This document shows positions 1 through 64,000 of a stretch of 64,000 nucleotides of DNA, in pieces. The notes under the pieces are model-generated. The model had not been told where the DNA came from. It ran no database searches and worked only from the letters and a program-made list of their open reading frames with translations. The position numbers and the translations under genes are program-made. The DNA is from Polynucleobacter necessarius (GTDB lineage Bacteria; Pseudomonadota; Gammaproteobacteria; Burkholderiales; Burkholderiaceae): assembly GCF_900096765.1 (NCBI RefSeq), contig NZ_LT615228.1:6669-70668 (forward strand), read 5' to 3'. Position 1 is the first letter of the stretch. The number at the start of each line of letters is the position of its first letter.

Positions 1-1164
1 CGTAGGTCATTCGAAAAAAAAATTCACCCTGATACTTGGTATAGACATGATCAAATTCTTGAAGATGCAAAATTTAGGTCCTTAGTGGATGGGGACAGTC
101 CTAATTTTTACTCTGATATTGCTAGGAGGGGGCAAGCCCTTCGAAATGAAGTATTAATTAGATTTAAAAATAAGTACTGTAATACAAGAGGCGTGAGAAT
201 TTTGATCCACATTCCGCCTAAAGCAGTATCTCCAGGGGGGCACTCTCTTTTTTCCAATTTATTAGAGAGTATTCAGTATATTGGCATTCCATGTGAGGGA
301 TTGTATTGGGGGGAGTCAACTGAAGATCGATTAGAGTCTTTTAGGCCAACTGTGCTTATGTCGAGTGACAACGATATTTATAGAAATAGAATAAATTGGG
401 CGGCAGTTGAAAGATATCGGCATAAGGTATCTCTGCAAGTTGGCTTAACTGCTTCCATAGAGGCTTATGGAAATTCGCCTCTCCAAGCCAGACTTGATTG
501 GGCGAAATCAAAAAATATCAATTTTTTTTATAGCTTCAGATCTCCAGAGTACCTTGAGGCCCGCAAAGATTATGCCCCGTATTTTTTACAGGGTTATTCA
601 ATATACAGTATTGAATTTGGGGCCAACCCCCTACACTATTATCCAATTGATGCTGTTAAGGATTTGCCATATACGTTCCTCGCCTCTTCTAATCCAGATA
701 AACAAAGTAGATATGAGGAATGGCTTACTCCAATAATGTCTAAATATCCAGGATTTTTGGATGGCCCAGGATGGTCAAATATTAGTCAATATGCAGAAAT
801 TAAATACCATAAATTTTTATATGCACGAGCAAGAGTTGGAATTAATTTGCACATTGATGATAGTATTGATTGGGCTAGTGAATTAAATGAAAGAACATAT
901 ATTCTGGCTGCTTGTGGAATTCCTCAGTTAATAGATAATCCACTTCTGCTTAATAATCGATTTACAAAACAATCCATGTTCCAGGCTAACTCTCCATCTG
1001 AATATAAAGAGCTTTTTGAGTTTATAGTTAATTCCCTAAACGAGGACTTTAAAGAAGCTTATTTTGCACTTCATGAGGTGTATGATAACCATACAACTTT
1101 TCATCGAGCCGAGGGTTTTGTACATCAGATGGCTGCATTATTAAATGAAAGTATTAATCTATAA
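1..1164 (+). CDS. Glycosyltransferase-like protein of a surface-polysaccharide cluster, 5' end outside window
   Basis: The frame is open from base 1 to the stop at 1162-1164, so the gene starts upstream; the GTG at 85 is probably internal. The visible part is about 387 residues. Its C-terminal third (a LNERTY-type stretch followed by an ACGIPQLIDN segment and a helical tail) resembles the donor-binding half of CgeB-like and GT4-like glycosyltransferases, where a Glu and a GxP(Q) loop hold the nucleotide sugar. No signal peptide or membrane segment is visible. It is the first gene of an AT-rich + strand run whose members overlap or nearly touch. A role in adding a sugar to a lipid-linked surface polysaccharide is inferred from fold hints and neighbours. 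The acceptor and donor cannot be named. Confidence 0.6.
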   Translation, partial: RRSFEKKIHPDTWYRHDQILEDAKFRSLVDGDSPNFYSDIARRGQALRNEVLIRFKNKYCNTRGVRILIHIPPKAVSPGGHSLFSNLLESIQYIGIPCEGLYWGESTEDRLESFRPTVLMSSDNDIYRNRINWAAVERYRHKVSLQVGLTASIEAYGNSPLQARLDWAKSKNINFFYSFRSPEYLEARKDYAPYFLQGYSIYSIEFGANPLHYYPIDAVKDLPYTFLASSNPDKQSRYEEWLTPIMSKYPGFLDGPGWSNISQYAEIKYHKFLYARARVGINLHIDDSIDWASELNERTYILAACGIPQLIDNPLLLNNRFTKQSMFQANSPSEYKELFEFIVNSLNEDFKEAYFALHEVYDNHTTFHRAEGFVHQMAALLNESINL

Positions 1165-1172
1165 AATTAATC

Positions 1173-1925
1173 ATGAAATACAATTTATTTAAAAAAATAG
1201 TACATTTAATTTTTATGCGTCCGATTGAATTTTTAGTAGATTATTTGGCATTTATGAATAATTCAAGAAAGCAGCGGGACGCTAGGTTTGGTTATGCAAT
1301 AAAAAAAATTAAGTTATGTCTAAGAGATAAAACACTATCAACATCATATGATCGACATTATATTTACCATACGGCATGGGCAGCTAGATTAGTTTCTAGA
1401 ATAAAGCCTTTATTGCACGTTGACATATCTTCAAGCTTGTATTTCAGCTCAATTGTTTCCGCATTTGTACCCATTGAGTTTTACGATTATCGACCGGTAA
1501 GATTGGGTTTGTCTGGTCTAAATGATTTTCATGCTGATCTTAGTTCACTTCCATTTTCTAATGAGAGCATTCATTCTTTATCTTGTATGCACGTTATTGA
1601 GCATATTGGCCTGGGTAGATATGGCGATCCTATAGATTCAATTGGCGATTTAAAAGCGGCTGCTGAAATTACTCGGGTATTAGCTATTGGTGGAAGCCTG
1701 ATCATAGTTGTGCCAGTGGGGAGGCCAAATATTGTATTTAATGCGCATAGAATTTATTCTTACAGCCAGGTTATAGCCATGTTTAAAGGCCTTGAACTAG
1801 TGGAATTTTCACTCGTTCCAGATGATCCATATGATGGTGGATTAATCGAAAATGCAGATATAAATATAGTTAGTAGTCAAAATTATGGCTGTGGACTTTT
1901 CCATTTTAATAAAAATAAAAAATGA
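1173..1925 (+). CDS. DUF268-type, methyltransferase-like protein
   Basis: A 250-residue protein starting with ATG eight bases after the previous stop. The central region reads like a SAM-dependent methyltransferase core: an acidic/hydrophobic strand, then LPFSNESIHSL, then a CMHVIEHIGLGRYGDPID segment and a late strand ending in a PVG motif. The VIEHIGLGRYGDPID stretch is characteristic of DUF268 proteins, which occur in polysaccharide and glycan clusters. No classical GxGxG SAM loop is evident, as is usual for this family. The stop overlaps the next start by four bases (ATGA type), so the two are probably co-translated. Modification of a sugar or of a glycan terminus is inferred from context. 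Confidence 0.6.
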   Translation: MKYNLFKKIVHLIFMRPIEFLVDYLAFMNNSRKQRDARFGYAIKKIKLCLRDKTLSTSYDRHYIYHTAWAARLVSRIKPLLHVDISSSLYFSSIVSAFVPIEFYDYRPVRLGLSGLNDFHADLSSLPFSNESIHSLSCMHVIEHIGLGRYGDPIDSIGDLKAAAEITRVLAIGGSLIIVVPVGRPNIVFNAHRIYSYSQVIAMFKGLELVEFSLVPDDPYDGGLIENADINIVSSQNYGCGLFHFNKNKK

Positions 1926-2908
1926 CATTTAAATATATATCATGCTTAATAAAAAAGTTAATTCCATTTAAGGATTATTTTAAATATGTTTCGTGGCGCA
2001 TGAGAGTTGCATCATCTATAAATAGTAAAAGTATTAATGCCAATCAGTCTAATTTTATAAAGTATTCTTCTGCATCCATTACTGGAGTTGTTTTTTCAAA
2101 GGATCGAGCAATGCAGTTAGATTTATTATTGAGATCCTTTTTTGAGACAAAAATTGGTGAATGTAGTATTAAAATAATCTATGCATATTCTAGCGAACAG
2201 CATAAAAAATCATATGAAATACTTTGCTCCATATATGGCGATAAAGCTGACTTTATTTCGGAGGTTGAATTTTTTGGTTTTAAGAAATGCCTAGAAAAAA
2301 CAATATTAGAATTGTCAACTGAGAAGGTTTTTTTTCTTGTTGATGACATTTTTTTTACAGAATCTATAGATTATGATTATCTATCATCACTAGATATAAC
2401 TAATGCAATTTTTAGCTTAAGAATGGGTGCTAACCTCAGCTTTTCATATGTTGTAAATTCTTTGCAGCCACTTCCTAAAAATATTGAAGGTAATAATGGA
2501 GTTGAAGGTAATAATGGAGTTTTATTAAAATGGAAGTGGAGAGATGGACTGTTTGATTGGGCGTATCCACTTTCTGTTGATGGCCATATTTTCCCTACAT
2601 TAGAAGTGCTGTCTTGGATAAGGCGTCTAGACTTTAATAGTCCAAGCTCATTTGAAAATTCCCTGCAAAATATTAAATATTTATATCGTAATAAGGACGG
2701 CCTCTGTTTTGCCAAATCAAGATTAGTTAATGTGCCAGCTAATAAGGTTCAAAACGAAATTGCTAATCAATATGGCTCAATACATCAAGATCACTTACTT
2801 CAGTTATGGCTGGATGGCATGGTAATTGATTATGCAAATTTAAGAGGTTTGATGAATAATTCAGTTCATCAAGAGGTTGATTTTAAATATATTAAACGTG
2901 GGCTCTAA
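1922..2908 (+). CDS. Putative GT-A-fold glycosyltransferase, unknown specificity
   Basis: This 328-residue protein overlaps the preceding gene by four bases. An early strand-turn (GVVFSKDRAMQLDLLLRSF, about residues 58-76) and a later FFLVDDIFF segment (about 139-147) look like the nucleotide-binding strand and the metal-binding acidic motif of a GT-A glycosyltransferase. That is a fold-level guess from pattern, not a family match. An in-frame 18-bp tandem duplication near residue 190 gives two copies of the hexapeptide EGNNGV. The gene lies between the DUF268-like gene and a clear family-2 glycosyltransferase, which supports a role in surface glycan assembly. Confidence 0.5.
   Translation: MTFKYISCLIKKLIPFKDYFKYVSWRMRVASSINSKSINANQSNFIKYSSASITGVVFSKDRAMQLDLLLRSFFETKIGECSIKIIYAYSSEQHKKSYEILCSIYGDKADFISEVEFFGFKKCLEKTILELSTEKVFFLVDDIFFTESIDYDYLSSLDITNAIFSLRMGANLSFSYVVNSLQPLPKNIEGNNGVEGNNGVLLKWKWRDGLFDWAYPLSVDGHIFPTLEVLSWIRRLDFNSPSSFENSLQNIKYLYRNKDGLCFAKSRLVNVPANKVQNEIANQYGSIHQDHLLQLWLDGMVIDYANLRGLMNNSVHQEVDFKYIKRGL
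2484..2519 (+). repeat. Perfect 18-bp tandem duplication inside a glycosyltransferase-like gene
   Basis: Two identical 18-bp units lie head to tail (2484-2501 and 2502-2519). The length is a multiple of three, so the frame is kept and the protein gains six residues. The perfect identity suggests a recent slippage event. Confidence 0.9.
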
Positions 2909-2910
2909 GC

Positions 2911-3840
2911 TTGAACACACCTCGTGTTTCGATAATCATGCCAGCGTTTAATGCTGAGAGAACAATATCACCTGCAATTAAGAGTGTCCTTGATCAAAGT
3001 TTTAATGAGTGGGAATTATTGATTATTAACGATGGGTCTACAGACGGCACATTAGAGGTTATTTCAGGGTTTAAGGATAGCAGAATTAAAATAATCAACC
3101 AAATTAACCAAGGTGTTGCTGCAGCTAGAAATTCAGGTTTGAAAATAGCTACCGGAGAATACATTGCCTTTTTAGATGCCGATGATCTATGGCTTCCCTC
3201 TAAATTACAGAAGCAGATTTCTATTTTTTCTAAATCTCAACTAGATTTAGGTTTAGTCTATTCTGGATATCGAGGTTTTAAATTTAGCGAAACAGATTCA
3301 TTTAGTCTGTTTACAGGCCCTATAAATATTCATAATAATGATCACTACAAGCTTTTGGTTTCAAACTACATTGCTACACTGACTGTAATGATAAGGCGTG
3401 ATGTAGTGTTTGATGTTGGATACTTCAGGGAGGATCTTAGGGGGACGGAAGATTGGGATTACTGGATCAGGATTTCAAAGTTATATAGGCTAAAGAAAAT
3501 TGATCAGGAATTAGCTTTATATAGAATTTCAGCCGGGAGTCTTTCAAGTAATAAAATTACTCATGCCAATGAAGAGTTAAAGGTATTAAAAGCGCACTTA
3601 CTTGTTGAGGTCGGTATACCCAACAATATCATACATATGGCATATTTATTTTGGTCAATTAAAGCTATGAAGTATCAGCTTTTGACTTGTCGCTTCAAAT
3701 ATTTTCTAAGATCTCTGTTGAGTATTTTAATGTTAAATAATTTCTTTCTCAGAAATTATTTTATTTTATTGTTGTGGATCATTCGTCATTCTTATACTAG
3801 AAATCTATCAAAAATACGCGCATCAAATTTTTTTCAATGA
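2911..3840 (+). CDS. Family 2 glycosyltransferase
   Basis: A 309-residue protein read from a TTG codon two bases after the previous stop; no better ATG lies nearby. The N-terminal GT2 domain is clear: VSIIMPAFN (6-14), the nucleotide-binding NDGSTDG (40-46), GVAAARNSG (68-76), the metal-binding FLDADD (87-92) and an EDWDYW motif near residue 182. The C-terminal 90 residues are hydrophobic and basic, suggesting membrane association. The family transfers sugars from nucleotide-sugar donors to growing lipid-linked glycans at the inner face of the inner membrane. The stop overlaps the next start by four bases (ATGA). Confidence 0.88.
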   Translation: MNTPRVSIIMPAFNAERTISPAIKSVLDQSFNEWELLIINDGSTDGTLEVISGFKDSRIKIINQINQGVAAARNSGLKIATGEYIAFLDADDLWLPSKLQKQISIFSKSQLDLGLVYSGYRGFKFSETDSFSLFTGPINIHNNDHYKLLVSNYIATLTVMIRRDVVFDVGYFREDLRGTEDWDYWIRISKLYRLKKIDQELALYRISAGSLSSNKITHANEELKVLKAHLLVEVGIPNNIIHMAYLFWSIKAMKYQLLTCRFKYFLRSLLSILMLNNFFLRNYFILLLWIIRHSYTRNLSKIRASNFFQ

Positions 3841-5069
3841 ATGCCTTGGCTCCCCCAGTATTAATTTTTATTACAGCTTTTATCTTTAGTCTTGGGGTAA
3901 CCTTTGACTTGGAAATTTACGTTTTCATGTCGATGCTTTACGTGTTGTTAGTGACATCAGTAAGTTCTTATCTTATATATAAAAGCCTTAAGAATTCAAT
4001 TCATATAGCGCCAAGTTACATAGCTCTTATGACCATTTGTAATCATAGCGGCATGTTACTTGGCTTTCTAATGGCGGGGGGGGCTGATTCAATGATTTGG
4101 GCGGCTGATGCAATGGATCATCATCTTCCTAATGCTATTGCCTTTTCTGATTGGATGGCAGGCGAAGGGCAATTAGAAATTTTTAATGAAAACCCATTTA
4201 AAACAATTTACATTTCTAATATTTGGGTAGGGTTATTTTTTTATTTTATGGGTGCAAATCCTTTGGCTACTGGATTGGCTATGATGCTAATAAAAATAGT
4301 AACCATCTTCATAATTTACAGGGCAGCAATGGAATTGACAAATGATGCTTGCACTTCTTCAGTTGCAGGAATTATTTATGCACTTAGCCCAACAATCACA
4401 TTTTATACAATTCAATTCTATAAAGATTTTTTTATTCAGCTTTTAGTCTCATTGATATTACTATCAATATTTAAGTATAGAAATAAGATTAAAACTTTGT
4501 TAATCATCCCGATCACTATATTAATCTTTGAAAGATTTTATTTATCGATAATGATTTCTATTACATTTTTAGTATACTTTTTCCTTACGGCCAAAGGAGT
4601 AATAAAAAAAATATTAATGCAAGTCTTTTGCATAATTTTATCTTTCATCATATTTAGATACTATTTTAGAGGTCAAGAAATTTATGATTTATTTAATATA
4701 ATTCAAAATTTTGCAGATACTCATAATGATTCTGCGGATGTTACTCCGACGACTAATATTTTTATTGATTTATTTAGAATTTTGTTTACTCCATTTTTTA
4801 ATTTTCATAAATTAGAGGCCTATAATAAATTTGATTCTTTATTAATTTGGGGAAGTTTTGTACATCAAGTGGTGATGTTATTTTATATAAAGGGAATTTG
4901 GATTTATAGAAAAAATAGTTTAACAATTGTGAACTTAGCATTTATTTTTTTAATTTTAATTTTGGCTCTCATTGTTCCCTATAATGGACGAGCTCGCGAC
5001 AGCTTTTATCCATTAATAGTTATTTATTCTGCAATAGGAATTGCATCATTATTTAAAAGAAATAAATGA
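3837..5069 (+). CDS. Polytopic membrane protein, possible GT-C glycosyltransferase or Wzy-like polymerase
   Basis: A 410-residue protein with about ten hydrophobic segments and little else. An acidic/histidine motif in the first large loop (DAMDHHLPNA, about residues 92-101) recalls the D/E-H loops of GT-C glycosyltransferases. Its place among glycosyltransferases would also fit an O-unit polymerase. No family signature strong enough to choose was recognised. It is translationally coupled to the preceding glycosyltransferase by a four-base overlap. Base composition is very AT-rich, as in its neighbours. Confidence 0.55.
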   Translation: MNALAPPVLIFITAFIFSLGVTFDLEIYVFMSMLYVLLVTSVSSYLIYKSLKNSIHIAPSYIALMTICNHSGMLLGFLMAGGADSMIWAADAMDHHLPNAIAFSDWMAGEGQLEIFNENPFKTIYISNIWVGLFFYFMGANPLATGLAMMLIKIVTIFIIYRAAMELTNDACTSSVAGIIYALSPTITFYTIQFYKDFFIQLLVSLILLSIFKYRNKIKTLLIIPITILIFERFYLSIMISITFLVYFFLTAKGVIKKILMQVFCIILSFIIFRYYFRGQEIYDLFNIIQNFADTHNDSADVTPTTNIFIDLFRILFTPFFNFHKLEAYNKFDSLLIWGSFVHQVVMLFYIKGIWIYRKNSLTIVNLAFIFLILILALIVPYNGRARDSFYPLIVIYSAIGIASLFKRNK

Positions 5070-5073
5070 TTTT

Positions 5074-6213
5074 ATGAAGTCTAAGTGCCAAAATTCAGAA
5101 CTTAGGGTAATGCAAGTACTGGGTGATGTTTCTGGTGGGATAAGAAAACATGTTCATGACATTGTTAAGTCCGGGGTTGATTATGATACTAATATTTTTT
5201 ATGTCCATGGGTCAACGTTAGATGTTAAAGCACAATTTGATATTAAATCATTTGATTTATATGGTATTAATAGGCTCCAGTTAGATATAGTAAAAAAGCC
5301 CCATTGGAGAGATTTATCTAATATTTTTATATTGTTACGTTATTGCTACAATAATAATATTGATATTATTCATGGCCATGGCGCAAAGGGTGGAATTTAT
5401 GCAAGAATCGTTGGATTTCTTTTAAAAATTCCATCAATTTATACGCCGCACGGCGGAAGTTTGCATGCAAGTTTTGGATTCTTTGAGGGGTTTATTTACA
5501 GATTTATTGAGCGTATATTTAAGCGTATAACCGCTCTTTTCATATTTGAGTCTATATACTCCCTTCAGCGGTTCGAAGTTTTATGTGGGATTCTAGCTGA
5601 TAATAAGTACATAGTTAACTACAATGGTGTTGATGAAACCCTATTTCTGCCTAAAAAACATTGGAATCATGGGGTTGAAAATAAAGTAAATTTATTAGTG
5701 GTTGGAATACTGCGAGATATGAAAGGGCAGCAAGTTGCAATAAAGGCGTTGAACATATTAAATCGATCAAATTTTTACCAATTTCATCTTCATTTTTGTG
5801 GCTCTGGGCCAGAATTTTCGTCGCTAGTTAATTTTTGCAAAGATAATTTTATAGATAACGTTACTTTTCATGGGGATGTTGGGGATGTTGCAGCCTATTA
5901 TGAAAAATGTAATATTGTCCTGGTGCCATCTTTATTTGAATCGTTTGGTTATGTAGCAGTTGAGGCCTCTTTGATGCTTAGGCCCGTAATTGGCTCAAAT
6001 TGCGGCGGATTGACCGAGGTTATTCAAGATAAAAAGACAGGCTATCTATTCGACTTGGGTGATGCAGCGTCACTATCAAATAGAATCATTACCATACTTA
6101 ATGATACTGATAAAACAAATGAAATGGTAAATCTTGCAAAGGATTTTGTAGAAAACAATTTTACATTGAAAAAAATGCTTGATAATCTTTTTGATAATTA
6201 CAAAAATCTTTGA
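5074..6213 (+). CDS. Family 4 glycosyltransferase
   Basis: The ATG at 5074 lies just after the upstream stop and was chosen over an in-frame TTG at 5041 that would overlap that gene. The product is 379 residues. The N-terminal Rossmann half contains a GGIRKHVHDIV segment and an IIHGHGAKGG stretch, typical of the acceptor side of GT4 enzymes. The C-terminal half has LLVVGILRDMKGQQ and the ESFGYVAVEAS motif (the E-x7-E donor-binding signature), followed by GSNCGGLTEVI. A cytosolic enzyme adding a hexose to the lipid-linked repeat unit is expected. The exact sugar is unknown. Confidence 0.88.
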   Translation: MKSKCQNSELRVMQVLGDVSGGIRKHVHDIVKSGVDYDTNIFYVHGSTLDVKAQFDIKSFDLYGINRLQLDIVKKPHWRDLSNIFILLRYCYNNNIDIIHGHGAKGGIYARIVGFLLKIPSIYTPHGGSLHASFGFFEGFIYRFIERIFKRITALFIFESIYSLQRFEVLCGILADNKYIVNYNGVDETLFLPKKHWNHGVENKVNLLVVGILRDMKGQQVAIKALNILNRSNFYQFHLHFCGSGPEFSSLVNFCKDNFIDNVTFHGDVGDVAAYYEKCNIVLVPSLFESFGYVAVEASLMLRPVIGSNCGGLTEVIQDKKTGYLFDLGDAASLSNRIITILNDTDKTNEMVNLAKDFVENNFTLKKMLDNLFDNYKNL

Positions 6214-6225
6214 TTTTTTTATTAT

Positions 6226-6954
6226 ATGCAAAATATTTCAAATAATGAGCCATTGCAGGCCTTTCCTTATGCCGCACCTAATGATGAAATCAAAATAAAA
6301 TATGCTCATATTTTTAAATTAAATGAACCTTTGCCCCTACATTTTCATAAGGTAGTATTTGATAAGTTTGTGGCGATATTATTTCTGTTGATTTCTGCCC
6401 CTATCTTATTGATTCTGAAGCTTGCTTTTTTAGTTGAGGGTTGGATTATTCCCGAAAATGCCGGGCCTATGTTTTTTTATTACAACGGAGTAAGTGCTGG
6501 GGAGATTATTCCTAAATATAAGATTCGACTAATTAAGACTAAATACATAGAGCCTGAGGGGGCTAAACGCCATGATTGGATTGCTTATTCAGCGGAGTGG
6601 ACTCCGGATAGTAGGACCTATGTTGGTCAATTTGTTAAAAAATTCTATCTTGATGAATTGCCTCAGTTCTGGAGCGTACTAAAGGGGGATATGAGTATTG
6701 TTGGACCACGTCCTCTGTCTGTATTGCACTATGAGCGTGACCGAGCCCAGGGGAATGTAACCCGATTTTTGCTACGAGGGGGACTTTTGGGATTGGGCCA
6801 TATTAATAAGGGTACCTCAGAAATGGGTAACCCAGTCTATGAATATGAATACGTGGATCAATATCTCAAACGATCTTCTTTTGGCTTGCTATGCCTAGAT
6901 TTGTGGATTATTTGGAAGGGTATTTTGGTAATTGTTAAGGGCGGTGGTCATTAG
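6226..6954 (+). CDS. Initiating sugar transferase (undecaprenyl-phosphate sugar phosphotransferase type)
   Basis: A 242-residue protein of the bacterial sugar transferase family (PF02397). One membrane segment (about residues 45-70) is followed by the catalytic domain. It shows FYLDELPQFWSVLKGDMS and the VGPRPL motif typical of WcaJ/RfbP/PglC-like enzymes, which move a sugar 1-phosphate onto undecaprenyl phosphate at the inner membrane. The usual basic KFRSM-like motif appears here as KIRLIKTK. The C terminus ends in a short amphipathic stretch. It is the last + strand gene of the polysaccharide cluster and converges, with a four-base overlap, on the damaged gene at 6951-7879. Confidence 0.85.
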   Translation: MQNISNNEPLQAFPYAAPNDEIKIKYAHIFKLNEPLPLHFHKVVFDKFVAILFLLISAPILLILKLAFLVEGWIIPENAGPMFFYYNGVSAGEIIPKYKIRLIKTKYIEPEGAKRHDWIAYSAEWTPDSRTYVGQFVKKFYLDELPQFWSVLKGDMSIVGPRPLSVLHYERDRAQGNVTRFLLRGGLLGLGHINKGTSEMGNPVYEYEYVDQYLKRSSFGLLCLDLWIIWKGILVIVKGGGH

Positions 6955-7879
6955 GTTTTAGTTAAAGCCAGCAATTCTCCAATGGCGGTGGAAAGTTGTC
7001 TTTGAATACTAGTTTGATACCGCATCAAGCGATCAAGTTGATCTAAGTCTGGGGTGGTGGCCTGTTCTTCGATGGGGCCTAACTTATTAAAGTCAGCAAT
7101 TTTTTGTGCGCGCACGATCATTCTCATGATTTCTTGACCGTACCACTCGGCAGCTCGCTTTAATTCTTTTAATTCCACCGCTTTTATACCATCTTCAATG
7201 TTTAATTCTATTTTAGGCTTTTGATTTGCAAAGACTATTTTCCAATTGATGCTTTGCGAGTAGGGTTCACTACCCTCGGGTTTTTGTTTGGGGAATCTTA
7301 TTGGCAATAAACTCACCGATGGTCAGCTCGTTTTTTGTAGCCTCACCAAATAAATACTCACAAAACCTAGGAGTTTTATCTAAAAATTCTTCGTGAGTTG
7401 ATGGTCTCTCAAAATCTACCCAGTAGTTCAGTTCATTACTGATTTCAATCTTTTCTAAAGCTAGAATTTTTTTCCTTACCACCGATTCCCATCGCCAAAT
7501 TTAATGCTAATGATTTAGTCTCTCGATCCATATCAAGGTGCCGGGCAAGTTCATGGTATCCCCGACTTAGTGCTCTGCTGCGAAGAAACTGCACATCGAT
7601 TGTATTTTGTATGCGTTCTAATTGAACATTTAACTTTGCTATACGCTCTAGCTGGATACGAATCAATGGATTCGTAGTTGGGTAGGATTCTTTTAGCTCT
7701 GCTAATAGTGTGTCATATTTATTTTGCTCAGCATCATTTAGCAATCGAGGCGATGTTGCGCCATGCACAATGGCATTTTTTGATGATTTAGCTTTTCCGG
7801 ACTCTGAAATCGGGCCGGTAGAGTTCTTTTTGGGTTTGGCCCTTTGGCTAATATTTTTGCTTTTTTGGTTCAAAGCCAT
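6951..7879 (-). pseudogene. Conserved hypothetical protein broken by two frameshifts
   Basis: Three minus-strand frames together make one protein of about 309 residues. It starts with a Lys/Ser/Asn-rich segment (KNSTGPISESGKAKSSKNA, then IVHGATSP), continues with a helical QLERIAKLNVQLERIQ region, and ends in GELLALTKT. The first break falls at an A7 run (T7 on +, 7467-7473) and the second at an A5 run (T5 on +, 7281-7285). Removing one base from each run restores a single frame. Proteins with this N-terminal layout are often found near integrases, but no function is known to me. It sits directly downstream of the recombinase gene and in the same direction. Confidence 0.75.
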
Positions 7880-7905
7880 GGTATTGATTCCTCAGATATT
7901 GATAA

Positions 7906-8826
7906 CTACATTTGCTCCACATATCGCATTACTGTATCCGTTTTTGACCATCTACCTCGATTCATTATTACGGGCATGCTGGCCCCCTCCCTTACTAAAT
8001 CCTGAGCTGCTCCGACTCGCATAGAGTGGCCGCTGATATTTTTGATAGTAGCGCAATCTAGATTAGCTTTTTTGGCTAATTTCTTATAGATCCGTGGAAT
8101 TTGACCAGCACCTAGATTTCCAGAAATTTGATTTGCCCGGTTAATGCCTCTAAAAATAGGCCCAGAATGAATTTCGCTTTTTGCCAACCATTCTTCCGCC
8201 GCTGCAGTGGCTGACAAAGAAAGATGTAACCATTTTTCTTGGCACTGTTGATCTGTTTTGCTTTTACGTAATTTAATTGAAATAAGTTTATTTTTCCCAT
8301 TCTCCGAAAGGATAAATTTAATATCGTCAATTAATAAATCCACTATTCCGCTTCTTCTGCAAAGGGTGTCATAGGCAACGAGCAACAGTGCTCTATCTCG
8401 AATGCCACGAAGAGAATCATCTGTAGATTTGAGCATTTTATTAAGCACATCTCTATTGATTCCCATGACCTGCTTAGATGACCTTCCCAACTTGCGATGC
8501 ATTCTGCGTATGGCTAGTTGCACATCGCAATCTTTAGTGGGATCTTCAAGGCGATTGAGTTTGTGGATGGTTGAGATTGAAACTAGGATTTGGCGGATAT
8601 AGGCTGATGTAAATTTGCCGTCGCTCAGGCTATCGATATAGTTGCTGACAACGAACGGTTGTGAAGGTAGTGGAACAGTTTGATGTTCATGGCAATAGAT
8701 GATGAAGGTATTGAAATCTGCCTTAAATGCCCTGATAGTTGCAGGCGCATAAGCACCTTCTATTCTTTGCAGAGTTTGGATAAGTAGTCTGGATGCGTTA
8801 TCCTGATGCAGTTGAGCTAATTTCAT
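7906..8826 (-). CDS. Tyrosine recombinase / integrase
   Basis: A 306-residue protein with the two-part layout of phage-type integrases. An N-terminal helical core-binding region (about 1-110) is followed by a catalytic domain. Catalytic residues are visible: the first Arg in the CRRSG segment, the HSMR box near residue 266 (SGHSMRVGAAQDL), a W in the GRWSK segment, and the Tyr nucleophile in MRYVEQM at the very C terminus. It would cut and rejoin DNA through a 3'-phosphotyrosine. It is divergent from an XRE regulator, with a perfect palindrome between them. No adjacent tRNA gene or direct repeats that would mark an attachment site were found. Confidence 0.88.
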   Translation of the reverse strand: MKLAQLHQDNASRLLIQTLQRIEGAYAPATIRAFKADFNTFIIYCHEHQTVPLPSQPFVVSNYIDSLSDGKFTSAYIRQILVSISTIHKLNRLEDPTKDCDVQLAIRRMHRKLGRSSKQVMGINRDVLNKMLKSTDDSLRGIRDRALLLVAYDTLCRRSGIVDLLIDDIKFILSENGKNKLISIKLRKSKTDQQCQEKWLHLSLSATAAAEEWLAKSEIHSGPIFRGINRANQISGNLGAGQIPRIYKKLAKKANLDCATIKNISGHSMRVGAAQDLVREGASMPVIMNRGRWSKTDTVMRYVEQM

Positions 8827-8844
8827 AATTTAAAGAAACTAAAA

Positions 8845-8860
8845 GTGTCAATAATGACAC
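8845..8860. promoter_or_regulatory. Palindromic operator between divergent integrase and XRE genes
   Basis: A perfect inverted repeat GTGTCA-ATAA-TGACAC lies 19 bp upstream of the integrase start and 12 bp upstream of the XRE start. The position and symmetry fit an operator bound by the XRE protein to control both promoters. That is inference from layout. Confidence 0.6.
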
Positions 8861-8872
8861 ATTATATGTCTA

Positions 8873-9157
8873 ATGATTACAGGTGCGCAAGTACGGGCTG
8901 CAAAGTCCCTTATTAGATGGTCGGGATCTGATTTAGCCGATCAGGCGGGGGTTAGCTTATCAAGCATACGCAGGATTGAGGCTTTTGATGGGGTGCCGGA
9001 TTCGGCCAGCGTAAAGGTGCTGCATGCAATTCAGCAAGCTTTTGAAGATGCTGGAGTTGAATTTATTGGGTCCCCAGAAGAGGGGCCAGGCGTTCGTCTT
9101 AAGTTGAAAAAAATAGCTTTTTTGCGAAACGAACTATCTAGTTTGAAGATAGTCTAA
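8873..9157 (+). CDS. XRE-family helix-turn-helix regulator
   Basis: A 94-residue protein. The N-terminal HTH is clear: VRAAKSLIRWSGSDLADQAG then VSLSSIRRIEAFDGVPDSAS (residues 7-46), followed by LHAIQQAFEDAGVEFIG, a tail seen in many short XRE proteins. No cleavage or ligand domain follows. It is divergent from the integrase, with a 16-bp palindrome between them, so autoregulation and control of the integrase are likely. Confidence 0.85.
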   Translation: MITGAQVRAAKSLIRWSGSDLADQAGVSLSSIRRIEAFDGVPDSASVKVLHAIQQAFEDAGVEFIGSPEEGPGVRLKLKKIAFLRNELSSLKIV

Positions 9158-9532
9158 GTAGCGGTTGCGTGCGTAGAGCTCGCTAATGCCATATATCGCG
9201 CCTGCCAATCATTTCCTCTATTTCCGACATTAATATCAGCGGACTCTGATTCTTAGTTTTCCCAGACCAATTTAGGCTTATCTAATTACATCATGCAGTT
9301 TTAATTGGAGGAGTCAGATGCTATCAATCGAGTATGTACACAAGCGGGTCAAGTTATTTCGCATTGAGTTAAGTCTGCTCGTAGTTGCTTGCGTAGCAGT
9401 GGTGATTTTGATCTGGCAAATACTGCGAGTGTTGATGGTGCTTAAGTGATGGAAATGCATTTGATGATCTTTTTTCTATTGAAGATATTGCTGCAATTTA
9501 TCTCAAATCTACTGTGATGCTTGGTGATGCAC
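9158..9532. other. Intergenic stretch downstream of the XRE gene
   Basis: Apart from the 43-residue peptide at 9318-9449 nothing convincing is seen. A second very short frame (22 codons, ATG at 9449) overlaps that peptide's stop but has no independent support. No terminator with a U-tract was recognised. Confidence 0.4.
9318..9449 (+). CDS. Small single-pass membrane protein, 43 residues
   Basis: An ATG at 9318 is preceded by a very strong ribosome-binding sequence, GGAGGAG, at about 9307-9313. The peptide has a basic, charged N-terminal part (EYVHKRVKLFRIE) and then a hydrophobic helix of about 20 residues (LSLLVVACVAVVILIW), ending in VLMVLK. This looks like a real small membrane protein: the Shine-Dalgarno match is the best in this region and the charge layout fits N-in insertion. 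No homologue is known to me. It lies in an otherwise gene-free stretch downstream of the XRE gene and convergent to the WecA-type gene. Confidence 0.55.
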   Translation: MLSIEYVHKRVKLFRIELSLLVVACVAVVILIWQILRVLMVLK

Positions 9533-10615
9533 TTAAAGATGCATCCAGGTTGGAGTTTTGAAGCTCACTATTCTTTTGTATAGCCATACATAGGATATTG
9601 AGAATAGGATAAAGAAGCTGGTAAGTATAGGAGTTGAACTCCAAAATACGAGCGCGGGTACTGTAGCTAAGCTGCTGAGAATCCATAGGTAGGGTGCGGT
9701 TTTGGAATTTGCATTAAACCAATCGAGTTCATTATGAATGTCCGTTGGATTGAGAATTCGTCTAAAAATTAGTGAATGAAAATGAATGCCGTCAGGATGC
9801 CCAGGATTTTTTCCTTGGTGAAACTTTCTGCGGTAGATGGTGAAGAGAGTCTCCATGATGGGGTAAGCATTGATCATCAAAGCAAACCAAGGCGAGATTT
9901 CAGGATGGCGATTAACTACTAGTACGCTGAGCACTGCGATCCAAAAGCCAATTAGATAAGCGCCGCCATCCCCCAAGAAGATCAAGCCTCTAGGGTAATT
10001 GAGTAAGAAGAACCCCATGATGGCTGCGGCCATCGAAAAACTCAGAAAGAAAATGAATGGATCATTAAATTTGAATCCAATGTAACCAAGCGCAAGCAAA
10101 GTAATGATCCCCACCATACTGGATAGTCCATTGAAGCCATCGATGATGTTGTAAGCATTCGCTAATCCAGTAATTGCAAATACAGTAAAAATAATGGAGA
10201 TGGCTGGTATAGAAAATGCTAGGTCGATGAAAGGTAAATCAAGACCAGTAATTCTGGCATGTAAGAAAATGGTAGCTAAGCCTGCACCAAAAGCTGTTAG
10301 CAGCAAGCGAGTGCGTACGCTAATCTGCTTGGTGAGATCTTCTGTTAAGCCAATTCCAAAAGCAGGTAATGCGCAAAAGAGCATCAACATTCCTGGAGGG
10401 TCATCTTGAGCGTTTTGATAGTTGATTGCAATGGCAGCAAACAGCGCTAGTGCAATTCCAATGCCGCCAATTCTGGGGACGGCCGCAATATGAAATTTTT
10501 GCGGACCATCAAAGTCTTTATCCCCACTGATTCCCCCATGTAATTTTTGGGTGCGAATAATAAGGATCGTGGCAAAAAAGGAGATAAAGAAAGCCGTTAA
10601 TAATGAGATCACCAA
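9533..10615 (-). CDS. wecA: MraY/WecA-type undecaprenyl-phosphate N-acetylhexosamine-1-phosphate transferase
   Basis: A 360-residue protein with about ten membrane segments. Family motifs appear in order: GGISGDKD and VPRIGGIG near the N terminus, an acidic TEDLTK motif, ANAYNIIDGFNGL (the Asn/Asp motif), IFLGDGGAYLIGF, and the basic/His cytoplasmic loop HPDGIHFHSLIFRR. These enzymes transfer HexNAc-1-phosphate from UDP-HexNAc to undecaprenyl phosphate and start O-antigen or teichoic-acid-type glycans. A TTG at 10615 or a GTG at 10612 is the likely start. The gene is on the opposite strand from the polysaccharide cluster, with the integrase patch between them. The symbol is by family and the substrate is not proven. 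Confidence 0.82.
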   Translation of the reverse strand: MVISLLTAFFISFFATILIIRTQKLHGGISGDKDFDGPQKFHIAAVPRIGGIGIALALFAAIAINYQNAQDDPPGMLMLFCALPAFGIGLTEDLTKQISVRTRLLLTAFGAGLATIFLHARITGLDLPFIDLAFSIPAISIIFTVFAITGLANAYNIIDGFNGLSSMVGIITLLALGYIGFKFNDPFIFFLSFSMAAAIMGFFLLNYPRGLIFLGDGGAYLIGFWIAVLSVLVVNRHPEISPWFALMINAYPIMETLFTIYRRKFHQGKNPGHPDGIHFHSLIFRRILNPTDIHNELDWFNANSKTAPYLWILSSLATVPALVFWSSTPILTSFFILFSISYVWLYKRIVSFKTPTWMHL

Positions 10616-10726
10616 TTAATTATAAATACTAAAACGGCCTGAATTTCAGATATTAGCTAGTTAGTTTCTCGAGGTTTTCTCTGGCTGATCAGTAAATTAG
10701 GGTTTGTGCTTATTTTTTATATTGGT

Positions 10727-11733
10727 CTACGGCACCAAACTTAAAAACAAGTATTCAAAAAAGATAATGAGGTGCACAACTCCTCGCAGCAAAGTAGTTC
10801 TACCATTCCTTGCAGCAAAGTAGTTCTACCAATCGCCAAAGTTAGGCCACCAATAAAGAAGGTTAAATACATCAGCGTCATATTGAGGCTGCTGATACCA
10901 AGACTGAGTGGAAGATTAAAGTAAATTGCAATTGCCGCAATCGTTGGTATAGAGAGTCCAATACTGGCTAATGCTGATCCTAGAGCTAGGTTCAAACTAC
11001 TTTGTAATCTATTGGCTTTTGCTGCTCGCACAGCTGCAAAGCCCTCAGGCAATAGCACTAGCATCGCAATGGCAATACCTACAATCGTTTTGGGTGCGCC
11101 AGCTGCTTTTACTCCTGCTTCAATCGCTGGGCTTAGTAACTCTGCAAGACCTACTACGACAACCAAAGAAATAACCAGCAAAACTACGCTCACTCCGGTT
11201 TTGAGATTACTGGGCTTAATCGCATGAACGTTCATATCCGTTTTATGTTCTTCCGCCTTCGGCAGATAGTAGTCGCGATGACTGACGGTTTGAAAGAATA
11301 AAAATGCTACATAGAGCGCAAATGAAACAATCCCAGCAAAGGCTAGTTGACTCTTAGTAAAGTCAGGACCTGGCGCGCTGGTAGTCACAATCGGCATTAC
11401 CAGAATAAAAGTAGCTAAAGCAGTCAGTACAGCAAGTGATGAGTTGGTACCTTCGTTGCGAAAACTCATTTCATGGTGGTGTAATCCGCCAATGAAAATA
11501 CAAAGTCCAATCACACCATTTAAAACAATCATGACGGTAGCAAAGACGGCATCACGAGCTATAAACTCAGATCCCTCATGACCTGAGAGCATCATGGAAA
11601 TAATGAGCGAAACTTCAATAATGGTGACGCTAATTGCGAGAACTAGTGCACCATAAGGCTCGCCTGTTTTGTGAGCAACGACTTCAGCGTGGTGAACAGC
11701 TGATAGTACTCCGCCAACTAGGGTCATCGCCAT
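10727..11733 (-). pseudogene. chaA: Sodium/calcium-proton antiporter ChaA, C terminus shifted by a 26-bp duplication
   Basis: The protein carries the ChaA/Cax signature twice: AVHHAEVVAHKTGEPYGALVL near the N terminus and LPEGFAAVRAAKANRLQ in the second half. It has about ten membrane segments and exports Ca2+ or Na+ in exchange for protons. Near the end a 26-bp near-perfect duplication (10779-10830) shifts the frame. The present frame ends at 10741 in an odd Cys-rich tail. Removing one unit restores GRTTLL followed by a hydrophobic helix ending SLVP at a stop at 10727-10729, which matches the family. The N terminus also looks short: about 34 upstream codons are open but contain no ATG, GTG or TTG. 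Confidence 0.75.
10779..10830. repeat. 26-bp tandem duplication in the 3' end of chaA
   Basis: Units 10779-10804 and 10805-10830 are identical at 24 of 26 positions. The length is not a multiple of three, so the duplication shifts the chaA frame. Confidence 0.88.
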
Positions 11734-11937
11734 AATGACAATAAACCAAGTTTGACCTGCGAGCTGATGAAGAGAGTCTGCTATATGGATAACTGAAAAG
11801 TAGGAAGTTGATTGAGTTGATTGATTGGCGTTAAGCTACCAAGATTACTAATTACTATTAAGAAGATACCTAGATTATCTAATGATTATGGTGACAGCTA
11901 TGACATTTAGCTGCATTTTTCAGGAATTCATCTCTAT

Positions 11938-12300
11938 ATGAAAGCAATCATTCTGTTTGGCCATGGCGCTCGTGATGCACGTTGGCGTGAGCCCTTTGAT
12001 CGCTTAGCGGATCTGTGGAAGGCTCAGTACCCCAATACTCCGGTAGAGCTTGCGTTTCTGGAAATGATGGCGCCCTCCTTAGAAGAGGCGGTTGGATCAT
12101 TGGCATCTAAAGGGGCTGCCCAAATTTCTGTAGTTTCAGTCTTTTTTGGCCAAGGCGGTCATTTGTGCAATGACTTCCCAGTTTTACTGCAAGCTTGTCA
12201 AGCCAAGTACCCGCAGATTGCCTTAAGCGCGACGACTGCGGTTGGTGAAGATCTGGCCGTCTTGCAAGCGATTGTCGATTTCGCTGCTAGAGCGCTCTAG
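11938..12300 (+). CDS. cbiX: Sirohydrochlorin chelatase, short CbiX type
   Basis: A 120-residue protein, the usual length of the single-domain CbiX-S form. It begins MKAIILFGHGARD, with the metal-binding His in the GHG motif, and has the second-half motif VFFGQGGHLCNDFP holding the other ligand His. It inserts a metal into sirohydrochlorin; beside cobA and cysI, ferrochelation to siroheme is the likely role. It converges on the cobA remnant, and the 3' ends overlap by 78 bp. The gene is intact although cobA, which makes its substrate, is frameshifted. Confidence 0.85.
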   Translation: MKAIILFGHGARDARWREPFDRLADLWKAQYPNTPVELAFLEMMAPSLEEAVGSLASKGAAQISVVSVFFGQGGHLCNDFPVLLQACQAKYPQIALSATTAVGEDLAVLQAIVDFAARAL

Positions 12301-13157
12301 AGTTTCTTCACTATTGATCTGATTATTTCTTAAAGCCTCACCAACCATAATCAGCGCAGGTGAATTACTGTTAAACCACTGATCTGCTTTACCCAGTGCC
12401 AGTTCCTTTAGAGTGCTAGACCATAAGCGCTCACGTTTAGTTGAAACTGCTTCCAAGATCTGCACCGGCGTATCTTGGTGATGATTCTGGTTGGTGCTAA
12501 TGAGTTGCTGCGCAATTTTGGCAGCATCTTTGCGACCCATGTAGTACACCACAAGGTATCTGCATTGGGTTGTGCGATAGGTTGTGAGAATGGCTGTGCG
12601 ATTTTCTGAGTGGTAGGTTGCTTAGAGTTTGCTGTAGGTGCATTCTCGGTAGCTTGTGCTAGCGTTACAAAGGCAACACTTCTGCTAATCCCTCTAAGGG
12701 TAAGCGACTGCTGTATGCTCGCTGCACTAGCTAAGGCTGCAGTAACTCCCGGGACGACTTCAACTGCGATACCCGCAGCTTTGAGCGCCTGGATTTCCTC
12801 ATCGGCCCTACCAAAAAGCATCGGGTCGCCGCCCTTAAGGCGAACAATGATTTGGTATTTTTGCGCAGCATCGACTAAACGTTTATTGATAAATTGCTGA
12901 GCGGAAGAGAGTTTGCCGCAGCGTTTACCGACTGCAACAAGCTGTGCTTGTGGGCAAAGTAAGAGCATTTCTGGGTCAACCAAAGCATCATGAAATACGA
13001 TATCGGCTTGTGCTAATAACTTAGCACCACGCACGGTGATGAGATCTGCTGCGCCAGGACCAGCACCAACTAAATACACCTTACTTGGAGTATCGCTACT
13101 ACCAATTTTGGTATGAGCAGCCTCTGGTGAATTGACGGAGGTATTTGACTTAGTCAT
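12223..13157 (-). pseudogene. cobA: Uroporphyrinogen-III C-methyltransferase, frameshifted
   Basis: The N-terminal part has the tetrapyrrole methylase motifs VYLVGAGPGAADLITVRG, VFHDALV, VAVGKRCGK, VRLKGGDPMLFGRADEE and VEVVPGVTAALA. After a Gln/Pro-rich insertion of about 25 residues the frame breaks near 12553. There the sequence reads CTTGTGGTG where CTTGGTGGTG would be needed for DTLVVYYMGRKDAAKIA, the conserved continuation, which appears in the neighbouring frame up to SPALIMVGEAL. One base has therefore been lost. The family makes precorrin-2 from uroporphyrinogen III with two SAM, the first step to siroheme. The C-terminal tail overlaps cbiX. Only 34 bases separate it from the DUF934 gene. 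Confidence 0.82.
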
Positions 13158-13191
13158 GATGCGATTGATTGGATGTATTGGTTCAGCGTCT

Positions 13192-13794
13192 TTAGATTGA
13201 TAGTGTTGCCCGTTTATCGCGCCAGGTATTTTGCATAGTTACGCTAAACAAATCGAATTGCTTAAGTGCTACATCAAGTTTTTGATCGGGGCGTAGGGCA
13301 AAGCTATCAAAGCCAACACGAGCGCCTTGCAATAGCTGGTCGATCAATACATCACCAATCGCGCGGATTTCCCCAGTCCAGGCAAAACGATCGCGTAATA
13401 GCGCGGCAGTACTGAAGCTTCTACCATCTCTAAAGATAGGAAAGTGCGCTGCAACGAGTGGCCACACTTTTTTACCTGCTTCGATTACATCAGCATGCTT
13501 GAGGATGTCATCATCAGCAGCAAACCAAACGCCAATCTGACCGGCCTTTGCTTTTGATTGAATATCCGCTTCTTTATTGTGAGTAATCCACCAAGAAAAC
13601 GGTACCAATACTTTACTCTTGCCGTGCTCTAAGTCAGGGAGTTGAAAATTCGCACCTTTATCTTCGTCTTTATTAACATCGCCACTCCAAATGAACCATT
13701 CATTCGGGCCTAAGCTAGGCTTTTGTCCTTTGGGAAAATGCACGATTTGCTCATGGGCTGCAATCACATTGCTGCTGTTATTGGTTTGGCTCAT
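13192..13794 (-). CDS. DUF934 protein associated with sulfite reductase
   Basis: A 200-residue protein with the DUF934 signature in its C-terminal half: FPIFRDGRSFSTAALLRDRF, then GEIRAIGDVLIDQLLQGARVGFDSFALR. DUF934 genes in betaproteobacteria normally follow cysI and are thought to help sulfate assimilation, but no reaction is established. The start overlaps the end of the cysI remnant by four bases, so it was co-translated with it. In relatives cysH, cysD and cysN usually follow; here cobA follows directly. Confidence 0.85.
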   Translation of the reverse strand: MSQTNNSSNVIAAHEQIVHFPKGQKPSLGPNEWFIWSGDVNKDEDKGANFQLPDLEHGKSKVLVPFSWWITHNKEADIQSKAKAGQIGVWFAADDDILKHADVIEAGKKVWPLVAAHFPIFRDGRSFSTAALLRDRFAWTGEIRAIGDVLIDQLLQGARVGFDSFALRPDQKLDVALKQFDLFSVTMQNTWRDKRATLSI

Positions 13795-15519
13795 GATGCA
13801 TCTTCTCCCGATTTGGCTGTTTCGGCCTTTTCTTTCTTCTTGGCGTTCTCGTTTTTATCTTTATAGGTGGCCTCTTTAAATGGTGCCACTCCAAGTCGGT
13901 TGTAGGTGTCAATAAAGGCTTCGCCTTCATTGCGCTGCTCTACATAAGTATTGATGATGTTACTCATCACATCGGGGATTTCATCAGCGTAAAAAGAAGG
14001 CCCAATCACTTTGCCAATGGCAGCATCATTGCCTTGCTCGCCACCTAGGGTGATTTGATACCACTCTTCACCATCCTTATCGACGCCAAGTACGCCAATA
14101 TTACCAACGTGATGATGACCGCAAGAGTTAATGCATCCAGAAATATTCAAACTAATGTCGCCTAGATCAAATAGGTAATCCAGATCATCAAAGCGCTCTT
14201 GAATTGCTTTAGCAATTGGCAATGACTTGGCCATTGGCTAGCGAGCAAAAATCGCCGCCTGGGCAGGCAATGATGTCAGTTAGCAAGCCCACATTAGGCA
14301 GTGCTACTTTTTGCTTTTTCGCTTCTTGCCAGAGTTCATAAAGCTGAGATTGCTCGACATCTGCTAGCACTAAGTTTTGTTCATGCGTAGCACGCAGTTC
14401 ACCAAAACTATATTGATCGGCCAGATCGGCAATGGCCAGCATCTGCGCTGTTGTGGCATCACCAGGCGCTACTGAACCATGAGGTTTGAGCGACAAAATC
14501 ACACTGGCATAACCCGGTACTTGGTGTGGTTTGACATTGCGCTCTAACCATCTTGCAAAGGCTGCTTTTTCAGCATCGCTTGCCAGATTAATCACTTGCT
14601 CATTACTGAGTGCTGGCAAGCTCTTATAGGCAGGCTTTGTAAAGTGTTTGGCAACGCAATCCCACTCTGCTTGTGTAAAGTTATCGTCACCATTCTTGAT
14701 ATGTAACCACTCACCTTCGACTTGCCTTGCGAATTCTTCTGGGCTTAAAGCCTTAACCAAGATCTTGATACGCGCTTTATAGAGATTGTCCCGGCGACCA
14801 AAGCGGTTATAGACGCGCAGTAATGCTGTTAAGTAGCTTGGTAGTAATTGCCATGGCAAGCCAGTTTTAATCAGCGATCCCAAAATCGGTGTACGCCCCA
14901 TACCACCACCAGCATAGATGTCAGCTAACAGTTCACCTCGGGCATTTTTCTTGAGCTCAATACCCACGTCATGGCAAAGCAAAATAGTGCGGTCTTCTTT
15001 TGCGCCATTAATCGCAAATTTAAATTTACGGGGCAGGTGAGCAAACTCCGGATGCAATGTTGACCATTGACGTAGTAACTCACAGATCGGACGTGGGTCT
15101 ACGTATTCATCGCCAGCAACTCCAGCAAACGCATCGCTCATAATATTGCGAATGCAGTTGCCTGATGTTTGGATGGCATGCATTTCAACTTTGGCAAGCT
15201 CAGCCAAAATATCGGGCGTGTCTTCTAGTGTGACCCAGTTGTACTGAATGTTTTGACGGGTAGTGAAGTGACCATAACCACGGTCATATTTTTCAGCAAT
15301 CAGCGCCATGGTGCGCAATTGTTTGGAATTAAATAAGCCGTAGGGAATAGCAACGCGCAGCATGTAAGCAAGGCGTTGGTGATAAAGACCATTCTGGAGT
15401 CTTAGTGGACGAAACTCTTCTTCAGCCAAACTGCCGTCAAGGCGTCTTGATACCTGGTCTCGAAATTGTGCAACCCGTTGATCTACAAGGGTTTGGTCAA
15501 TGTGGTCATATTTATACAT
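13791..15519 (-). pseudogene. cysI: Sulfite/nitrite reductase hemoprotein subunit, frameshifted
   Basis: The first 430 residues show the ferredoxin-type sulfite reductase layout: YGLFNSKQLRTMA, FTTRQNIQYNW, TSGNCIRNIM, GGMGRTPILG, and the first siroheme/[4Fe-4S] cysteine pair in ACPGGDFC. Then the frame fails at 14231-14232, where one extra base turns the expected LANAKSLP into a stop. The next frame continues AKSLPIAKAIQERF and carries the second cysteine pair in SGCINSCGHHH. Corrected, the protein would be about 575 residues. It reduces sulfite to sulfide with six electrons. As it stands neither piece has all four cluster ligands, so the enzyme should be dead. Confidence 0.85.
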
Positions 15520-15572
15520 AGCCCACGATTGTCATGGATTTTCAATATTCCTTCAAATACTCAAAAATCCAT

Positions 15573-15597
15573 TCTATATAACCCGCAGCTATATAGA
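15573..15597. promoter_or_regulatory. Dyad in the cysI upstream region, LysR/CysB-like
   Basis: Perfect 8-bp arms TCTATATA and TATATAGA flank a 9-bp GC-rich spacer, about 55-80 bp upstream of the cysI start and 100-120 bp upstream of the serine hydrolase start. The layout fits a LysR-type (for example CysB) binding site in a divergent promoter region. No direct evidence ties it to a regulator. Confidence 0.4.
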
Positions 15598-15693
15598 TTC
15601 GAAAGCTCACAACTTGGCAAAAGTCTGCTTCAATAGCCTAAAAAGAGGGGTAAAAATCCCCCAAATCATGAAAACCATCATTACGGAGACAGA

Positions 15694-16983
15694 ATGAAAA
15701 CATTTCAGGCGCGTGGCCTATTTGCTGGCCTTGTTACCAGCTTGTTGTTTAGTGGCTCAATTTACGCCGCAGACACTTCAAAAGCACCTTTACCACCAAG
15801 CGCCACCCCGGGCCAAGGATTTTCAGCAGAAGGTCTGAAAAGAATCGATGCTTTTTTTGCGGAGCAGATTGCCAACAATCAATTGCCTGGTGCAGTGTTA
15901 GCGGTAGCTAAAAATGGCAAGTTAGTCATTTTTAAACCTTATGGCTATGCAGATAAAGCCAGTGGAAAAGCCATGACCACCGATGCCCTATTTAATTTGG
16001 CATCTATGACAAAAGTGATGGCGTCTGTTGGTGGCCTCACTTTTTATGAAGAGGGTAAGTTGCCACTCAATGCGCCTATTTCTAATTGGTTGCCTCAGTT
16101 TAAGAGTATGCAAGTGGGGCAAGTGGATGCCGACGGCAAGCTCACTACTGTACCGGCAAAAAATCCCATCACCGTACAAGACCTCGTGCGTCACACCAAT
16201 GGTTTGACCTACGGTGGTCGCGGTACAACCGCAGTGCATAAGCTCTATCCAGCTGGATCTGCTCCTGCAGCAGTTCAATATACTGCGCCAGAATTTATCG
16301 ACAAACTGGCGAGTACTCCTTTGCTCTATGAACCTGGAACTGTTTGGGACTATGGTTTTGGTATTGACGTGCTGGGCATTATCGAAGAGAAGATTGCTGG
16401 CAAGCCCTTGGGTAGCGCGTTGCAAGAGCGCATCTGGAACAAAGTGGGTATGCCAAATACCACTTTTCAGGTGGCAGAAAAAGATCGCGCTCGCTTAGCA
16501 CAACCGCTGCCGATTGATCCGATGACGGGTAAGCCACAAAAGGTAGATATTCTCAATCAGACAGTGAAGTTTGATTGTGGCGGCTCCTGTGCTTTTTCTA
16601 CAGCAGGCGACTATGTGCGCTTTGGTCAGATGCTACTCAATGGCGGCAGCTTAGATGGCAAGCGTGTACTAGGACCACAAACAGTCGCCTTTATGACTTC
16701 AAACCACCTCAATAAAGATATTAAAAATAATGTTGGTGGCACTGAGCCTGGTCGCGTAGGTTATGGCTTTGGTCTGGGTGTTGCGGTACGTATGGAGCGC
16801 GGCCTATCAGCGATCAACGGTAATGTTGGTGACTTTACATGGAATGGCGCTAACGGCACCATCTTCTGGGTTGATCCAAAAGAGCAAATGGTTGTCGTAA
16901 TGATGGCAGTAGCACCAGGAGAAATTCGGAAGGTCCATCGCGAGCAACTGAACTCGGTCATCTATGGTGCGCTTGAGAAGTAA
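15694..16983 (+). CDS. Secreted serine hydrolase of the class C beta-lactamase / esterase family
   Basis: A 429-residue protein with a signal peptide (MKTFQARGLFAGLVTSLLFSG, then IYAAD). The beta-lactamase-like domain (PF00144) has the catalytic SxxK in LASMTKVMA (about residue 108) and an LVRHTNGLTYGG segment. The Tyr motif appears as WDYGFGIDVLG, with Gly where an Asn or Ser often stands. The late GNVGDFTWNGANGTIFWVDP corresponds to the KTG-like box region of family VIII esterases. It is more likely an esterase or peptidase than a true beta-lactamase. A terminator follows. Confidence 0.85.
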   Translation: MKTFQARGLFAGLVTSLLFSGSIYAADTSKAPLPPSATPGQGFSAEGLKRIDAFFAEQIANNQLPGAVLAVAKNGKLVIFKPYGYADKASGKAMTTDALFNLASMTKVMASVGGLTFYEEGKLPLNAPISNWLPQFKSMQVGQVDADGKLTTVPAKNPITVQDLVRHTNGLTYGGRGTTAVHKLYPAGSAPAAVQYTAPEFIDKLASTPLLYEPGTVWDYGFGIDVLGIIEEKIAGKPLGSALQERIWNKVGMPNTTFQVAEKDRARLAQPLPIDPMTGKPQKVDILNQTVKFDCGGSCAFSTAGDYVRFGQMLLNGGSLDGKRVLGPQTVAFMTSNHLNKDIKNNVGGTEPGRVGYGFGLGVAVRMERGLSAINGNVGDFTWNGANGTIFWVDPKEQMVVVMMAVAPGEIRKVHREQLNSVIYGALEK

Positions 16984-17020
16984 TTGTGGTCGCACCCCTC
17001 AGCAATAAAGGAAAAAAGTA

Positions 17021-17050
17021 AAAAAGCCCCGGTTCGTCGAGGCTTTTTCT
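17021..17050 (+). terminator. Rho-independent terminator after the serine hydrolase
   Basis: Stem AAAAAGCC (17021-17028) pairs with GGCTTTTT (17041-17048) around a 12-base loop and is followed by more T. It lies 38 bp past the stop. Confidence 0.75.
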
Positions 17051-17124
17051 TGGGTATCTTTGGTTGCTTAAAAAGTGATAAATAATCTACTTTACAGAAT
17101 CTGTTATACGGAATACAATAGCGC

Positions 17125-17403
17125 ATGATCCATTCATTCTCTTGCAAAGACACTGAAGACTTATTTAACAGCAAGTCATCAAAAAAGTTGAAGGGTATAG
17201 AAAGGGTGGCGAGACGAAAGTTATTGCAATTGCATGCTGTAACAGTTTTGATTGACTTACGTATTCCGCCGGGCAATATGTTGGAGGCTTTAAGTGGGAA
17301 TCGTAAGGATCAGCATAGTATTCGGATAAATAACCAATGGCGTATTTGTTTTAAATGGAAGGAAGATGGCGCTTATAGCGTAGAAATTGTGGATTACCAC
17401 TAA
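17125..17403 (+). CDS. higB: Type II toxin HigB (RelE/ParE superfamily)
   Basis: A 92-residue protein typical of HigB: start MIHSFSCKDTEDLF, a basic KLKGIERVARRKLLQLH helix, LRIPPGNMLEALSG, and the end HSIRINNQWRICFKW then VEIVDYH. HigB toxins are ribosome-dependent mRNA endonucleases. It lies directly upstream of a HigA-type antitoxin whose ATG is 10 bp past the toxin stop; toxin-first order is usual for hig. An AT-rich stretch just upstream probably carries the autoregulated promoter. Confidence 0.9.
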   Translation: MIHSFSCKDTEDLFNSKSSKKLKGIERVARRKLLQLHAVTVLIDLRIPPGNMLEALSGNRKDQHSIRINNQWRICFKWKEDGAYSVEIVDYH

Positions 17404-17413
17404 GGATATGAAT

Positions 17414-17716
17414 ATGACAAAGCTACTTGACGAAATTCATCCAGGAGAGATTCTTCTTGAGGACTTTATGAAGCCCATGGGTATTACTGCTCGTCAGTTA
17501 GCGGCTGATATCGATGTTTCACCCAGTCGTATTAGTGAAATTGTGCATGGCTTGCGCCCAATAACTGCAGATACAGCTTTGCGTTTAGGTCTATTCTTTT
17601 CAATGGAACCGCGTTTTTGGCTTAATCTTCAGTCTGAATACGATATGCGAATGGCTAAGCGTACCCTTCAAAAGGAAATTGAACCACGCATACGTGTATT
17701 TCAAATAGCAGCATAA
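17414..17716 (+). CDS. higA: Antitoxin HigA (XRE family)
   Basis: The ATG at 17414 is chosen because AAGGA at 17402-17406 is correctly spaced for it; an ATG at 17408 is too close. The 100-residue product has the HigA opening MTKLLDEIHPGEILLEDFM, an HTH (ITARQLAADIDVSPSRISEIVHG) and the family tail SMEPRFWLNLQSEYDMRMA. It neutralises HigB and represses the operon by binding DNA. Both partners are intact in a region with much gene damage, as expected for an addictive pair. Confidence 0.9.
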   Translation: MTKLLDEIHPGEILLEDFMKPMGITARQLAADIDVSPSRISEIVHGLRPITADTALRLGLFFSMEPRFWLNLQSEYDMRMAKRTLQKEIEPRIRVFQIAA

Positions 17717-17754
17717 ACCCCGCTAATTGGGATTCATATTTCAGTGATGGCTGT

Positions 17755-18126
17755 TTATAAGCCTACTTCGCGATAGTGCCTATATAGGTTGGCAATGGAT
17801 GCAAAGCCGAGTGTAACTATCAGCACTGAAAATAAATAGCTTGTTGTCAGGTAAGTAAACACACCCACCTGAATCAATATTGTGGCAGTAATAAAGGCGC
17901 TAATCGCACCCAGCACAACCAGTTTGAAATTGGGAATAAAAGCGCCCAAAGTAATCGCAATAAAGACTAGATATAGATCGGACACTAATTGGTCTGCTGT
18001 AACAAAGATGGTGTTAGTGAGTTCTGGGTAGCTAGCTTTACCTAAAACAGCAATGATCAAAATGGCTCCCAAAATAGCGAAGTTCAGTTTCGCTTTGAGC
18101 AAAATACTTTTGAGTTGATCATTCAT
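17755..18126 (-). CDS. Small membrane protein, unknown
   Basis: A 123-residue protein with four hydrophobic segments (about 13-30, 48-65, 68-88 and 92-112) and a basic C-terminal end (ANLYRHYREVGL). I do not recognise a family. It is followed on the far side by higA in convergent orientation and preceded by another small membrane protein on the same strand, so the two may be one transcript. Confidence 0.55.
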   Translation of the reverse strand: MNDQLKSILLKAKLNFAILGAILIIAVLGKASYPELTNTIFVTADQLVSDLYLVFIAITLGAFIPNFKLVVLGAISAFITATILIQVGVFTYLTTSYLFSVLIVTLGFASIANLYRHYREVGL

Positions 18127-18176
18127 GAGATTGGTAATGATTGTTTGGTGGATTTAATTGGGCTTGAGCTGAGCAC

Positions 18177-18401
18177 TTAAGCTGAATGACCACTAAATAC
18201 TAAGCTGATGCCAATCCATAAAATTACAAAAGCGACCAGGATGGTCAAGCCAATCTTTTTCAGAAAGTAGCCCAGGCTATCCATATAAACTTCATCATTG
18301 CGACCAAAGTATTGATCAAAACGTTTCCAGACTAGGCGCCCAACTACCAGGGGTAACAACATGGCAACGATGCCTAGAATCACGGTCATAGTGTTATCCA
18401 T
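18177..18401 (-). CDS. Small membrane protein, unknown
   Basis: The ATG at 18401 gives a 74-residue protein starting MDNTMTVILGIVAMLLP. An upstream in-frame start would add 27 residues lacking membrane-protein character and is not favoured. Two hydrophobic helices (about 5-22 and 50-70) flank a polar, basic loop (WKRFDQYFGRNDEVYMD). No family recognised. It is divergent from hdeD. Confidence 0.5.
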   Translation of the reverse strand: MDNTMTVILGIVAMLLPLVVGRLVWKRFDQYFGRNDEVYMDSLGYFLKKIGLTILVAFVILWIGISLVFSGHSA

Positions 18402-18520
18402 TGAGGATGTCTTTCTAATATGGGTAGGTATTGATACAAGTTCTAAAGAGCAAAGAATACCCGTTTTTATTGCCAATCCCACTCGCGGGTATAGGGGTCA
18501 GTGATCAGCTGCTAGGGGCA

Positions 18521-18559
18521 TAGGCTTACTGTATTGGTTTATTGATACAGTAGAGCCTA
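18521..18559. repeat. Long imperfect inverted repeat upstream of hdeD
   Basis: The left arm is TAGGCTTACTGTAT (from 18521) and the right arm ATACAGTAGAGCCTA (ending 18559). They pair over about 14 bp with one bulge around a short AT-rich loop. No T-run follows on either strand. It lies between divergent genes and could be an operator or a stable hairpin in an untranslated leader. Confidence 0.55.
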
Positions 18560-18587
18560 GAAATTACCTAATATGTCAGTCGTAAAA

Positions 18588-18621
18588 CAAGCAGTAAAAC
18601 AAGTCAAGCAGTAAAACAAGT
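18588..18621. repeat. Perfect 17-bp tandem duplication in the hdeD leader
   Basis: Units 18588-18604 and 18605-18621 are identical. A short frame starts at ATG 18573 and now stops at 18612-18614. With one unit removed it would run 19 codons and end in an ATGA overlap with the hdeD start at 18646, so the duplication may have broken a translationally coupled leader peptide. Confidence 0.8.
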
Positions 18622-18645
18622 GGAAAAACCTGAGAAAGTAAAAAT

Positions 18646-19236
18646 ATGACCGAATTAAATACCGCGCAAATCAATGAAATTCGTACCAAAGTCTTGGGTG
18701 CAGCTGCCAAGGTTCCTGGAGCCCTGATTGGTCTGGGCATTTTGTTTATCGTGTTGGGAATGATTGGTGTTGCTGGCCAAGTATTTTTCTCCCTTGTGTC
18801 TGTCAATGTATTAGGTATTTTTCTGTTTGCTGGTGGCGTACTCCAAGCTATCCATGCTTTTCAATCTGCAGGTTGGAAAAGTGTTGGCGTGCAAATCTTG
18901 TTTGCCATTTTGTATATCGTCGCAGCGATTTATGTCTGGGCTTTCCCAATCCCTGCGCTTGAAGCCATTACTTTGTGGTTAGCGGCTATCTTCTTTGTGA
19001 CGGGTGTATTGCGTTTTATCGCTGCATTTCAGCATCGTCATTTTGGTGAGTGGTTTTGGTTAGCCATCTCTGCGGCGATCTCTATCTTGATGGGTGTGCT
19101 CATCATGAATAACTTCCCGTCTTCAAGCTTGTGGTTACCTGGCTTATTGATTGCTATCGAATTACTCTTGCAAGGCTGGTCTTTGTTATTCATTGGCTTT
19201 GCAGCGCGTTCACTCGCGAAGAATGTATCGAAGTAA
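18646..19236 (+). CDS. hdeD: HdeD-family membrane protein
   Basis: A 196-residue protein with six hydrophobic segments and the DUF308/HdeD layout: three repeated pairs of helices joined by motifs such as LGIFLFAGGVLQAIHAF, WLAAIFFVTGVLRFIAAFQHR and LIAIELLLQGWSLLFIGFAARSL. In enterobacteria HdeD is linked to acid resistance at high cell density; the molecular activity is not known. A damaged leader frame and an inverted repeat precede it. Confidence 0.8.
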   Translation: MTELNTAQINEIRTKVLGAAAKVPGALIGLGILFIVLGMIGVAGQVFFSLVSVNVLGIFLFAGGVLQAIHAFQSAGWKSVGVQILFAILYIVAAIYVWAFPIPALEAITLWLAAIFFVTGVLRFIAAFQHRHFGEWFWLAISAAISILMGVLIMNNFPSSSLWLPGLLIAIELLLQGWSLLFIGFAARSLAKNVSK

Positions 19237-19285
19237 ACCCCTGATCCTTTATTGAGTTACTGAGTAATAGCAAAGAGCAGCAGCC

Positions 19286-19543
19286 ATGGCAATGAAAAAA
19301 ACCGATCTGTTTAAGAGCTTGGCATTGCTGACTGCTCAGCGCATGAAAAATTCGACTAAAACTCCTAAGCCTGGAGCTGCTGAAGCAAATGCCAAAACTA
19401 AAAAAGAGCTGGCAAGTGCTAACCCCCTGCTAGCTTCTTTAATGAAAGCTCAAGCCGAGCCAAGGTTAGCAAAAGTGATGCCAAAGAAAAAAGCAGCGCT
19501 AAAGACGTCAGCAAAATCTAGCGCGAAGTCAAAAGCCAAGTAG
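19286..19543 (+). CDS. Small Lys/Ala-rich basic protein
   Basis: An 85-residue protein, strongly basic, with low-complexity Lys/Ala/Ser stretches in its second half (KKKAALKTSAKSSAKSKAK). There is no signal peptide and no clear domain. Composition suggests a nucleic-acid-binding or disordered protein. Basic low-complexity tails also arise easily by chance, but the frame begins MAMKKTDLFKSLALL, which looks genuine. Function unknown. Confidence 0.5.
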   Translation: MAMKKTDLFKSLALLTAQRMKNSTKTPKPGAAEANAKTKKELASANPLLASLMKAQAEPRLAKVMPKKKAALKTSAKSSAKSKAK

Positions 19544-19558
19544 TGCGCCGTTCTCTGT

Positions 19559-21749
19559 ATGACTAAGAGTGGTGCAAGATTGATTGTGAGACGGCGGTGG
19601 ACCGCCTCCTTATTTTTTTACTTGTTCGACCTTGCTGCTGCTATCAACTAGTTTGATGGCACAGATTGCACCATCCCTTAATTACGATCAGAAACTGAAT
19701 GATATGGTAGTCAATGCCACTCGTTCGGAGACACCCTTAGATCAAATGTCGCTCAACACCACGATATTGACCAAAGAGGTCTTGGAGTCTTCACCAGATC
19801 AAACCATCGATCAAGTATTGAAAAATGTTCCGGGCGTATTTTTAAATGATGTGCCTTATTACCAAAAAGACCCCACCGGATAAAGTATTAACGTGCGCGG
19901 TTTAGGTTATGGCCGCACTCTAGTCTTGATTGATGGTTTGCCCGCTAACGACGCCTTTTACGGAACGGTGCAATGGAATCTGGTTCCCATGTCATCGATT
20001 GAGTCGGCAGAGTTTGTCCGGGGAGGTGTCTCGAGTCTGTATGGTAACTACGGTATGGGTGGCGTGATTAATATCAATACCAAGACGCCCAAAAATAGTT
20101 CCCAGGATGTCTCTGCAAGTTATGGATCATTTGGCACTGGCAACGTCGCTGCCTCAAAAGACTTAATTGTTTCTGATGGCATGCAGATGCGCTTTTCAGC
20201 AGATTACTTTTCAAGTGAAGGCTTTCAGAACTACGCCACGATTTCACCGGGTTCGTCTAGTAATATTAAAAATGGTATGGGCACGGATGCAGTTAAGAAC
20301 TCCAATATTCGTTTGCAAAATTACTTTAAGCCCAATCAAGATACCACCGGATTTTTAAGGCTGGGCTACAGCACGATGGCCGATCTGAGTACCAACTATG
20401 CTATAGCGCCAAACTTAGTTCAGACTGCTGATTTTGCTGCTGGCTCCACAACAAAATTAGATGTCGATAAAAAAGCCCAAGTAAATGTGTACTACCAAAA
20501 CACCAATTTCTACAAGCAAAGCGGTTCTACCTCAACTACTGCCCCTAATAAGAATCAACCTTACGTCAACGCTAATTACACCGACCCTTATTCAACAGTA
20601 GGGGCCTCGGCACAATACACTCATGATCTCAAGGGAGCGGGCATTGACCAATATATTCTAGGTGCTGATGCGCGCAATATTTCTGCATCGAACTTAACGA
20701 ATAATCTCAATAGCAACGGTAGTGGTTCTGTGACTTCGGTGAACTATGCACAAGGCCAACAAAACTTTTATGGCCTATTGGGTCAATTAAAATCAACTGC
20801 TAGTGCATTTCCGCTAGAGACAACACTTGGTGCCAGACTAGATTTTTGGAATAGCCAGACTCCAACCCTATATAACGCTGGAGTCAATGGCGCTAATCCG
20901 ATTTATCAAAATATTCCTAATAAAAGCAAGACTCAGCTCAGCCCTTCTTTAGGTTTTGTATATAAGGCCACGCAGAACTGGGATTTGCGAAGTGCAGCCT
21001 ATCAAGCATTTCATGCGCCCAGCATGAATAACACCTTACGTAGTTATGGATCTACTTCTGGAGGTTACTTTTTTGCCAACCCAAATTTAACGCCAGAAAC
21101 AATGACGGGTTATGAGGTGGGTACAGACTATCGCTGGAAGGAAGGTTTTGCGCAGTTCACCGCATTTAATAATTACATTCAGAATGCGATTACGAGTTAC
21201 AACCTCTCGACTGCTAGTGACGCAGCTTTAGCCAGTAGTCTATGTGCATCTGCTGGCAATCCACAGGGCTGTAGTTTGGGTAAGGTGAACTATTACACCA
21301 ACCAGCAAAATTTATTGAGCCGCGGTATTGAAATGCAGTATCACCAAGACATTAATCCACATTGGGGTGTTGATGCCGGTTATGCCTATACCAGCACGAT
21401 CTTGACATGGAGTGCTACGACAGACCCCATCAATACACAAGTTGGTGGTGTTCCTAAAAATATGGCTAATGCTGGGATTACATATTACCCTGTGCCACAG
21501 GCTAGCCTAACAACCACAGTGCGTTATGTTGGTAACTCTTGGATGGCTACGGGGTCCTTGCCGGTTCCTGCATATGCAGTAGTGGGATTAAAAGCAAACT
21601 ATCAAGTAACACCCCAAGCCTCAGTATTTGCATCGGTAGTCAATTTGTTTAATCGTCAATATGTCACATTTAATATTGCTTCGCAGGCAACCGCTTATCA
21701 AGCTGGCATGCCGCAAGCCATTACTGTTGGGGCGCGTCTAGTCTTTTAA
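19559..21749 (+). pseudogene. TonB-dependent outer-membrane receptor with a frameshift and a nonsense codon
   Basis: The plug domain (LNDMVVNATRSETPLDQ, then INVRGLGYGRTLVLIDGLPAND and RGGVSSLYGNYGMGGVINI) and the barrel ending ITVGARLVF mark a TonB-dependent receptor of about 730 residues. Two lesions are seen. At 19613-19619 a T7 run breaks the signal peptide: with T6 an ATG at 19559 gives a basic RRR region, a hydrophobic core and a cleavage site near LMAQ. At 19881-19883 a TAA stands where CAA (Gln) would give the usual DPTGQSINVRG. The substrate cannot be read from the sequence; siderophores, cobalamin and copper are typical for the family. Confidence 0.85.
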
Positions 21750-21887
21750 GTAGGGGCGGCAATTGATGCAGTGCAGTAGTTTTAAAGGTTTGATGTGAAG
21801 CTAGCAAAAATGCTTTAGGATTTACGCAGTACAAAGTTGATTGAATCAATCGAGTCAGAAAAATAGTAAAAATCAGGAGACTTAGCA

Positions 21888-23114
21888 ATGAAACTCAAAA
21901 CCATTCATTCATTGATGTTCGCTGCAGGTATGGCAGCTGCCAGCTTTGCTAGTGCGCAAGCTCCAGCACCAGCCCCAGCCTCAGGTATTCCGCCAACATG
22001 GGCGCAAGGTAGAACGCCTGATGGTATGAACCCTTCATTGGCCCCAAACCCTCCTGGAATTTCTGCGATGCCTGCAGATGAGATTCCGGTGAGCAAATTA
22101 AAAGTACCTGCTGGTTTCAAGATTGAATTGTGGGCATCCGGTATGCCGAACGGACGATCAATGACAGAGTCACCCAGTGGCACGGTTTATGTTGGTACAC
22201 GTTTTACTGGCAATGTTTATGCGGTAGTCACAAAAGATGGCAAGCGGGAAGTCAAAACCATTGCTAAAGGTTTGCATCGTCCAAACGGTGTTGCTTTTGC
22301 CAATGGCTCACTCTATGTTGCTGAACTCTCGCGCATTATTCGTTACGACAATATCGAGAAAAATCTGGATAACCCACCAGCACCAGTAGTGGTGTTTGAT
22401 GCCTTACCTAAAGATGAGCCACATGGTTGGAAGTTCATGACTTTGAGTCCAGATGGGCAATATTTGTATTTCCAAATTGGTACACCAGCCAATATCGTGG
22501 TGCCACCATCAACTCACGCAACAATCGTACGCTTAAATCTCAAGACCAATATCTTAGAGACCGTCGCAACCGGTGTGCGTAACAGTGTGGGTATGGATTT
22601 CCAAAAAGGAACCAAGGAGCTTTGGTTTACCAACAACGGTCGTGACTGGGTTGATGAAAATATTCCGAACGATACCTTGAACCGCTTGGTGCGCCCAAAA
22701 GGGATGAACTTTGGCTACCCACATTGCCATCAAGGCGATTTTTTGGATCCGGAGTTTGGCAAAGGTCGTTCATGCGATGAGTTTGATAAGCCCGAGATGA
22801 AGTTGGGTGCTCACGTGGCTGCCTTGGGTATGCGTTTTTATAACGGCAATATGTTCCCAGCAGAATACAAAGGCAATATTTTTATCGCTGAGCATGGCTC
22901 ATGGAATAAAACCAAAAAGACCGGTTATCAAGTGGTTCGTGTTGTTTTGGATGGCAAGAACAAGCCAGTCAAACTCGAGCCATTTGTTACTGGCTGGCTA
23001 GAGGGCGAAACTTTCTGGGGTCGTCCAGTTGACGTGCAAGTACTCAAAGACGGTTCCATGTTGGTTTCTGATGATGAAACTGGCGCAATCTTCCGCGTGT
23101 CTTACGGCAAATGA
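21888..23114 (+). CDS. Periplasmic PQQ-type sugar/sorbosone dehydrogenase-like protein
   Basis: A 408-residue protein with a signal peptide (AAGMAAASFASAQ) and then an Ala/Pro-rich linker. The rest is a six-bladed beta-propeller of the soluble glucose/sorbosone dehydrogenase kind: LKVPAGFKIELWASGMPNGR, LHRPNGVAF, ATGVRNSVGMDF, LWFTNNGRDW, MNFGYPHCHQGDF, IFIAEHGSWNKT and SMLVSDDETGAIFRV. Such enzymes oxidise aldoses with PQQ as cofactor. The stop overlaps the ATG of a diheme cytochrome c (ATGA), which is the expected electron acceptor. Confidence 0.82.
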   Translation: MKLKTIHSLMFAAGMAAASFASAQAPAPAPASGIPPTWAQGRTPDGMNPSLAPNPPGISAMPADEIPVSKLKVPAGFKIELWASGMPNGRSMTESPSGTVYVGTRFTGNVYAVVTKDGKREVKTIAKGLHRPNGVAFANGSLYVAELSRIIRYDNIEKNLDNPPAPVVVFDALPKDEPHGWKFMTLSPDGQYLYFQIGTPANIVVPPSTHATIVRLNLKTNILETVATGVRNSVGMDFQKGTKELWFTNNGRDWVDENIPNDTLNRLVRPKGMNFGYPHCHQGDFLDPEFGKGRSCDEFDKPEMKLGAHVAALGMRFYNGNMFPAEYKGNIFIAEHGSWNKTKKTGYQVVRVVLDGKNKPVKLEPFVTGWLEGETFWGRPVDVQVLKDGSMLVSDDETGAIFRVSYGK

Positions 23115-23720
23115 AATTGATTGCTAGCACTAAGGCCATCCTCGGGGTGGCCTTTTTTTACTTCTCTTAGTTTGGTGTTGTTCTCTTCAACGGTTTTTGC
23201 TGCGCCACCGGATGCAGTTGCCGGTAAAGCAAAAGCACAAACCTGTTTTGCCTGTCATGGTGAAAACGGCATTGGTATTTTTGGCGAGATTCCGAATTTG
23301 GCTGCGCAACCCGCACTTTCCATTACCTATCAGTTGATTCAGTTTCGAGGTCAGCAGCGCAAGGGCGGGGCAATGGAGGCGCTTGCCGCCAGCTTAAGTG
23401 ATCAGGATATGCGCGATATTGCTGCGTATTACGCTGCGCTGCCACCACCTCCGGCAAAATCAGGCAATGCCAATTTAATTGCTAAAGGCCAGCAAATCTC
23501 CAATAATCAATATTGCAACTCCTGTCATGGTGCTCAGCTGCAAGGGCAAAAACACATTGCACGCTTGGCAGGACAGTCTTCGGAGTATGTGGTGACCCAG
23601 CTCAAAAACATTCGGTCAGGTAGCCGAATTGATATGGATGGCACAATGGGAAGTGCAGCGCGCAATCTAAGCGATGAAGATATCGAGGCGATTGCTGCTT
23701 ATGCTGCCTCTCTAAATTAG
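23111..23720 (+). pseudogene. Secreted diheme cytochrome c, signal peptide frameshifted
   Basis: Two CxxCH heme sites are intact, CFACH and CNSCH, each followed by a class-I cytochrome fold ending in the helix MRDIAAYYAAL and then IEAIAAYAASL. The natural start is ATG 23111, overlapping the dehydrogenase stop. From it MKLIASTKAILGVAFF runs into a stop because of a T7 run at 23153-23159. With T6 the frame joins TSLSLVLFSSTVFAAPPDA, a good signal peptide. A chance TTG start at 23121 gives the same mature part with a poor n-region. Electron transfer from the coupled dehydrogenase to the respiratory chain is inferred. Confidence 0.82.
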
Positions 23721-23743
23721 TTCCATTCATATTCTTTGTTGCT

Positions 23744-24833
23744 TTGCAGACTAAAAACCATTTTCTTCTTGTCGATTTTTTTAAAGACCTTTGCTGCCTT
23801 AACGATCATTGCGCACCACTTCTCTAGTTATGGGCAGATTGCGCAAGATGCCCAGCAACTATTGCCAGGTTTCATGACATGGTTATTTGAGTACGGACGC
23901 TATGCAGTGCAAATCTTTTTGGTCATGGGCGGCTATCTTGCTGCCCAGTCGCTCACCCGCACTACTGAGCTTAAAAATCCACGTAATGTTCTCAAGGTGG
24001 TTTTCAATCGCTATCTACGTTTGTTTGCGCCTTATGTTGTCGCTTTAACCATCACCATTGTTTGTGCTTGGGTTGCGCGCTTTTGGGTGCAAGACGAGTT
24101 TGTGGGCGAGTCAGAAACGCTTGGCCAGTTTTTGGCGCACTTGTTCTTCTTGCAAGGTATCTTGGGCTTAGATTCCATTTCTGCTGGCGTTTGGTATGTA
24201 GCCATTGATTGGCAGCTCTACGCAATCCTAGTCACCATGCTGGGTATGTTCCCTGGTTTTCGATCGGCTGTGTGGATGCTGACGGTGCTGTGCGTAGCTT
24301 CACTGCTGTACTTCAATCGACTGGGCGCTTACGAAAACTATTTCATTTATTTCATAGGTGCTTATGGCCTTGGAGTATTAGCGCAACTTTGCAAAAATTA
24401 TCCAGACCCCGTAGTCAACCGTTTTGCCAGAATCTTCATGGCAGGTATCGGCATTGTGATTGTGGTTTCAAGCTTTCACCAAGTTTGGCTTCGAAACATC
24501 TTGGCTTATCTGGTGGCACTGGCTTTAATTTTTTGGGGAGATTGGGCTTACAAGGATCAAAAGCAAGAGCACCAGCGTCCTCAGCATCAATCCAAAATGC
24601 ACGAAGTTGTCAATGTCATTTTGTGGGGCAGCAGAAGATCTTACTGCGCATTCTTAATCCACTTTTCTTTTATCTTGCTCGCCAACACTTTGTATATAGG
24701 ATGGGGCATGAGTTTGCGTCACGATGGTGCGATGGCGCTCGCACTCATGTTTATGGCGATAGCCGCTAGTTGGATTGCTGCTAATTACTTATATCGCTGG
24801 GTTGAAGTGCCTGCGCGCAGGATCAAGCTTTAA
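23744..24833 (+). pseudogene. Acyltransferase 3 family membrane protein, frameshifted near the N terminus
   Basis: Motifs of the acyltransferase 3 family (OafA/NolL type) are clear after the break: LKTFAALTIIAHHF, the FLVMGGYLAAQSL segment, NRYLRLFAPYVV, and about ten membrane helices. The frame breaks at a T7 run at 23776-23782. With T6, a TTG start at 23744 gives LQTKNHFLLVDFLKTFAAL, the usual family opening. These proteins transfer acyl groups, often acetyl, to surface sugars. The 3' end overlaps darP by four bases in convergent orientation. Confidence 0.78.
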
Positions 24834-25357
24834 ATTCCCATCTCTTTTAAGACGCGAAAGATTTCTCGATAAGCTTTAGGTGGCTTGTTTTGTTCTTTCT
24901 CTCTGCGCGCATTACGAATGAGGGTGCGCATATTCTGAATATCCATATCCGGATACTGCTCAATCATTTTGGTGAAAGCGTCATCATTGGCAATTAATCG
25001 ATCACGATAAGTCTCTAAAAAATGGAGCTTGGCGGTTTCTGCTTTACTAACCCCTTGAATCGCATCAAGGCGTTTTTGAATGACTTCTAATTCTTCTTCG
25101 TCTAAAAAGCGCATGAGTTTGCCAAGGTATTGCTTATGGCGACGAATCGCTTCAAAACCCTTAATTTTGTTGGTTTCAGCAATCGCTGCTTTGATCGCTT
25201 CATCCAAAGGGATGGTTTTGAGGGCATCGCTACTCAGTGCTGCCAGCACTTCAGCCAATTTTTGGCGTTCAGTCATTTGACGCTTGAGCTCAGACTTGCT
25301 GGGGCCTTCATCAGCCTCAATCAGCTTTGGCGTGCGATTTTTCTCATTAATGTGCAT
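24830..25357 (-). CDS. darP: Ribosome biogenesis factor DarP (YjgA, DUF615)
   Basis: A 175-residue protein of typical length. It shows the DUF615 pattern: SKSELKRQMTERQKL near the N terminus, LSSDALKTIPLDEAI, then GFEAIRRHKQYLGKLMR, and the C-terminal LIRNARREKEQNKPPKAYREIF. DarP associates with the large ribosomal subunit precursor. Intact, with no lesion seen. Confidence 0.9.
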   Translation of the reverse strand: MHINEKNRTPKLIEADEGPSKSELKRQMTERQKLAEVLAALSSDALKTIPLDEAIKAAIAETNKIKGFEAIRRHKQYLGKLMRFLDEEELEVIQKRLDAIQGVSKAETAKLHFLETYRDRLIANDDAFTKMIEQYPDMDIQNMRTLIRNARREKEQNKPPKAYREIFRVLKEMGI

Positions 25358-25489
25358 GCCCCTATTTTAGACGGGTATTGCAGCTTCTTGGCCTAGATGC
25401 TCATTTATTAAGTTTGGTAAATAATAGGGTCCATAAATCAAAATATTTGAATAAATGCAATAAATAGCGATATACCTGACGCAAAGACA

Positions 25490-27109
25490 ATGACGCAAAC
25501 AAATACTTACGACTACATCATTATTGGGGCTGGTAGTGCAGGCTGTATGTTGGCTAAACGCTTAACTGAAAATCCTCAAAAGAAAGTCTTATTAATTGAG
25601 GCGGGTAAGAACGATAATTACATCTGGATTCATATTCCCGTGGGCTATCTGTATTGCATTGATAACCCCAGAGCCGATTGGCGCTTTAAGACTGTTGCTG
25701 AAAAAGGATTAAATGGTCGCTCATTGTTCTATCCCCGTGGTCGCGTACTCGGCGGATGCTCTTCCATTAACGGCATGATTTACATGCGCGGACAAGCTGG
25801 TGACTATGCCTCTTGGGTGCAGGCAACTGGTGACGATGCGTGGTCTTGGGAAAATGCACTCAAGCGCTATAAATCATTTGAGGATTACCACAGTGATGCC
25901 AATGCTTGGCACGGTAAAGGCGGTGAGTGGACGGTATCCAAGCAGCGCTTGCGTTGGCCTATCATGGATCGCTTTAGGGATGCTGCAGTGCAGGCGGGTA
26001 TTCCCGCGTCTGATGACTTTAATCGCGGCGATAACTTTGGTGTTGGTTACTTTGATGTCAGTCAGCGTAAAGGCTGGAGGCTTAATACTTCAAAAGCTTT
26101 CTTAAAAGATGCCGCAAAGCGCAGCAATCTGACTGTGATTACGCAAGCTGTCGTGACTAAATTGAAAATTGATTCGGCAACCAAGCAATGCCTGGGTATT
26201 GAGTATCTTAAAAATGGAGTTGTCTCTGAAGCACTCATCTCTTCCACAGGTGAAGTGATTCTGAGTGCGGGCGCTATTGGTAGCGTTCAAATTTTAGAGC
26301 GCTCTGGCATTGGTGCAGCTGCGCATTTAAAGAGCCTCGGCATTCCAGTGATTGCCGATCTACCTGGTGTTGGTGAGAACTTGCAAGATCACTTGCAATT
26401 GCGCATGATCTATAAGGTCAGCGGCATTAAAACTCTCAATACCAAAGCCAATACGCTCTTTGGCAAGATGATGATTGGTCTGGAGTATTTATTGAAGCGC
26501 TCTGGTCCAATGTCGATGGCGCCTTCTCAGTTAGGTGCGTTTGCCTATAGTTCTTCCGCGCAGCCAAGCGCTAATGTGGAGTATCACGTACAGCCTTTAT
26601 CTTTAGAAAAATTTGGCGAGGACTTACATTCCTTTAATGCATTTACAGCTAGCGTTTGTAATTTGCGTCCGACATCCCGCGGTAGTGTGCATATCACCTC
26701 AACCGATCCTGAAGCGCCCCCAGCTATACATCCCAACTATTTATCGACTGATGAAGATCGCAAAGTGGCCGCTGAATCATTGCGCCTGACTCGCAAGATT
26801 GTGCAAAGTCCCGCACTAGCACCATATAGCCCTGAAGAATATAAGCCTGGCCTGCAATATCAAACGGATGAAGAATTAGTTAAAGCAGCGGGCGATATCG
26901 GCACAACAATTTTCCATCCAGTAGGTACCTGCAAAATGGGTCGTGATGATGATCCAATGGCGGTCTTAGATTCTCAATTGCGCGTCAGGGGTATTGATAA
27001 TTTACGGGTAGTCGATGCTTCTGCTATGCCAACCATTACTCCAGGCAATACAGCAGCGCCAACGATGCTCATTGCGCAACGCGCCGCGGAGTTGCTAACT
27101 GGTGAGTAA
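25490..27109 (+). CDS. GMC-family FAD oxidoreductase (choline dehydrogenase-like)
   Basis: A 539-residue protein with all GMC landmarks: the FAD-binding DYIIIGAGSAGCMLAKRL at the N terminus, GRVLGGCSSINGMIYMRG (GMC signature 1), LSAGAIGSVQILERSGIG (signature 2), GENLQDHLQ, the catalytic His region IFHPVGTCKMG, and the C-terminal NTAAPTMLIAQRAAELL. The family oxidises alcohols; this one is closest in layout to choline or alcohol dehydrogenases, but the substrate is unknown. Its stop overlaps the next start by 8 bp. Confidence 0.88.
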   Translation: MTQTNTYDYIIIGAGSAGCMLAKRLTENPQKKVLLIEAGKNDNYIWIHIPVGYLYCIDNPRADWRFKTVAEKGLNGRSLFYPRGRVLGGCSSINGMIYMRGQAGDYASWVQATGDDAWSWENALKRYKSFEDYHSDANAWHGKGGEWTVSKQRLRWPIMDRFRDAAVQAGIPASDDFNRGDNFGVGYFDVSQRKGWRLNTSKAFLKDAAKRSNLTVITQAVVTKLKIDSATKQCLGIEYLKNGVVSEALISSTGEVILSAGAIGSVQILERSGIGAAAHLKSLGIPVIADLPGVGENLQDHLQLRMIYKVSGIKTLNTKANTLFGKMMIGLEYLLKRSGPMSMAPSQLGAFAYSSSAQPSANVEYHVQPLSLEKFGEDLHSFNAFTASVCNLRPTSRGSVHITSTDPEAPPAIHPNYLSTDEDRKVAAESLRLTRKIVQSPALAPYSPEEYKPGLQYQTDEELVKAAGDIGTTIFHPVGTCKMGRDDDPMAVLDSQLRVRGIDNLRVVDASAMPTITPGNTAAPTMLIAQRAAELLTGE

Positions 27110-28028
27110 TTCCATTTCAAAAAACACAAGCTATACCTTGCCGCCAAGCCATTTGTTATTAGCTTTGGCGATTGTTGCAGTTTGGGGTACGAACTTTGTT
27201 GTGATCAAACTTTCTCTAGCGAGTTTTCCACCGTTTCTGTTTGCCGCGCTTCGTTACTGTTTTGCATTTTTGCCAGCATCTTTTTTCTTGCCCAGACCGA
27301 AAGTGTCTTGGGTAAACTTGTGTGTATACGGCTTAGCTGTGGGTGTAGGGCAGTTTGGTGTTTTGTATTACGCCATCGACGGCAATATTTCTCCAGGCTT
27401 AGCTTCTTTAGTCATTCAGACCCAAGTGTTTTTCACCATCGGGTTTGCGATGTTGTTTGCCAAAGAAAAACTCAAGCTCTATCAAGCAGTGGCGGTAGCC
27501 ATCGCGATGGTGGGTTTATTGATTATTGCGGTGCACACAGATGCGACCACCACCTTCTTGGGCTTGGCCTTAGTCGTGTTCTGTGGTTTTTCTTGGGGTG
27601 TGGCCAACACAGCTAGCCGGCGTGCTGGCTCAATTAATATGCTCTCTTATGTCGTTTGGGTTAGCGTCTTTGCTATTCCGCCGCTATTTGCGATTGCCTT
27701 CCTCTTTGAAGGTGGGTGGGATGGGCTCAGCACTTCTGTAGTGGTGGCACCTCTGGGAGCTTGGCTGGGAGTCCTCTGGCAGTCCTGGGGCAATACGCTC
27801 TTTGGTTATGGCGCTTGGGCGTGGTTACTTTCCAAGCATCCTGCTGCCGTTGTAGCACCGGCTCCATTGTTGGTACCCATTTTCGGTATGGGGGCATCAG
27901 CCTTTTTCTTAAGTGAGCCTTTGCCGCTTTGGAAGATTTTGGCTGCTAGCTTAGTGATCATGGGCTTGATGGTGAATCTCTTTTGGCCCTCATTGCGCCA
28001 GCGTCTAATGGCTTCTTATCAGGGCTAA
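27102..28028 (+). CDS. EamA/DMT-family permease
   Basis: A 308-residue protein from a GTG start that overlaps the GMC gene, with about ten membrane helices in two EamA repeats. Landmarks are GTNFVVIKLSLASFPPFLFAALRY, LYYAIDGNISPGLASLV, FLGLALVVFCGFSWGVANTA and, near the end, ASAFFLSEPLPLWKILAASLV. DMT permeases export amino acids or other metabolites. The overlap with the oxidoreductase suggests the two are co-translated. Intact. Confidence 0.85.
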   Translation: MSNSISKNTSYTLPPSHLLLALAIVAVWGTNFVVIKLSLASFPPFLFAALRYCFAFLPASFFLPRPKVSWVNLCVYGLAVGVGQFGVLYYAIDGNISPGLASLVIQTQVFFTIGFAMLFAKEKLKLYQAVAVAIAMVGLLIIAVHTDATTTFLGLALVVFCGFSWGVANTASRRAGSINMLSYVVWVSVFAIPPLFAIAFLFEGGWDGLSTSVVVAPLGAWLGVLWQSWGNTLFGYGAWAWLLSKHPAAVVAPAPLLVPIFGMGASAFFLSEPLPLWKILAASLVIMGLMVNLFWPSLRQRLMASYQG

Positions 28029-28166
28029 ATTGCTGGTTTTAGGACTAATGTAAAACCCTAATACAAACCCCTTTTTTTGCCTGAGCATTAACTGTAAGAT
28101 AGCTATTCGTTATCTGTAGTACCTATAAAAATATTTAATTCACTTGTTTTTAGTCATGGAGACTTT

Positions 28167-29351
28167 ATGAATATACGTCGTCAAATCTTTGCTGTAGCAG
28201 CTACAGCTTTGTTCGCATCCGGTGCTTACGCTGCCGATATTAAAGTGGGCGTTGCTGGTCCATTCACAGGTGGCTCATCCTCAATGGGTGTGAGTATGCG
28301 CGATGGCGTCCGTCTTGCTGTAAAAGAAATCAACGCTGCTGGTGGTATCAACGGCAACAAGATTGTGTTGATCGAGCGTGACGATGAAGCAAAAAACGAG
28401 CGTGGCGTGCAAATTGCACAAGAGTTGATTAACAACGAAAAAGTAGTTGCTACTTTGGGTTACATCAACACTGGTGTCGCATTGGCTTCTCAGCGCTTCT
28501 ATCAAGATGCGAAGATTCCTGTGCTCAACAACGTTGCTACTGGTTCAATCATTACCAAGCAATTCCCAAATGCAGCTGAAAACTATGTTTTCCGTAACGC
28601 TGCAGCTGACAACATCCAAGCGCCAATGGTGGCTAAAGAAGCAGTTGAAAAGCGTGGTTTGAAAAAGGTAGCAATCTTGGCTGACTCTACTAACTATGGT
28701 CAGTTAGGCCGTGAGGACTTAGAAAAAGCCCTGAAGACATACGGCGTAACACCTGTAGCGGTTGAGAAGTTCAACATTGGTGACGTTGATATGACTTCAC
28801 AGTTGCTCAAAGCAAAAAATGCTGGTGCAGATGTTGTGTTGACTTACGCAATTGGACCTGAGTTGGCGCAAATTGCGAACGGTATGGCGAAGTTGGGTTG
28901 GAAAAAACCAATTATCGGTAGCTGGACTTTGTCTATGGCTAGCTTTATTGATACTGCTGGTAAGAACGGTGATGGCGCAACCATGCCACAAACTTATATC
29001 CAGTCTCCATCAACTACTTCAAAGCGTAAAGCTTTCCAAGATGCTTACGTAAAAGAGTTCAAGCCAAAAAATAACAACATCGCTTCTCCAGTTTCTGCTG
29101 CTCAAGGTTACGATTCTGTATACCTCTTGGCTGCAGCGATCAAACAAGCCAATAGCACAGAGGGACCAAAGATCTTGGCAGCATTGCAAGATCTCAAGAC
29201 TCCAGTTGATGGTGTTGTGATTACTTACAACAAGCCATTTACTGCGCAAGATCACGAAGCAATCAAGGCAAAAGACGTCGTTATGGGTGTTGTTGAAAAC
29301 GGCCGTGTTGAGTTCTTGAATGCTGAGGACGCAAAATCTAAGAAGAAGTAA
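28167..29351 (+). CDS. livK: Branched-chain amino-acid ABC transporter, periplasmic binding protein
   Basis: A 394-residue protein with a signal peptide (FAVAATALFASGAYAAD). The Leu/Ile/Val-binding pattern is clear: KVGVAGPFTGGSSSMGVS, AVKEINAAGGINGNKI, VVATLGYINTGVALA and VFRNAAADNIQAPMVAKEAVE, with a second lobe ending in a Lys-rich tail. It delivers substrate to LivHMGF. A rho-independent terminator follows, so it is expressed more strongly than the downstream liv genes or partly separately. Confidence 0.9.
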   Translation: MNIRRQIFAVAATALFASGAYAADIKVGVAGPFTGGSSSMGVSMRDGVRLAVKEINAAGGINGNKIVLIERDDEAKNERGVQIAQELINNEKVVATLGYINTGVALASQRFYQDAKIPVLNNVATGSIITKQFPNAAENYVFRNAAADNIQAPMVAKEAVEKRGLKKVAILADSTNYGQLGREDLEKALKTYGVTPVAVEKFNIGDVDMTSQLLKAKNAGADVVLTYAIGPELAQIANGMAKLGWKKPIIGSWTLSMASFIDTAGKNGDGATMPQTYIQSPSTTSKRKAFQDAYVKEFKPKNNNIASPVSAAQGYDSVYLLAAAIKQANSTEGPKILAALQDLKTPVDGVVITYNKPFTAQDHEAIKAKDVVMGVVENGRVEFLNAEDAKSKKK

Positions 29352-29412
29352 TTCAAGCTTTAACAGCAGTGCGAGGTAAATTTATTTTGCACTGCAACAT
29401 TACTTGAAACAA

Positions 29413-29438
29413 AGCGCCGCCTAAAAGCGGCGTTTTGC
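29413..29438 (+). terminator. Terminator or attenuator between livK and livH
   Basis: Stem CGCCGC (29415-29420) pairs with GCGGCG (29427-29432) around CTAAAA and is followed by TTTT. It probably reduces read-through from livK into livH. Confidence 0.75.
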
Positions 29439-29460
29439 TTACAATGACGGATTCGTTAAT

Positions 29461-29512
29461 AAAAAGTATTAAAAATATTTAGGCCAAAAAAGTATTAAAA
29501 ATATTTAGGCCA
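29461..29512. repeat. Perfect 26-bp tandem duplication upstream of livH
   Basis: Units 29461-29486 and 29487-29512 are identical; the second ends six bases before the livH ATG. Each unit holds an AT-rich core that could act as a -10 element, so the duplication may change spacing or copy number of a promoter or ribosome-binding region. Confidence 0.9.
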
Positions 29513-29517
29513 ATCAT

Positions 29518-30396
29518 ATGGAAATGCTTGCACAAATCCTCTCAAGCGGTATCGCTGTGGGGATGATCTATGCGGTAATCGCTTTCGGATTTCAGCTCAC
29601 TTTTGCTACATCAGGTACTCTGAATTTCGGTCAGGGTGAAGCGCTGATGTTGGGCGCTTTAGTCGGTCTGACCTGTGTAGATACCTTTGGCATCAACTAT
29701 TGGGCGATGATTCCAATTGTTTGTATTTTTGGCATGCTTCAAGGTAGCTTTGTTGAGCTCATCGGCGTACGTCCAGCGATCAAAATTAAATCTGAGTTTG
29801 GTTGGATTATGTCTACCATTGCACTTGGTATTATTTTCAAGAACGTGGCTGAAAATATCTGGGGCCGTGATGCCTTACCATTCTCATCACCATTGCCAAT
29901 GGAGCCAATGAATTTCATGGGTGCCAATATTCTCCCAATGGAAATCTTGGTGGTAGTCGGTGCTTTAGTAATGATGTTATTGGTTGAGTTCTTTAATCGC
30001 AAGACTATCTATGGAAAGGCAGTCGTTGCTACCGCCAATGACCGTGATGCTGCTGGCTTGATGGGCATCAATACCAGTATGGTGATTACTTTCTCCTACG
30101 CTTTATCTTCCTTGACCGCTGCATTTGCTGGTGTATTGATTGCGCCTTTGACTTTAACTGGTGCAACCATGGGCGGTGCCTTAGGCTTGAAAGCATTTGC
30201 GGTAGCGATTATTGGCGGCTTATCGAGTGGCCTCGGAATTATTGTTGGTGGCTTGATTCTCGGTATTGTTGAAACAGCTACTGGCTTTTATGTCTCTACT
30301 GGCTATAAGGATGTTCCAGGTTTGATCTTGTTGCTGCTTGTGCTTGTATACAAACCATCTGGCCTCTTCGGTAAATCTGCAATTAAGAAAGTTTAA
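29518..30396 (+). CDS. livH: Branched-chain amino-acid ABC transporter permease LivH
   Basis: A 292-residue permease with eight or nine membrane segments and the LivH pattern: GMIYAVIAFGFQLTFATSG, LNFGQGEALMLGALVG, and the EAA-type loop YGKAVVATANDRDAAGLMGIN, then GALGLKAFAVAIIGGLSSGLG. It forms the inner-membrane channel with LivM. The stop and the next ATG overlap (TAATG). Intact. Confidence 0.9.
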   Translation: MEMLAQILSSGIAVGMIYAVIAFGFQLTFATSGTLNFGQGEALMLGALVGLTCVDTFGINYWAMIPIVCIFGMLQGSFVELIGVRPAIKIKSEFGWIMSTIALGIIFKNVAENIWGRDALPFSSPLPMEPMNFMGANILPMEILVVVGALVMMLLVEFFNRKTIYGKAVVATANDRDAAGLMGINTSMVITFSYALSSLTAAFAGVLIAPLTLTGATMGGALGLKAFAVAIIGGLSSGLGIIVGGLILGIVETATGFYVSTGYKDVPGLILLLLVLVYKPSGLFGKSAIKKV

Positions 30397-32331
30397 TGAT
30401 GAAATTGAAGTCTTCTATTCCTCTTTTAATTGCTATTGCTGCTCTTTTTGCATTGCCGCTAGTAATTCACAATCCTTATTACATTCACTTAGCTGAAACG
30501 ATTCTGATCTATACCATTCTCTTGTTTGGTTTAGATATCGTCGTGGGTTATGTTGGTCAGGTCTCTTTGGGCCATGCCGCTTTGTTCGGTATTGGTTCAT
30601 ATACCGCTGGTATTTTGTTCTTCCACTTGGGTTGGCCAATTTGGGCAACGATTCCAGCCTCAATTATTATTACTTCGATTTTCGGTGGCATCCTCGCGTT
30701 TCCGGCTCTCAAGGTGATCGGACCATATTTAGCGATGGTGACCTTGGCATTCGGAACCATTGCGCAGATTCTCATTAACGAGATGACTTGGTTGACTGAA
30801 GGTCCATTGGGCATCAAGTTAACCCGTCCAGAGTTGATAGGCGTGCCAATGACCAAGGCTGAGTATTTCTGGTTAGTGTCTGCCTTTGGTATCCTGGCCT
30901 TGATCGTGATCGACCGCTTTGTTAAATCCCAAATGGGGTCGTGCATTTGAAGCCTTGCGTGATAGCCCTGTTGCTTGTGACTGTATGGGCGTATCTGTAT
31001 ACCGTTTCAAGGTGATCGCATTTGTCATCAGCGCAGCATTTGCTGGATTAGCTGGTTGCTTGTACGCTTACTCCGAGCAGTACATTTCTCCAAATACCTA
31101 TAACAACAACGAATTGGTTGTTCTCTTCTTGCTCGGCATCATCATGGGTGGTCGTAAGTCTCGTTTGGGTGCCATTATTGGCGCGGCCATCATTGTGTTG
31201 TTGCCAAAGCTCTTGGACGATATCAATTTGTTCCGTATTGTTGCCTCGATTATTGCAATCGTGGTGGTGGTCGGTGCAGCAGTGGCCTTGTCTAAGAAGG
31301 TTACTACTCCAAGACGCGTGGCAGTTCCGATTGCTGGTGTAGTTGGCTTGGCTGCCTTCTCGTTCTGGCTTAATAGCATTTCTGACTGGCGCTTGAGTAT
31401 CTTCGGCTTCATGATTTTGTTGGTGGTTTACTACTTGCAAAACGGTATCGTTGGATTTGCGAAGAGCTTCTACCAATCTATTGTTGGCAAAGCGAAAACT
31501 GCTCGTGGCGGTGACGCTGAAGCCGTGGATGATTCCATCAGCTTTATTAGTGCCGTTGGTAGTAAAGATGCCGGTGCAGAGCTTCTTAAAGTGGACTCAG
31601 TATTGATGCAGTTCGGTGGCTTGAAAGCCTTGAATAACGTTGACCTGAGTATTAAGCGCGGCACGATTCATGGCTTGATTGGACCAAACGGCTCTGGTAA
31701 GAGCACCATGATGAACGTGTTGACTGGTATTTATGTGCCAACTGCCGGTAACGTTTTATATGCAGGACAGAGCGTGGTTGGTAAGACTTCATCTGATATC
31801 GCTTTATCCGGTATTGCCCGTACTTTCCAAAACGTCCAGTTGTTTGGTGAAATGACAGCGATTCAGAATATTTTGGTTGGCTTGCATCATACCTTTAAGT
31901 CGAACATGCTCGAGATCGCATTGCATCTGCCGCGCTACAAGCGTGAAGAGGCGGAAGCACACGCTCGTGCTATGGCTCTTCTCAAATTTGTTGGCTTAGA
32001 TGATTTGGCTAATGAAGAAGCGCGTAACTTGCCATATGGTAAGCAACGTTTGCTAGAGATTGCTCGTGCATTGGCACTCGACCCCGAATTGCTCCTCTTG
32101 GACGAGCCAGCTGCGGGCTTGACCGCTCCAGACATCAAGGAACTCTTGCGCATCATTCGTAAGATTCGTGATAACGGAATTACCTTCATCCTGATTGAGC
32201 ATCATATGGATGTGGTGATGTCGGTTTGCGATACCGTTTCTGTATTGGACTTCGGTCAGAAGATTGCGGAAGGTAAGCCAGCTGAAGTTCAGGCTAACGA
32301 GAAGGTGATTCATGCCTACTTGGGTACTTAA
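30396..32331 (+). pseudogene. LivM-LivG fusion (permease plus ATPase), frameshifted in the permease part
   Basis: Starting at ATG 30396, LivM helices run to VKSQMG, where a G4 run at 30935-30938 shifts the frame to a stop at 30950. With G3 the EAA loop reads KSQMGRAFEALRDSPVACDCMGV and continues in frame into the rest of LivM. It then passes, without any stop, into a LivG ATPase: Walker A GPNGSGKST, the signature-like LPYGKQRLLEIARAL, and Walker B LLLLDEPAAGL. One polypeptide of about 645 residues was intended. Permease-ATPase fusions of this kind occur in Burkholderiales. Now the ATPase part has no obvious start of its own, so the transporter is probably lost. Confidence 0.85.
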
Positions 32332-32362
32332 TCACTAGAACCATATTGAATCGGTAAATACC

Positions 32363-33088
32363 ATGTTATCTATTAAGAATCTTGAAGCAGGCTACGGCAA
32401 AGTTAAAGCCCTTCATGGCATCAATATTGATGTTCCAAAAGGTCAAGTAATCACTTTGATTGGCTCTAATGGTGCTGGCAAAACCACCACCATGCGCGCG
32501 ATCACTGGCATGATTAAACCTACTGCTGGTGAAGTCACTCTTGGTGGTGAGCAAATCAATGGCTACGACTCTCATAAGATTGCGCGCTTAGGTTTAGCGC
32601 ATAGTCCAGAAGGTCGTCGCGTGTTTACAACCATGTCTGTGACTGACAATTTATTGTTAGGCGCATTTCCCCGTTTTACAGGTAGCCGTTCAAAAGGCGA
32701 TATCAAGACTGATTTAGAAAAAGCGTTGGAGATGTTCCCGCGCTTGAAAGAGCGTCGCAATCAATTGGCTGGCACATTGTCTGGTGGTGAGCAGCAGATG
32801 TTGGCGATGGCTCGCGCAGTGATGTTAAATCCAGAGATCATTCTCTTGGATGAGCCATCCATGGGCTTGGCGCCAATCTTGGTTGAGGAAGTATTTAAGA
32901 TTATTTCTAACCTCAAGTCTCAGGGCGTGACCATGTTGTTGGTTGAACAGTTTGCTGCCGCAGCATTGAACGTAGCTGACTATGGTTATGTTTTAGAGAA
33001 CGGCAAGATTGCAACCCATGGTCCTGCCGCTAAATTGAAAGATGATCCTGCCGTGAAAGCAGCTTACTTAGGTGGCGGCGGTCACTAA
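32363..33088 (+). CDS. livF: Branched-chain amino-acid ABC transporter ATPase LivF
   Basis: A 241-residue ATPase with Walker A GSNGAGKTT, the Q-loop/SPEGRRVF segment typical of LivF, the signature LSGGEQQMLAMARA, and Walker B IILLDEPSMGL, ending in VKAAYLGGGGH. It pairs with the LivG half of the upstream fusion to power import. It is intact although its partner is frameshifted. A terminator follows. Confidence 0.92.
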   Translation: MLSIKNLEAGYGKVKALHGINIDVPKGQVITLIGSNGAGKTTTMRAITGMIKPTAGEVTLGGEQINGYDSHKIARLGLAHSPEGRRVFTTMSVTDNLLLGAFPRFTGSRSKGDIKTDLEKALEMFPRLKERRNQLAGTLSGGEQQMLAMARAVMLNPEIILLDEPSMGLAPILVEEVFKIISNLKSQGVTMLLVEQFAAAALNVADYGYVLENGKIATHGPAAKLKDDPAVKAAYLGGGGH

Positions 33089-33111
33089 GTAAACCATCCG
33101 CTCAAATGAAC

Positions 33112-33137
33112 AAAGCCCTTAGCAGTAAGGGCTTTTT
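33112..33137. terminator. Bidirectional terminator between livF and the Fur-box operon
   Basis: Stem AAAGCCCTTA with TAAGGGCTTT around a short loop, flanked by T-runs, between two convergent transcription units. Confidence 0.8.
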
Positions 33138-33153
33138 CTTTTATAAATTCATA

Positions 33154-33720
33154 TTACTGATTTGAGATCAGCCCAATGGCCTCACGTATCAATAGGGCGC
33201 GATATCCCATGTAGATCGCCACCAATGTGAAGCCAATCAGAAATAATTTGGGGACGAGGGCGCCTTCTAAAACGAGTTGGCTATTGAGCAAACCAACAGC
33301 CACGGCAAAAAAGAAGATTGCTCCCAGACCCAGCACAACCCAGTTTTCATGATGACTGACTTGTTGAGTTTGGTTGGTGTAGGCTAATACCTGAAGCGAC
33401 TCACCTTGCTGGTAGCCGGCAACTTGAACGCTATCCCCATTGTTAATAGTCATCGGAGCGGAAAACTTGGCTTCTATGGCTTTTCCATCCAAGTCGAACT
33501 GGGAGATATAAAAGCGCTTGTAATAGATTGATGAGTGATCGTGAGTAGGTTTTTCGGTATTGACATATTCAAGGGTTTCCTGATGAAGATTACTGACATT
33601 GCCTGATATTGCGCTAATAGAATTGAATAACCAAGTTTGCGGTTTAGTAGAAGACATCAGCAGAGCTCCCAAAAGGCCGAAGAAAATAATATACAGAATA
33701 GTTAAAACGGGCCTTTTCAT
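33154..33720 (-). CDS. Membrane protein of unknown function, last gene of Fur-box operon
   Basis: The ATG at 33720 overlaps the stop of the upstream transporter gene (ATGA); longer in-frame reading is inside that gene and is not used. The 188-residue product has one N-terminal helix (about 5-24), an extracytoplasmic domain of about 100 residues with an OB- or SH3-like feel (GDSVQVAGYQQGESLQVLAY), and two or three helices at the C terminus. I do not recognise a family. Its job is open; coupling to a TauE/SafE transporter suggests a membrane-linked helper. Confidence 0.55.
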   Translation of the reverse strand: MKRPVLTILYIIFFGLLGALLMSSTKPQTWLFNSISAISGNVSNLHQETLEYVNTEKPTHDHSSIYYKRFYISQFDLDGKAIEAKFSAPMTINNGDSVQVAGYQQGESLQVLAYTNQTQQVSHHENWVVLGLGAIFFFAVAVGLLNSQLVLEGALVPKLFLIGFTLVAIYMGYRALLIREAIGLISNQ

Positions 33721-34538
33721 AAAGCGTAAAGGCCTTTTGCAGATAAGCTGATGGCAACTACAAATGCCAATAGTGCAAAAATTTGCTGTAATCGAGGACT
33801 GCTCAATCGATTGCTTAAGCTGCGACCGATCAGCAATCCTGCGAGTGCACCTAAAGAGAAGGGTGCTGCAATCCAAAGATCAAAATTGCCCAAGACGATT
33901 GAGAAGATCGTGCCTCCACCAGCAACAATGGCAAGTACCCCAAGTGAGGTGGCTACGATCGATTGCACCGGTAAGTCGGTATAGCGCTTGAGGGCAGGAA
34001 CAATGACAAAGCCGCCGCCCACACCCAAAAGACCGGATAGAAAGCCGGCCAATCCTCCCGAGAACATGAGCGCCTTTGCGCAAGGAATATTCCAAGCAAG
34101 CTTACCAATGGATGTATCCAATAAGCACGGCGGTGGTGGCTTGCCATCAAAGTCGGCAATCCCATGAATTTCTTTATAAGCTTGTCGATATAGACGAATC
34201 GATACATAAAACAAAGTGCAACTAAACAATATAAGTAATGGCGCATTGGGAAGGCGTTGCGACAGCCACAAGCCAATGGGAGAAAGCAGCAATCCAAAAG
34301 TCGCCATGAGTCCTGCAGCTTTGTAGCGCAGGATTTTATTTTTTAACCCAAGTAGTGCACCCACTCCCGCAGCTAGAGTGATGGCGCTAAGCGATATGGG
34401 TGCGGCTTGTGCAACGTTCAAATGAAGTGCAAAGACGAGTAGTGGTACCGAGAGAATACCGCCACCAGCCCCAGTCAGGCCCATCAGAATCCCAATAACA
34501 ATTCCGAGAGCAGGGCTGATGAATAGTGAGCTTTCCAT
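33717..34538 (-). CDS. TauE/SafE (TSUP) family transporter
   Basis: A 273-residue protein with eight membrane helices and the TSUP hallmarks: GILMGLTGAGGGILSVPLLV in the first repeat and FLSGLLGVGGGFVIVPAL in the second. TSUP proteins move sulfite, sulfoacetate and related anions. Here the substrate is unknown; in a cluster with FMN-binding and ApbE proteins it need not be a sulfur compound. It lies 42 bp past the cytochrome-like gene on the same strand. Confidence 0.82.
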   Translation of the reverse strand: MESSLFISPALGIVIGILMGLTGAGGGILSVPLLVFALHLNVAQAAPISLSAITLAAGVGALLGLKNKILRYKAAGLMATFGLLLSPIGLWLSQRLPNAPLLILFSCTLFYVSIRLYRQAYKEIHGIADFDGKPPPPCLLDTSIGKLAWNIPCAKALMFSGGLAGFLSGLLGVGGGFVIVPALKRYTDLPVQSIVATSLGVLAIVAGGGTIFSIVLGNFDLWIAAPFSLGALAGLLIGRSLSNRLSSPRLQQIFALLAFVVAISLSAKGLYAL

Positions 34539-34580
34539 TGCAGATCATTTTATAACCATCATGGTTGCAAGATTGTGAGT

Positions 34581-35009
34581 CTAGATTTGGTGCCTAGGAT
34601 GCTTTGTGGGAAGAATGCCGGCGTGCAAGATAAAGAGCATAAAAAACAAAAGTCCAATCATCCAGTGAATATCAATGACTATTTCACGGATCGTTTCGGG
34701 GCCGTAATAGAGTAATCCCCCTGAAATTAGCAATACCGATAGAAAAGTGACTTGCCCAAAGCCACTGATCCATTTTGTCTTGGATTTCAATCCCGCCTTG
34801 AGATGAAATGGCAACACCGAACCTAGTGCCAAAGTGGCCAGCATCGCTGCAAGACCATGCATTGCCAAAATGGAGTGCGCTCCCAATTTTGGTCGGGCAA
34901 ATCCAAATTCGTGACCTAGCAAATAAAGACCGCCCGTCACAGAGCAGGCGAGCATTCCAAAGATGACAAACCACTTCTGCCAGTTAGGCATTTTCCCAAG
35001 CCGACTCAT
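34581..35009 (-). CDS. Cytochrome b-like four-helix membrane protein
   Basis: A 142-residue protein with four membrane helices. Several histidines sit in or at the ends of helices (GAHSILAMHG, PFHLKAG, VIDIHWMIG, FILHAGIL), the arrangement seen in small di-heme b-type cytochromes and DUF4405-like proteins. Heme binding is inferred, not shown. It overlaps apbE by four bases, so it is tightly coupled to the flavin-attachment enzyme. It could pass electrons from quinol or a cytosolic donor across the membrane to the FMN-binding protein. Confidence 0.6.
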   Translation of the reverse strand: MSRLGKMPNWQKWFVIFGMLACSVTGGLYLLGHEFGFARPKLGAHSILAMHGLAAMLATLALGSVLPFHLKAGLKSKTKWISGFGQVTFLSVLLISGGLLYYGPETIREIVIDIHWMIGLLFFMLFILHAGILPTKHPRHQI

Positions 35010-35830
35010 GCTGTAATCCGAATGGCTTGTGCGTTAAAACGATCAAAGCAAGGATGCCGTTCTTGCCCTGAGATCGCCAACACTTTGGTGAGGGCATCGG
35101 CGTAGATGCATTCTTTTGCCAGAATCGAGTATGAGCCCTCAAAGTTGATATGAATCCCATTTTCTTCTATTGCTAGTGGGTTAATGATGTGACTTTGCTG
35201 ACAATCCCTTTTTGAAAAATGCAAACTGCTAGTGGCAATTGCACAATTTTGAAACTCTCCAATATCGAGCAACTGATTTAATTGATCGGGGCTGCGAATA
35301 TGAATTCGCTTTGGCGTGTCGCCAAATAGCCGTAGATCTCCTCCAGCGTTGACTATTCCAGAGTGACAGCCTTCGGAGATCAGAATCTTGACCGCCATAT
35401 CTACTGCAAAGCCTTTGGCGATTCCACCTAGGTCAAGACAGACAGGTCTGTTTGATTGAATGAGATCGGGAGCTAGAAAATGAATATCCTCAATACCTCC
35501 TAAATCCAAATTGGCTAGATTGATATGTTGTGGCAATAGACCGGCCGTAACTAGGCGATGACCAATACCACAATTAAATAGACCATGCGAGTGGCGATGA
35601 ATTTTCTTGGCAGTCGTAAGCACCTGCGATGTCCAGGGATGAATATTCACTGCTTTTTGGTGCGCTAGTCGGTTAATTTGGCTTAGCTCGCTTTGGGGAT
35701 GATGAAATCCCATCAAACTCTGAATCATTTCGATTGACGCAAATGCACTGTTGATAACCTCCATAGGGACATCCTCGTCAATACTGATTTCTACAAAAGT
35801 GCCTAATAGTGGCTTGCAACGAGTCATCAT
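35006..35830 (-). CDS. apbE: FAD:protein FMN transferase ApbE
   Basis: A 274-residue protein with ApbE motifs RCKPLLGTFVEIS at the N terminus, FHHPQSELSQIN, PVCLDLGGIAKGFAVD (the Gly-rich loop), IVNAGGDLRLFG and CIYADALTKVLAI near the end. ApbE moves FMN from FAD onto a Thr/Ser of a target protein in an Mg-dependent reaction. No lipobox or signal peptide is visible, unlike many ApbEs, so its location is unclear. It overlaps by four bases both the gene for its likely target (FMN-binding protein) and the cytochrome-like gene. Confidence 0.9.
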   Translation of the reverse strand: MMTRCKPLLGTFVEISIDEDVPMEVINSAFASIEMIQSLMGFHHPQSELSQINRLAHQKAVNIHPWTSQVLTTAKKIHRHSHGLFNCGIGHRLVTAGLLPQHINLANLDLGGIEDIHFLAPDLIQSNRPVCLDLGGIAKGFAVDMAVKILISEGCHSGIVNAGGDLRLFGDTPKRIHIRSPDQLNQLLDIGEFQNCAIATSSLHFSKRDCQQSHIINPLAIEENGIHINFEGSYSILAKECIYADALTKVLAISGQERHPCFDRFNAQAIRITA

Positions 35831-36375
35831 TTGACTTGAGGTGGGTAATTTTTGAGTGCCAAGTCATAAAAAACAGTGACCCGTTTGATTCCATCGGTTA
35901 AGTGCTTGCAAGATAGTGTCGCCCCACCAATATTCTGAATATCTTGGTTGAGCTTGATCGCATCTTGAGCGCTCTTGCCAACAAATTGTTGGCGCCATTG
36001 CGCTTGGGCAACTTCGTAACCATAAGACTCGACGTATTCTAGGATCTCAATTCCTAAAATATTTCCTTTGGGGTTGAGGGCGACAGCATAGGTGATCATT
36101 TCATGTTTACCGACCACCTCATCCACAATGAACCATCCGCCATCAGCTGTTCTCCAAATTCGATCTCCTTTAAAGGGATGGCGGATACTCGATGCTGAGC
36201 GCAGTTGTTCTTGGAGATCGTCTATGATGATGATCGGAGTTTTGCTCAGCATCTTTTTCGGAAACAGAATTTGCTGAGCTTGCTCTGTCGATATATAAAT
36301 TTTAGCCTGAGCAACAATGGGGGCGATCATGATTGCTAGGCCGGCAATCGCCAGAGTTGTTTGTTTGTGATTCAT
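35827..36375 (-). CDS. Exported FMN-binding domain protein, ApbE target
   Basis: A 182-residue protein with a signal peptide (TTLAIAGLAIMIAPIVAQA). The FMN-binding domain (PF04205) ends in GGATLSCKHLTDGIKRV; the GGATLS segment fits the covalent attachment motif, with Thr carrying the flavin. Middle motifs are YAVALNPKGNILGIEILEY and FVGKSAQDAIKLNQDI. It would act in the periplasm as a one- or two-electron flavoprotein, like NqrC or RnfG. It lies downstream of the outer-membrane protein gene and overlaps apbE. Confidence 0.88.
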   Translation of the reverse strand: MNHKQTTLAIAGLAIMIAPIVAQAKIYISTEQAQQILFPKKMLSKTPIIIIDDLQEQLRSASSIRHPFKGDRIWRTADGGWFIVDEVVGKHEMITYAVALNPKGNILGIEILEYVESYGYEVAQAQWRQQFVGKSAQDAIKLNQDIQNIGGATLSCKHLTDGIKRVTVFYDLALKNYPPQVK

Positions 36376-36401
36376 GGAATATGTTCTTTTTGTTTTTCTG
36401 C

Positions 36402-37316
36402 TTAGTTCAATGGAAAGCCAACTTTGAGGATGTATTCATTGACGCTATGGCTATCCCATACTCTTGAGTTGGAGCATTCGGCTTCACCGCCACCCATGCA
36501 GTGACCGCCTGCAAGCTGATAACGCCAAGCGCCTGTAACCCACCAGTCTTTGGCTGCGTAGTGAATATTCGGTCCAACAAAAGTAGCGCGTTGCACTTGG
36601 TTGCGTAGATTGAGTTCTGAGTAGTCGTTATGAAAGCAAGCCTCAACGCCGGCAGACCATTTCGGGGCAAAGCGATAGCTTGCACCCACCAGGATATCGA
36701 GCATGGATTCGGGTACATTGCCGTTCTCAATAAATTTCAGGCGCTCATTAGCAACGACCACATTACTTGCGAGGACTAATCGGTCGTCGATAAAGTTCGA
36801 CTGAAGCAATAAGCGGGCTTCAATCTCATCTTTATTTTTCCCCCAGCTTGGTTCTAGATAAAGACCTACCCCTACAGGAGTGGTGACCGGGTTAGTAATG
36901 CGGTAGATAGCTTCGAGAGAGCCTCCTTCAATGCCACTTTTTTGATAGGCATTGGCGGGATCATGTGAAGAAGGCACGCCATAGCCACCGGTACAAGTTG
37001 GTGAATCACCGCAAGCCTCTGAATTGGTGTAGTTTTGATTGGCATTGGTGTAGTAAGAGTTAATGTAGCCTGCTACTTGCAGATCGTTTGTGAGGCCATA
37101 CTCCAACTCAGTTCTTGCAGTCCATGCGTCATAGGTACCAGCAGCCTGGCCTTGATTCAGTTGCAGACGCTGTTCAAATTCCAGCTTTCCCTTGGGCTGT
37201 AGATCTAGGGTATAGATCCAGCCGAATACACCTTCGCCAGCATGTGCCAGTGAGAAGTGCAGAGTTGCCGCTAGGACGAGACTAAAAGTGATGAGTTTTT
37301 GAATGGTCAATTTCAT
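36402..37316 (-). CDS. Outer-membrane beta-barrel-like protein (DUF6662 type), Fur-box gene
   Basis: A 304-residue protein with a signal peptide (FSLVLAATLHFSLAHAG). The mature part starts GEGVFGWIYTLDLQPKGKLEFEQRLQL and shows alternating hydrophobic strands, many aromatic and polar residues and a C-terminal strand ending in KVGFPLN, all typical of outer-membrane barrels. The family is recognised only loosely. It is the first gene of the operon behind two Fur-like palindromes, so it is probably made under iron limitation. Cys-containing loops (SEACGDSPTCTG and a GGHCMGGGEAEC stretch) are unusual for a barrel and could bind metal. Confidence 0.65.
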   Translation of the reverse strand: MKLTIQKLITFSLVLAATLHFSLAHAGEGVFGWIYTLDLQPKGKLEFEQRLQLNQGQAAGTYDAWTARTELEYGLTNDLQVAGYINSYYTNANQNYTNSEACGDSPTCTGGYGVPSSHDPANAYQKSGIEGGSLEAIYRITNPVTTPVGVGLYLEPSWGKNKDEIEARLLLQSNFIDDRLVLASNVVVANERLKFIENGNVPESMLDILVGASYRFAPKWSAGVEACFHNDYSELNLRNQVQRATFVGPNIHYAAKDWWVTGAWRYQLAGGHCMGGGEAECSNSRVWDSHSVNEYILKVGFPLN

Positions 37317-37356
37317 ATGGGTGAGGTGAGTTGGTTAAAAAAGAGAAATTTATAAA

Positions 37357-37401
37357 TGAGAACGGTTCTCAATATACCAAATTAAATGAGAATGATTCTC
37401 A
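37357..37401. promoter_or_regulatory. Two Fur-like palindromes upstream of the FMN/ApbE operon
   Basis: Perfect 7-1-7 palindromes TGAGAAC-G-GTTCTCA (37357-37371) and TGAGAAT-G-ATTCTCA (37387-37401) lie 41-85 bp upstream of the outer-membrane protein start. Their centres are 30 bp apart, about three helical turns. The pattern matches the 7-1-7 form of the Fur box. Repression by Fur-Fe2+ is inferred. Confidence 0.8.
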
Positions 37402-37474
37402 AATAGAAAATGATCATACGCTAGTAAGTGTCGGAATTTTTAGGGTTAATAAGCTTTGCTTGTAAGATTTCTAG

Positions 37475-37698
37475 ATGGATGCACAAGCTCTCGAAAAACT
37501 CGTTCTCATGAAAATGCCTTTTGGTAAGCATGCTGGACGTGCCCTGGCAGACTTGCCAGGAAACTATTTAGCCTGGTTTGCACGTGAGGGATTTCCCAAA
37601 GGCGAGCTTGGTCAATTCTTGAGCTGATGCATGAGCTTGACCACAACGGCTTACGAGGTTTGCTCGCTCCAATTCAGAGAGCGCATGGCCTCAAGTAA
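37475..37698 (+). pseudogene. DUF3820-like protein, frameshifted
   Basis: From ATG 37475 the sequence reads LVLMKMPFGKHAGRALADLPGNYLAWFAREGFPKGELGQ, the DUF3820 core, then stops at 37625-37627. The neighbouring frame carries the family's C-terminal part (LMHELDHNGLRGLLAPI) up to the stop at 37696-37698. One base seems to have been lost near 37616-37619. The intact protein would be about 75 residues; its function is unknown. Confidence 0.78.
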
Positions 37699-37724
37699 GA
37701 AAGTAAAAGGTAAAGAAGTAAGAT

Positions 37725-38792
37725 TTACTTAGAGTGAACGATGACCGTCACTCGATTGCGCTCGTAATGCACATCAGGAGTATCGGGAGGGCTGCTTTGA
37801 GTGGGACTCACAAATAAAGTCGTTTTCGCTTCAATCTGTGAGGCAATCTTCTTGGCTAGTTCGCTATTACGATCATATTGAATCTGAATGCTGACCACCT
37901 TACCTGCTTGAATATTGGCAAGTAGGGCATTCACTTTTTCTGGCGAGTACTCATTAAAAAAGATTGGGTACCAGCCGCCCATAATGCCCTTGTTTTCCTG
38001 GCGTACTTGGCTTGGTTGGGCATTCTTCACTCTCGAGGTCTGGGTTTGCACAATTGCTCGTTGAGTTGGTGATGAGCCTATTTCAATTGGCAGCTGGAAG
38101 TCGATGCCGGTTTTCGCAACTAATTGGGCATAGCTTATGGGGGGTGACATTTGTGCTTCATTGGAATTTTCTACCCAGTAAGCCCATGCTACATTTTTGT
38201 GTGGGTCATAAACCAGTTTATAGAGGTGACTTGGTACGGTGACATGGCTGCTACCAATGCTTCCTTGATTGCCGGTTGAGCCAGTGAACACATAAATATC
38301 ACTAGCTGCTCTTTTGGCATATAGCCTGGTTGGCTCTTCAACGTTTTTGGCCCAGATACCTTGGTTGTTTTGCCTTGCCTGCGGCATCATATTGGCTAAA
38401 GAGAATGACTGGGCCATGGATCTTTCATTACTCATATCGCCTGCTGGGGCATTATGGCCACGATCATAGCCACTTCCGCGGTAATCTGAGAGGAGGGCGC
38501 GCTCTGAGACAGGCAATCTAGCTTCCTCATAAAACTGATTGCTCCTGCGAGGATGGGGTGTTAATAATTGACTGCGACTCAGCTTTTCAACTGCGTAGAT
38601 GGGCTTTTTGTCTATGGGTGAGTAATAAATGGCAAAGCCATCAAAGCAAAGATCTCGCCCAGCTTGTGCCGTAATAGGAATTTGCTGTTGCGGGAAAAGA
38701 TCCTGGCACTCATCAAATAGAGCAAAAGCCTTTAGAGGGGTAAAAACCACTAGGAGTGCAATGAAGGCAAACAGAGGGCGCGGTAATTTCAT
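37725..38792 (-). CDS. Secreted DNA/RNA non-specific endonuclease (NUC family)
   Basis: A 355-residue protein with a signal peptide (PLFAFIALLVVFTPLKAFA). The catalytic motif of ShK/NUC1-type endonucleases is present: YDRGHNAPAGDMS, with the active DRGH, followed by FSLANMMPQARQNNQGIW, which provides the metal-binding Asn. A C-terminal extension of about 120 residues is added to the core. It would cut nucleic acids outside the cytoplasm. Intact. Confidence 0.88.
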   Translation of the reverse strand: MKLPRPLFAFIALLVVFTPLKAFALFDECQDLFPQQQIPITAQAGRDLCFDGFAIYYSPIDKKPIYAVEKLSRSQLLTPHPRRSNQFYEEARLPVSERALLSDYRGSGYDRGHNAPAGDMSNERSMAQSFSLANMMPQARQNNQGIWAKNVEEPTRLYAKRAASDIYVFTGSTGNQGSIGSSHVTVPSHLYKLVYDPHKNVAWAYWVENSNEAQMSPPISYAQLVAKTGIDFQLPIEIGSSPTQRAIVQTQTSRVKNAQPSQVRQENKGIMGGWYPIFFNEYSPEKVNALLANIQAGKVVSIQIQYDRNSELAKKIASQIEAKTTLFVSPTQSSPPDTPDVHYERNRVTVIVHSK

Positions 38793-39287
38793 GGTCTAAG
38801 TGTATGACTTACTCATCATTAGCTATCCATTTTTTAATGGCTTAGTAAGCTCTTGAGCTTGTAAACAGTGGTCGATCTAGAGTTTGTCGCAACTCATGAG
38901 GGGCTAACCCAGCGATACTAATAGCGCCCTGCAACATTTCTATTGGGGTACTACCGGTAGAAAATCTAGGGCGAAAAAATACTAGATGTGCCGGTTCCAG
39001 GGCCTATTTTTCTTTCCAAATGGTAAAAAAGTCCAAATATTAAGAATTTTTTACAGAATGAAATTAGTACCCATTAACTTTATTAAGTTATTGATTTAAT
39101 TGAATAAAATATTTATTACAATAGTCATATTCGGGATCTTCCTTATTTTGAGATCTAAAAGTTATCAAATTCTATTTCTTTATTCTTGACTAGATATAAG
39201 AACATTCTTAGGATGAGCCATGTTTTTTATATATTGCGATGCAGCATAAACCAGAGGATCGGTTTTGAAGGTATCGTAATAAAATGA
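38793..39287. other. Long intergenic stretch between the nuclease and lytic transglycosylase genes
   Basis: About 500 bp. It holds the possible gene remnant at 38842-39003 and then a very AT-rich part (about 39030-39190) that could carry the promoter of the transglycosylase gene. No terminator, repeat or RNA gene was recognised. Confidence 0.4.
38842..39003 (-). pseudogene. Probable remnant of a protein-coding gene
   Basis: A 53-codon open stretch without a proper start reads like real protein: LVFFRPRFSTGSTPIEMLQG, then AISIAGLAPHELRQTLDRP, ending in LFTSSRAY. It stops at 38842-38844. No start codon with a ribosome-binding site is found, and the frame is closed upstream at 39004-39006. An internal ATG would give only 31 residues. 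I do not recognise the family. It is either a decayed gene or a short one with a lost 5' end. Confidence 0.4.
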
Positions 39288-40268
39288 ATGAGTAAATGTT
39301 TAACGAACAATTTGAGTGAGATGCAGAGAGAACCAGCGATGCTAGCTGCCAAAAACCTGCTTGCCCACGCCATGGCCCCGGTGTACAGGGTCATTAATGG
39401 TTTACTCGTTGTCACCGTCTTCATGATTGTGGGTTTATGGCTTTCCGGTAACGGAACCAATGCCGGGGCTTTCGATCTGGCGCGCATCCTAGTGCCTGAC
39501 GAAGCTCGCCATATTGTCTGGAGCAATGGCTTTGGCATGCTCGACCAATACAAGACTGAACTTTCTTCAACACCAGCCCCTGAAACTGAGATTGCAGCGG
39601 TCATCTATAACAAGTCTCAATCCGAAAAAACGGGTTTTTCTGGCGCAAAGCAGCAGACCATTGCCTTATTGATGCCCTCGGTAGCACAAGTTCAGGTGAA
39701 GTCAATTTCTCATCTGGCTGACCGCATTCCCACTTCAAAGCTTGATCCTCAGGCTTTGGATAGCAATCTGATGGGTTCTATTCAAAATCAACGGGCGGTC
39801 GCTGACTTTTTTGAGAAGAAATACAAGCTTGATCGCACCAAGATAGAAGAGTATGTATCTAACACGATCTTGATTGCCAAAGAAGTGAATATTGACCCAG
39901 TGTTGTTGCTCGCTGTTATCTCGGTGGAATCGAACTTCAATCCGAACACTAAGAGCCAGGCTGGCGCCGAGGGCTTGATGCAGGTCATGACATCAGTGCA
40001 TCGCGATAAGTATGCCGTCTACGGTGGCACCGCCCAAGCTGTAAAGCCTGAAGTTAATATTCGCGTTGGCGCTTATATCTTGAAGTATTTGATTGCTACA
40101 GCAGGTTCTTTGCGTAACGGTCTGAAGTTTTATGTGGGCGCGGGTAATGCTGAAGATGATGGTGGCTATGCTGAGAAGGTAATGGCAGAGCGTAATCGCT
40201 TGATAAGTTTGTGCCAGACTCGCTCCACTAATCGCTTGACCTTGAGTGTGAAGGATTTACGTTCCTAA
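39288..40268 (+). CDS. Lytic transglycosylase (SLT domain)
   Basis: A 326-residue protein with a single N-terminal membrane anchor (VINGLLVVTVFMIVGLWLSG). After a linker of about 150 residues comes the SLT domain: DPVLLLAVISVESNFNP, with the catalytic Glu in the VES segment, then SQAGAEGLMQVM and, near the end, LKFYVGAGNAEDDGGYAEKV. It cleaves peptidoglycan glycan strands, making 1,6-anhydro ends. Starts at 39321 or 39339 would also keep the anchor. A shared terminator separates it from the FKBP gene. Confidence 0.87.
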   Translation: MSKCLTNNLSEMQREPAMLAAKNLLAHAMAPVYRVINGLLVVTVFMIVGLWLSGNGTNAGAFDLARILVPDEARHIVWSNGFGMLDQYKTELSSTPAPETEIAAVIYNKSQSEKTGFSGAKQQTIALLMPSVAQVQVKSISHLADRIPTSKLDPQALDSNLMGSIQNQRAVADFFEKKYKLDRTKIEEYVSNTILIAKEVNIDPVLLLAVISVESNFNPNTKSQAGAEGLMQVMTSVHRDKYAVYGGTAQAVKPEVNIRVGAYILKYLIATAGSLRNGLKFYVGAGNAEDDGGYAEKVMAERNRLISLCQTRSTNRLTLSVKDLRS

Positions 40269-40294
40269 TCAATCCTCATTCGATGGGTCTAGGT

Positions 40295-40320
40295 AAAAAG
40301 CCACCCGAGGGTGGCTTTAT
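40295..40320. terminator. Bidirectional terminator between lytic transglycosylase and FKBP genes
   Basis: A strong stem AAAGCCACCC with GGGTGGCTTT, flanked by A- and T-rich sequence, between convergent genes. Confidence 0.85.
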
Positions 40321-40339
40321 TTCTACTAAACCAAGCTGT

Positions 40340-40687
40340 TTAGTTCACGCCATGAAGCTCTACATCGAACACTAAGGTGGCATTTGGGGGAATCACACCG
40401 CCAGCGCCACGAGGGCCATAACCCATCTCGGATGGAATGATTAAAGTACGCTTGCCGCCGATTTTCATTCCAGCGACGCCTTCATCCCACCCCTTAATCA
40501 CATGACCCGCCCCCAAAGGGAAACTAAACAGTTGGCCGCGATCGAGGGAGCTATCAAATTTTTGACCTTTATGGTCGGCTGCATTCTCGTCATAGAGCCA
40601 GCCGGTATAGTGGACATCGACATGATTGCCGGCAATAGCTTCTTTTCCTTCGCCAACCACGGTGTCGATTTTTTTGAGTTCAGTCAT
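40340..40687 (-). CDS. FKBP-type peptidyl-prolyl isomerase
   Basis: The ATG at 40687 gives 115 residues ([17 protein letters not shown]); a longer in-frame start lacks support. FKBP motifs are complete: [74 protein letters not shown]. It is a cytosolic single-domain isomerase that speeds proline cis-trans isomerisation. Intact. Confidence 0.92.
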
Positions 40688-40772
40688 GTTTTTTCCTGTG
40701 CAGTGCAATTTGGCTGCTTAGTATATTCTCAGACCTATCTTTTTGATGAAGAGTCTATGTAGGCAAAACTCC

Positions 40773-41790
40773 ATGACAAACTACTGGCTAAGCTCAGCGT
40801 ACCAAACGCTTCAAACGAGTTCCGATGGTAAATTGCTCGTCACAGATGATTTTTTGCGGACCTACCTTAGCAGGCCTGAATTAAGTTTGGTACCAGAATC
40901 TTGTGCGGCCGAGAAATCTCTCCATCAGCATTTATTAAGCAACCCACGCTTAGCAGTGACATCCGCTGATATTGAGGCCCTGGCCGATGCAGATATTCAG
41001 GAGAATTACCGGATATGGTTACGTTTCCGAGAGCGTCTATTGGCAGCAGGCTCATTGGAAAGTTTTTATATGAGCCTTTTTAAAGGGGGAGGCGTAGATG
41101 TGCCACCCTTATTTGTAAGTCAATTGGCGCAGATTTTCGTGAGGCATATTTTGGGTGAGCAGGCTCACCCATTAGAAGCTAGGGCTGGGGAGATCTTCTT
41201 TAGAACTCAAAAAATTACTGTTTTAGAAGACAGCATCGTGATGGCGGCTGATGAGGAAGTTGTCACTCGTAATGCACAAGCGGTCGAATCCGGAAGCATT
41301 ATGGATTTACTCAAGGGTAAATCGATGTTGATGAGATCAACCGATCTAGACGTTCTCTATGAAGAAAATGCTGAGGAATATTGGGCGCGCAATGAGGGCT
41401 TTGATTTTGCTGTCCAGCTCAATTTTGGACATGAGCCAATCACGTATTTTTGCCGTGTACTGGAAAAGTGGATTCTGCATTTTTTAGGGGCTCAAGTTCG
41501 CATTACCCCCCATGCAGCAGATCAATGACCCTAAGTGGTCGTGGCATGTGGGGCTCGATGCAGCGGCAACTGAGATTTTGAACAAGCTTTATCAAAAAGA
41601 GCCCATAGAGCTTGATGAATTAAAGCGGGTGATTTGCTTATTTCGTCTCGATTTTATAGATGAGTCTATTGTGGTCAATGCGCAGCGAGGTAAACCAGTC
41701 TATATGGCTATTGCCATGAATGAACAGGGGCAATTAAAGTTAAAACCACAAAATTTGCTATTTAATTTACCGCTTGCGAAAGCTTCTTAA
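40773..41790 (+). pseudogene. DUF6352 family protein, frameshifted
   Basis: ATG 40773 gives MTNYWLSSAYQTLQ. The DUF6352 layout follows: RPELSLVPESCAAEKSLH, then NYRIWLRFRERLLAAGSLESFY, and LEKWILHFLGAQVRITP. The frame breaks at a C6 run (41506-41511) and the remaining 90 residues, NDPKWSWHVGLDAAATEILNKL up to KLKPQNLLFNLPLA, are in the next frame. With C5 the protein would be about 338 residues, the family length. Function unknown; the gene is common in betaproteobacteria. Confidence 0.82.
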
Positions 41791-42062
41791 TAGATCAATC
41801 CCTTAATTTTGGCGTGCAAGCCATATAAGCCTTACAGCTGCCCTAGTGGATTCCCTTAAATTGCCCTCTATGTGACTGTTTGGGGTGCAAAACCTGCATT
41901 TTTGTCAATTGCGATGATTTAAAATCTCGCCCCATTGGCAAAATAAGGCCTGCTAAACACAAAAGCAGTAAGGCTGCTAAAAGCGATTTGCATAATGCGG
42001 AGTATGAGGGTGGCAGGGTAAAAACCTGACTCTGTAAATTTATCAATATCGAGGAAACGTTA

Positions 42063-44297
42063 ATGGCTTCAGAGAAATCAAAGATTATTTACACGCTGAC
42101 AGATGAAGCGCCGCTTTTGGCGACTTGCGCATTTCTGCCAATCATTCGTACTTTTACAGCCCCCGCTGGAGTAGAGATTGTGAAGAGTGACATCTCTGTG
42201 GCTGCCCGTATCTTGGCTGAGTTTCCAGATTACTTAACGGATGAGCAAAAGGTTCCAGATAATTTGGGCGAACTCGGTAAGCTGACATTAAAGCCAGATA
42301 CCAACATTATTAAGTTGCCAAATATTAGTGCGTCTGTGCCGCAATTGTTGGCAGCCATTAAAGAATTGCAAACTAAGGGCTACAAAATCCCTGATTTCCC
42401 AGAAGATCCAAAAACCGATGAAGAAAAGGCCATTCGTGCACGTTATTCCAAGTGCCTGGGAAGTTCAGTAAACCCAGTATTGCGTGAAGGAAACTCTGAT
42501 CGCCGTGCTCCGCCCGCAGTGAAACGTTACGCTCGTAAAAATCCACACTCCATGGGCGAGTGGAGCCAAGCGTCTCGTACTCACGTATCCCATATGCATG
42601 GCGGTGACTTCTACTCTAGCGAGAAGTCAATGACCATGACTAAGGCCTGTGACGTGAAGATGGATCTAGTAACGAAGAGTGGCAAAACCATTATTCTCAA
42701 GCCTAAGGTCTCTTTGCTCGCTGGTGAAATCATCGACAGCATGTACATGAGCAAGAAAGCATTGTGCGAGTTCTACGAAAAAGAAATCGAAGATGCTTAT
42801 AAGACCGGCATGATGTTGTCCTTGCACGTGAAGGCAACCATGATGAAGGTGTCACACCCCATCGTGTTTGGTCACGCGGTCAAGATTTTCTACAAAGATG
42901 CATTTGCTAAGCATGCCAAACTCTTTGAAGAGTTGGGCGTGAACCCGAATAATGGTATGAGCAGCTTGTACGACAAGATCAAGACTTTGCCAGAATCTAA
43001 GCGCGAAGAAATCATTCAAGATTTGCATGCTTGCCATGAGCATCGCCCAGCATTGGCAATGGTTGACTCAGCTAAGGGCATTACCAACTTGCATTCTCCA
43101 AGCGATGTGATCGTCGATGCTTCGATGCCTGCGATGATTCGGGTTGGTGGCAAGATGTGGGGTGCTGATGGTCGCTTGCATGACACTAAAGCGGTGATTC
43201 CAGAAAGTACCTTTGCCCGTATCTATCAAGAAATGATTAATTTCTGTAAGACCCACGGCAACTTTGATCCAACTACGATGGGTACAGTACCTAACGTAGG
43301 TTTGATGGCTCAGCAAGCTGAAGAATACGGCTCGCACGACAAGACTTTTGAAATCCCAGAAGCTGGTGTAGCACGCATTGTTGCTGATGATGGCACTGTA
43401 TTACTCGAGCAAAACGTGGAAGAGGGTGATATCTGGCGTATGTGCCAGTGTAAAGATGCCCCTATTCGTGATTGGGTAAAGTTAGCTGTTAATCGTGCCC
43501 GTCTTTCGAATACTCCAGCAGTGTTCTGGTTGGATGAGTACCGTCCACACGAAGCGGAGTTAATTAAGAAGGTCAAAACTTACCTCAAAGATTACGATCT
43601 TGAGGGAGTTGATATCCAGATCATGTCTCAGACACGGGCTATGCGTTACACCCTGGAGCGCGTGATTCGTGGTAAAGATACCATTTCTGTAACCGGCAAC
43701 ATTCTGCGTGACTACCTCACCGACTTGTTCCCAATCATGGAGCTGGGCACTAGCGCAAAGATGTTATCCATTGTGCCTTTGATGGCCGGTGGTGGCTTGT
43801 TCGAAACAGGTGCCGGTGGTTCTGCTCCCAAGCACGTTCAACAGCTTGTAGAAGAGAACCACTTACGTTGGGACTCTCTCGGTGAGTTTTTGGCTTTGGC
43901 AGTCTCGCTCGAAGATATTGGTGACAAGACCGGTAATCCTAAAGTGAAAATCTTGGCTCGCACATTAGACGAGGCTACCGGTAAATTATTGGATAACAAT
44001 AAGTCACCTTCACCTCGCACTGGTGAGTTGGACAATCGTGGAAGCCAGTTCTACTTGGCGATGTACTGGGCCGAAGCCTTGGCTGCTCAAACTGAAGATA
44101 AGGAACTGCAGGCCTACTTTGCGCCTTTAGCAAAAACCTTGGCTGAAAATGAGCAGAAGATTGCTGAGGAATTGAAGGCCGTTCAGGGTAAGCCAGCTGA
44201 CATCGGTGGTTACTATGTTGCTGATCCAGAAAAGTGCAAAGCGGTCATGCGTCCTAGCCCAACTTTCAATGCAGCTCTGAAGGCAGCAAGAGCATAA
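42063..44297 (+). CDS. icd: NADP-dependent isocitrate dehydrogenase, monomeric type
   Basis: A 744-residue protein, the usual size of the monomeric IDH2-type enzyme (about 740), unrelated in length to the dimeric form. Landmarks include [16 protein letters not shown] near the N terminus, [18 protein letters not shown] (the substrate-binding Ser/Asn/Arg cluster), [19 protein letters not shown], and the coenzyme region [23 protein letters not shown], then [18 protein letters not shown]. It converts isocitrate to 2-oxoglutarate and makes NADPH in the TCA cycle. It has a good ribosome-binding site (GAGGAAA). Intact; followed by a terminator. Confidence 0.96.
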
Positions 44298-44353
44298 TCA
44301 GTAAATGTAGGTAGAAGCGCTAAGTGCCTTATGAATTAATTGGGCATAAGATA

Positions 44354-44384
44354 AAAAGGGCAAACTTTCGGGTTTGCCTTTTTC
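44354..44384 (+). terminator. Rho-independent terminator after icd
   Basis: The stem GGCAAAC/GTTTGCC around TTTCGG is preceded by A-rich and followed by T-rich sequence (CTTTTTC). It overlaps an in-frame upstream start of the BLUF gene, which argues for the later ATG at 44407. Confidence 0.82.
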
Positions 44385-44406
44385 TTTGAAGTTTTTCTTC
44401 CGATTT

Positions 44407-44814
44407 ATGCCTAAACCAAAAGACCTTATTGAATTAAGCTATCTGAGTGAAGCGGTCTCAGATATGTCTTTTTTGGGATTGATGCGCTTACTTGAGTCTG
44501 CAAGAGCTTTTAATCAACAGCACGGTATTACCGGCATTCTCTTTTATGACAACCAACAGTTTGGTCAAGTGATTGAAGGCGAGCGTGCCAATATCATGAA
44601 GGTATGGAAGCGCATACAGGAAGATGAGCGCCATCATCGCATTGAGCTGTTAGAGATTCGTGAGATTACTGAGCGCAGCTATCCGGAATGGTTGTTGCGC
44701 TTTTATGGCGGCGAAACACTGATTAAGGACTACCCGGTTTTAGCTGGCCTGGTTGGTGGTATGGATAAGCACAGTTTGGCTTTACTCAATAAAATGCGTG
44801 CTGCAGCGATCTAA
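44407..44814 (+). CDS. Stand-alone BLUF-domain blue-light sensor
   Basis: The ATG at 44407 gives 135 residues, of which about 95 form a BLUF domain: LIELSYLSEA holds the flavin-contacting Tyr, ARAFNQQHGITGILFYDN the Asn, and QQFGQVIEGE the Gln that flips on illumination. A second conserved stretch is VWKRIQEDERHH and the end EIRE-ITERSYPEWLLRF. The C-terminal 45 residues (KDYPVLAGLVGGMDK) form a short cap, as in PixD/BlrB-type proteins. FAD binding and blue-light sensing are expected; no output domain is fused. Nearest neighbours are icd and msrP, but no shared target is evident. Confidence 0.9.
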   Translation: MPKPKDLIELSYLSEAVSDMSFLGLMRLLESARAFNQQHGITGILFYDNQQFGQVIEGERANIMKVWKRIQEDERHHRIELLEIREITERSYPEWLLRFYGGETLIKDYPVLAGLVGGMDKHSLALLNKMRAAAI

Positions 44815-44879
44815 GGTTCAGCTTAGCAATAAATCCCTTTCAGTAGCAAAATAGCCGTATTACTTAGCTGGGGTATGCC

Positions 44880-45839
44880 ATGCGTTTTATTGACAAAACC
44901 ATTCTTTCAAGCGACATCACGCCAAAAGCCGTTTTTGAAAATCGTCGTGCGCTCATTAAAACAGCGGCTGCTGGTGGTTTTGGTGCAGCTCTTGTCCCTT
45001 GGTTTTCTAGAGAGGCTTTGGCGGTATCCCCGGAAAAGCTATCTGCAACTCCAAATACGGCTTATGGCAAAGAAGAAACCACGCCATATAAGTATGTAAC
45101 GAGTTACAACAACTTTTATGAGTTTGGTACAGATAAAGCGGATCCCGCCTCACATGCGGACAGTTTGCAAACTCGCCCATGGACTATATCGATTGAAGGT
45201 TTGGTAAAAAAGCCCATTACCCTAGATATAGATGCCTTGCTCAAGATTGCCCCAATAGAAGAGCGTATTTATCGTATGCGTTGTGTTGAGGGTTGGTCTA
45301 TGGTGATTCCATGGGATGGCTATTCACTCTCTAAACTCATCAATAAAGTAGAGCCCTTATCTTCAGCTAAATACGTAGAATTTATCTCCTTGGCTGATCG
45401 AAAGCAAATGCCGGGAGTATCAAGCAATATCCTCAATTGGCCCTATCGCGAAGGCCTGCGCATGGATGAGGCGATGAATCCTTTAACCCTATTGACTTTC
45501 GGTTTGTATGGTGAGGTGTTGCCAAAGCAAAACGGGGCTCCAGTGCGCATTGTGGTGCCTTGGAAGTATGGCTTTAAGAGTGCTAAGTCCATTGTCAAAA
45601 TTCGTTTTACTGAAGAGATGCCCAAGACAAGTTGGAATCAATTTGACGCTCGGGAGTACGGTTTTTATTCCAACGTCAATCCTGCAGTTGATCATCCACG
45701 CTGGAGTCAGGCCATGGAACGGCGCATTGGCGATCCCAAGGGCGTCTTTGCGCCAAAGATTAAAACCCAATTATTTAATGGTTATGCCGATCAAGTTGCC
45801 AGTATGTACGCAGGTATGGACTTGAAAAAGTATTATTAA
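44880..45839 (+). CDS. msrP: Protein-methionine-sulfoxide reductase, catalytic subunit MsrP
   Basis: A 319-residue protein of normal length with a Tat-type N terminus ([20 protein letters not shown]). The molybdopterin-binding domain is complete: [28 protein letters not shown], the ligand Cys in [10 protein letters not shown], and [21 protein letters not shown]. MsrP repairs oxidised methionines in periplasmic proteins, with electrons from the membrane protein MsrQ. Its usual partner gene is about 7 kb downstream in this window and is frameshifted. The coding sequence itself is intact. Confidence 0.93.
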
Positions 45840-45842
45840 GCA

Positions 45843-46412
45843 ATGAAGAAAGTTTTATTTGCTGCATTGGCTGCCGTTACGCTGTCTTTTAGTCTTGCCA
45901 GCTATGGCCAATCTACTGATATGCCTGTCAAGACTATCACCTCTTTAGACCTGCCTCGTTATTTAGGGGCTTGGTACGAGATTGCCAAATTTCCGAATTG
46001 GTTTCAGAAGAAATGTGTCGGCAATACTCAGGCGGTGTATTCACTCAGGCCTGACGGTAATCTCAAAGTGCTCAACAGTTGCAAAACTGCTGATGGAAAA
46101 GTATCTGAAGCCGAAGGTACTGCTAGACAAATTGGACCGAAAGATTCTCCAAAATTAGAGGTGCGTTTTGCCCCAGCCTGGCTCTCCTTTATTCCGATGG
46201 TTTGGGGCGACTACTGGTTGATCGATTTAGATTCTCAATACCAGGTTGCAGCGGTGAGTGACCCCCAGCGCCAATATCTTTGGGTGCTATCTAGAACACC
46301 ACAATTAGATAGCAAGACCTATGAGGCTTTGCTGGGGCGCTTACAGGCTCAGCAGTTTGATGTGCGTAAGCTTGAGCTGACCGAGCAATCTTCCCCAGCT
46401 CAGAAGAATTAA
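45843..46412 (+). CDS. blc: Bacterial lipocalin (Blc-like)
   Basis: A 189-residue protein with a signal peptide (FAALAAVTLSFSLASYGQ). Lipocalin motifs are plain: LPRYLGAWYEIAKFPNWFQKKC (the G-x-W of the first strand), NLKVLNSCKTADGKV, and VWGDYWLIDLDSQYQVAAVSDP, then LWVLSRTPQL. It has no lipobox Cys at the cleavage site, so it may be soluble in the periplasm. Lipocalins carry lipids and help envelope upkeep. It begins three bases after msrP, a tight coupling that suggests envelope stress repair. Confidence 0.9.
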   Translation: MKKVLFAALAAVTLSFSLASYGQSTDMPVKTITSLDLPRYLGAWYEIAKFPNWFQKKCVGNTQAVYSLRPDGNLKVLNSCKTADGKVSEAEGTARQIGPKDSPKLEVRFAPAWLSFIPMVWGDYWLIDLDSQYQVAAVSDPQRQYLWVLSRTPQLDSKTYEALLGRLQAQQFDVRKLELTEQSSPAQKN

Positions 46413-46413
46413 A

Positions 46414-47358
46414 TTGACTGCATATTCTTTGCCTCCCGGGATAACAGTTTTTGAAAGAGGTTGGTTATCAGCCAATAATATTTTTCATTTTGGTGAGGGT
46501 GATGTTTCGGTGGTCGATACCGGATATTGGGCTCATCAGCATTTAACGCTGGAGCTTATTCGCAATGCTATGGAAAAGCATCATCTGCCTACTGTGAATA
46601 AGGTCGTCAATACCCATCTGCATTCAGATCATTGCGGCGGTAATCAGCTTTTAGCAAAAACTTTTGACTGCCAAGTGTGGATACCTGCCGCTGAAGCGCC
46701 AGCAGTGCAAGACTGGAATGAGGGCTTACTAAGCTATCAAAACCTGGGCCAAGAATGTCCTCGTTTTAATCATCATGGATTACTCATTCCGGGTGAGGAG
46801 ATTCAGCTAGGTCGCTATCAATGGAGGATCCTTGCCGCGCCAGGTCACGATCCGCATTCGGTCATGCTCTATCAAGAGCAGAATCGCATTTTGATTTCAG
46901 CCGATGCGTTGTGGGAAGAGGGTTTTGGGGTGATTTTCCCAGAGTTATGGGGCGAAGCAGGTTTTGAAGAGGTTTCCCAAACACTTGATTTGATTGAGAG
47001 TCTGTCGATAGATTTAGTGATTCCGGGGCATGGGGCCCCTTTTGAGGATGTTGTCAAGGCAGTTGCCATTGCACGTTCCCGCTTAGATTATTTAGCATCT
47101 GATCCTGATCGCAATGCTCGCCATGGCGCAAAAGTCTTATTGAAATATAAGTTATTAGAATGGCATCAGCGGGAGATGGACTTTGTAAATAATTGGATTA
47201 TGAGCATAAATAATTTGATTATGAGCACCCCAGCATTAATGAGTGCTGCAAAGCAGTTAAATATGGGTGCTGATGAATTTGTATCTTGGTTGCCGCAGGC
47301 TTTAATCAAGTCAGGGGCTGCCAGGTTAGATGGACAATACTTAGTAGATAAAGCTTAA
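46414..47358 (+). CDS. Metallo-beta-lactamase-fold hydrolase
   Basis: A 314-residue protein starting at a TTG one base past the lipocalin stop. The MBL motifs are in order: FGEGDVSVVDTG, THLHSDHCGG (HxHxDH), APGHDPHSVML, LISADALWEEG and IPGHGAPF. Zn-dependent hydrolases of this type act on thioesters, esters or phosphonates; the layout is closest to glyoxalase-II-like enzymes. A 21-bp in-frame tandem duplication (NNWIMSI / NNLIMST) lies near residue 262. The substrate is unknown. Confidence 0.85.
   Translation: MTAYSLPPGITVFERGWLSANNIFHFGEGDVSVVDTGYWAHQHLTLELIRNAMEKHHLPTVNKVVNTHLHSDHCGGNQLLAKTFDCQVWIPAAEAPAVQDWNEGLLSYQNLGQECPRFNHHGLLIPGEEIQLGRYQWRILAAPGHDPHSVMLYQEQNRILISADALWEEGFGVIFPELWGEAGFEEVSQTLDLIESLSIDLVIPGHGAPFEDVVKAVAIARSRLDYLASDPDRNARHGAKVLLKYKLLEWHQREMDFVNNWIMSINNLIMSTPALMSAAKQLNMGADEFVSWLPQALIKSGAARLDGQYLVDKA
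47188..47229 (+). repeat. Diverged 21-bp in-frame tandem duplication in the MBL hydrolase gene
   Basis: Units 47188-47208 and 47209-47229 encode NNWIMSI and NNLIMST. They differ at a few bases, so this duplication is older than the perfect ones elsewhere in the window. Confidence 0.7.
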
Positions 47359-47375
47359 ACATCAAAAGAGGAAAT

Positions 47376-48146
47376 ATGGAGCACACTGTTTTAGTAACTG
47401 GCGCTACAACTGGATTTGGTGAGGCTACTGCCCGCCGCTTTTTGGCTCATGGTCATCGGGTGATTGCAGTTGGCAGAAGAGCTGAGCGCTTAGATGGACT
47501 CAAAGCATCTTTACCTGCTGAGCAGCAGAAAAAATTACTGACCATGGTTATCGATGTTTGCGATAGCGCCAAAGTGGATGCTTTAGCGCAAGCCTTGCCA
47601 CCTGAGTTTGCCAAGGTCACGGTCTTAGTGAACAACGCTGGTCTTGCTTTGGGTTTAGAGCCTGCACATAAAGCTTTCTTGAGTGATTGGGATCAAATGA
47701 TTGACACCAACATCAAAGGCCTGGTGCATATGAGCCGCGCATTTTTGCCTGGCATGGTTGAGCGTAAGCAAGGCCACGTGATTAACTTAGGTTCTGTCGC
47801 GGCGAACTACCCTTATCCAGGCGGTAATGTTTATGGTGGCACTAAAGCGTTTGTGAAGCAATTTAGCTTAAACTTACGAGCCGATTTGATTGGTACGCCA
47901 GTACGCGTGACTTGTATCGAGCCGGGCATGTGTGCTGGGACTGAGTTTTCTAATGTGCGCTTTAAGGGTGATGACGATAAAGCAAAGAATGTCTACACTG
48001 GAGTGAAGGCGTTGAGTGCGGATGATGTCGCTGAGGCAATCTACTGGTCTGCAACTTTACCTAGTCACATGAACATCAATGTCTTGGAGTTAATGCCAGT
48101 GCAGCAAGCCTTCAATCCGTTTAATGTCCATCGTGGAGAGTTCTAG
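47376..48146 (+). CDS. SDR-family oxidoreductase (YdfG-like)
   Basis: A 256-residue short-chain dehydrogenase: the NADP-binding TGATTGFGEATARRF at the N terminus with basic RRAERLD after the second strand, NNAGLALG, and the catalytic set S in INLGSVAANYPYPGG and Y-x3-K in VYGGTKAFVKQFSLN. The C-terminal INVLELMPVQQAFNPFNVHR matches YdfG-like 3-hydroxy-acid or serine dehydrogenases. Preceded by AGAGGAAA. The 3' end overlaps a DUF2889 gene on the other strand by four bases. Confidence 0.88.
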   Translation: MEHTVLVTGATTGFGEATARRFLAHGHRVIAVGRRAERLDGLKASLPAEQQKKLLTMVIDVCDSAKVDALAQALPPEFAKVTVLVNNAGLALGLEPAHKAFLSDWDQMIDTNIKGLVHMSRAFLPGMVERKQGHVINLGSVAANYPYPGGNVYGGTKAFVKQFSLNLRADLIGTPVRVTCIEPGMCAGTEFSNVRFKGDDDKAKNVYTGVKALSADDVAEAIYWSATLPSHMNINVLELMPVQQAFNPFNVHRGEF

Positions 48147-48691
48147 GATTTTTTATCAGCGTCTTTCCATTGGTAAAACTGTGGATAGACGCGCATTACT
48201 ACCGGCCCGTTAAAGTCCCATGATTTACAAGTTCCCAGATAGAGCGGGGGCTTATTTACATCGGGATCAAACAAAGCGCCAGGAATCGATTGAAAGGCTG
48301 CAGTTGCTAGGTTATTCAGTAGCTCACGTAAGTGGGTACAACCTGCAATTCCGCCTAAGTGGGTTTGAATCGTTTTACGCCAGCCTTTACCCAAGCGCGC
48401 TCCAATCAACTCATCCATCGGCGGAATTACCTGAGGACACTCAGGGTGAGGGTGTCCATCCATGGTGACTTCAATATCTTGAATTACCAGTTCTTGATTA
48501 ACTGTTAAACGCACCCACATGTCATGAAAAGCTTGGCCAGGTTGCCAGGTTGTTGCGCCCGTTACAAAAGGACTGGTTTTGTAATCCTTGAGATGACCTT
48601 CGATATCCCATAGACCATCTTCTCTAGCAAATCCTTGAAAAGTGATTTCACGGGTATGTAGTAGGGAGCGTGGTTTTGGGTTGGAAAGCAT
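48143..48691 (-). CDS. DUF2889 family protein
   Basis: A 182-residue protein with the DUF2889 pattern: LLHTREITFQGFAREDGLWDIEG, then AFHDMWVRLTVNQELVIQDIEVTMDGHPHPECP, and the Gly/Cys/His motif GIAGCTHLRELLNNLATAAFQ. No activity is established. It converges on the SDR gene. Intact. Confidence 0.88.
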   Translation of the reverse strand: MLSNPKPRSLLHTREITFQGFAREDGLWDIEGHLKDYKTSPFVTGATTWQPGQAFHDMWVRLTVNQELVIQDIEVTMDGHPHPECPQVIPPMDELIGARLGKGWRKTIQTHLGGIAGCTHLRELLNNLATAAFQSIPGALFDPDVNKPPLYLGTCKSWDFNGPVVMRVYPQFYQWKDADKKS

Positions 48692-48793
48692 CGGTATTCA
48701 GGTGTATGTGTCGGTATGGATCTAATGATAATGAATTGGTTCGGATAATGCTCCCGTAGATAAAACTTTGCTCTGTAGTATGCTCTGCAGCAT

Positions 48794-49531
48794 ATGGAAA
48801 AACCGATCTCGCTTGAAAAGATTTTATTTAGCCAAGGCTTTGGCACCCGTCGTTATTGCAGCGATTTGGTATATGCCGACCTCGTGAAGGTCAATGGTGA
48901 GCTTGCTCAGGATCCAGAAGAGCGGATTACCACTGATGGCTTAATCCTCAATGTTGATGGTAAAGATTGGGAGTATCACGAGAAGGCTTATATCGTTTTT
49001 AATAAGCCAGTCAACTACGAGTGTTCTCATAAAACCACACACCATCCCAGTGTCTATAGTTTGTTGCCTGCCCCATTTGTAGAGCGAGGCTTGCAGTGTG
49101 TAGGGCGACTAGACTATGACACCACTGGATTACTCTTAATTTCAGATGATGGTCAATTTATTCATAAAATGACCACCCCGAAAAAAAATATTGGCAAGGT
49201 CTATGAGATCACCACGCCAGATCCGATTACTACATCACAAATAGATCACTTATTAAATGGAGTGGTATTGGACGATGATCCCAAGCCTTGTTTTGCAAGT
49301 GCCTGTAAACAACTTTCTGAAAACGTGTTGGCGATGACTATCGTCGAGGGGCGTTATCACCAAGTCAAACGTATGATGGCCGCAGTTGGTAACCATGTTG
49401 CCAAGCTACACCGCACCCAAATTGGTACTTATCATATGCCATCAGATTTAGCAGAAGGCCAATGGCGCTGGTTATATGCTGACGATCTCAAGCAGCTTTC
49501 GCAAAGTGTCGATACACTAAGCGGCAAATGA
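48794..49531 (+). CDS. rsuA: Pseudouridine synthase, RsuA/RluB/E/F family
   Basis: A 245-residue protein with an N-terminal S4-like RNA-binding domain (ISLEKILFSQGFGTRRYC) and a catalytic domain with GRLDYDTTGLLLISDDG carrying the catalytic Asp, YIVFNKPVNYECSH, and VEGRYHQVKRMMAAVGN. Small size and the KPVNYECSH motif favour RsuA, which modifies U516 of 16S rRNA, but other members are possible. Its stop overlaps the next start (ATGA). Confidence 0.85.
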   Translation: MEKPISLEKILFSQGFGTRRYCSDLVYADLVKVNGELAQDPEERITTDGLILNVDGKDWEYHEKAYIVFNKPVNYECSHKTTHHPSVYSLLPAPFVERGLQCVGRLDYDTTGLLLISDDGQFIHKMTTPKKNIGKVYEITTPDPITTSQIDHLLNGVVLDDDPKPCFASACKQLSENVLAMTIVEGRYHQVKRMMAAVGNHVAKLHRTQIGTYHMPSDLAEGQWRWLYADDLKQLSQSVDTLSGK

Positions 49532-49836
49532 GTCCCACACTGTTACCAGCTAATTTTGATTATCAAGGAGCTATACCCTTATGGCAGCTCCATGCCAGCG
49601 GTAAGAAGATTACACGCGAACTGACCTTTCAGAATTTTGAAAAAGCTTTTGCATTCATGATGCTAGTTGCACAGCGCGCCGAGGAAATGGACCATCACCC
49701 GGATTGGTCTAATTCATGGAATTGGGTGAAGATTGAGCTTTCAACCCACTCTGCAGGTGGGCTTACAGGGCTCGATATAGATTTAGCGCTGGCAATTGAT
49801 CAGATCGCCAGTCAAGTGCAATCAGCCAAAGCTTAA
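49528..49836 (+). CDS. phhB: Pterin-4a-carbinolamine dehydratase
   Basis: A 102-residue protein with the PCD fold motif: LTFQNFEKAFAFMMLVAQRAEEMDHHPDWSNSWNWVKIELSTH, where the HHPDW and H near TH are catalytic-site residues, followed by GGLTGLDIDLALAIDQI. It dehydrates 4a-hydroxytetrahydrobiopterin; a link to folate or to Moco-type pterins is possible. Coupled by a four-base overlap to the pseudouridine synthase gene. Confidence 0.9.
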   Translation: MSPTLLPANFDYQGAIPLWQLHASGKKITRELTFQNFEKAFAFMMLVAQRAEEMDHHPDWSNSWNWVKIELSTHSAGGLTGLDIDLALAIDQIASQVQSAKA

Positions 49837-49851
49837 TAACTCAATAGTACT

Positions 49852-50067
49852 TTAGTGCTCTTCGCCTTCATGATCGTCTTCGTTGAGGCTCATTAAGATA
49901 GTTGCTAGCAGTCCATAGACAACTTCAGTGGAGATCATGCCATCTTCATCTAGGTCATCAATGAGGTCATTGAGACGATCCTCGGTTGGCTCGTTGAGCA
50001 AGCTCATGGCACATTCGCACCCATAGTCAAAATCTTCGTCGTTTTGGGTTTGATCTTCGTTTGTCAT
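49852..50067 (-). CDS. Small acidic protein, unknown
   Basis: A 71-residue, very acidic protein (repeats of Asp and Glu, for example DEDFDYGC, DLIDDLDEDGM and NEDDHEGEEH) with two Cys near the middle (GCECAMS). No known family. The acidic, ribosome-binding-site-preceded frame and placement between intact genes suggest it is real, perhaps restricted to close relatives. It converges on phhB. Confidence 0.5.
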   Translation of the reverse strand: MTNEDQTQNDEDFDYGCECAMSLLNEPTEDRLNDLIDDLDEDGMISTEVVYGLLATILMSLNEDDHEGEEH

Positions 50068-50233
50068 AGATTTCCTTAATTGAGTGCTTAGAATAGCAAA
50101 TTACGCTTAAAACTGATAGTAATAAATGGGGAAGCTTATACCCTGGGCAAGTCTGATTTTGAGTAAGTGATGTGCATCTGCAAAAAGCCTGGAATGATTT
50201 ATAGTCATCTAAAAATACAACAGAGGAGACAGT

Positions 50234-50731
50234 ATGCAACTAAATATCAACGGTCAAATCCATCAGATTGACGTAGAACCCAATATGCCCTTGTTGTAGG
50301 CTATCCGGGAAGTCATTGGTCTTACTGGGACGAAATATGGTTGTGGCGTCGCCCAGTGTGGTGCCTGTACTGTGTATATGAATGGTGAGCCAGTTCGCTC
50401 TTGTTCTATTCCAGTTTCTGCTGTAGGCGCTGCCAAAATTACCACTATCGAATCTCTCTCTAAAGATAACTCTCATCCGGTACAACAAGCTTGGATTGCT
50501 CTAGATGTTCCTCAGTGTGGTTACTGCCAATCCGGTCAGGTGATGGCCGCTGCTGCTTTGCTTAAAAGAAATCCCAAGCCAACCGATGTGGATATTGATA
50601 ATGCGATGTCCAATATTTGTCGTTGCGGCTCTTATCAAAAAATCCGGGACGGTATTCATGTTGCCTCTGGCCAGAAAAAATTAGCAGAAGTGTTGGCGCA
50701 ATACCAAGCTTCTCCTGCAACTCGTGGTTAA
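50234..50731 (+). pseudogene. iorA: Isoquinoline/xanthine-type dehydrogenase small [2Fe-2S] subunit with an amber codon
   Basis: From ATG 50234, with GAGGAGA upstream, MQLNINGQIHQIDVEPNMPLL is followed by TAG at 50297-50299, where relatives have Trp (TGG). In the same frame the rest of the protein is perfect: [18 protein letters not shown] (first cluster), [12 protein letters not shown] and [16 protein letters not shown] (second cluster). An internal ATG at 50372 would omit the first cluster ligands. The family moves electrons from the Moco subunit. A single G to A change explains the stop. Confidence 0.85.
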
Positions 50732-50741
50732 GGAGAGGACG

Positions 50742-52958
50742 ATGACATTAGAAAATCAATCACGTCGCGAATTTATTATCAAAGGCACCTTAGTCGGTGG
50801 TGGCTTGATCTTAGGAGTTGGCGCTTTGCCTGAATTTGCTCTAGCACAAGCTGGTGCTCAGTATGATCCGAATGCTCCCACCAAAATGGGTGAAGCAGAA
50901 GTGAATGCTTGGGTCAGTATTAAGCCAGATGACACAGTGTATGTCCGAATTGCTCGCTCAGAAATGGGCCAGGGCACTCGCACCGGTTTAGCTCAGCTAG
51001 TCACTGAAGAGTTGGAATGTAATTGGAAAAAGGTAAAAACTCAGTCAGCAACACCAGGCCAGAGTTTGGCGCGTAAGCGTGTTTGGGGTGAGCATGGTAC
51101 TGGTGGTAGTCGTGGTATTCGTATTTCTGAGGGCTATGTTCGTCGTGGTGCAGCTGCTGCTCGCATCATGTTGCTTCAAGCCGCTGCCAATCAATGGAAT
51201 GTACCTGTCAGCGAACTATCGGTATATAAAGGTGTCATTACCCATGTGCCAACGGGGCGCAAAACCACCTATGGAAAAGTAGCTGAGCTCGCATCTACCT
51301 TAACGCCGCCCGATCCGAAGTCTATCACTCTCAGAGACCCGCGCCAGTGGAAAGTAGCTGGTCAGCCGTATGCCCGTCTAGATACGGCTAATAAAGTCAA
51401 CGGGAGCAAGGTTTACGGTATCGATTTACAGATGCCAGGCATGCTCTGCGCCTCGGTGAAGTCATGCCCTGTTTTCGGGGGTAAGTTAGTGAGCTATGAC
51501 CAGGCTAAGATTGCGAAGATGCGTGGGGTCAAGGGAGTTGTCAAAATCAACGACAGCACGCTCGCGGTAGTGGCAGATACTTGGTGGCGCGCTAATACCG
51601 CCTTAAATGCATTGCCAATTGTTTGGGATGAGGGTAAGGCTGCAAATGTTTCACAAGACGACATACATCAGATGTTACGCGCCGGCTTGGATGAGAAAGG
51701 CGACTTTTGGCAGCGCAAGATTGGCGATGCCCCAGAAGTGATTAAGAGCTCATCGAAAAAGTTGGAAGCTACTTACTACACTCCCTATCGTGCGCACGTC
51801 AATATGGAGCCAATGAACGCCACCGTCAAAATTAGTGCGAACGGTGATCGTGCTGAAGCCTGGGTGCCGACTCAAAATGGTGAGGGCTCTCTAGCGGCAC
51901 TCTCGGAAGCAACTGGAATCGATATCAACAAATGTGAAGTCTATAAGTTGGATTCTGGAACTGGCCTAGGTCGACGTGGGTCTACTCAAGACTTTACGAC
52001 CTATGCTGCTAAGGTTGCAAAAGAATTTCCGGGTGTTCCAGTGAAAGTCATTTGGAGTCGTGAGGAGGATTTAACCCACGACTACTATCATCCGATTGCA
52101 ATGGCCAAAATGACAGCAGGCTTGGATGCCAACGGTAATGTGACTGGAATGCATATCAAGGTATCAGGTCAATCTATTAATGCGACACTTGCTCCATCTG
52201 CAATTAAAGATGACAAGGACGAATGTCAACTTCAAGGCTTTTATGAAAATGGCCCTGATGCGCAATTGGGGTACACCTTCCCGACATTGCTCACTGAATA
52301 TGTCATGAAAAATACTCATGTACCCGTTGGTCCATGGCGTGGTGTGAATACGAACCAAAATGGCATCTTTATGGAATGCTTTATGGATGAGTGCGCCAAA
52401 GCGGCTGGTAAAGACCCAGTGAAGTTTAGGCAGGCTGTAATGCAAAATCATCCTAAGCATTTGGGGGTTCTCAATGCTGTAGCTCAAAAAGCCAATTGGG
52501 ATAGGCCGCTGCCTGCAGGAACCTATAGGGGTGTTGCGCAGTTTATGGGTTACGCTAGTTACTCGGCTTGCGTTGCTGAAGTTGCTGTAGAGGGCAATGT
52601 TGTTCACATCAAACGCTTGGTATTTGCATTAAATTCTGGGCATGTGGTGAATCCCTATTTGACCCGTGAGCAAATCGAGGGCTCAGTAGCCATGGCTTTA
52701 AGCGCCATCTTTAACCCTGAGATCACGGTTGAAAATGGCCGCATTAAGCAACAGAACCTTGACTCATACCCAATCATCAAATTGGCTTCAACCCCAAATA
52801 TTGAGACAGTCTTGGTGCCTAGCTATGATTTTTGGGGTGGAGTAGGTGAGCCAACGATTTGCGTCGTGGGTCCTGCAGTGGCTAATGCTATCTCCGCTGC
52901 AATAGGTAGGCCTGTGCGCAACTTTCCACTCTCTAAAGAAGGTTTGAGTTTGGCGTAA
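50742..52958 (+). CDS. iorB: Isoquinoline-1-oxidoreductase-type molybdopterin subunit
   Basis: ATG 50742 with AAGGAGA upstream gives 738 residues; an upstream GTG is less likely. A Tat signal (QSRREFIIKGTLVGGGLILG) opens the protein. The Moco-binding domains follow: MGQGTRTGLAQLVTEELE, GSRGIRISEGYVRRGAAAARIML, SGTGLGRRGSTQDF, VGPWRGVNTNQNGIFMECF, and the Glu motif GGVGEPTICVVGPAVANAISAAIG. Together with iorA it hydroxylates N-heterocycles or oxidises aldehydes at the outer side of the membrane. Intact, but its partner has a stop codon. Confidence 0.9.
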   Translation: MTLENQSRREFIIKGTLVGGGLILGVGALPEFALAQAGAQYDPNAPTKMGEAEVNAWVSIKPDDTVYVRIARSEMGQGTRTGLAQLVTEELECNWKKVKTQSATPGQSLARKRVWGEHGTGGSRGIRISEGYVRRGAAAARIMLLQAAANQWNVPVSELSVYKGVITHVPTGRKTTYGKVAELASTLTPPDPKSITLRDPRQWKVAGQPYARLDTANKVNGSKVYGIDLQMPGMLCASVKSCPVFGGKLVSYDQAKIAKMRGVKGVVKINDSTLAVVADTWWRANTALNALPIVWDEGKAANVSQDDIHQMLRAGLDEKGDFWQRKIGDAPEVIKSSSKKLEATYYTPYRAHVNMEPMNATVKISANGDRAEAWVPTQNGEGSLAALSEATGIDINKCEVYKLDSGTGLGRRGSTQDFTTYAAKVAKEFPGVPVKVIWSREEDLTHDYYHPIAMAKMTAGLDANGNVTGMHIKVSGQSINATLAPSAIKDDKDECQLQGFYENGPDAQLGYTFPTLLTEYVMKNTHVPVGPWRGVNTNQNGIFMECFMDECAKAAGKDPVKFRQAVMQNHPKHLGVLNAVAQKANWDRPLPAGTYRGVAQFMGYASYSACVAEVAVEGNVVHIKRLVFALNSGHVVNPYLTREQIEGSVAMALSAIFNPEITVENGRIKQQNLDSYPIIKLASTPNIETVLVPSYDFWGGVGEPTICVVGPAVANAISAAIGRPVRNFPLSKEGLSLA

Positions 52959-53068
52959 GGCATCGTTTTCATCGTCATTTTTCTTCCCCCTTCTTTCTTT
53001 TTTATAAACAACTCTACTGAACATGCAAGAAGACTTGTAGATTGAGTAGGGTCGTTTAACATGTGTGA

Positions 53069-53661
53069 ATGAAGCATCACAAGAGCGCACTCTTTCTAAT
53101 CTCCTTATTGCCTGCAGTGCGTTTGCTCTGGCTTGCTTATTACGACGATCTAGGTGCCAATCCAATTGAGTTTATGACACGGTCGACGGGCACCTGGGCG
53201 TTAGTTTTCTTGTGCATCACGCTAGCAATGACGCCATTACGAGTCATCACGGGTTCATCATCTTGGATTTTGATGCGTCGCATGTTTGGACTCTTTTGCT
53301 TTTTTATGCCAGCATCCATTTTCTGATTTGGTTTTATTTAGATCAGGGTTTGGATATACAGGTAATGTTGCATGATGTGATCAAGCGCCCCTTTATCACG
53401 ATGGGTTTTATCACTTTGCTTTTATTGTTACCACTGGCGCTGACATCTAATCGTTATTCGATTCGTTTGCTTGGAAAACGTTGGACTGTTTTGCATCGAT
53501 TGGTTTATGTCATTACCTTTACGGCAGTCATTCATTACTGGTGGCACAAGGCAGGTAAGAATGATTTACAGACAGTGTTGATTTATGCAGGCGTGATTGC
53601 TGTGTTGCTCGTATCCCGCATTTCTTGGGTCAAAAGCTGTATTGGGCGCCGTCAGTCCTAG
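53069..53661 (+). pseudogene. msrQ: MsrQ heme-binding membrane subunit, frameshifted
   Basis: ATG 53069 starts with MKHHKSALFLISLLPAVRLLWLAYYDDLGANPIEF, then RSTGTWALVFLCITLAMTPLRV and MRRMFGLFCFF, the MsrQ opening. At 53300-53305 a T6 run replaces the T7 needed to read FCFFYASIHFLIWFYLDQ, whose continuation is in the next frame through LHRLVYVITFTAVIHYWW to RISWVKS. One base was lost. MsrQ is the quinol-oxidising, heme b partner of MsrP. msrP is about 7 kb upstream and intact. Confidence 0.85.
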
Positions 53662-53857
53662 ACCGAATCAAGTATGAATCTTGCTCGACAATTACGCTTT
53701 GTGTCTCTATCCAAAGGAGCGCAAAGTTCAAAGGTCGTCACTCGACTCTCATTATTTGAATGCTTCCGTGGGCGAGTAAGAGGCAGAGGCGATTGAAAAT
53801 GAGTCGGTTGAGCCCTATGAGCCGATTCCTGCAGCGATCCAGTTTTAATAATGCGGA

Positions 53858-54481
53858 TTATTCCGAAAAGATCAGCTCTGGAATGGAATCTAGATTTAAT
53901 AGTTGGTGGGCAGTTTGTGGTGTTGCGTTGAGCCATGATTCAAAAAGCTCTAGCTTGAGGGGAACCACAGTACGCTTTTCATCTTCGGGCTTATGACAGC
54001 GTTTCATCACGGGATGCTGATCGGCATTAATGGTAAGCATCGAAAAAGAGACGATCAGCTCACCAGTCTCTGGTTCAGTCCAGGTATCCCAGATTGATGC
54101 AATCGCCATAGGCTCCCGATTAGCCAGTGTAATTTTGGTTCGAACTGCTTTTCCAGACTCGTAAGAGGGCTCATAAAAAGCATCTGCCAAAGCGAGTGCG
54201 TAGTGACGTTGAGACCAAGCATGTTTATAGGATGGTTTTTGATTAACAGTTTCCGCTCTAGCGTTATAGGTTTTTCTACCAAAGTCTTCATCCTGCGCCC
54301 AGGATGGAATCAGACCAAACCTAGCCAATCCAATCGCGGTTCGTTGGGTATTATGGCTTTTAAGAACAATCGGGCCGGGATAGGTAGGAAATACATCGTG
54401 CGCTCTAGTGATCGGTAAATCGAGATCAAAGTGGGTTTTGACCCAATCGATATTGACTGTAGATAGGTATTGAACGCACAT
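53858..54481 (-). CDS. yedK: SOS-response-associated peptidase / abasic-site processing protein (YedK)
   Basis: A 207-residue protein starting MCVQYLS, with the conserved Cys2 that covalently crosslinks to abasic sites. Other SRAP motifs: ARFGLIPSWA, KTYNARAETVNQKPSY, ADAFYEPSY, SFSMLTINADQHPVMKRCH. It protects single-stranded DNA with abasic sites. Intact; divergent from the isomerase gene. Confidence 0.9.
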   Translation of the reverse strand: MCVQYLSTVNIDWVKTHFDLDLPITRAHDVFPTYPGPIVLKSHNTQRTAIGLARFGLIPSWAQDEDFGRKTYNARAETVNQKPSYKHAWSQRHYALALADAFYEPSYESGKAVRTKITLANREPMAIASIWDTWTEPETGELIVSFSMLTINADQHPVMKRCHKPEDEKRTVVPLKLELFESWLNATPQTAHQLLNLDSIPELIFSE

Positions 54482-54569
54482 GCGCTGATTTTACAGTTGA
54501 TGACTTGTTTGAGCTGTGCGCCTTGGGCTCCTGTTACTATTAGGCCTATATTTTAGAAAGACCTTACTT

Positions 54570-55412
54570 ATGAAACTATTCATTTCTAGTATTAAAACTA
54601 TCGTAAGCCAGTTGATTGTCGCGAGCATTTTTAGTTTTGCAATCTGCGTTAGCGCAGATGCGCAACAAAGTGGTTTGCCAATTAATGCGGCCGCGTCAGT
54701 AAACGGAACCATCATAACTAATGATATGGTTGAGCAGGGAATCAAGATGGCGATCGCCCAAGGTCAAAAAGACTCTCCTGAATTGCGTAAAGCAGTGTTA
54801 CAAAAATATATTGAAGTTTTACTGTTATCTCAACAGGCAGAAAAAGATGGTTTAGTGAATTCTGAAAAAGCAAATACCCAGTTGATGATGATTCGTCAAA
54901 ATTACTTAGCCGACTTGGAGTTATCCAATTTCTTGGCAAAGAATCCGATCACCGATGCAGATATCCAAGCTGAATACAATCGAGAAATTGCTTCCTTGGG
55001 TCCGCAGGGAATGATTAATGAGTACAAGATTAGCGATATTGCTGTGGCCTCTGAGGCTGACGCTCAGGCGGCTCTCAATCGGATCAAGAAGGGCGAGGCT
55101 TTTGATAAGGTTGCCAAAAGTGTTTCCTTGGCGCCTAATCGAGCGCAGGGTGGCGCATCTGGATGGGTTCAGCCAGGACAGTTGCCTCCGCCAATTTCCG
55201 CTGTTTTGGTAAATCTTTCTAAGGGGCAAGCATCTACGGCTCCGATTCAAGTGCAGCAGGGGTGGTACTTGATTAAATTAGAAGATAAAAGAGCTTCTAA
55301 ACCACCCACTTTAGATCAGGCTAAGCCAGCTATTCGTGCGGGATTAACTCAAAAGAAGCAATATGAGTTCATTTCTGAAATGGCCAAGAATGCAACGATT
55401 GTGCTTCAGTAA
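54570..55412 (+). CDS. Periplasmic parvulin-type peptidyl-prolyl isomerase
   Basis: ATG 54570 gives 280 residues with a signal peptide (IVASIFSFAICVSADAQ). A SurA_N-like helical region (PINAAASVNGTIITNDMVEQGIKMAIAQGQ) is followed by a parvulin domain: YKISDIAVASEADAQAALNRIKKGEAFDKVAKSVS, ASGWVQPGQLPPP, GWYLIKLEDKR. It helps outer-membrane protein folding. A terminator follows. Earlier start codons are unlikely. Confidence 0.88.
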   Translation: MKLFISSIKTIVSQLIVASIFSFAICVSADAQQSGLPINAAASVNGTIITNDMVEQGIKMAIAQGQKDSPELRKAVLQKYIEVLLLSQQAEKDGLVNSEKANTQLMMIRQNYLADLELSNFLAKNPITDADIQAEYNREIASLGPQGMINEYKISDIAVASEADAQAALNRIKKGEAFDKVAKSVSLAPNRAQGGASGWVQPGQLPPPISAVLVNLSKGQASTAPIQVQQGWYLIKLEDKRASKPPTLDQAKPAIRAGLTQKKQYEFISEMAKNATIVLQ

Positions 55413-55440
55413 GTTGACGCAATGTAGGATGGTAATAAAG

Positions 55441-55466
55441 AAGGACTCTACGGAGTCCTTTTATTT
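55441..55466. terminator. Terminator after the parvulin gene
   Basis: Stem AAGGACTC with GAGTCCTT around TACG, followed by TTATTTT. It lies between convergent genes. Confidence 0.82.
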
Positions 55467-55488
55467 TCAGTAAATTGCTATTGCAGTT

Positions 55489-55977
55489 CTATATTCGCTC
55501 CAAAGTCACAAAATTAAATGTGATATCCCCCTCGGACCCTGGGGTGCGCTCAAGCTCTTTCCAGGCAAGCGCGTTCGGTACTTCAAAAAACGTGTCACCA
55601 TCCTCAATATTTAGATCAATTTCAGTGATGTAGAGCCGATCTGCCTTATCAAAAGCTTGCTTGAACAGTTGCTCGCCACCAATGACAAAAACGCGCGGGA
55701 AGTCACCCAAATTCTTCAATGCCTCATCAAGAGAGCCAACTAGCTCGCCACCAGTCGCTTGATAGTTGGTATTCCGGCTAACCACAATATTTCGGCGTCC
55801 TGGTAGCGGTCTGCCAATCGATTCCCAGGTTTTGCGACCCATGATGACTGGGTGACCCATAGTGACGCGCTTAAAGAATTGCAAATCAGCAGAAATCTTC
55901 CAGGGCATTTGGTTGTCGCGCCCAATAACATGGTTACGTGAGCGCGCAACAATCATGGAGATGGCGGGTTGTGTCAT
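55489..55977 (-). CDS. folA: Dihydrofolate reductase
   Basis: A 162-residue protein with the DHFR pattern: ISMIVARSRNHVIGRDNQMPWKI, LQFFKRVTMGHPVIMGRKTWESIGRPLPGRRNIVVSRN, RVFVIGGEQLFKQAF and DRLYITEIDL. It makes tetrahydrofolate. Adjacent to thyA in the common thyA-folA order. Intact. Confidence 0.94.
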   Translation of the reverse strand: MTQPAISMIVARSRNHVIGRDNQMPWKISADLQFFKRVTMGHPVIMGRKTWESIGRPLPGRRNIVVSRNTNYQATGGELVGSLDEALKNLGDFPRVFVIGGEQLFKQAFDKADRLYITEIDLNIEDGDTFFEVPNALAWKELERTPGSEGDITFNFVTLERI

Positions 55978-55987
55978 ATCAGTTTTC

Positions 55988-56782
55988 TTAAACAGCTACT
56001 GGAGCTTTAATGTGCGGGTGAGATTCATAACCCACAATCTCAAAATCTTCGAGTTCATAATCAAAGATAGAGTCAGGTTTGCGCAAAATATTGAGTTTTG
56101 GGAGTGGAAAGAATTCTCTTGAAAGTTGGAGATTCACTTGTTCTAAGTGATTGCTATATAAATGGCAATCACCACCAGTCCAGACAAAGTCACCTACTTC
56201 TAGATTGCACTGCTGAGCCATCATGTGCGTTAGCAAGGCATAGCTAGCAATATTAAATGGGACGCCTAGGAAGATATCGGCACTGCGCTGATAGAGTTGG
56301 CAAGAAAGCTTGCCATCGGCCACATAAAACTGAAAGAAGGCATGACATGGTGCTAAAGCCATTCTAGGGATGTCTGCTACGTTCCAGGCGGAAACAATGA
56401 TGCGACGTGAATCTGGATTCTTTTTGATGGTCTCTACCACTTCGGAAATTTGATCGATGTGTTGATCGTTGGGTGCTGGCCAGGAGCGCCATTGGTAGCC
56501 ATAAATTGGACCCAAATCACCATCGGGTGCTGCCCATTCGTTCCAAATGGAGACGCCACGTTCTTTGAGCCAGTTGTTATTGGTGCTACCTTTGAGAAAC
56601 CACAGTAATTCATAGATGATGGATTTCAGGTGCAACTTCTTGGTGGTCACCATCGGGAAGCCATCGGCCAAATTAAAGCGCATTTGATGACCAAATATGG
56701 AAATCGTGCCGGTACCTGTCCTGTCAGATTTTTTGACGCCCTTGGCGAGGACTTCTTTCATGAGGTCGTGATATTGACGCAT
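55988..56782 (-). CDS. thyA: Thymidylate synthase
   Basis: A 264-residue protein of normal length. Landmarks are [41 protein letters not shown], the catalytic Cys in [41 protein letters not shown] and [11 protein letters not shown]. It makes dTMP from dUMP and methylene-tetrahydrofolate. Intact; only 10 bp from folA. Confidence 0.96.
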
Positions 56783-56826
56783 AGAATTTGGCTAAATTAG
56801 TAGTGATTAAACAGATTAAGGGTAGC

Positions 56827-57870
56827 TTACTCGAATCCTGGGGACTTCACTCCAAGTGCCTGATGAAGCTTGGGGGAGGTGGTGGTGTACTGCAGCTGTA
56901 CGGGCTTTTCTGGGTTCAGATACTCTGCTGCAGCAAAGGCAGCTAAGGCTGCCTCATGAAAACCTGACAGGATGAGTTTCTTTTTTCCTGGATAAGCGTT
57001 GATATCGCCTACAGCATAAATTCCAGGAATGCTTGTCTGAAATTTTTCGGTATCTACTAAGACTTGTTTGCGCTCAATGGCTAATCCCCAGTCGGCAATC
57101 GGACCCAATTTAGGGGAGAGTCCAAAGAAGATTAAAAGATCGTCAACTGGAAGTATTTGGGTATTGCCGTCAATATCGGTGACGGTAATTTCTCTAAGGT
57201 GATCATCTTGCTGTGCGAAGCCAGTAATTTGACCAATGAGTAATTGAATTTTTCCAGCAGCACAAAGTTCACGCATGTTGGTAATGGACTGTGGCGCCGC
57301 TTTAAAGTCATCGCGTCGATGAATTAAGGTAACGCTAGCTGCTTTATCTGCAAAATGTAGGGCCCAATCTAATGCAGAGTCGCCACCACCACAGACCACA
57401 ATCTTCTTGTTGAAAAATTGCTCTGGATGTTTGACGTAATAAAAAACATGCCTGCCGACCAAATCTTCAATGCCGTCGACATTTAAGAGTCGGGGCTGAA
57501 AGGCACCAACGCCTGCGGCAATAAACACGGTCCTGGCCAGGAATTGTTCTGCTTGCGATGTCTCTATGAAAAAGCAACCATTCTCTTGCTTCTCTAGGCG
57601 AATGACTTCCCGTCCTAAATAAAATTGTGGTTTGAATGGCTCAATTTGCTTTAGTAAATTATTAATCAATTCGCGGCCAGAGCAAACCGGAATTGCTGGT
57701 ATGTCATAGATGGGTTTATCGGGATAGAGCTCGATGCATTGACCGCCGACTTCAGGCAAAGAGTCAATGATGTGTGCTTTGATATCTAAAAGACCAAGCT
57801 CAAATACTTGGAAGAGGCCCACAGGGCCGGCGCCAATAATGACTGCGTCAGCAAGTGTGGGCGATTGCAA
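56827..57870 (-). CDS. Ferredoxin/flavodoxin-NADP reductase, thioredoxin-reductase-like type
   Basis: A 347-residue protein with two FAD/NAD(P)-binding Rossmann motifs: [19 protein letters not shown] and [19 protein letters not shown]. The [20 protein letters not shown] stretch and C-terminal [41 protein letters not shown] are typical of the YumC-like reductase group; no CxxC redox pair is present. It passes electrons between NADPH and ferredoxin. A ferredoxin gene is next to it, 24 bp upstream on the same strand. Confidence 0.9.
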
Positions 57871-57893
57871 ATCAATTCTCGTGTAAGTGGGGA

Positions 57894-58217
57894 TTACTTC
57901 ACTAACTGATCGAGTTTGTTTTTAACATCTTTCCACTCTTCAGCATCTGGAAGGGCGGCCTTGGATTTAGTGATCGATGTCCAGTTAGGCGATAGTTCAG
58001 CGTTGAGCTTGATAAATGCCTGTTGATCGCCAGGCACGTCATCTTCGGCGTAAATTGCATTGACCGGACACTCAGGAACACAAACTGCGCAGTCGATGCA
58101 CTCGTCTGGATCAATGACTAGGAAATTAGGGCCTTCGCGGAAGCAATCTACTGGACAAACATCAACACAGTCAGTGTATTTGCAGCGGATACAGGATTCG
58201 GTAACAACGTAAGTCAT
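57894..58217 (-). CDS. fdxA: 7Fe ferredoxin
   Basis: ATG 58217 gives 107 residues ([23 protein letters not shown]). The two cluster regions show the cysteine spacing C-x2-C/C-x-C expected for [3Fe-4S] and [4Fe-4S]: [18 protein letters not shown] and [12 protein letters not shown]. The upstream in-frame start adds eight residues without support. It is an electron carrier for the reductase at 56827-57870. Intact. Confidence 0.92.
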
Positions 58218-58246
58218 AGTGATTAATCTAAAGAACCTCAAGAGGA

Positions 58247-58276
58247 GGCTGCTAAGCTAAGGGCTGCTAAGCTAAG
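58247..58276. repeat. Perfect 15-bp tandem duplication between fdxA and ghrB
   Basis: Two identical 15-bp units (58247-58261 and 58262-58276) lie in the shared upstream region of two divergent genes. The duplication could alter promoter spacing for either gene. Confidence 0.85.
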
Positions 58277-58334
58277 TTATAAAACTTTAATTTTAGCTGA
58301 AATGGCCCGATTTACTTGAGGTAAAGTTCTACCT

Positions 58335-59348
58335 ATGAATACACCTATAAACACGCAAACTATCGGTAAAAAGCCCAAAATCCTCGTGGCTAGAGCCATA
58401 TTTCCAGAGGCATTGGCTAAGCTAGAGGAATCTTTTGAGGTTCGCTCAAATCAGGCAGACGTCATTTTGAGTCCAGAAGAGCTGCAACAAGCCCTGTCCG
58501 AGGTCTTGGGGGCCTTGGTTGCCGGTAGCGAACGAATTGATGCCAACGCTCTGGCACGCGCGAAAGATTTGAAGATTGTGGCCAATATTTCAGTGGGCTA
58601 CAACAATTTTGATGTACCTGCTATTACTGCAGCTGGGGTGATGGCGACCAATACTCCTGATGTTCTAACCGATACCACTGCGGATTTTGGTTTTGCTTTA
58701 CTGATGGCTACTGCAAGAAGAATTACCGAATCTGAGCATTGGATCAGAAATGGTCTTTGGGATAAGTGGTCAATCGTGAATAATCCATTGGGGATGGATT
58801 TGCACCATAGCACTGTTGGCATTATTGGTATGGGTCGCATTGGTCAGGGCATTGCAAAGCGTGCTCTTGGGTTTGGTATGAAAGTGCTTTATCACAATCG
58901 TAGTCGTCTATCAGAGGTGGATGAAAAAGCGTGTGGTGCAACTTTCGTCTCTAAAGAAGATTTGTTGCGTACTGCTGATCACGTGGTGCTGGTATTGCCT
59001 TATAGTGCCCAAAGTCATCATACGATTGGCGCAAGAGAAATTGCGATGATGAAACCCACAGCAACCCTCGTCAACATTGCACGCGGGGGCATTGTGGATG
59101 ATGTTGCCTTAGCGCAGGCATTAAAAGATAAGAAGATTTTTGCTGCTGGTCTGGATGTATTTGAGGGTGAGCCATTGGTGCATCCAGAGCTTCTCAAACT
59201 GAGTAACGTAGTGCTAGCGCCGCATATTGCGAGTGCAACCGAAAAAACGCGTAGGGCAATGGTTGATCTTGCCATTGATAATTTGCGCGCTGCACTTGCT
59301 GGCAAAAAACCACCTAGCCTGATTAATGCGGATGTAATTAAAGGATAG
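58335..59348 (+). CDS. ghrB: D-isomer 2-hydroxyacid dehydrogenase (glyoxylate/hydroxypyruvate reductase type)
   Basis: A 337-residue protein with the family landmarks: an NAD(P)-binding GIIGMGRIGQGIAKRALGFGMKV, then the catalytic Arg (VNIARGGIVDDVAL), Glu (GLDVFEGEPLVHPELL) and His (LAPHIASATEKTR) in order. The YHNRSRL segment after the second strand favours NADPH. It reduces glyoxylate and hydroxypyruvate. Intact; a terminator follows. Confidence 0.9.
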   Translation: MNTPINTQTIGKKPKILVARAIFPEALAKLEESFEVRSNQADVILSPEELQQALSEVLGALVAGSERIDANALARAKDLKIVANISVGYNNFDVPAITAAGVMATNTPDVLTDTTADFGFALLMATARRITESEHWIRNGLWDKWSIVNNPLGMDLHHSTVGIIGMGRIGQGIAKRALGFGMKVLYHNRSRLSEVDEKACGATFVSKEDLLRTADHVVLVLPYSAQSHHTIGAREIAMMKPTATLVNIARGGIVDDVALAQALKDKKIFAAGLDVFEGEPLVHPELLKLSNVVLAPHIASATEKTRRAMVDLAIDNLRAALAGKKPPSLINADVIKG

Positions 59349-59390
59349 CGCTACCTTCAATAGCGCTGCCTACATTGGGCAGAAAATTAA

Positions 59391-59414
59391 AAAGCCGAGG
59401 AACTCTCGGCTTTG
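59391..59414. terminator. Bidirectional terminator between ghrB and a membrane protein gene
   Basis: Stem AAAGCCGAG with CTCGGCTTT, flanked by A-rich sequence, between convergent genes. Confidence 0.82.
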
Positions 59415-59439
59415 TCATCCAATGAATGCGGGAATGAAA

Positions 59440-59739
59440 TTATTCGGCTTCAATTTCTTCTGGAAGTTCACGCAAGGCAAGTTCGATTCCACCAAATTTT
59501 CCTGCAACCCAGTTATATACCTTGCAGGCTACCCACAATAAACCAAAGCCTAGCAAAGCATTGAGAATCAATGCTGACAGTACTGTGAAACCAGGAATTG
59601 CGCCATCACGAATAAAGGCTACAAAGAGAGCTAGTAAGACGATGGGAACTGAGAAGCAAAGATAAACTAAAACAAGGGTCTTAGCGGTATGAGTTGGATC
59701 GAGGAAGGCGAGTTCTTTTTTAGTAAGTTTCATGATCAT
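59440..59739 (-). CDS. Small membrane protein upstream of molybdenum-cofactor genes
   Basis: A 99-residue protein (ATG 59739; a second ATG at 59733 is possible) with two hydrophobic helices (about 22-45 and 55-78) and an acidic C terminus (ELPEEIEAE). No family recognised. It is six bases past moeA on the same strand, so it is probably in that operon. Confidence 0.55.
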   Translation of the reverse strand: MIMKLTKKELAFLDPTHTAKTLVLVYLCFSVPIVLLALFVAFIRDGAIPGFTVLSALILNALLGFGLLWVACKVYNWVAGKFGGIELALRELPEEIEAE

Positions 59740-59745
59740 GCAATC

Positions 59746-61062
59746 TTAAAGCAGTCCTTCAAAAAGCGCTATATCTACCCAGTCTCCAGCGGCAATATTC
59801 CCTTGATCGTGACCTAAAATTACAAAGCAATTTGCTTGGCTCATAGAGCGCAAAATTCCGGCACCTTGGCTACCAGTAAGTCTGACTGTCGGTTTGCCAT
59901 CGGCGGCACGCCCCAAAATGGCGCGTTGAAATTCGGTGCGGCCGGGTTTCTTGCGAATTGCTGTTTCAGAGATGGCTTGAGTTAATGGGGGTTCGGTTTG
60001 GGTGGCGCCACCTAATTGCAATAGGGCGCTGCGGACAAATTGATAAAAAGTCACCATCACTGCTACAGGGTTTCCGGGCAATCCGAAGAATAGTGTTTTA
60101 CGAGGATTAGATTGATCTGGTATGGGCTTGAGTATTCCAAAGGCCATTGGACGACCCGGTCGCATGGCAATTTTCCAAAAGCCCACATCTCCTAACTCTT
60201 GCAAGATTTGTTTGGTGAAATCAGCTTCACCAACCGAGACCCCGCCGGAGGAAATCAAGACATCTGCTTTTGCAGCGGCATTGATAAAAGCCTCTTTGAG
60301 AGAGTTAGGGTCATCTCGCACGATGCCGCAATCAATGATCTCTACATTAAGGCGATTCAGTAAACCAATAAGACTGTAGCGGTTGCTGTCATAGATGCTG
60401 CCGGGATCCAAAGCTTGATTGAGTGAGCGCAGTTCATCACCCGATGACAGAATGGCTACTTTAAGTTTGCGATGCACTTGCAGAGAAGCAATGCCAAGTG
60501 AAGCAGCTAAACCTAAATCAGAAGGGCGCAATACTCGACCTGCCACAATTGCGGGTTGATCTTTTTGAAGATCTTCGCCGCGTAGTCGGCGATTTTCTCC
60601 CGCCTTGAGTTGGGATCGTGTAAAGGTGATGGATTGATTGTTGCTACTGCTCGTAAACTCTTGAGGAATCACAGTGTCGCAGCCCTTGGGCATCAGCGCG
60701 CCGGTCATGATCTTAAGGCATTGAGCCTGACTGATGGATCCCTCATAAGGCTTTCCTGCTAAAGCAGTGCCGGCAATGGATAGAGTGATTTCTGAATTGT
60801 TTGTGTTTAGGCAAGTTCCATCAAAAGCGTAGCCATCCATGGCGGAGTTATCGGCAGCAGGAACATCAATCGGAGAGAGTAAATCTTGCGCGAGGATACG
60901 ATTGAGGGCTTGATCTAAAGTAACAGTTTCAATGAAGTTTGAATCTTGAGTTGAGCCACCTTCTTGAAGTAGCTCTCTTACTAAATTGCGAATGGCTGCC
61001 CGAGCTTCATCGACATGCAATGATGAGCTAAGCAAGAGAGGATTATTTGGTGAATGCTTCAT
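59746..61062 (-). CDS. moeA: Molybdopterin molybdenumtransferase
   Basis: A 438-residue protein with the MoeA layout: ALNRILAQDLLSPIDVPAADNSAMDGYA, LKIMTGALMPKGCDTVIPQEF, ILSSGDEL, the Mo-insertion motif VLISSGGVSVGEADFTKQIL, AMRPGRPMAFG and FGLPGNPVAVMVTFYQFV. It inserts molybdate into adenylylated molybdopterin. The order moaA-mobA-moeA on this strand forms a compact cofactor operon. Moco users in the window are IorB and MsrP. Confidence 0.93.
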   Translation of the reverse strand: MKHSPNNPLLLSSSLHVDEARAAIRNLVRELLQEGGSTQDSNFIETVTLDQALNRILAQDLLSPIDVPAADNSAMDGYAFDGTCLNTNNSEITLSIAGTALAGKPYEGSISQAQCLKIMTGALMPKGCDTVIPQEFTSSSNNQSITFTRSQLKAGENRRLRGEDLQKDQPAIVAGRVLRPSDLGLAASLGIASLQVHRKLKVAILSSGDELRSLNQALDPGSIYDSNRYSLIGLLNRLNVEIIDCGIVRDDPNSLKEAFINAAAKADVLISSGGVSVGEADFTKQILQELGDVGFWKIAMRPGRPMAFGILKPIPDQSNPRKTLFFGLPGNPVAVMVTFYQFVRSALLQLGGATQTEPPLTQAISETAIRKKPGRTEFQRAILGRAADGKPTVRLTGSQGAGILRSMSQANCFVILGHDQGNIAAGDWVDIALFEGLL

Positions 61063-61664
61063 GACGAGATTTCTTCTAAAGCTCTTAGTTCTTCTGGGGT
61101 GTTAACATTTGCAAAGGCCTTTTCATCATCAAAAATGACTGTGCCGCTTTGAATCTCTTTAAACCAGCGATCAATTTTGAGATCGCCTTTTTTAAGAAAT
61201 TCTGATAGTGATTCCTTGAGGTTTGCGCGCATCAGACAAAAAACGGGTTGCGCCCAAACCCTGCCATCAGATTCTTTGCTAGAGGCATATACCATCTGCA
61301 ATTGCTTTTGCTCGAGCTCTTCGGTGAGCCTGAATGCCAAGTCAGCAGGTAGCAAAGGGGTGTCGCAAGGCGCTGTTAATAGATAAGGTGTGCGGCAGTT
61401 CTTCAGTCCCATCAGAAATCCTGCCAGTGGTCCTGAAAAATCAGGCGTCTCATCCATGCATACTGGATAACCATAGCCTGCATAACGGGTAATGCTGCGA
61501 TTAGCGTTAATGATGATCGGACCAACTTGAGGCTTGAGTCGATCGATTGCAGATTCAATGAGGGGTTTTTGATGAAATGGAATCAGGCCCTTATCAATTC
61601 CTCCCATTCGCTGAGCGCGACCTCCAGCCAGAATCAATCCAGTAATGTCTTTGCTTGAAATCAT
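61059..61664 (-). CDS. mobA: Molybdenum cofactor guanylyltransferase
   Basis: A 201-residue protein beginning ISSKDITGLILAGGRAQRMGGIDKG, the nucleotidyltransferase signature, then GPIIINANRSITRYAGYGYPVCMD, DFSGPLAGFLMGLKNC and LLTAPCDTPLLPADLA. It makes molybdopterin guanine dinucleotide, needed by Tat-exported Moco enzymes. It overlaps moeA by four bases and ends at the moaA stop. Intact. Confidence 0.9.
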   Translation of the reverse strand: MISSKDITGLILAGGRAQRMGGIDKGLIPFHQKPLIESAIDRLKPQVGPIIINANRSITRYAGYGYPVCMDETPDFSGPLAGFLMGLKNCRTPYLLTAPCDTPLLPADLAFRLTEELEQKQLQMVYASSKESDGRVWAQPVFCLMRANLKESLSEFLKKGDLKIDRWFKEIQSGTVIFDDEKAFANVNTPEELRALEEISS

Positions 61665-62710
61665 TAGCCGCCTATGTAAGACATTTCAACTTTGCGGTTA
61701 TTGGATGCCAGATTAGTGGTCTGTGATCCCCGAATTTCAGAGTAATGATCATCGCGCTGTGACCAAGTATGCATGACGGCATTGGCAATTTCTAAATCAC
61801 TTCTACCAGAACGCAACAAGGTTTTGAAATCAAATCCCTCGTTAGCAAATAGGCACAGATACATTTGACCATCGGTCGAAATTCGGGCGCGTGTACATTC
61901 ATGGCAAAAGGTTTGGGTTACGCTAGAGATCACGCCAATTTCACCGGAGCCATCAACATAGCGCCAGCGTTGAGCTACTTCACCTGGATAATTCGCTTCA
62001 ATGGCTTGCAGTGGAAACTGCTCATGAATTTTGGCAATGACTTCTCTTGAGGGGAGCACTTGGGTCATGCCCCAGCCATTGGAGCTACCTACGTCCATAA
62101 ATTCAATGAAGCGCAAGATAATGCCGCTGCCTTTAAAGTGTTTGGCCATTGCAACAATCTCATGGTCGTTCGTTCCTTTTTTAACGACCATATTGACTTT
62201 GATATTTTCAAAGCCGGCTTCTTGCGCTGCTGCAATACCATCTAAGACATCTGCGACCGGAAAATCGACATCATTCATCTTGCGAAAGATGGTGTCATCT
62301 AATCCATCAAGACTCACAGTCAGCCTCTGAAGGCCGGCGGCTTTTAGTGCCGCAGCCTTCTTGCGCAAGATGCTGCCATTAGTTGTCAGGGTCAAATCTA
62401 AGGCATTGCCTGCAGGAGTACGAATTGCGGCAAGCATCTCAATTAAGATCTCCAAATTTTTTCGCAACAATGGCTCGCCACCAGTCAGGCGAATTTTTTC
62501 AACACCCAAAGTCGAGAAGATGGAAGTTAAGCGGGTAATTTCTTCGAAGCTCAATAATTCTTGGTGAGCGAGGTATGGATAGTGTTGATCAAAAACTTCT
62601 TTGGGCATGCAGTAGGTGCAGCGAAAGTTGCAACGATCAGTTACAGAAATCCTGAGGTCGCGCAAAGTTCTTCCGCGTGCATCTTGAGTGCGATCATGGG
62701 GGGCAAGCAA
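61664..62710 (-). CDS. moaA: GTP 3',8-cyclase MoaA, start codon altered by an upstream duplication
   Basis: A 348-residue protein read from a TTG at 62710. Both iron-sulfur sites are intact: radical [11 protein letters not shown] and the C-terminal [18 protein letters not shown], with [10 protein letters not shown] and [14 protein letters not shown] in between. The natural start was probably the ATG at 62814. A 14-bp duplication (62765-62792) now shifts that frame; removing one unit gives [20 protein letters not shown] joining [14 protein letters not shown]. The missing 35 residues lie before the conserved core, so a TTG-started protein may still work. It makes the first intermediate of molybdopterin from GTP. 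Confidence 0.82.
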
Positions 62711-62764
62711 TTGCTCGCCAATAGATGGACTCCGGCCTTTGCCTTCATCAACGCGGATTGGAAT

Positions 62765-62792
62765 GACTTTGGATATTGGACTTTGGATATTG
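62765..62792. repeat. Perfect 14-bp tandem duplication in the moaA 5' region
   Basis: Two identical units (62765-62778 and 62779-62792) lie within the original N-terminal coding part of moaA. Fourteen is not a multiple of three, so the frame from the ATG at 62814 is broken. Confidence 0.9.
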
Positions 62793-62851
62793 CGGGGATT
62801 GCTTTTTCAACCATATGACAATTATGGCCGTGAAACGGGGTTTCTGCCGAA

Positions 62852-62882
62852 CCGCCCAATATCCTTTTGGGATAGAAGGCGG
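62852..62882 (-). promoter_or_regulatory. Structured element in the leader of moaA
   Basis: On the minus strand an outer stem CCGCC/GGCGG encloses an inner stem TATCC/GGATA with a small internal loop and a short AAAA-type loop. It lies between the rne stop (62905) and the moaA start. No U-tract follows, so it is not a plain terminator. A regulatory role is possible but unproven. Confidence 0.4.
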
Positions 62883-62904
62883 TCTGGAGAAAAAGCTGCG
62901 AGGC

Positions 62905-64000
62905 TTAAACCGTTTTTTCTTGGCCGCCGGTTTCTACTAAAACCATTGGGCCCTCAGGCAGGGTTGCTGCCGGCTTAGGTACTCTACCTAAGTTCAAGGT
63001 AACTGGCTCAGCCTGAATTTGATTTTGTGCTTCTGCGTGCTTGGATGCATCGGTAGCTACCCAGATCATACCTGCTGACTGCACAACTTGATGCAAAGGT
63101 GTTTCTTCAAGCGCCTGGAAGGCAACTTTAGGAAGCTCTGGGGCAGGCTTAGTAATCACTTCAACTGTTGTCGCAGTAGCTACGACTGTTGTTACTGGCG
63201 CTGCTGCAGGAGTCACAGTTTGCGCAGGGCGATTCGATTGACGTGGTGGACGAGTAGACCTTTCACTGCGCTCTGGTTTTTGTGCTTGAGGTTTTGCATT
63301 GCCAAAACTATTCACAATATTTTGAATCGGCATCGTTGCAGATGCACCAGCCATACCAACTGGCGGGCCTGAGAACTGGCTTGTTGCTGAAGCGCTTGAA
63401 GCAACTGCAGTTGTATCACCATTTTCAGTACGCTCACCACGCTCTCGTTGACCGCGGCCACGACTTCGGCGATTACGGTTGCGACCGCGACGCTCTTCGC
63501 CATCCGCGCTGGTAGTTGCTTCTTCGCCTGGAGTAGCTTCAGTGGCTGGCGTGACGGCAGCTGGATTAGCTTGACGCTCAGGTTTTGGACCGTTCTGGTT
63601 GTTTTGATTGCGGTTGCCGTTACGGTTGTTGTTATTACGGTTATTGCCGCTGCGGTTATTGCTCTCAGTTGGAGCACCTTCGGTTGCATTGGCTGCTGGG
63701 CGCTCAGCACGATCACCATTGCGCTCGCCACGACGATTACGGCCACGGTTGCGATCGCCGCCATTACCATTACGACCTTGATTGCGGCCACGGTGATTGC
63801 TTGGCGCTGGTTTCTCTTCAACTGCTGGAGTAGAGGAGAAGAGTTTTTTGATAAAGCCAAAGAAGCCGCCAGAGCTTTCAGTGGTTCCCTTCTCGGTACG
63901 CGCAGGACGTGGCTGGCTCATTGGTGCAGGTTGAGTAGGGGTGATTCCCTTAACAGCAGCTTCAGGACGTGCTTTGAAATCGGCATCCTTTTTGCTTACT
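62905..64000 (-). CDS. rne: Ribonuclease E, C-terminal part, 5' end outside window
   Basis: The frame is open to the right edge, so this is the 3' end of a longer gene. The visible 365 residues are disordered and of low complexity: Arg/Asn/Gly-rich stretches (GRNQGRNGNGGDRNRGRN, RRGERNGDRAERP) and Pro/Ala/Thr-rich linkers, ending in a short conserved tail (VPKPAATLPEGPMVLVETGG). This matches the C-terminal scaffold of betaproteobacterial RNase E, which binds RNA and degradosome partners. The catalytic half is not visible. The rne-moaA neighbourhood fits Polynucleobacter-type gene order as I recall it. Confidence 0.75.
   Translation of the reverse strand, partial: VSKKDADFKARPEAAVKGITPTQPAPMSQPRPARTEKGTTESSGGFFGFIKKLFSSTPAVEEKPAPSNHRGRNQGRNGNGGDRNRGRNRRGERNGDRAERPAANATEGAPTESNNRSGNNRNNNNRNGNRNQNNQNGPKPERQANPAAVTPATEATPGEEATTSADGEERRGRNRNRRSRGRGQRERGERTENGDTTAVASSASATSQFSGPPVGMAGASATMPIQNIVNSFGNAKPQAQKPERSERSTRPPRQSNRPAQTVTPAAAPVTTVVATATTVEVITKPAPELPKVAFQALEETPLHQVVQSAGMIWVATDASKHAEAQNQIQAEPVTLNLGRVPKPAATLPEGPMVLVETGGQEKTV

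Follow-up and report, generated by a model that had tools for sequence, protein, structure and literature searches.

The window, a 64,000-base stretch (bases 6669–70668) of the one-contig genome of a freshwater Polynucleobacter (G000; 1,825,583 bases, ~1.83 Mb), very probably comes from a lineage in recent genome erosion, in which dispensable genes are being lost to young, gain-biased lesions, the bacterium is probably host-restricted, and a lineage-specific change has probably come on top. Selection would no longer maintain many dispensable genes; in our sample, young inactivating mutations are scattered chromosome-wide, and the genes examined for translation, gyrase and topoisomerase are undamaged. 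The mutational input is biased to gains, mostly tandem duplications of 1–26 bases, unlike the loss-dominated decay of G017, a second eroded member of the genus. The absence of MutS and MutL may let slippage products persist, and a further change in DNA metabolism, specific to this lineage, probably shifts the balance towards duplication. Erosion most likely began when the lineage became host-restricted, and a recent endosymbiont, as suggested by the first-pass annotation, is its likely context.

The window was compared with eight relatives of 1.9–2.2 Mb, which are regarded as free-living solely on the intactness of their genes; sizes of only 1.7–1.8 Mb also occur in several further near-complete Polynucleobacter genomes. 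The gene order of G014 (2.16 Mb) is largely collinear with that of the window genome. The decay of G017 (1.55 Mb) is evident from its ABC ATPase matches, several of which are partial or carry stops, and at dS ~2.4 this genome is not close to the window genome. Lesions were detected with a purpose-written frameshift-tolerant protein-to-DNA aligner in genes backed by at least three of the eight relatives. Breakage of window genes was scored by majority vote in the gene body, leaving out the 15 terminal residues on either side; no gene in the initial 10.7 kb is common to three relatives, and this part of the window lies outside the test. The genome sample consists of the window and 20 further stretches scored against G014 genes, and lesion sizing beyond the window rests on this single reference genome; the G014 counterpart of one sampled stretch (L122) is almost absent. 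Paralogues and overlong reference ORFs, which were among the initial raw lesion calls, were removed by filtering.

Lesions in the gene body break 9 of 55 testable window genes, whereas the identical test gives 1 of 536 for the eight relatives (0/76, 1/67, 0/79, 0/81, 0/56, 0/63, 0/66 and 0/48). The same test finds 28 of 57 genes broken in G017, and a larger comparison 81 of 303. Broken genes number 46 of 362 in the genome sample, about 4–5 of these calls being probable artefacts upstream of true starts that stem from overlong reference ORFs (for instance at window positions 44799–45836, where a stop is seen with G014 only, one of eight references). Under a stricter rule the sample holds 41 frameshifts and 9 stops in 333.5 kb, and the lesions are spread over the chromosome. 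The share of broken genes is thus well above that of intact relatives, both in the window and in the sample, as expected of host-restricted erosion. Together with the lack of excess divergence and the sparing of essential-type genes described below, these counts support the earlier suggestion of young pseudogenes in an eroding genome.

Twelve genes or loci of the window had been listed as lesioned in the first-pass annotation, and comparison with relatives bears out ten of them. The frameshifting duplication in chaA, the one-base gains in cysI, in a T run of the acyltransferase, in a G run of livM-livG and in a C run of the DUF6352 gene, the one-base losses in the DUF3820-type gene and msrQ, and the nonsense codons in the TonB receptor and iorA were all recovered as proposed. 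The lesion in cobA also stands, although its direction had been misread: the supposed single-base loss is a 2-base gain. The features of the window are as follows.

10730–11772, minus strand: Na/Ca exchanger family gene (chaA), in which a 26-base tandem duplication disrupts the frame close to the 3' end; the second copy is missing from 6/6 aligned relatives.
12226–13082, minus strand: cobA-type tetrapyrrole methylase, frameshifted by a 2-base gain (8 relatives aligned).
13803–15519, minus strand: cysI-type sulfite/nitrite reductase, one-base gain (8 relatives aligned).
19614–21746, plus strand: TonB-dependent receptor, nonsense codon ~100 residues in (6 relatives aligned).
23111–23717, plus strand: cytochrome c, apparent frame change of uncertain placement in the signal-peptide region.
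23744–24830, plus strand: acyltransferase, T run at codon 12 extended by one base (4 relatives aligned).
29461–29513, no strand assigned: exact 26-base tandem duplication outside the compared genes, one of 14 with units of at least 12 bases in the 464-kb sample.
30396–32328, plus strand: livM-livG fusion gene, G run extended by one base (7 relatives aligned).
37428–37695, plus strand: DUF3820-type small gene (Pfam name QSregVF_b), one-base loss (7 relatives aligned).
40773–41787, plus strand: DUF6352 gene, one-base gain in a C run (6 relatives aligned).
50234–50728, plus strand: iorA-type [2Fe-2S] subunit, nonsense codon at residue 22 (7 relatives aligned).
53069–53634, plus strand: msrQ-type ferric-reductase-like gene, one-base loss (7 relatives aligned).
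61667–62814, minus strand: moaA-type radical-SAM gene, whose start region carries, near 62765, a 14-base tandem duplication relative to G014.

The moaA-type lesion is an addition to the original list; it puts the usual start out of frame, and an alternative start is possible. Among the best 119 of 1334 other matches to the TonB receptor, the closest outside the window genome has 90% identity, and 117 are at least 697 residues long, the two shorter ones lying on contigs of less than 3.5 kb. The signal-peptide region of this receptor, where a T6-to-T7 gain had also been proposed, fails to align with relatives. The apparent frame change in the cytochrome c gene falls within the first 15–25 codons, and its placement varies with the reference used. 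Judged by family names, the affected functions would be consistent with real loss: siroheme synthesis (cobA) and sulfite reductase (cysI), and likewise molybdenum cofactor (moaA) and a molybdenum hydroxylase subunit (iorA). Elsewhere in the genome, a GTPase frame of 454 residues that we take to be cysN (G000:C1:146676-147266) is open despite the broken cysI.

Synonymous sites are saturated even relative to the closest relative (dS about 1.9). At the protein level, the mean identity deficit in the window is 0.009 for 11 broken genes and 0.014 for 43 intact ones (p = 0.70). Since the broken genes are no more diverged than the intact ones, the lesions are young or, for single ones, errors; the same comparison rejects older pseudogenes. 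Intact window genes carry 274 lineage-unique amino-acid changes at outgroup-conserved sites versus 154 in G117 (p = 7e-9), assuming that both lineages are about equally related to the outgroups. The identity deficit relative to G108 is 0.021 both here and in G046. As G046 trails G108 as far as the window lineage does, the acceleration of protein evolution in this lineage is modest and not unique to it.

If the lesions were mainly long-read consensus errors in the form of spurious single-base gains, the genes would be intact in the living cell. Sequencing methods can produce a bias to +1 gains, so the bias seen here could stem from the method, and the normal divergence of the broken genes is also what such errors would leave. 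The distribution of lesions among genes argues against it. A ribosomal region has no lesion in 27 genes (16.2 kb). In 17 further genes (about 35 kb), namely nine from two synthetase families, five further ones from a translation GTPase family, gyrA, a second gyrA-family gene that is presumably parC, and a type IA topoisomerase, there is no stop and the frames are open at about the length of the relatives. These 44 essential-type genes (~52 kb), a selected subset of essential genes, are thus spared, as expected under erosion: they contain no lesions versus 7.7 expected at the sample rate (Poisson p = 4e-4) and no single-base indels versus 3.6 expected (p = 0.03), although for +1 gains alone the difference (0 versus 2.5 expected) reaches just p = 0.08.

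Genes broken here also tend to be broken in G017. Among 161 shared genes, 12 of the 17 broken here are broken there, versus 30 of the 144 intact here (odds ratio 9.1, Fisher p = 5.8e-5); an earlier, smaller sample gave 11/16 versus 27/110. This link is not significant for genes with single-base indels alone (3/5, p = 0.07) or with any +1 gain (3/6, p = 0.12), which leaves some room for consensus errors. The lesions are also clustered by gene, 62 raw lesions falling in 49 genes versus 55.8 expected at random (p = 0.003). Sparing of the essential-type genes, co-breakage with G017 and clustering therefore make assembly error an unlikely and poor explanation of the lesions as a whole; individual sites could still be errors. 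The presence of nonsense codons and of multi-base duplications and deletions also speaks against consensus error as the main source, and we consider it highly improbable. Two genes of the sampled stretch L112, a PIN/PhoH gene (3815–5494) and an aminotransferase (13446–14702), are 96% identical to G014 and carry three and two frame-breaking gains, respectively, which are either very young lesions or errors.

The proposed bias to gains holds for the whole genome sample. The sized frameshifts comprise 28 gains and 13 losses here versus 30 gains and 82 losses in G017 (p = 4.5e-6), as determined with one pipeline and the same references; with more G017 sequence, the latter become 33 gains and 100 losses (p = 1.2e-6). 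Single-base gains and losses stand at 16:7 in this genome and at 18:68 in G017 (p = 2e-5). The bias refers to event counts, as deletions of 53 and 163 bases outweigh all gains in letters. Deletion-biased decay, a usual but not obligatory trait of erosion, is thus not observed by number. The gains had been ascribed to short homopolymers, and some indeed lie in T, G or C runs, but most +1 gains are in runs of 1–3 bases, as judged by eye. The frequency of runs of at least 6 bases is within or near the range of the relatives (compared without a statistical test). As long runs show no clear shift in frequency and most gains are multi-base duplications or lie in short runs, we rejected a homopolymer-specific process as the principal cause.

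By eye, gains of at least 4 bases are head-to-tail copies of the adjoining sequence, and at the sites of the 8–26-base duplications in broken genes the reference has no such repeat. The gain bias is therefore better named short tandem duplication, of 1–26 bases, than homopolymer gain. A programmatic test for tandem character of gains of at least 2 bases was positive for 11/12 here and 13/15 in G017; as it carries little weight for 2-base units and fails to tell the two genomes apart, we rely on reference-free counts. A reference-free search for exact tandem duplications with units of 12–60 bases found 14 in 464 kb here (two of which, in L125 near 18350, overlap and may be one event), a 5.1-fold excess over the eight relatives (9 in 1,520 kb, p = 1.3e-4) and also more than in G017 (3 in 480 kb, p = 0.007). 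Units of 8–11 bases show a 1.8-fold excess over the relatives (p = 0.01; versus G017, p = 0.06), and exact duplications with units shorter than 8 bases show no excess. The genome thus has the excess of short tandem duplications that a duplication mutator would produce. Of the out-of-frame duplications with units of at least 12 bases, the 464 kb of this genome contain 7, the 1,520 kb of the relatives none and 580 kb of G017 one. For in-frame duplications with units of at least 8 bases the excess is not significant (16 in the 464 kb here, 32 in the 1,520 kb of the relatives; rate ratio 1.6, p = 0.12), and weaker purging may therefore be part of the cause. Judged by title and abstract opening, none of the papers surveyed deals with short tandem duplications in bacterial pseudogenization, and the accessible text of PMC11784200 and PMC3914690 does not mention them either.

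Slippage typically yields gains of 1–2 bases. No match to the mutS (mutS1) and mutL families was found in any of the four whole genomes searched (G000, G014, G046 and G017), and the same searches were positive in 11 and 14 of 14 control genomes, respectively. Loss of mismatch repair in this lineage alone is thereby rejected. The absence of both genes is not the specific cause of the bias, because G014, G046 and G017 lack them too; it may permit slippage and cannot explain the contrast with G017. An absence of mutS and mutL is also described, in the accessible text of PMC5644125, for 20 genomes of the PnecC clade, to which the window genome may or may not belong.

One account on this basis invokes no special mutator: slippage is frequent throughout for want of MutS and MutL, free-living species purge its products, and the present species has stopped doing so. 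The absence of both genes from all four genomes, the slippage-like 1–2-base gains and the lack of a significant rise of in-frame duplications agree with this account, which we regard as possible though rather doubtful. G017 shares the absence and is more decayed, yet it is loss-biased and has no excess of tandem duplications, and the 8–26-base duplications in broken genes arose, by eye, at sites without such a repeat in the reference. Alternatively, the two genomes might differ in age only, with one shared spectrum from which fresh duplications collapse or blur with time, so that the older pseudogenes of G017 show fewer of them. The instability of tandem duplications and the more advanced decay of G017 favour this account. 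New duplications, however, should keep arising in its large neutral fraction, and the reversal of the +1 to −1 ratio is unexplained by collapse of long duplications; we consider a pure effect of age unlikely.

The nature of such a change may be sought among topoisomerases. De novo tandem duplications of 2–19 bases are described for the E. coli topoisomerase I mutator topA R168C in the accessible text of PMC6954433, and small duplications for hyper-cleaving type II topoisomerases of yeast and human in that of PMC11477040, where the word gyrase does not occur. We therefore compared the topoisomerases of these genomes. The type IA topoisomerase is intact, with no striking change, and no equivalent of an R168-type change was seen in it; this sole type IA match scores below the topA cut-off. 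GyrA (G000:C1:1046043-1048634, L231) has Cys where the E. coli protein has Arg99 (R99C). This site lies 23 residues away from the catalytic tyrosine, and 32/32 other loci from 31 genomes, mostly the best 30 of the 61 genomes searched, have Arg there. GyrA also has a 3-residue insertion in the C-terminal half, and both changes are absent from three aligned relatives. R99C is only a candidate, because deeply conserved GyrA sites carry 7 changes in this genome, R99C among them, and 5 in G017 (G046 and G014 have 3 and 1). That a change in gyrase, perhaps GyrA R99C, or in another topoisomerase made this lineage a duplication mutator that loses genes more by duplication than by deletion is a speculative and improbable reading. 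If true, a duplication mutator would be a natural, mutation-driven route into genome reduction.

Among the closest known systems are the eroding Polynucleobacter necessarius-type endosymbionts that live in the ciliate Euplotes, which belong to the same genus and have reduced genomes and many pseudogenes scattered among conserved neighbours. The window lineage is gain-biased, unlike the loss-biased G017, and its host association is putative. Bacterial genome reduction is usually explained by drift and a deletion-biased mutation spectrum. The erosion itself is of a known kind; its indel bias goes against the usual trend and is not the same in the two eroded genomes compared. Within one genus, these two genomes, analysed with the same pipeline and references, thus have indel spectra that by number point in opposite directions, and out-of-frame tandem duplications are in excess in the younger of them. 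Should reads confirm the lesions, this genus with its many intact relatives would allow the origin of indel bias at the onset of erosion to be tested.

Recent onset and many young pseudogenes are shared with Sodalis pierantonius SOPE, which is marked by insertion-sequence expansion according to the accessible text of PMC3914690. The de novo head-to-tail duplications resemble those of E. coli topA R168C, there a laboratory mutant with a known cause (PMC6954433), to which the window genome has no obvious equivalent change. They also resemble those of the hyper-cleaving type II mutants, which in the accessible text are mostly of 2–4 bases and dependent on end joining (PMC11477040).

The remaining lesions of the original list, two gains in A runs at 6951–7879, lie in sequence with no relative among the loci compared; one of its two ORFs is also unmatched in plasmids and viral contigs. 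The region 6951–8826 is probably a variable island. Two orphan ORFs that match no Pfam family lie here alongside a phage-integrase-family gene and adjoin a low-GC stretch (positions 1–8000 of the window, GC content 0.34–0.35 versus about 0.45).
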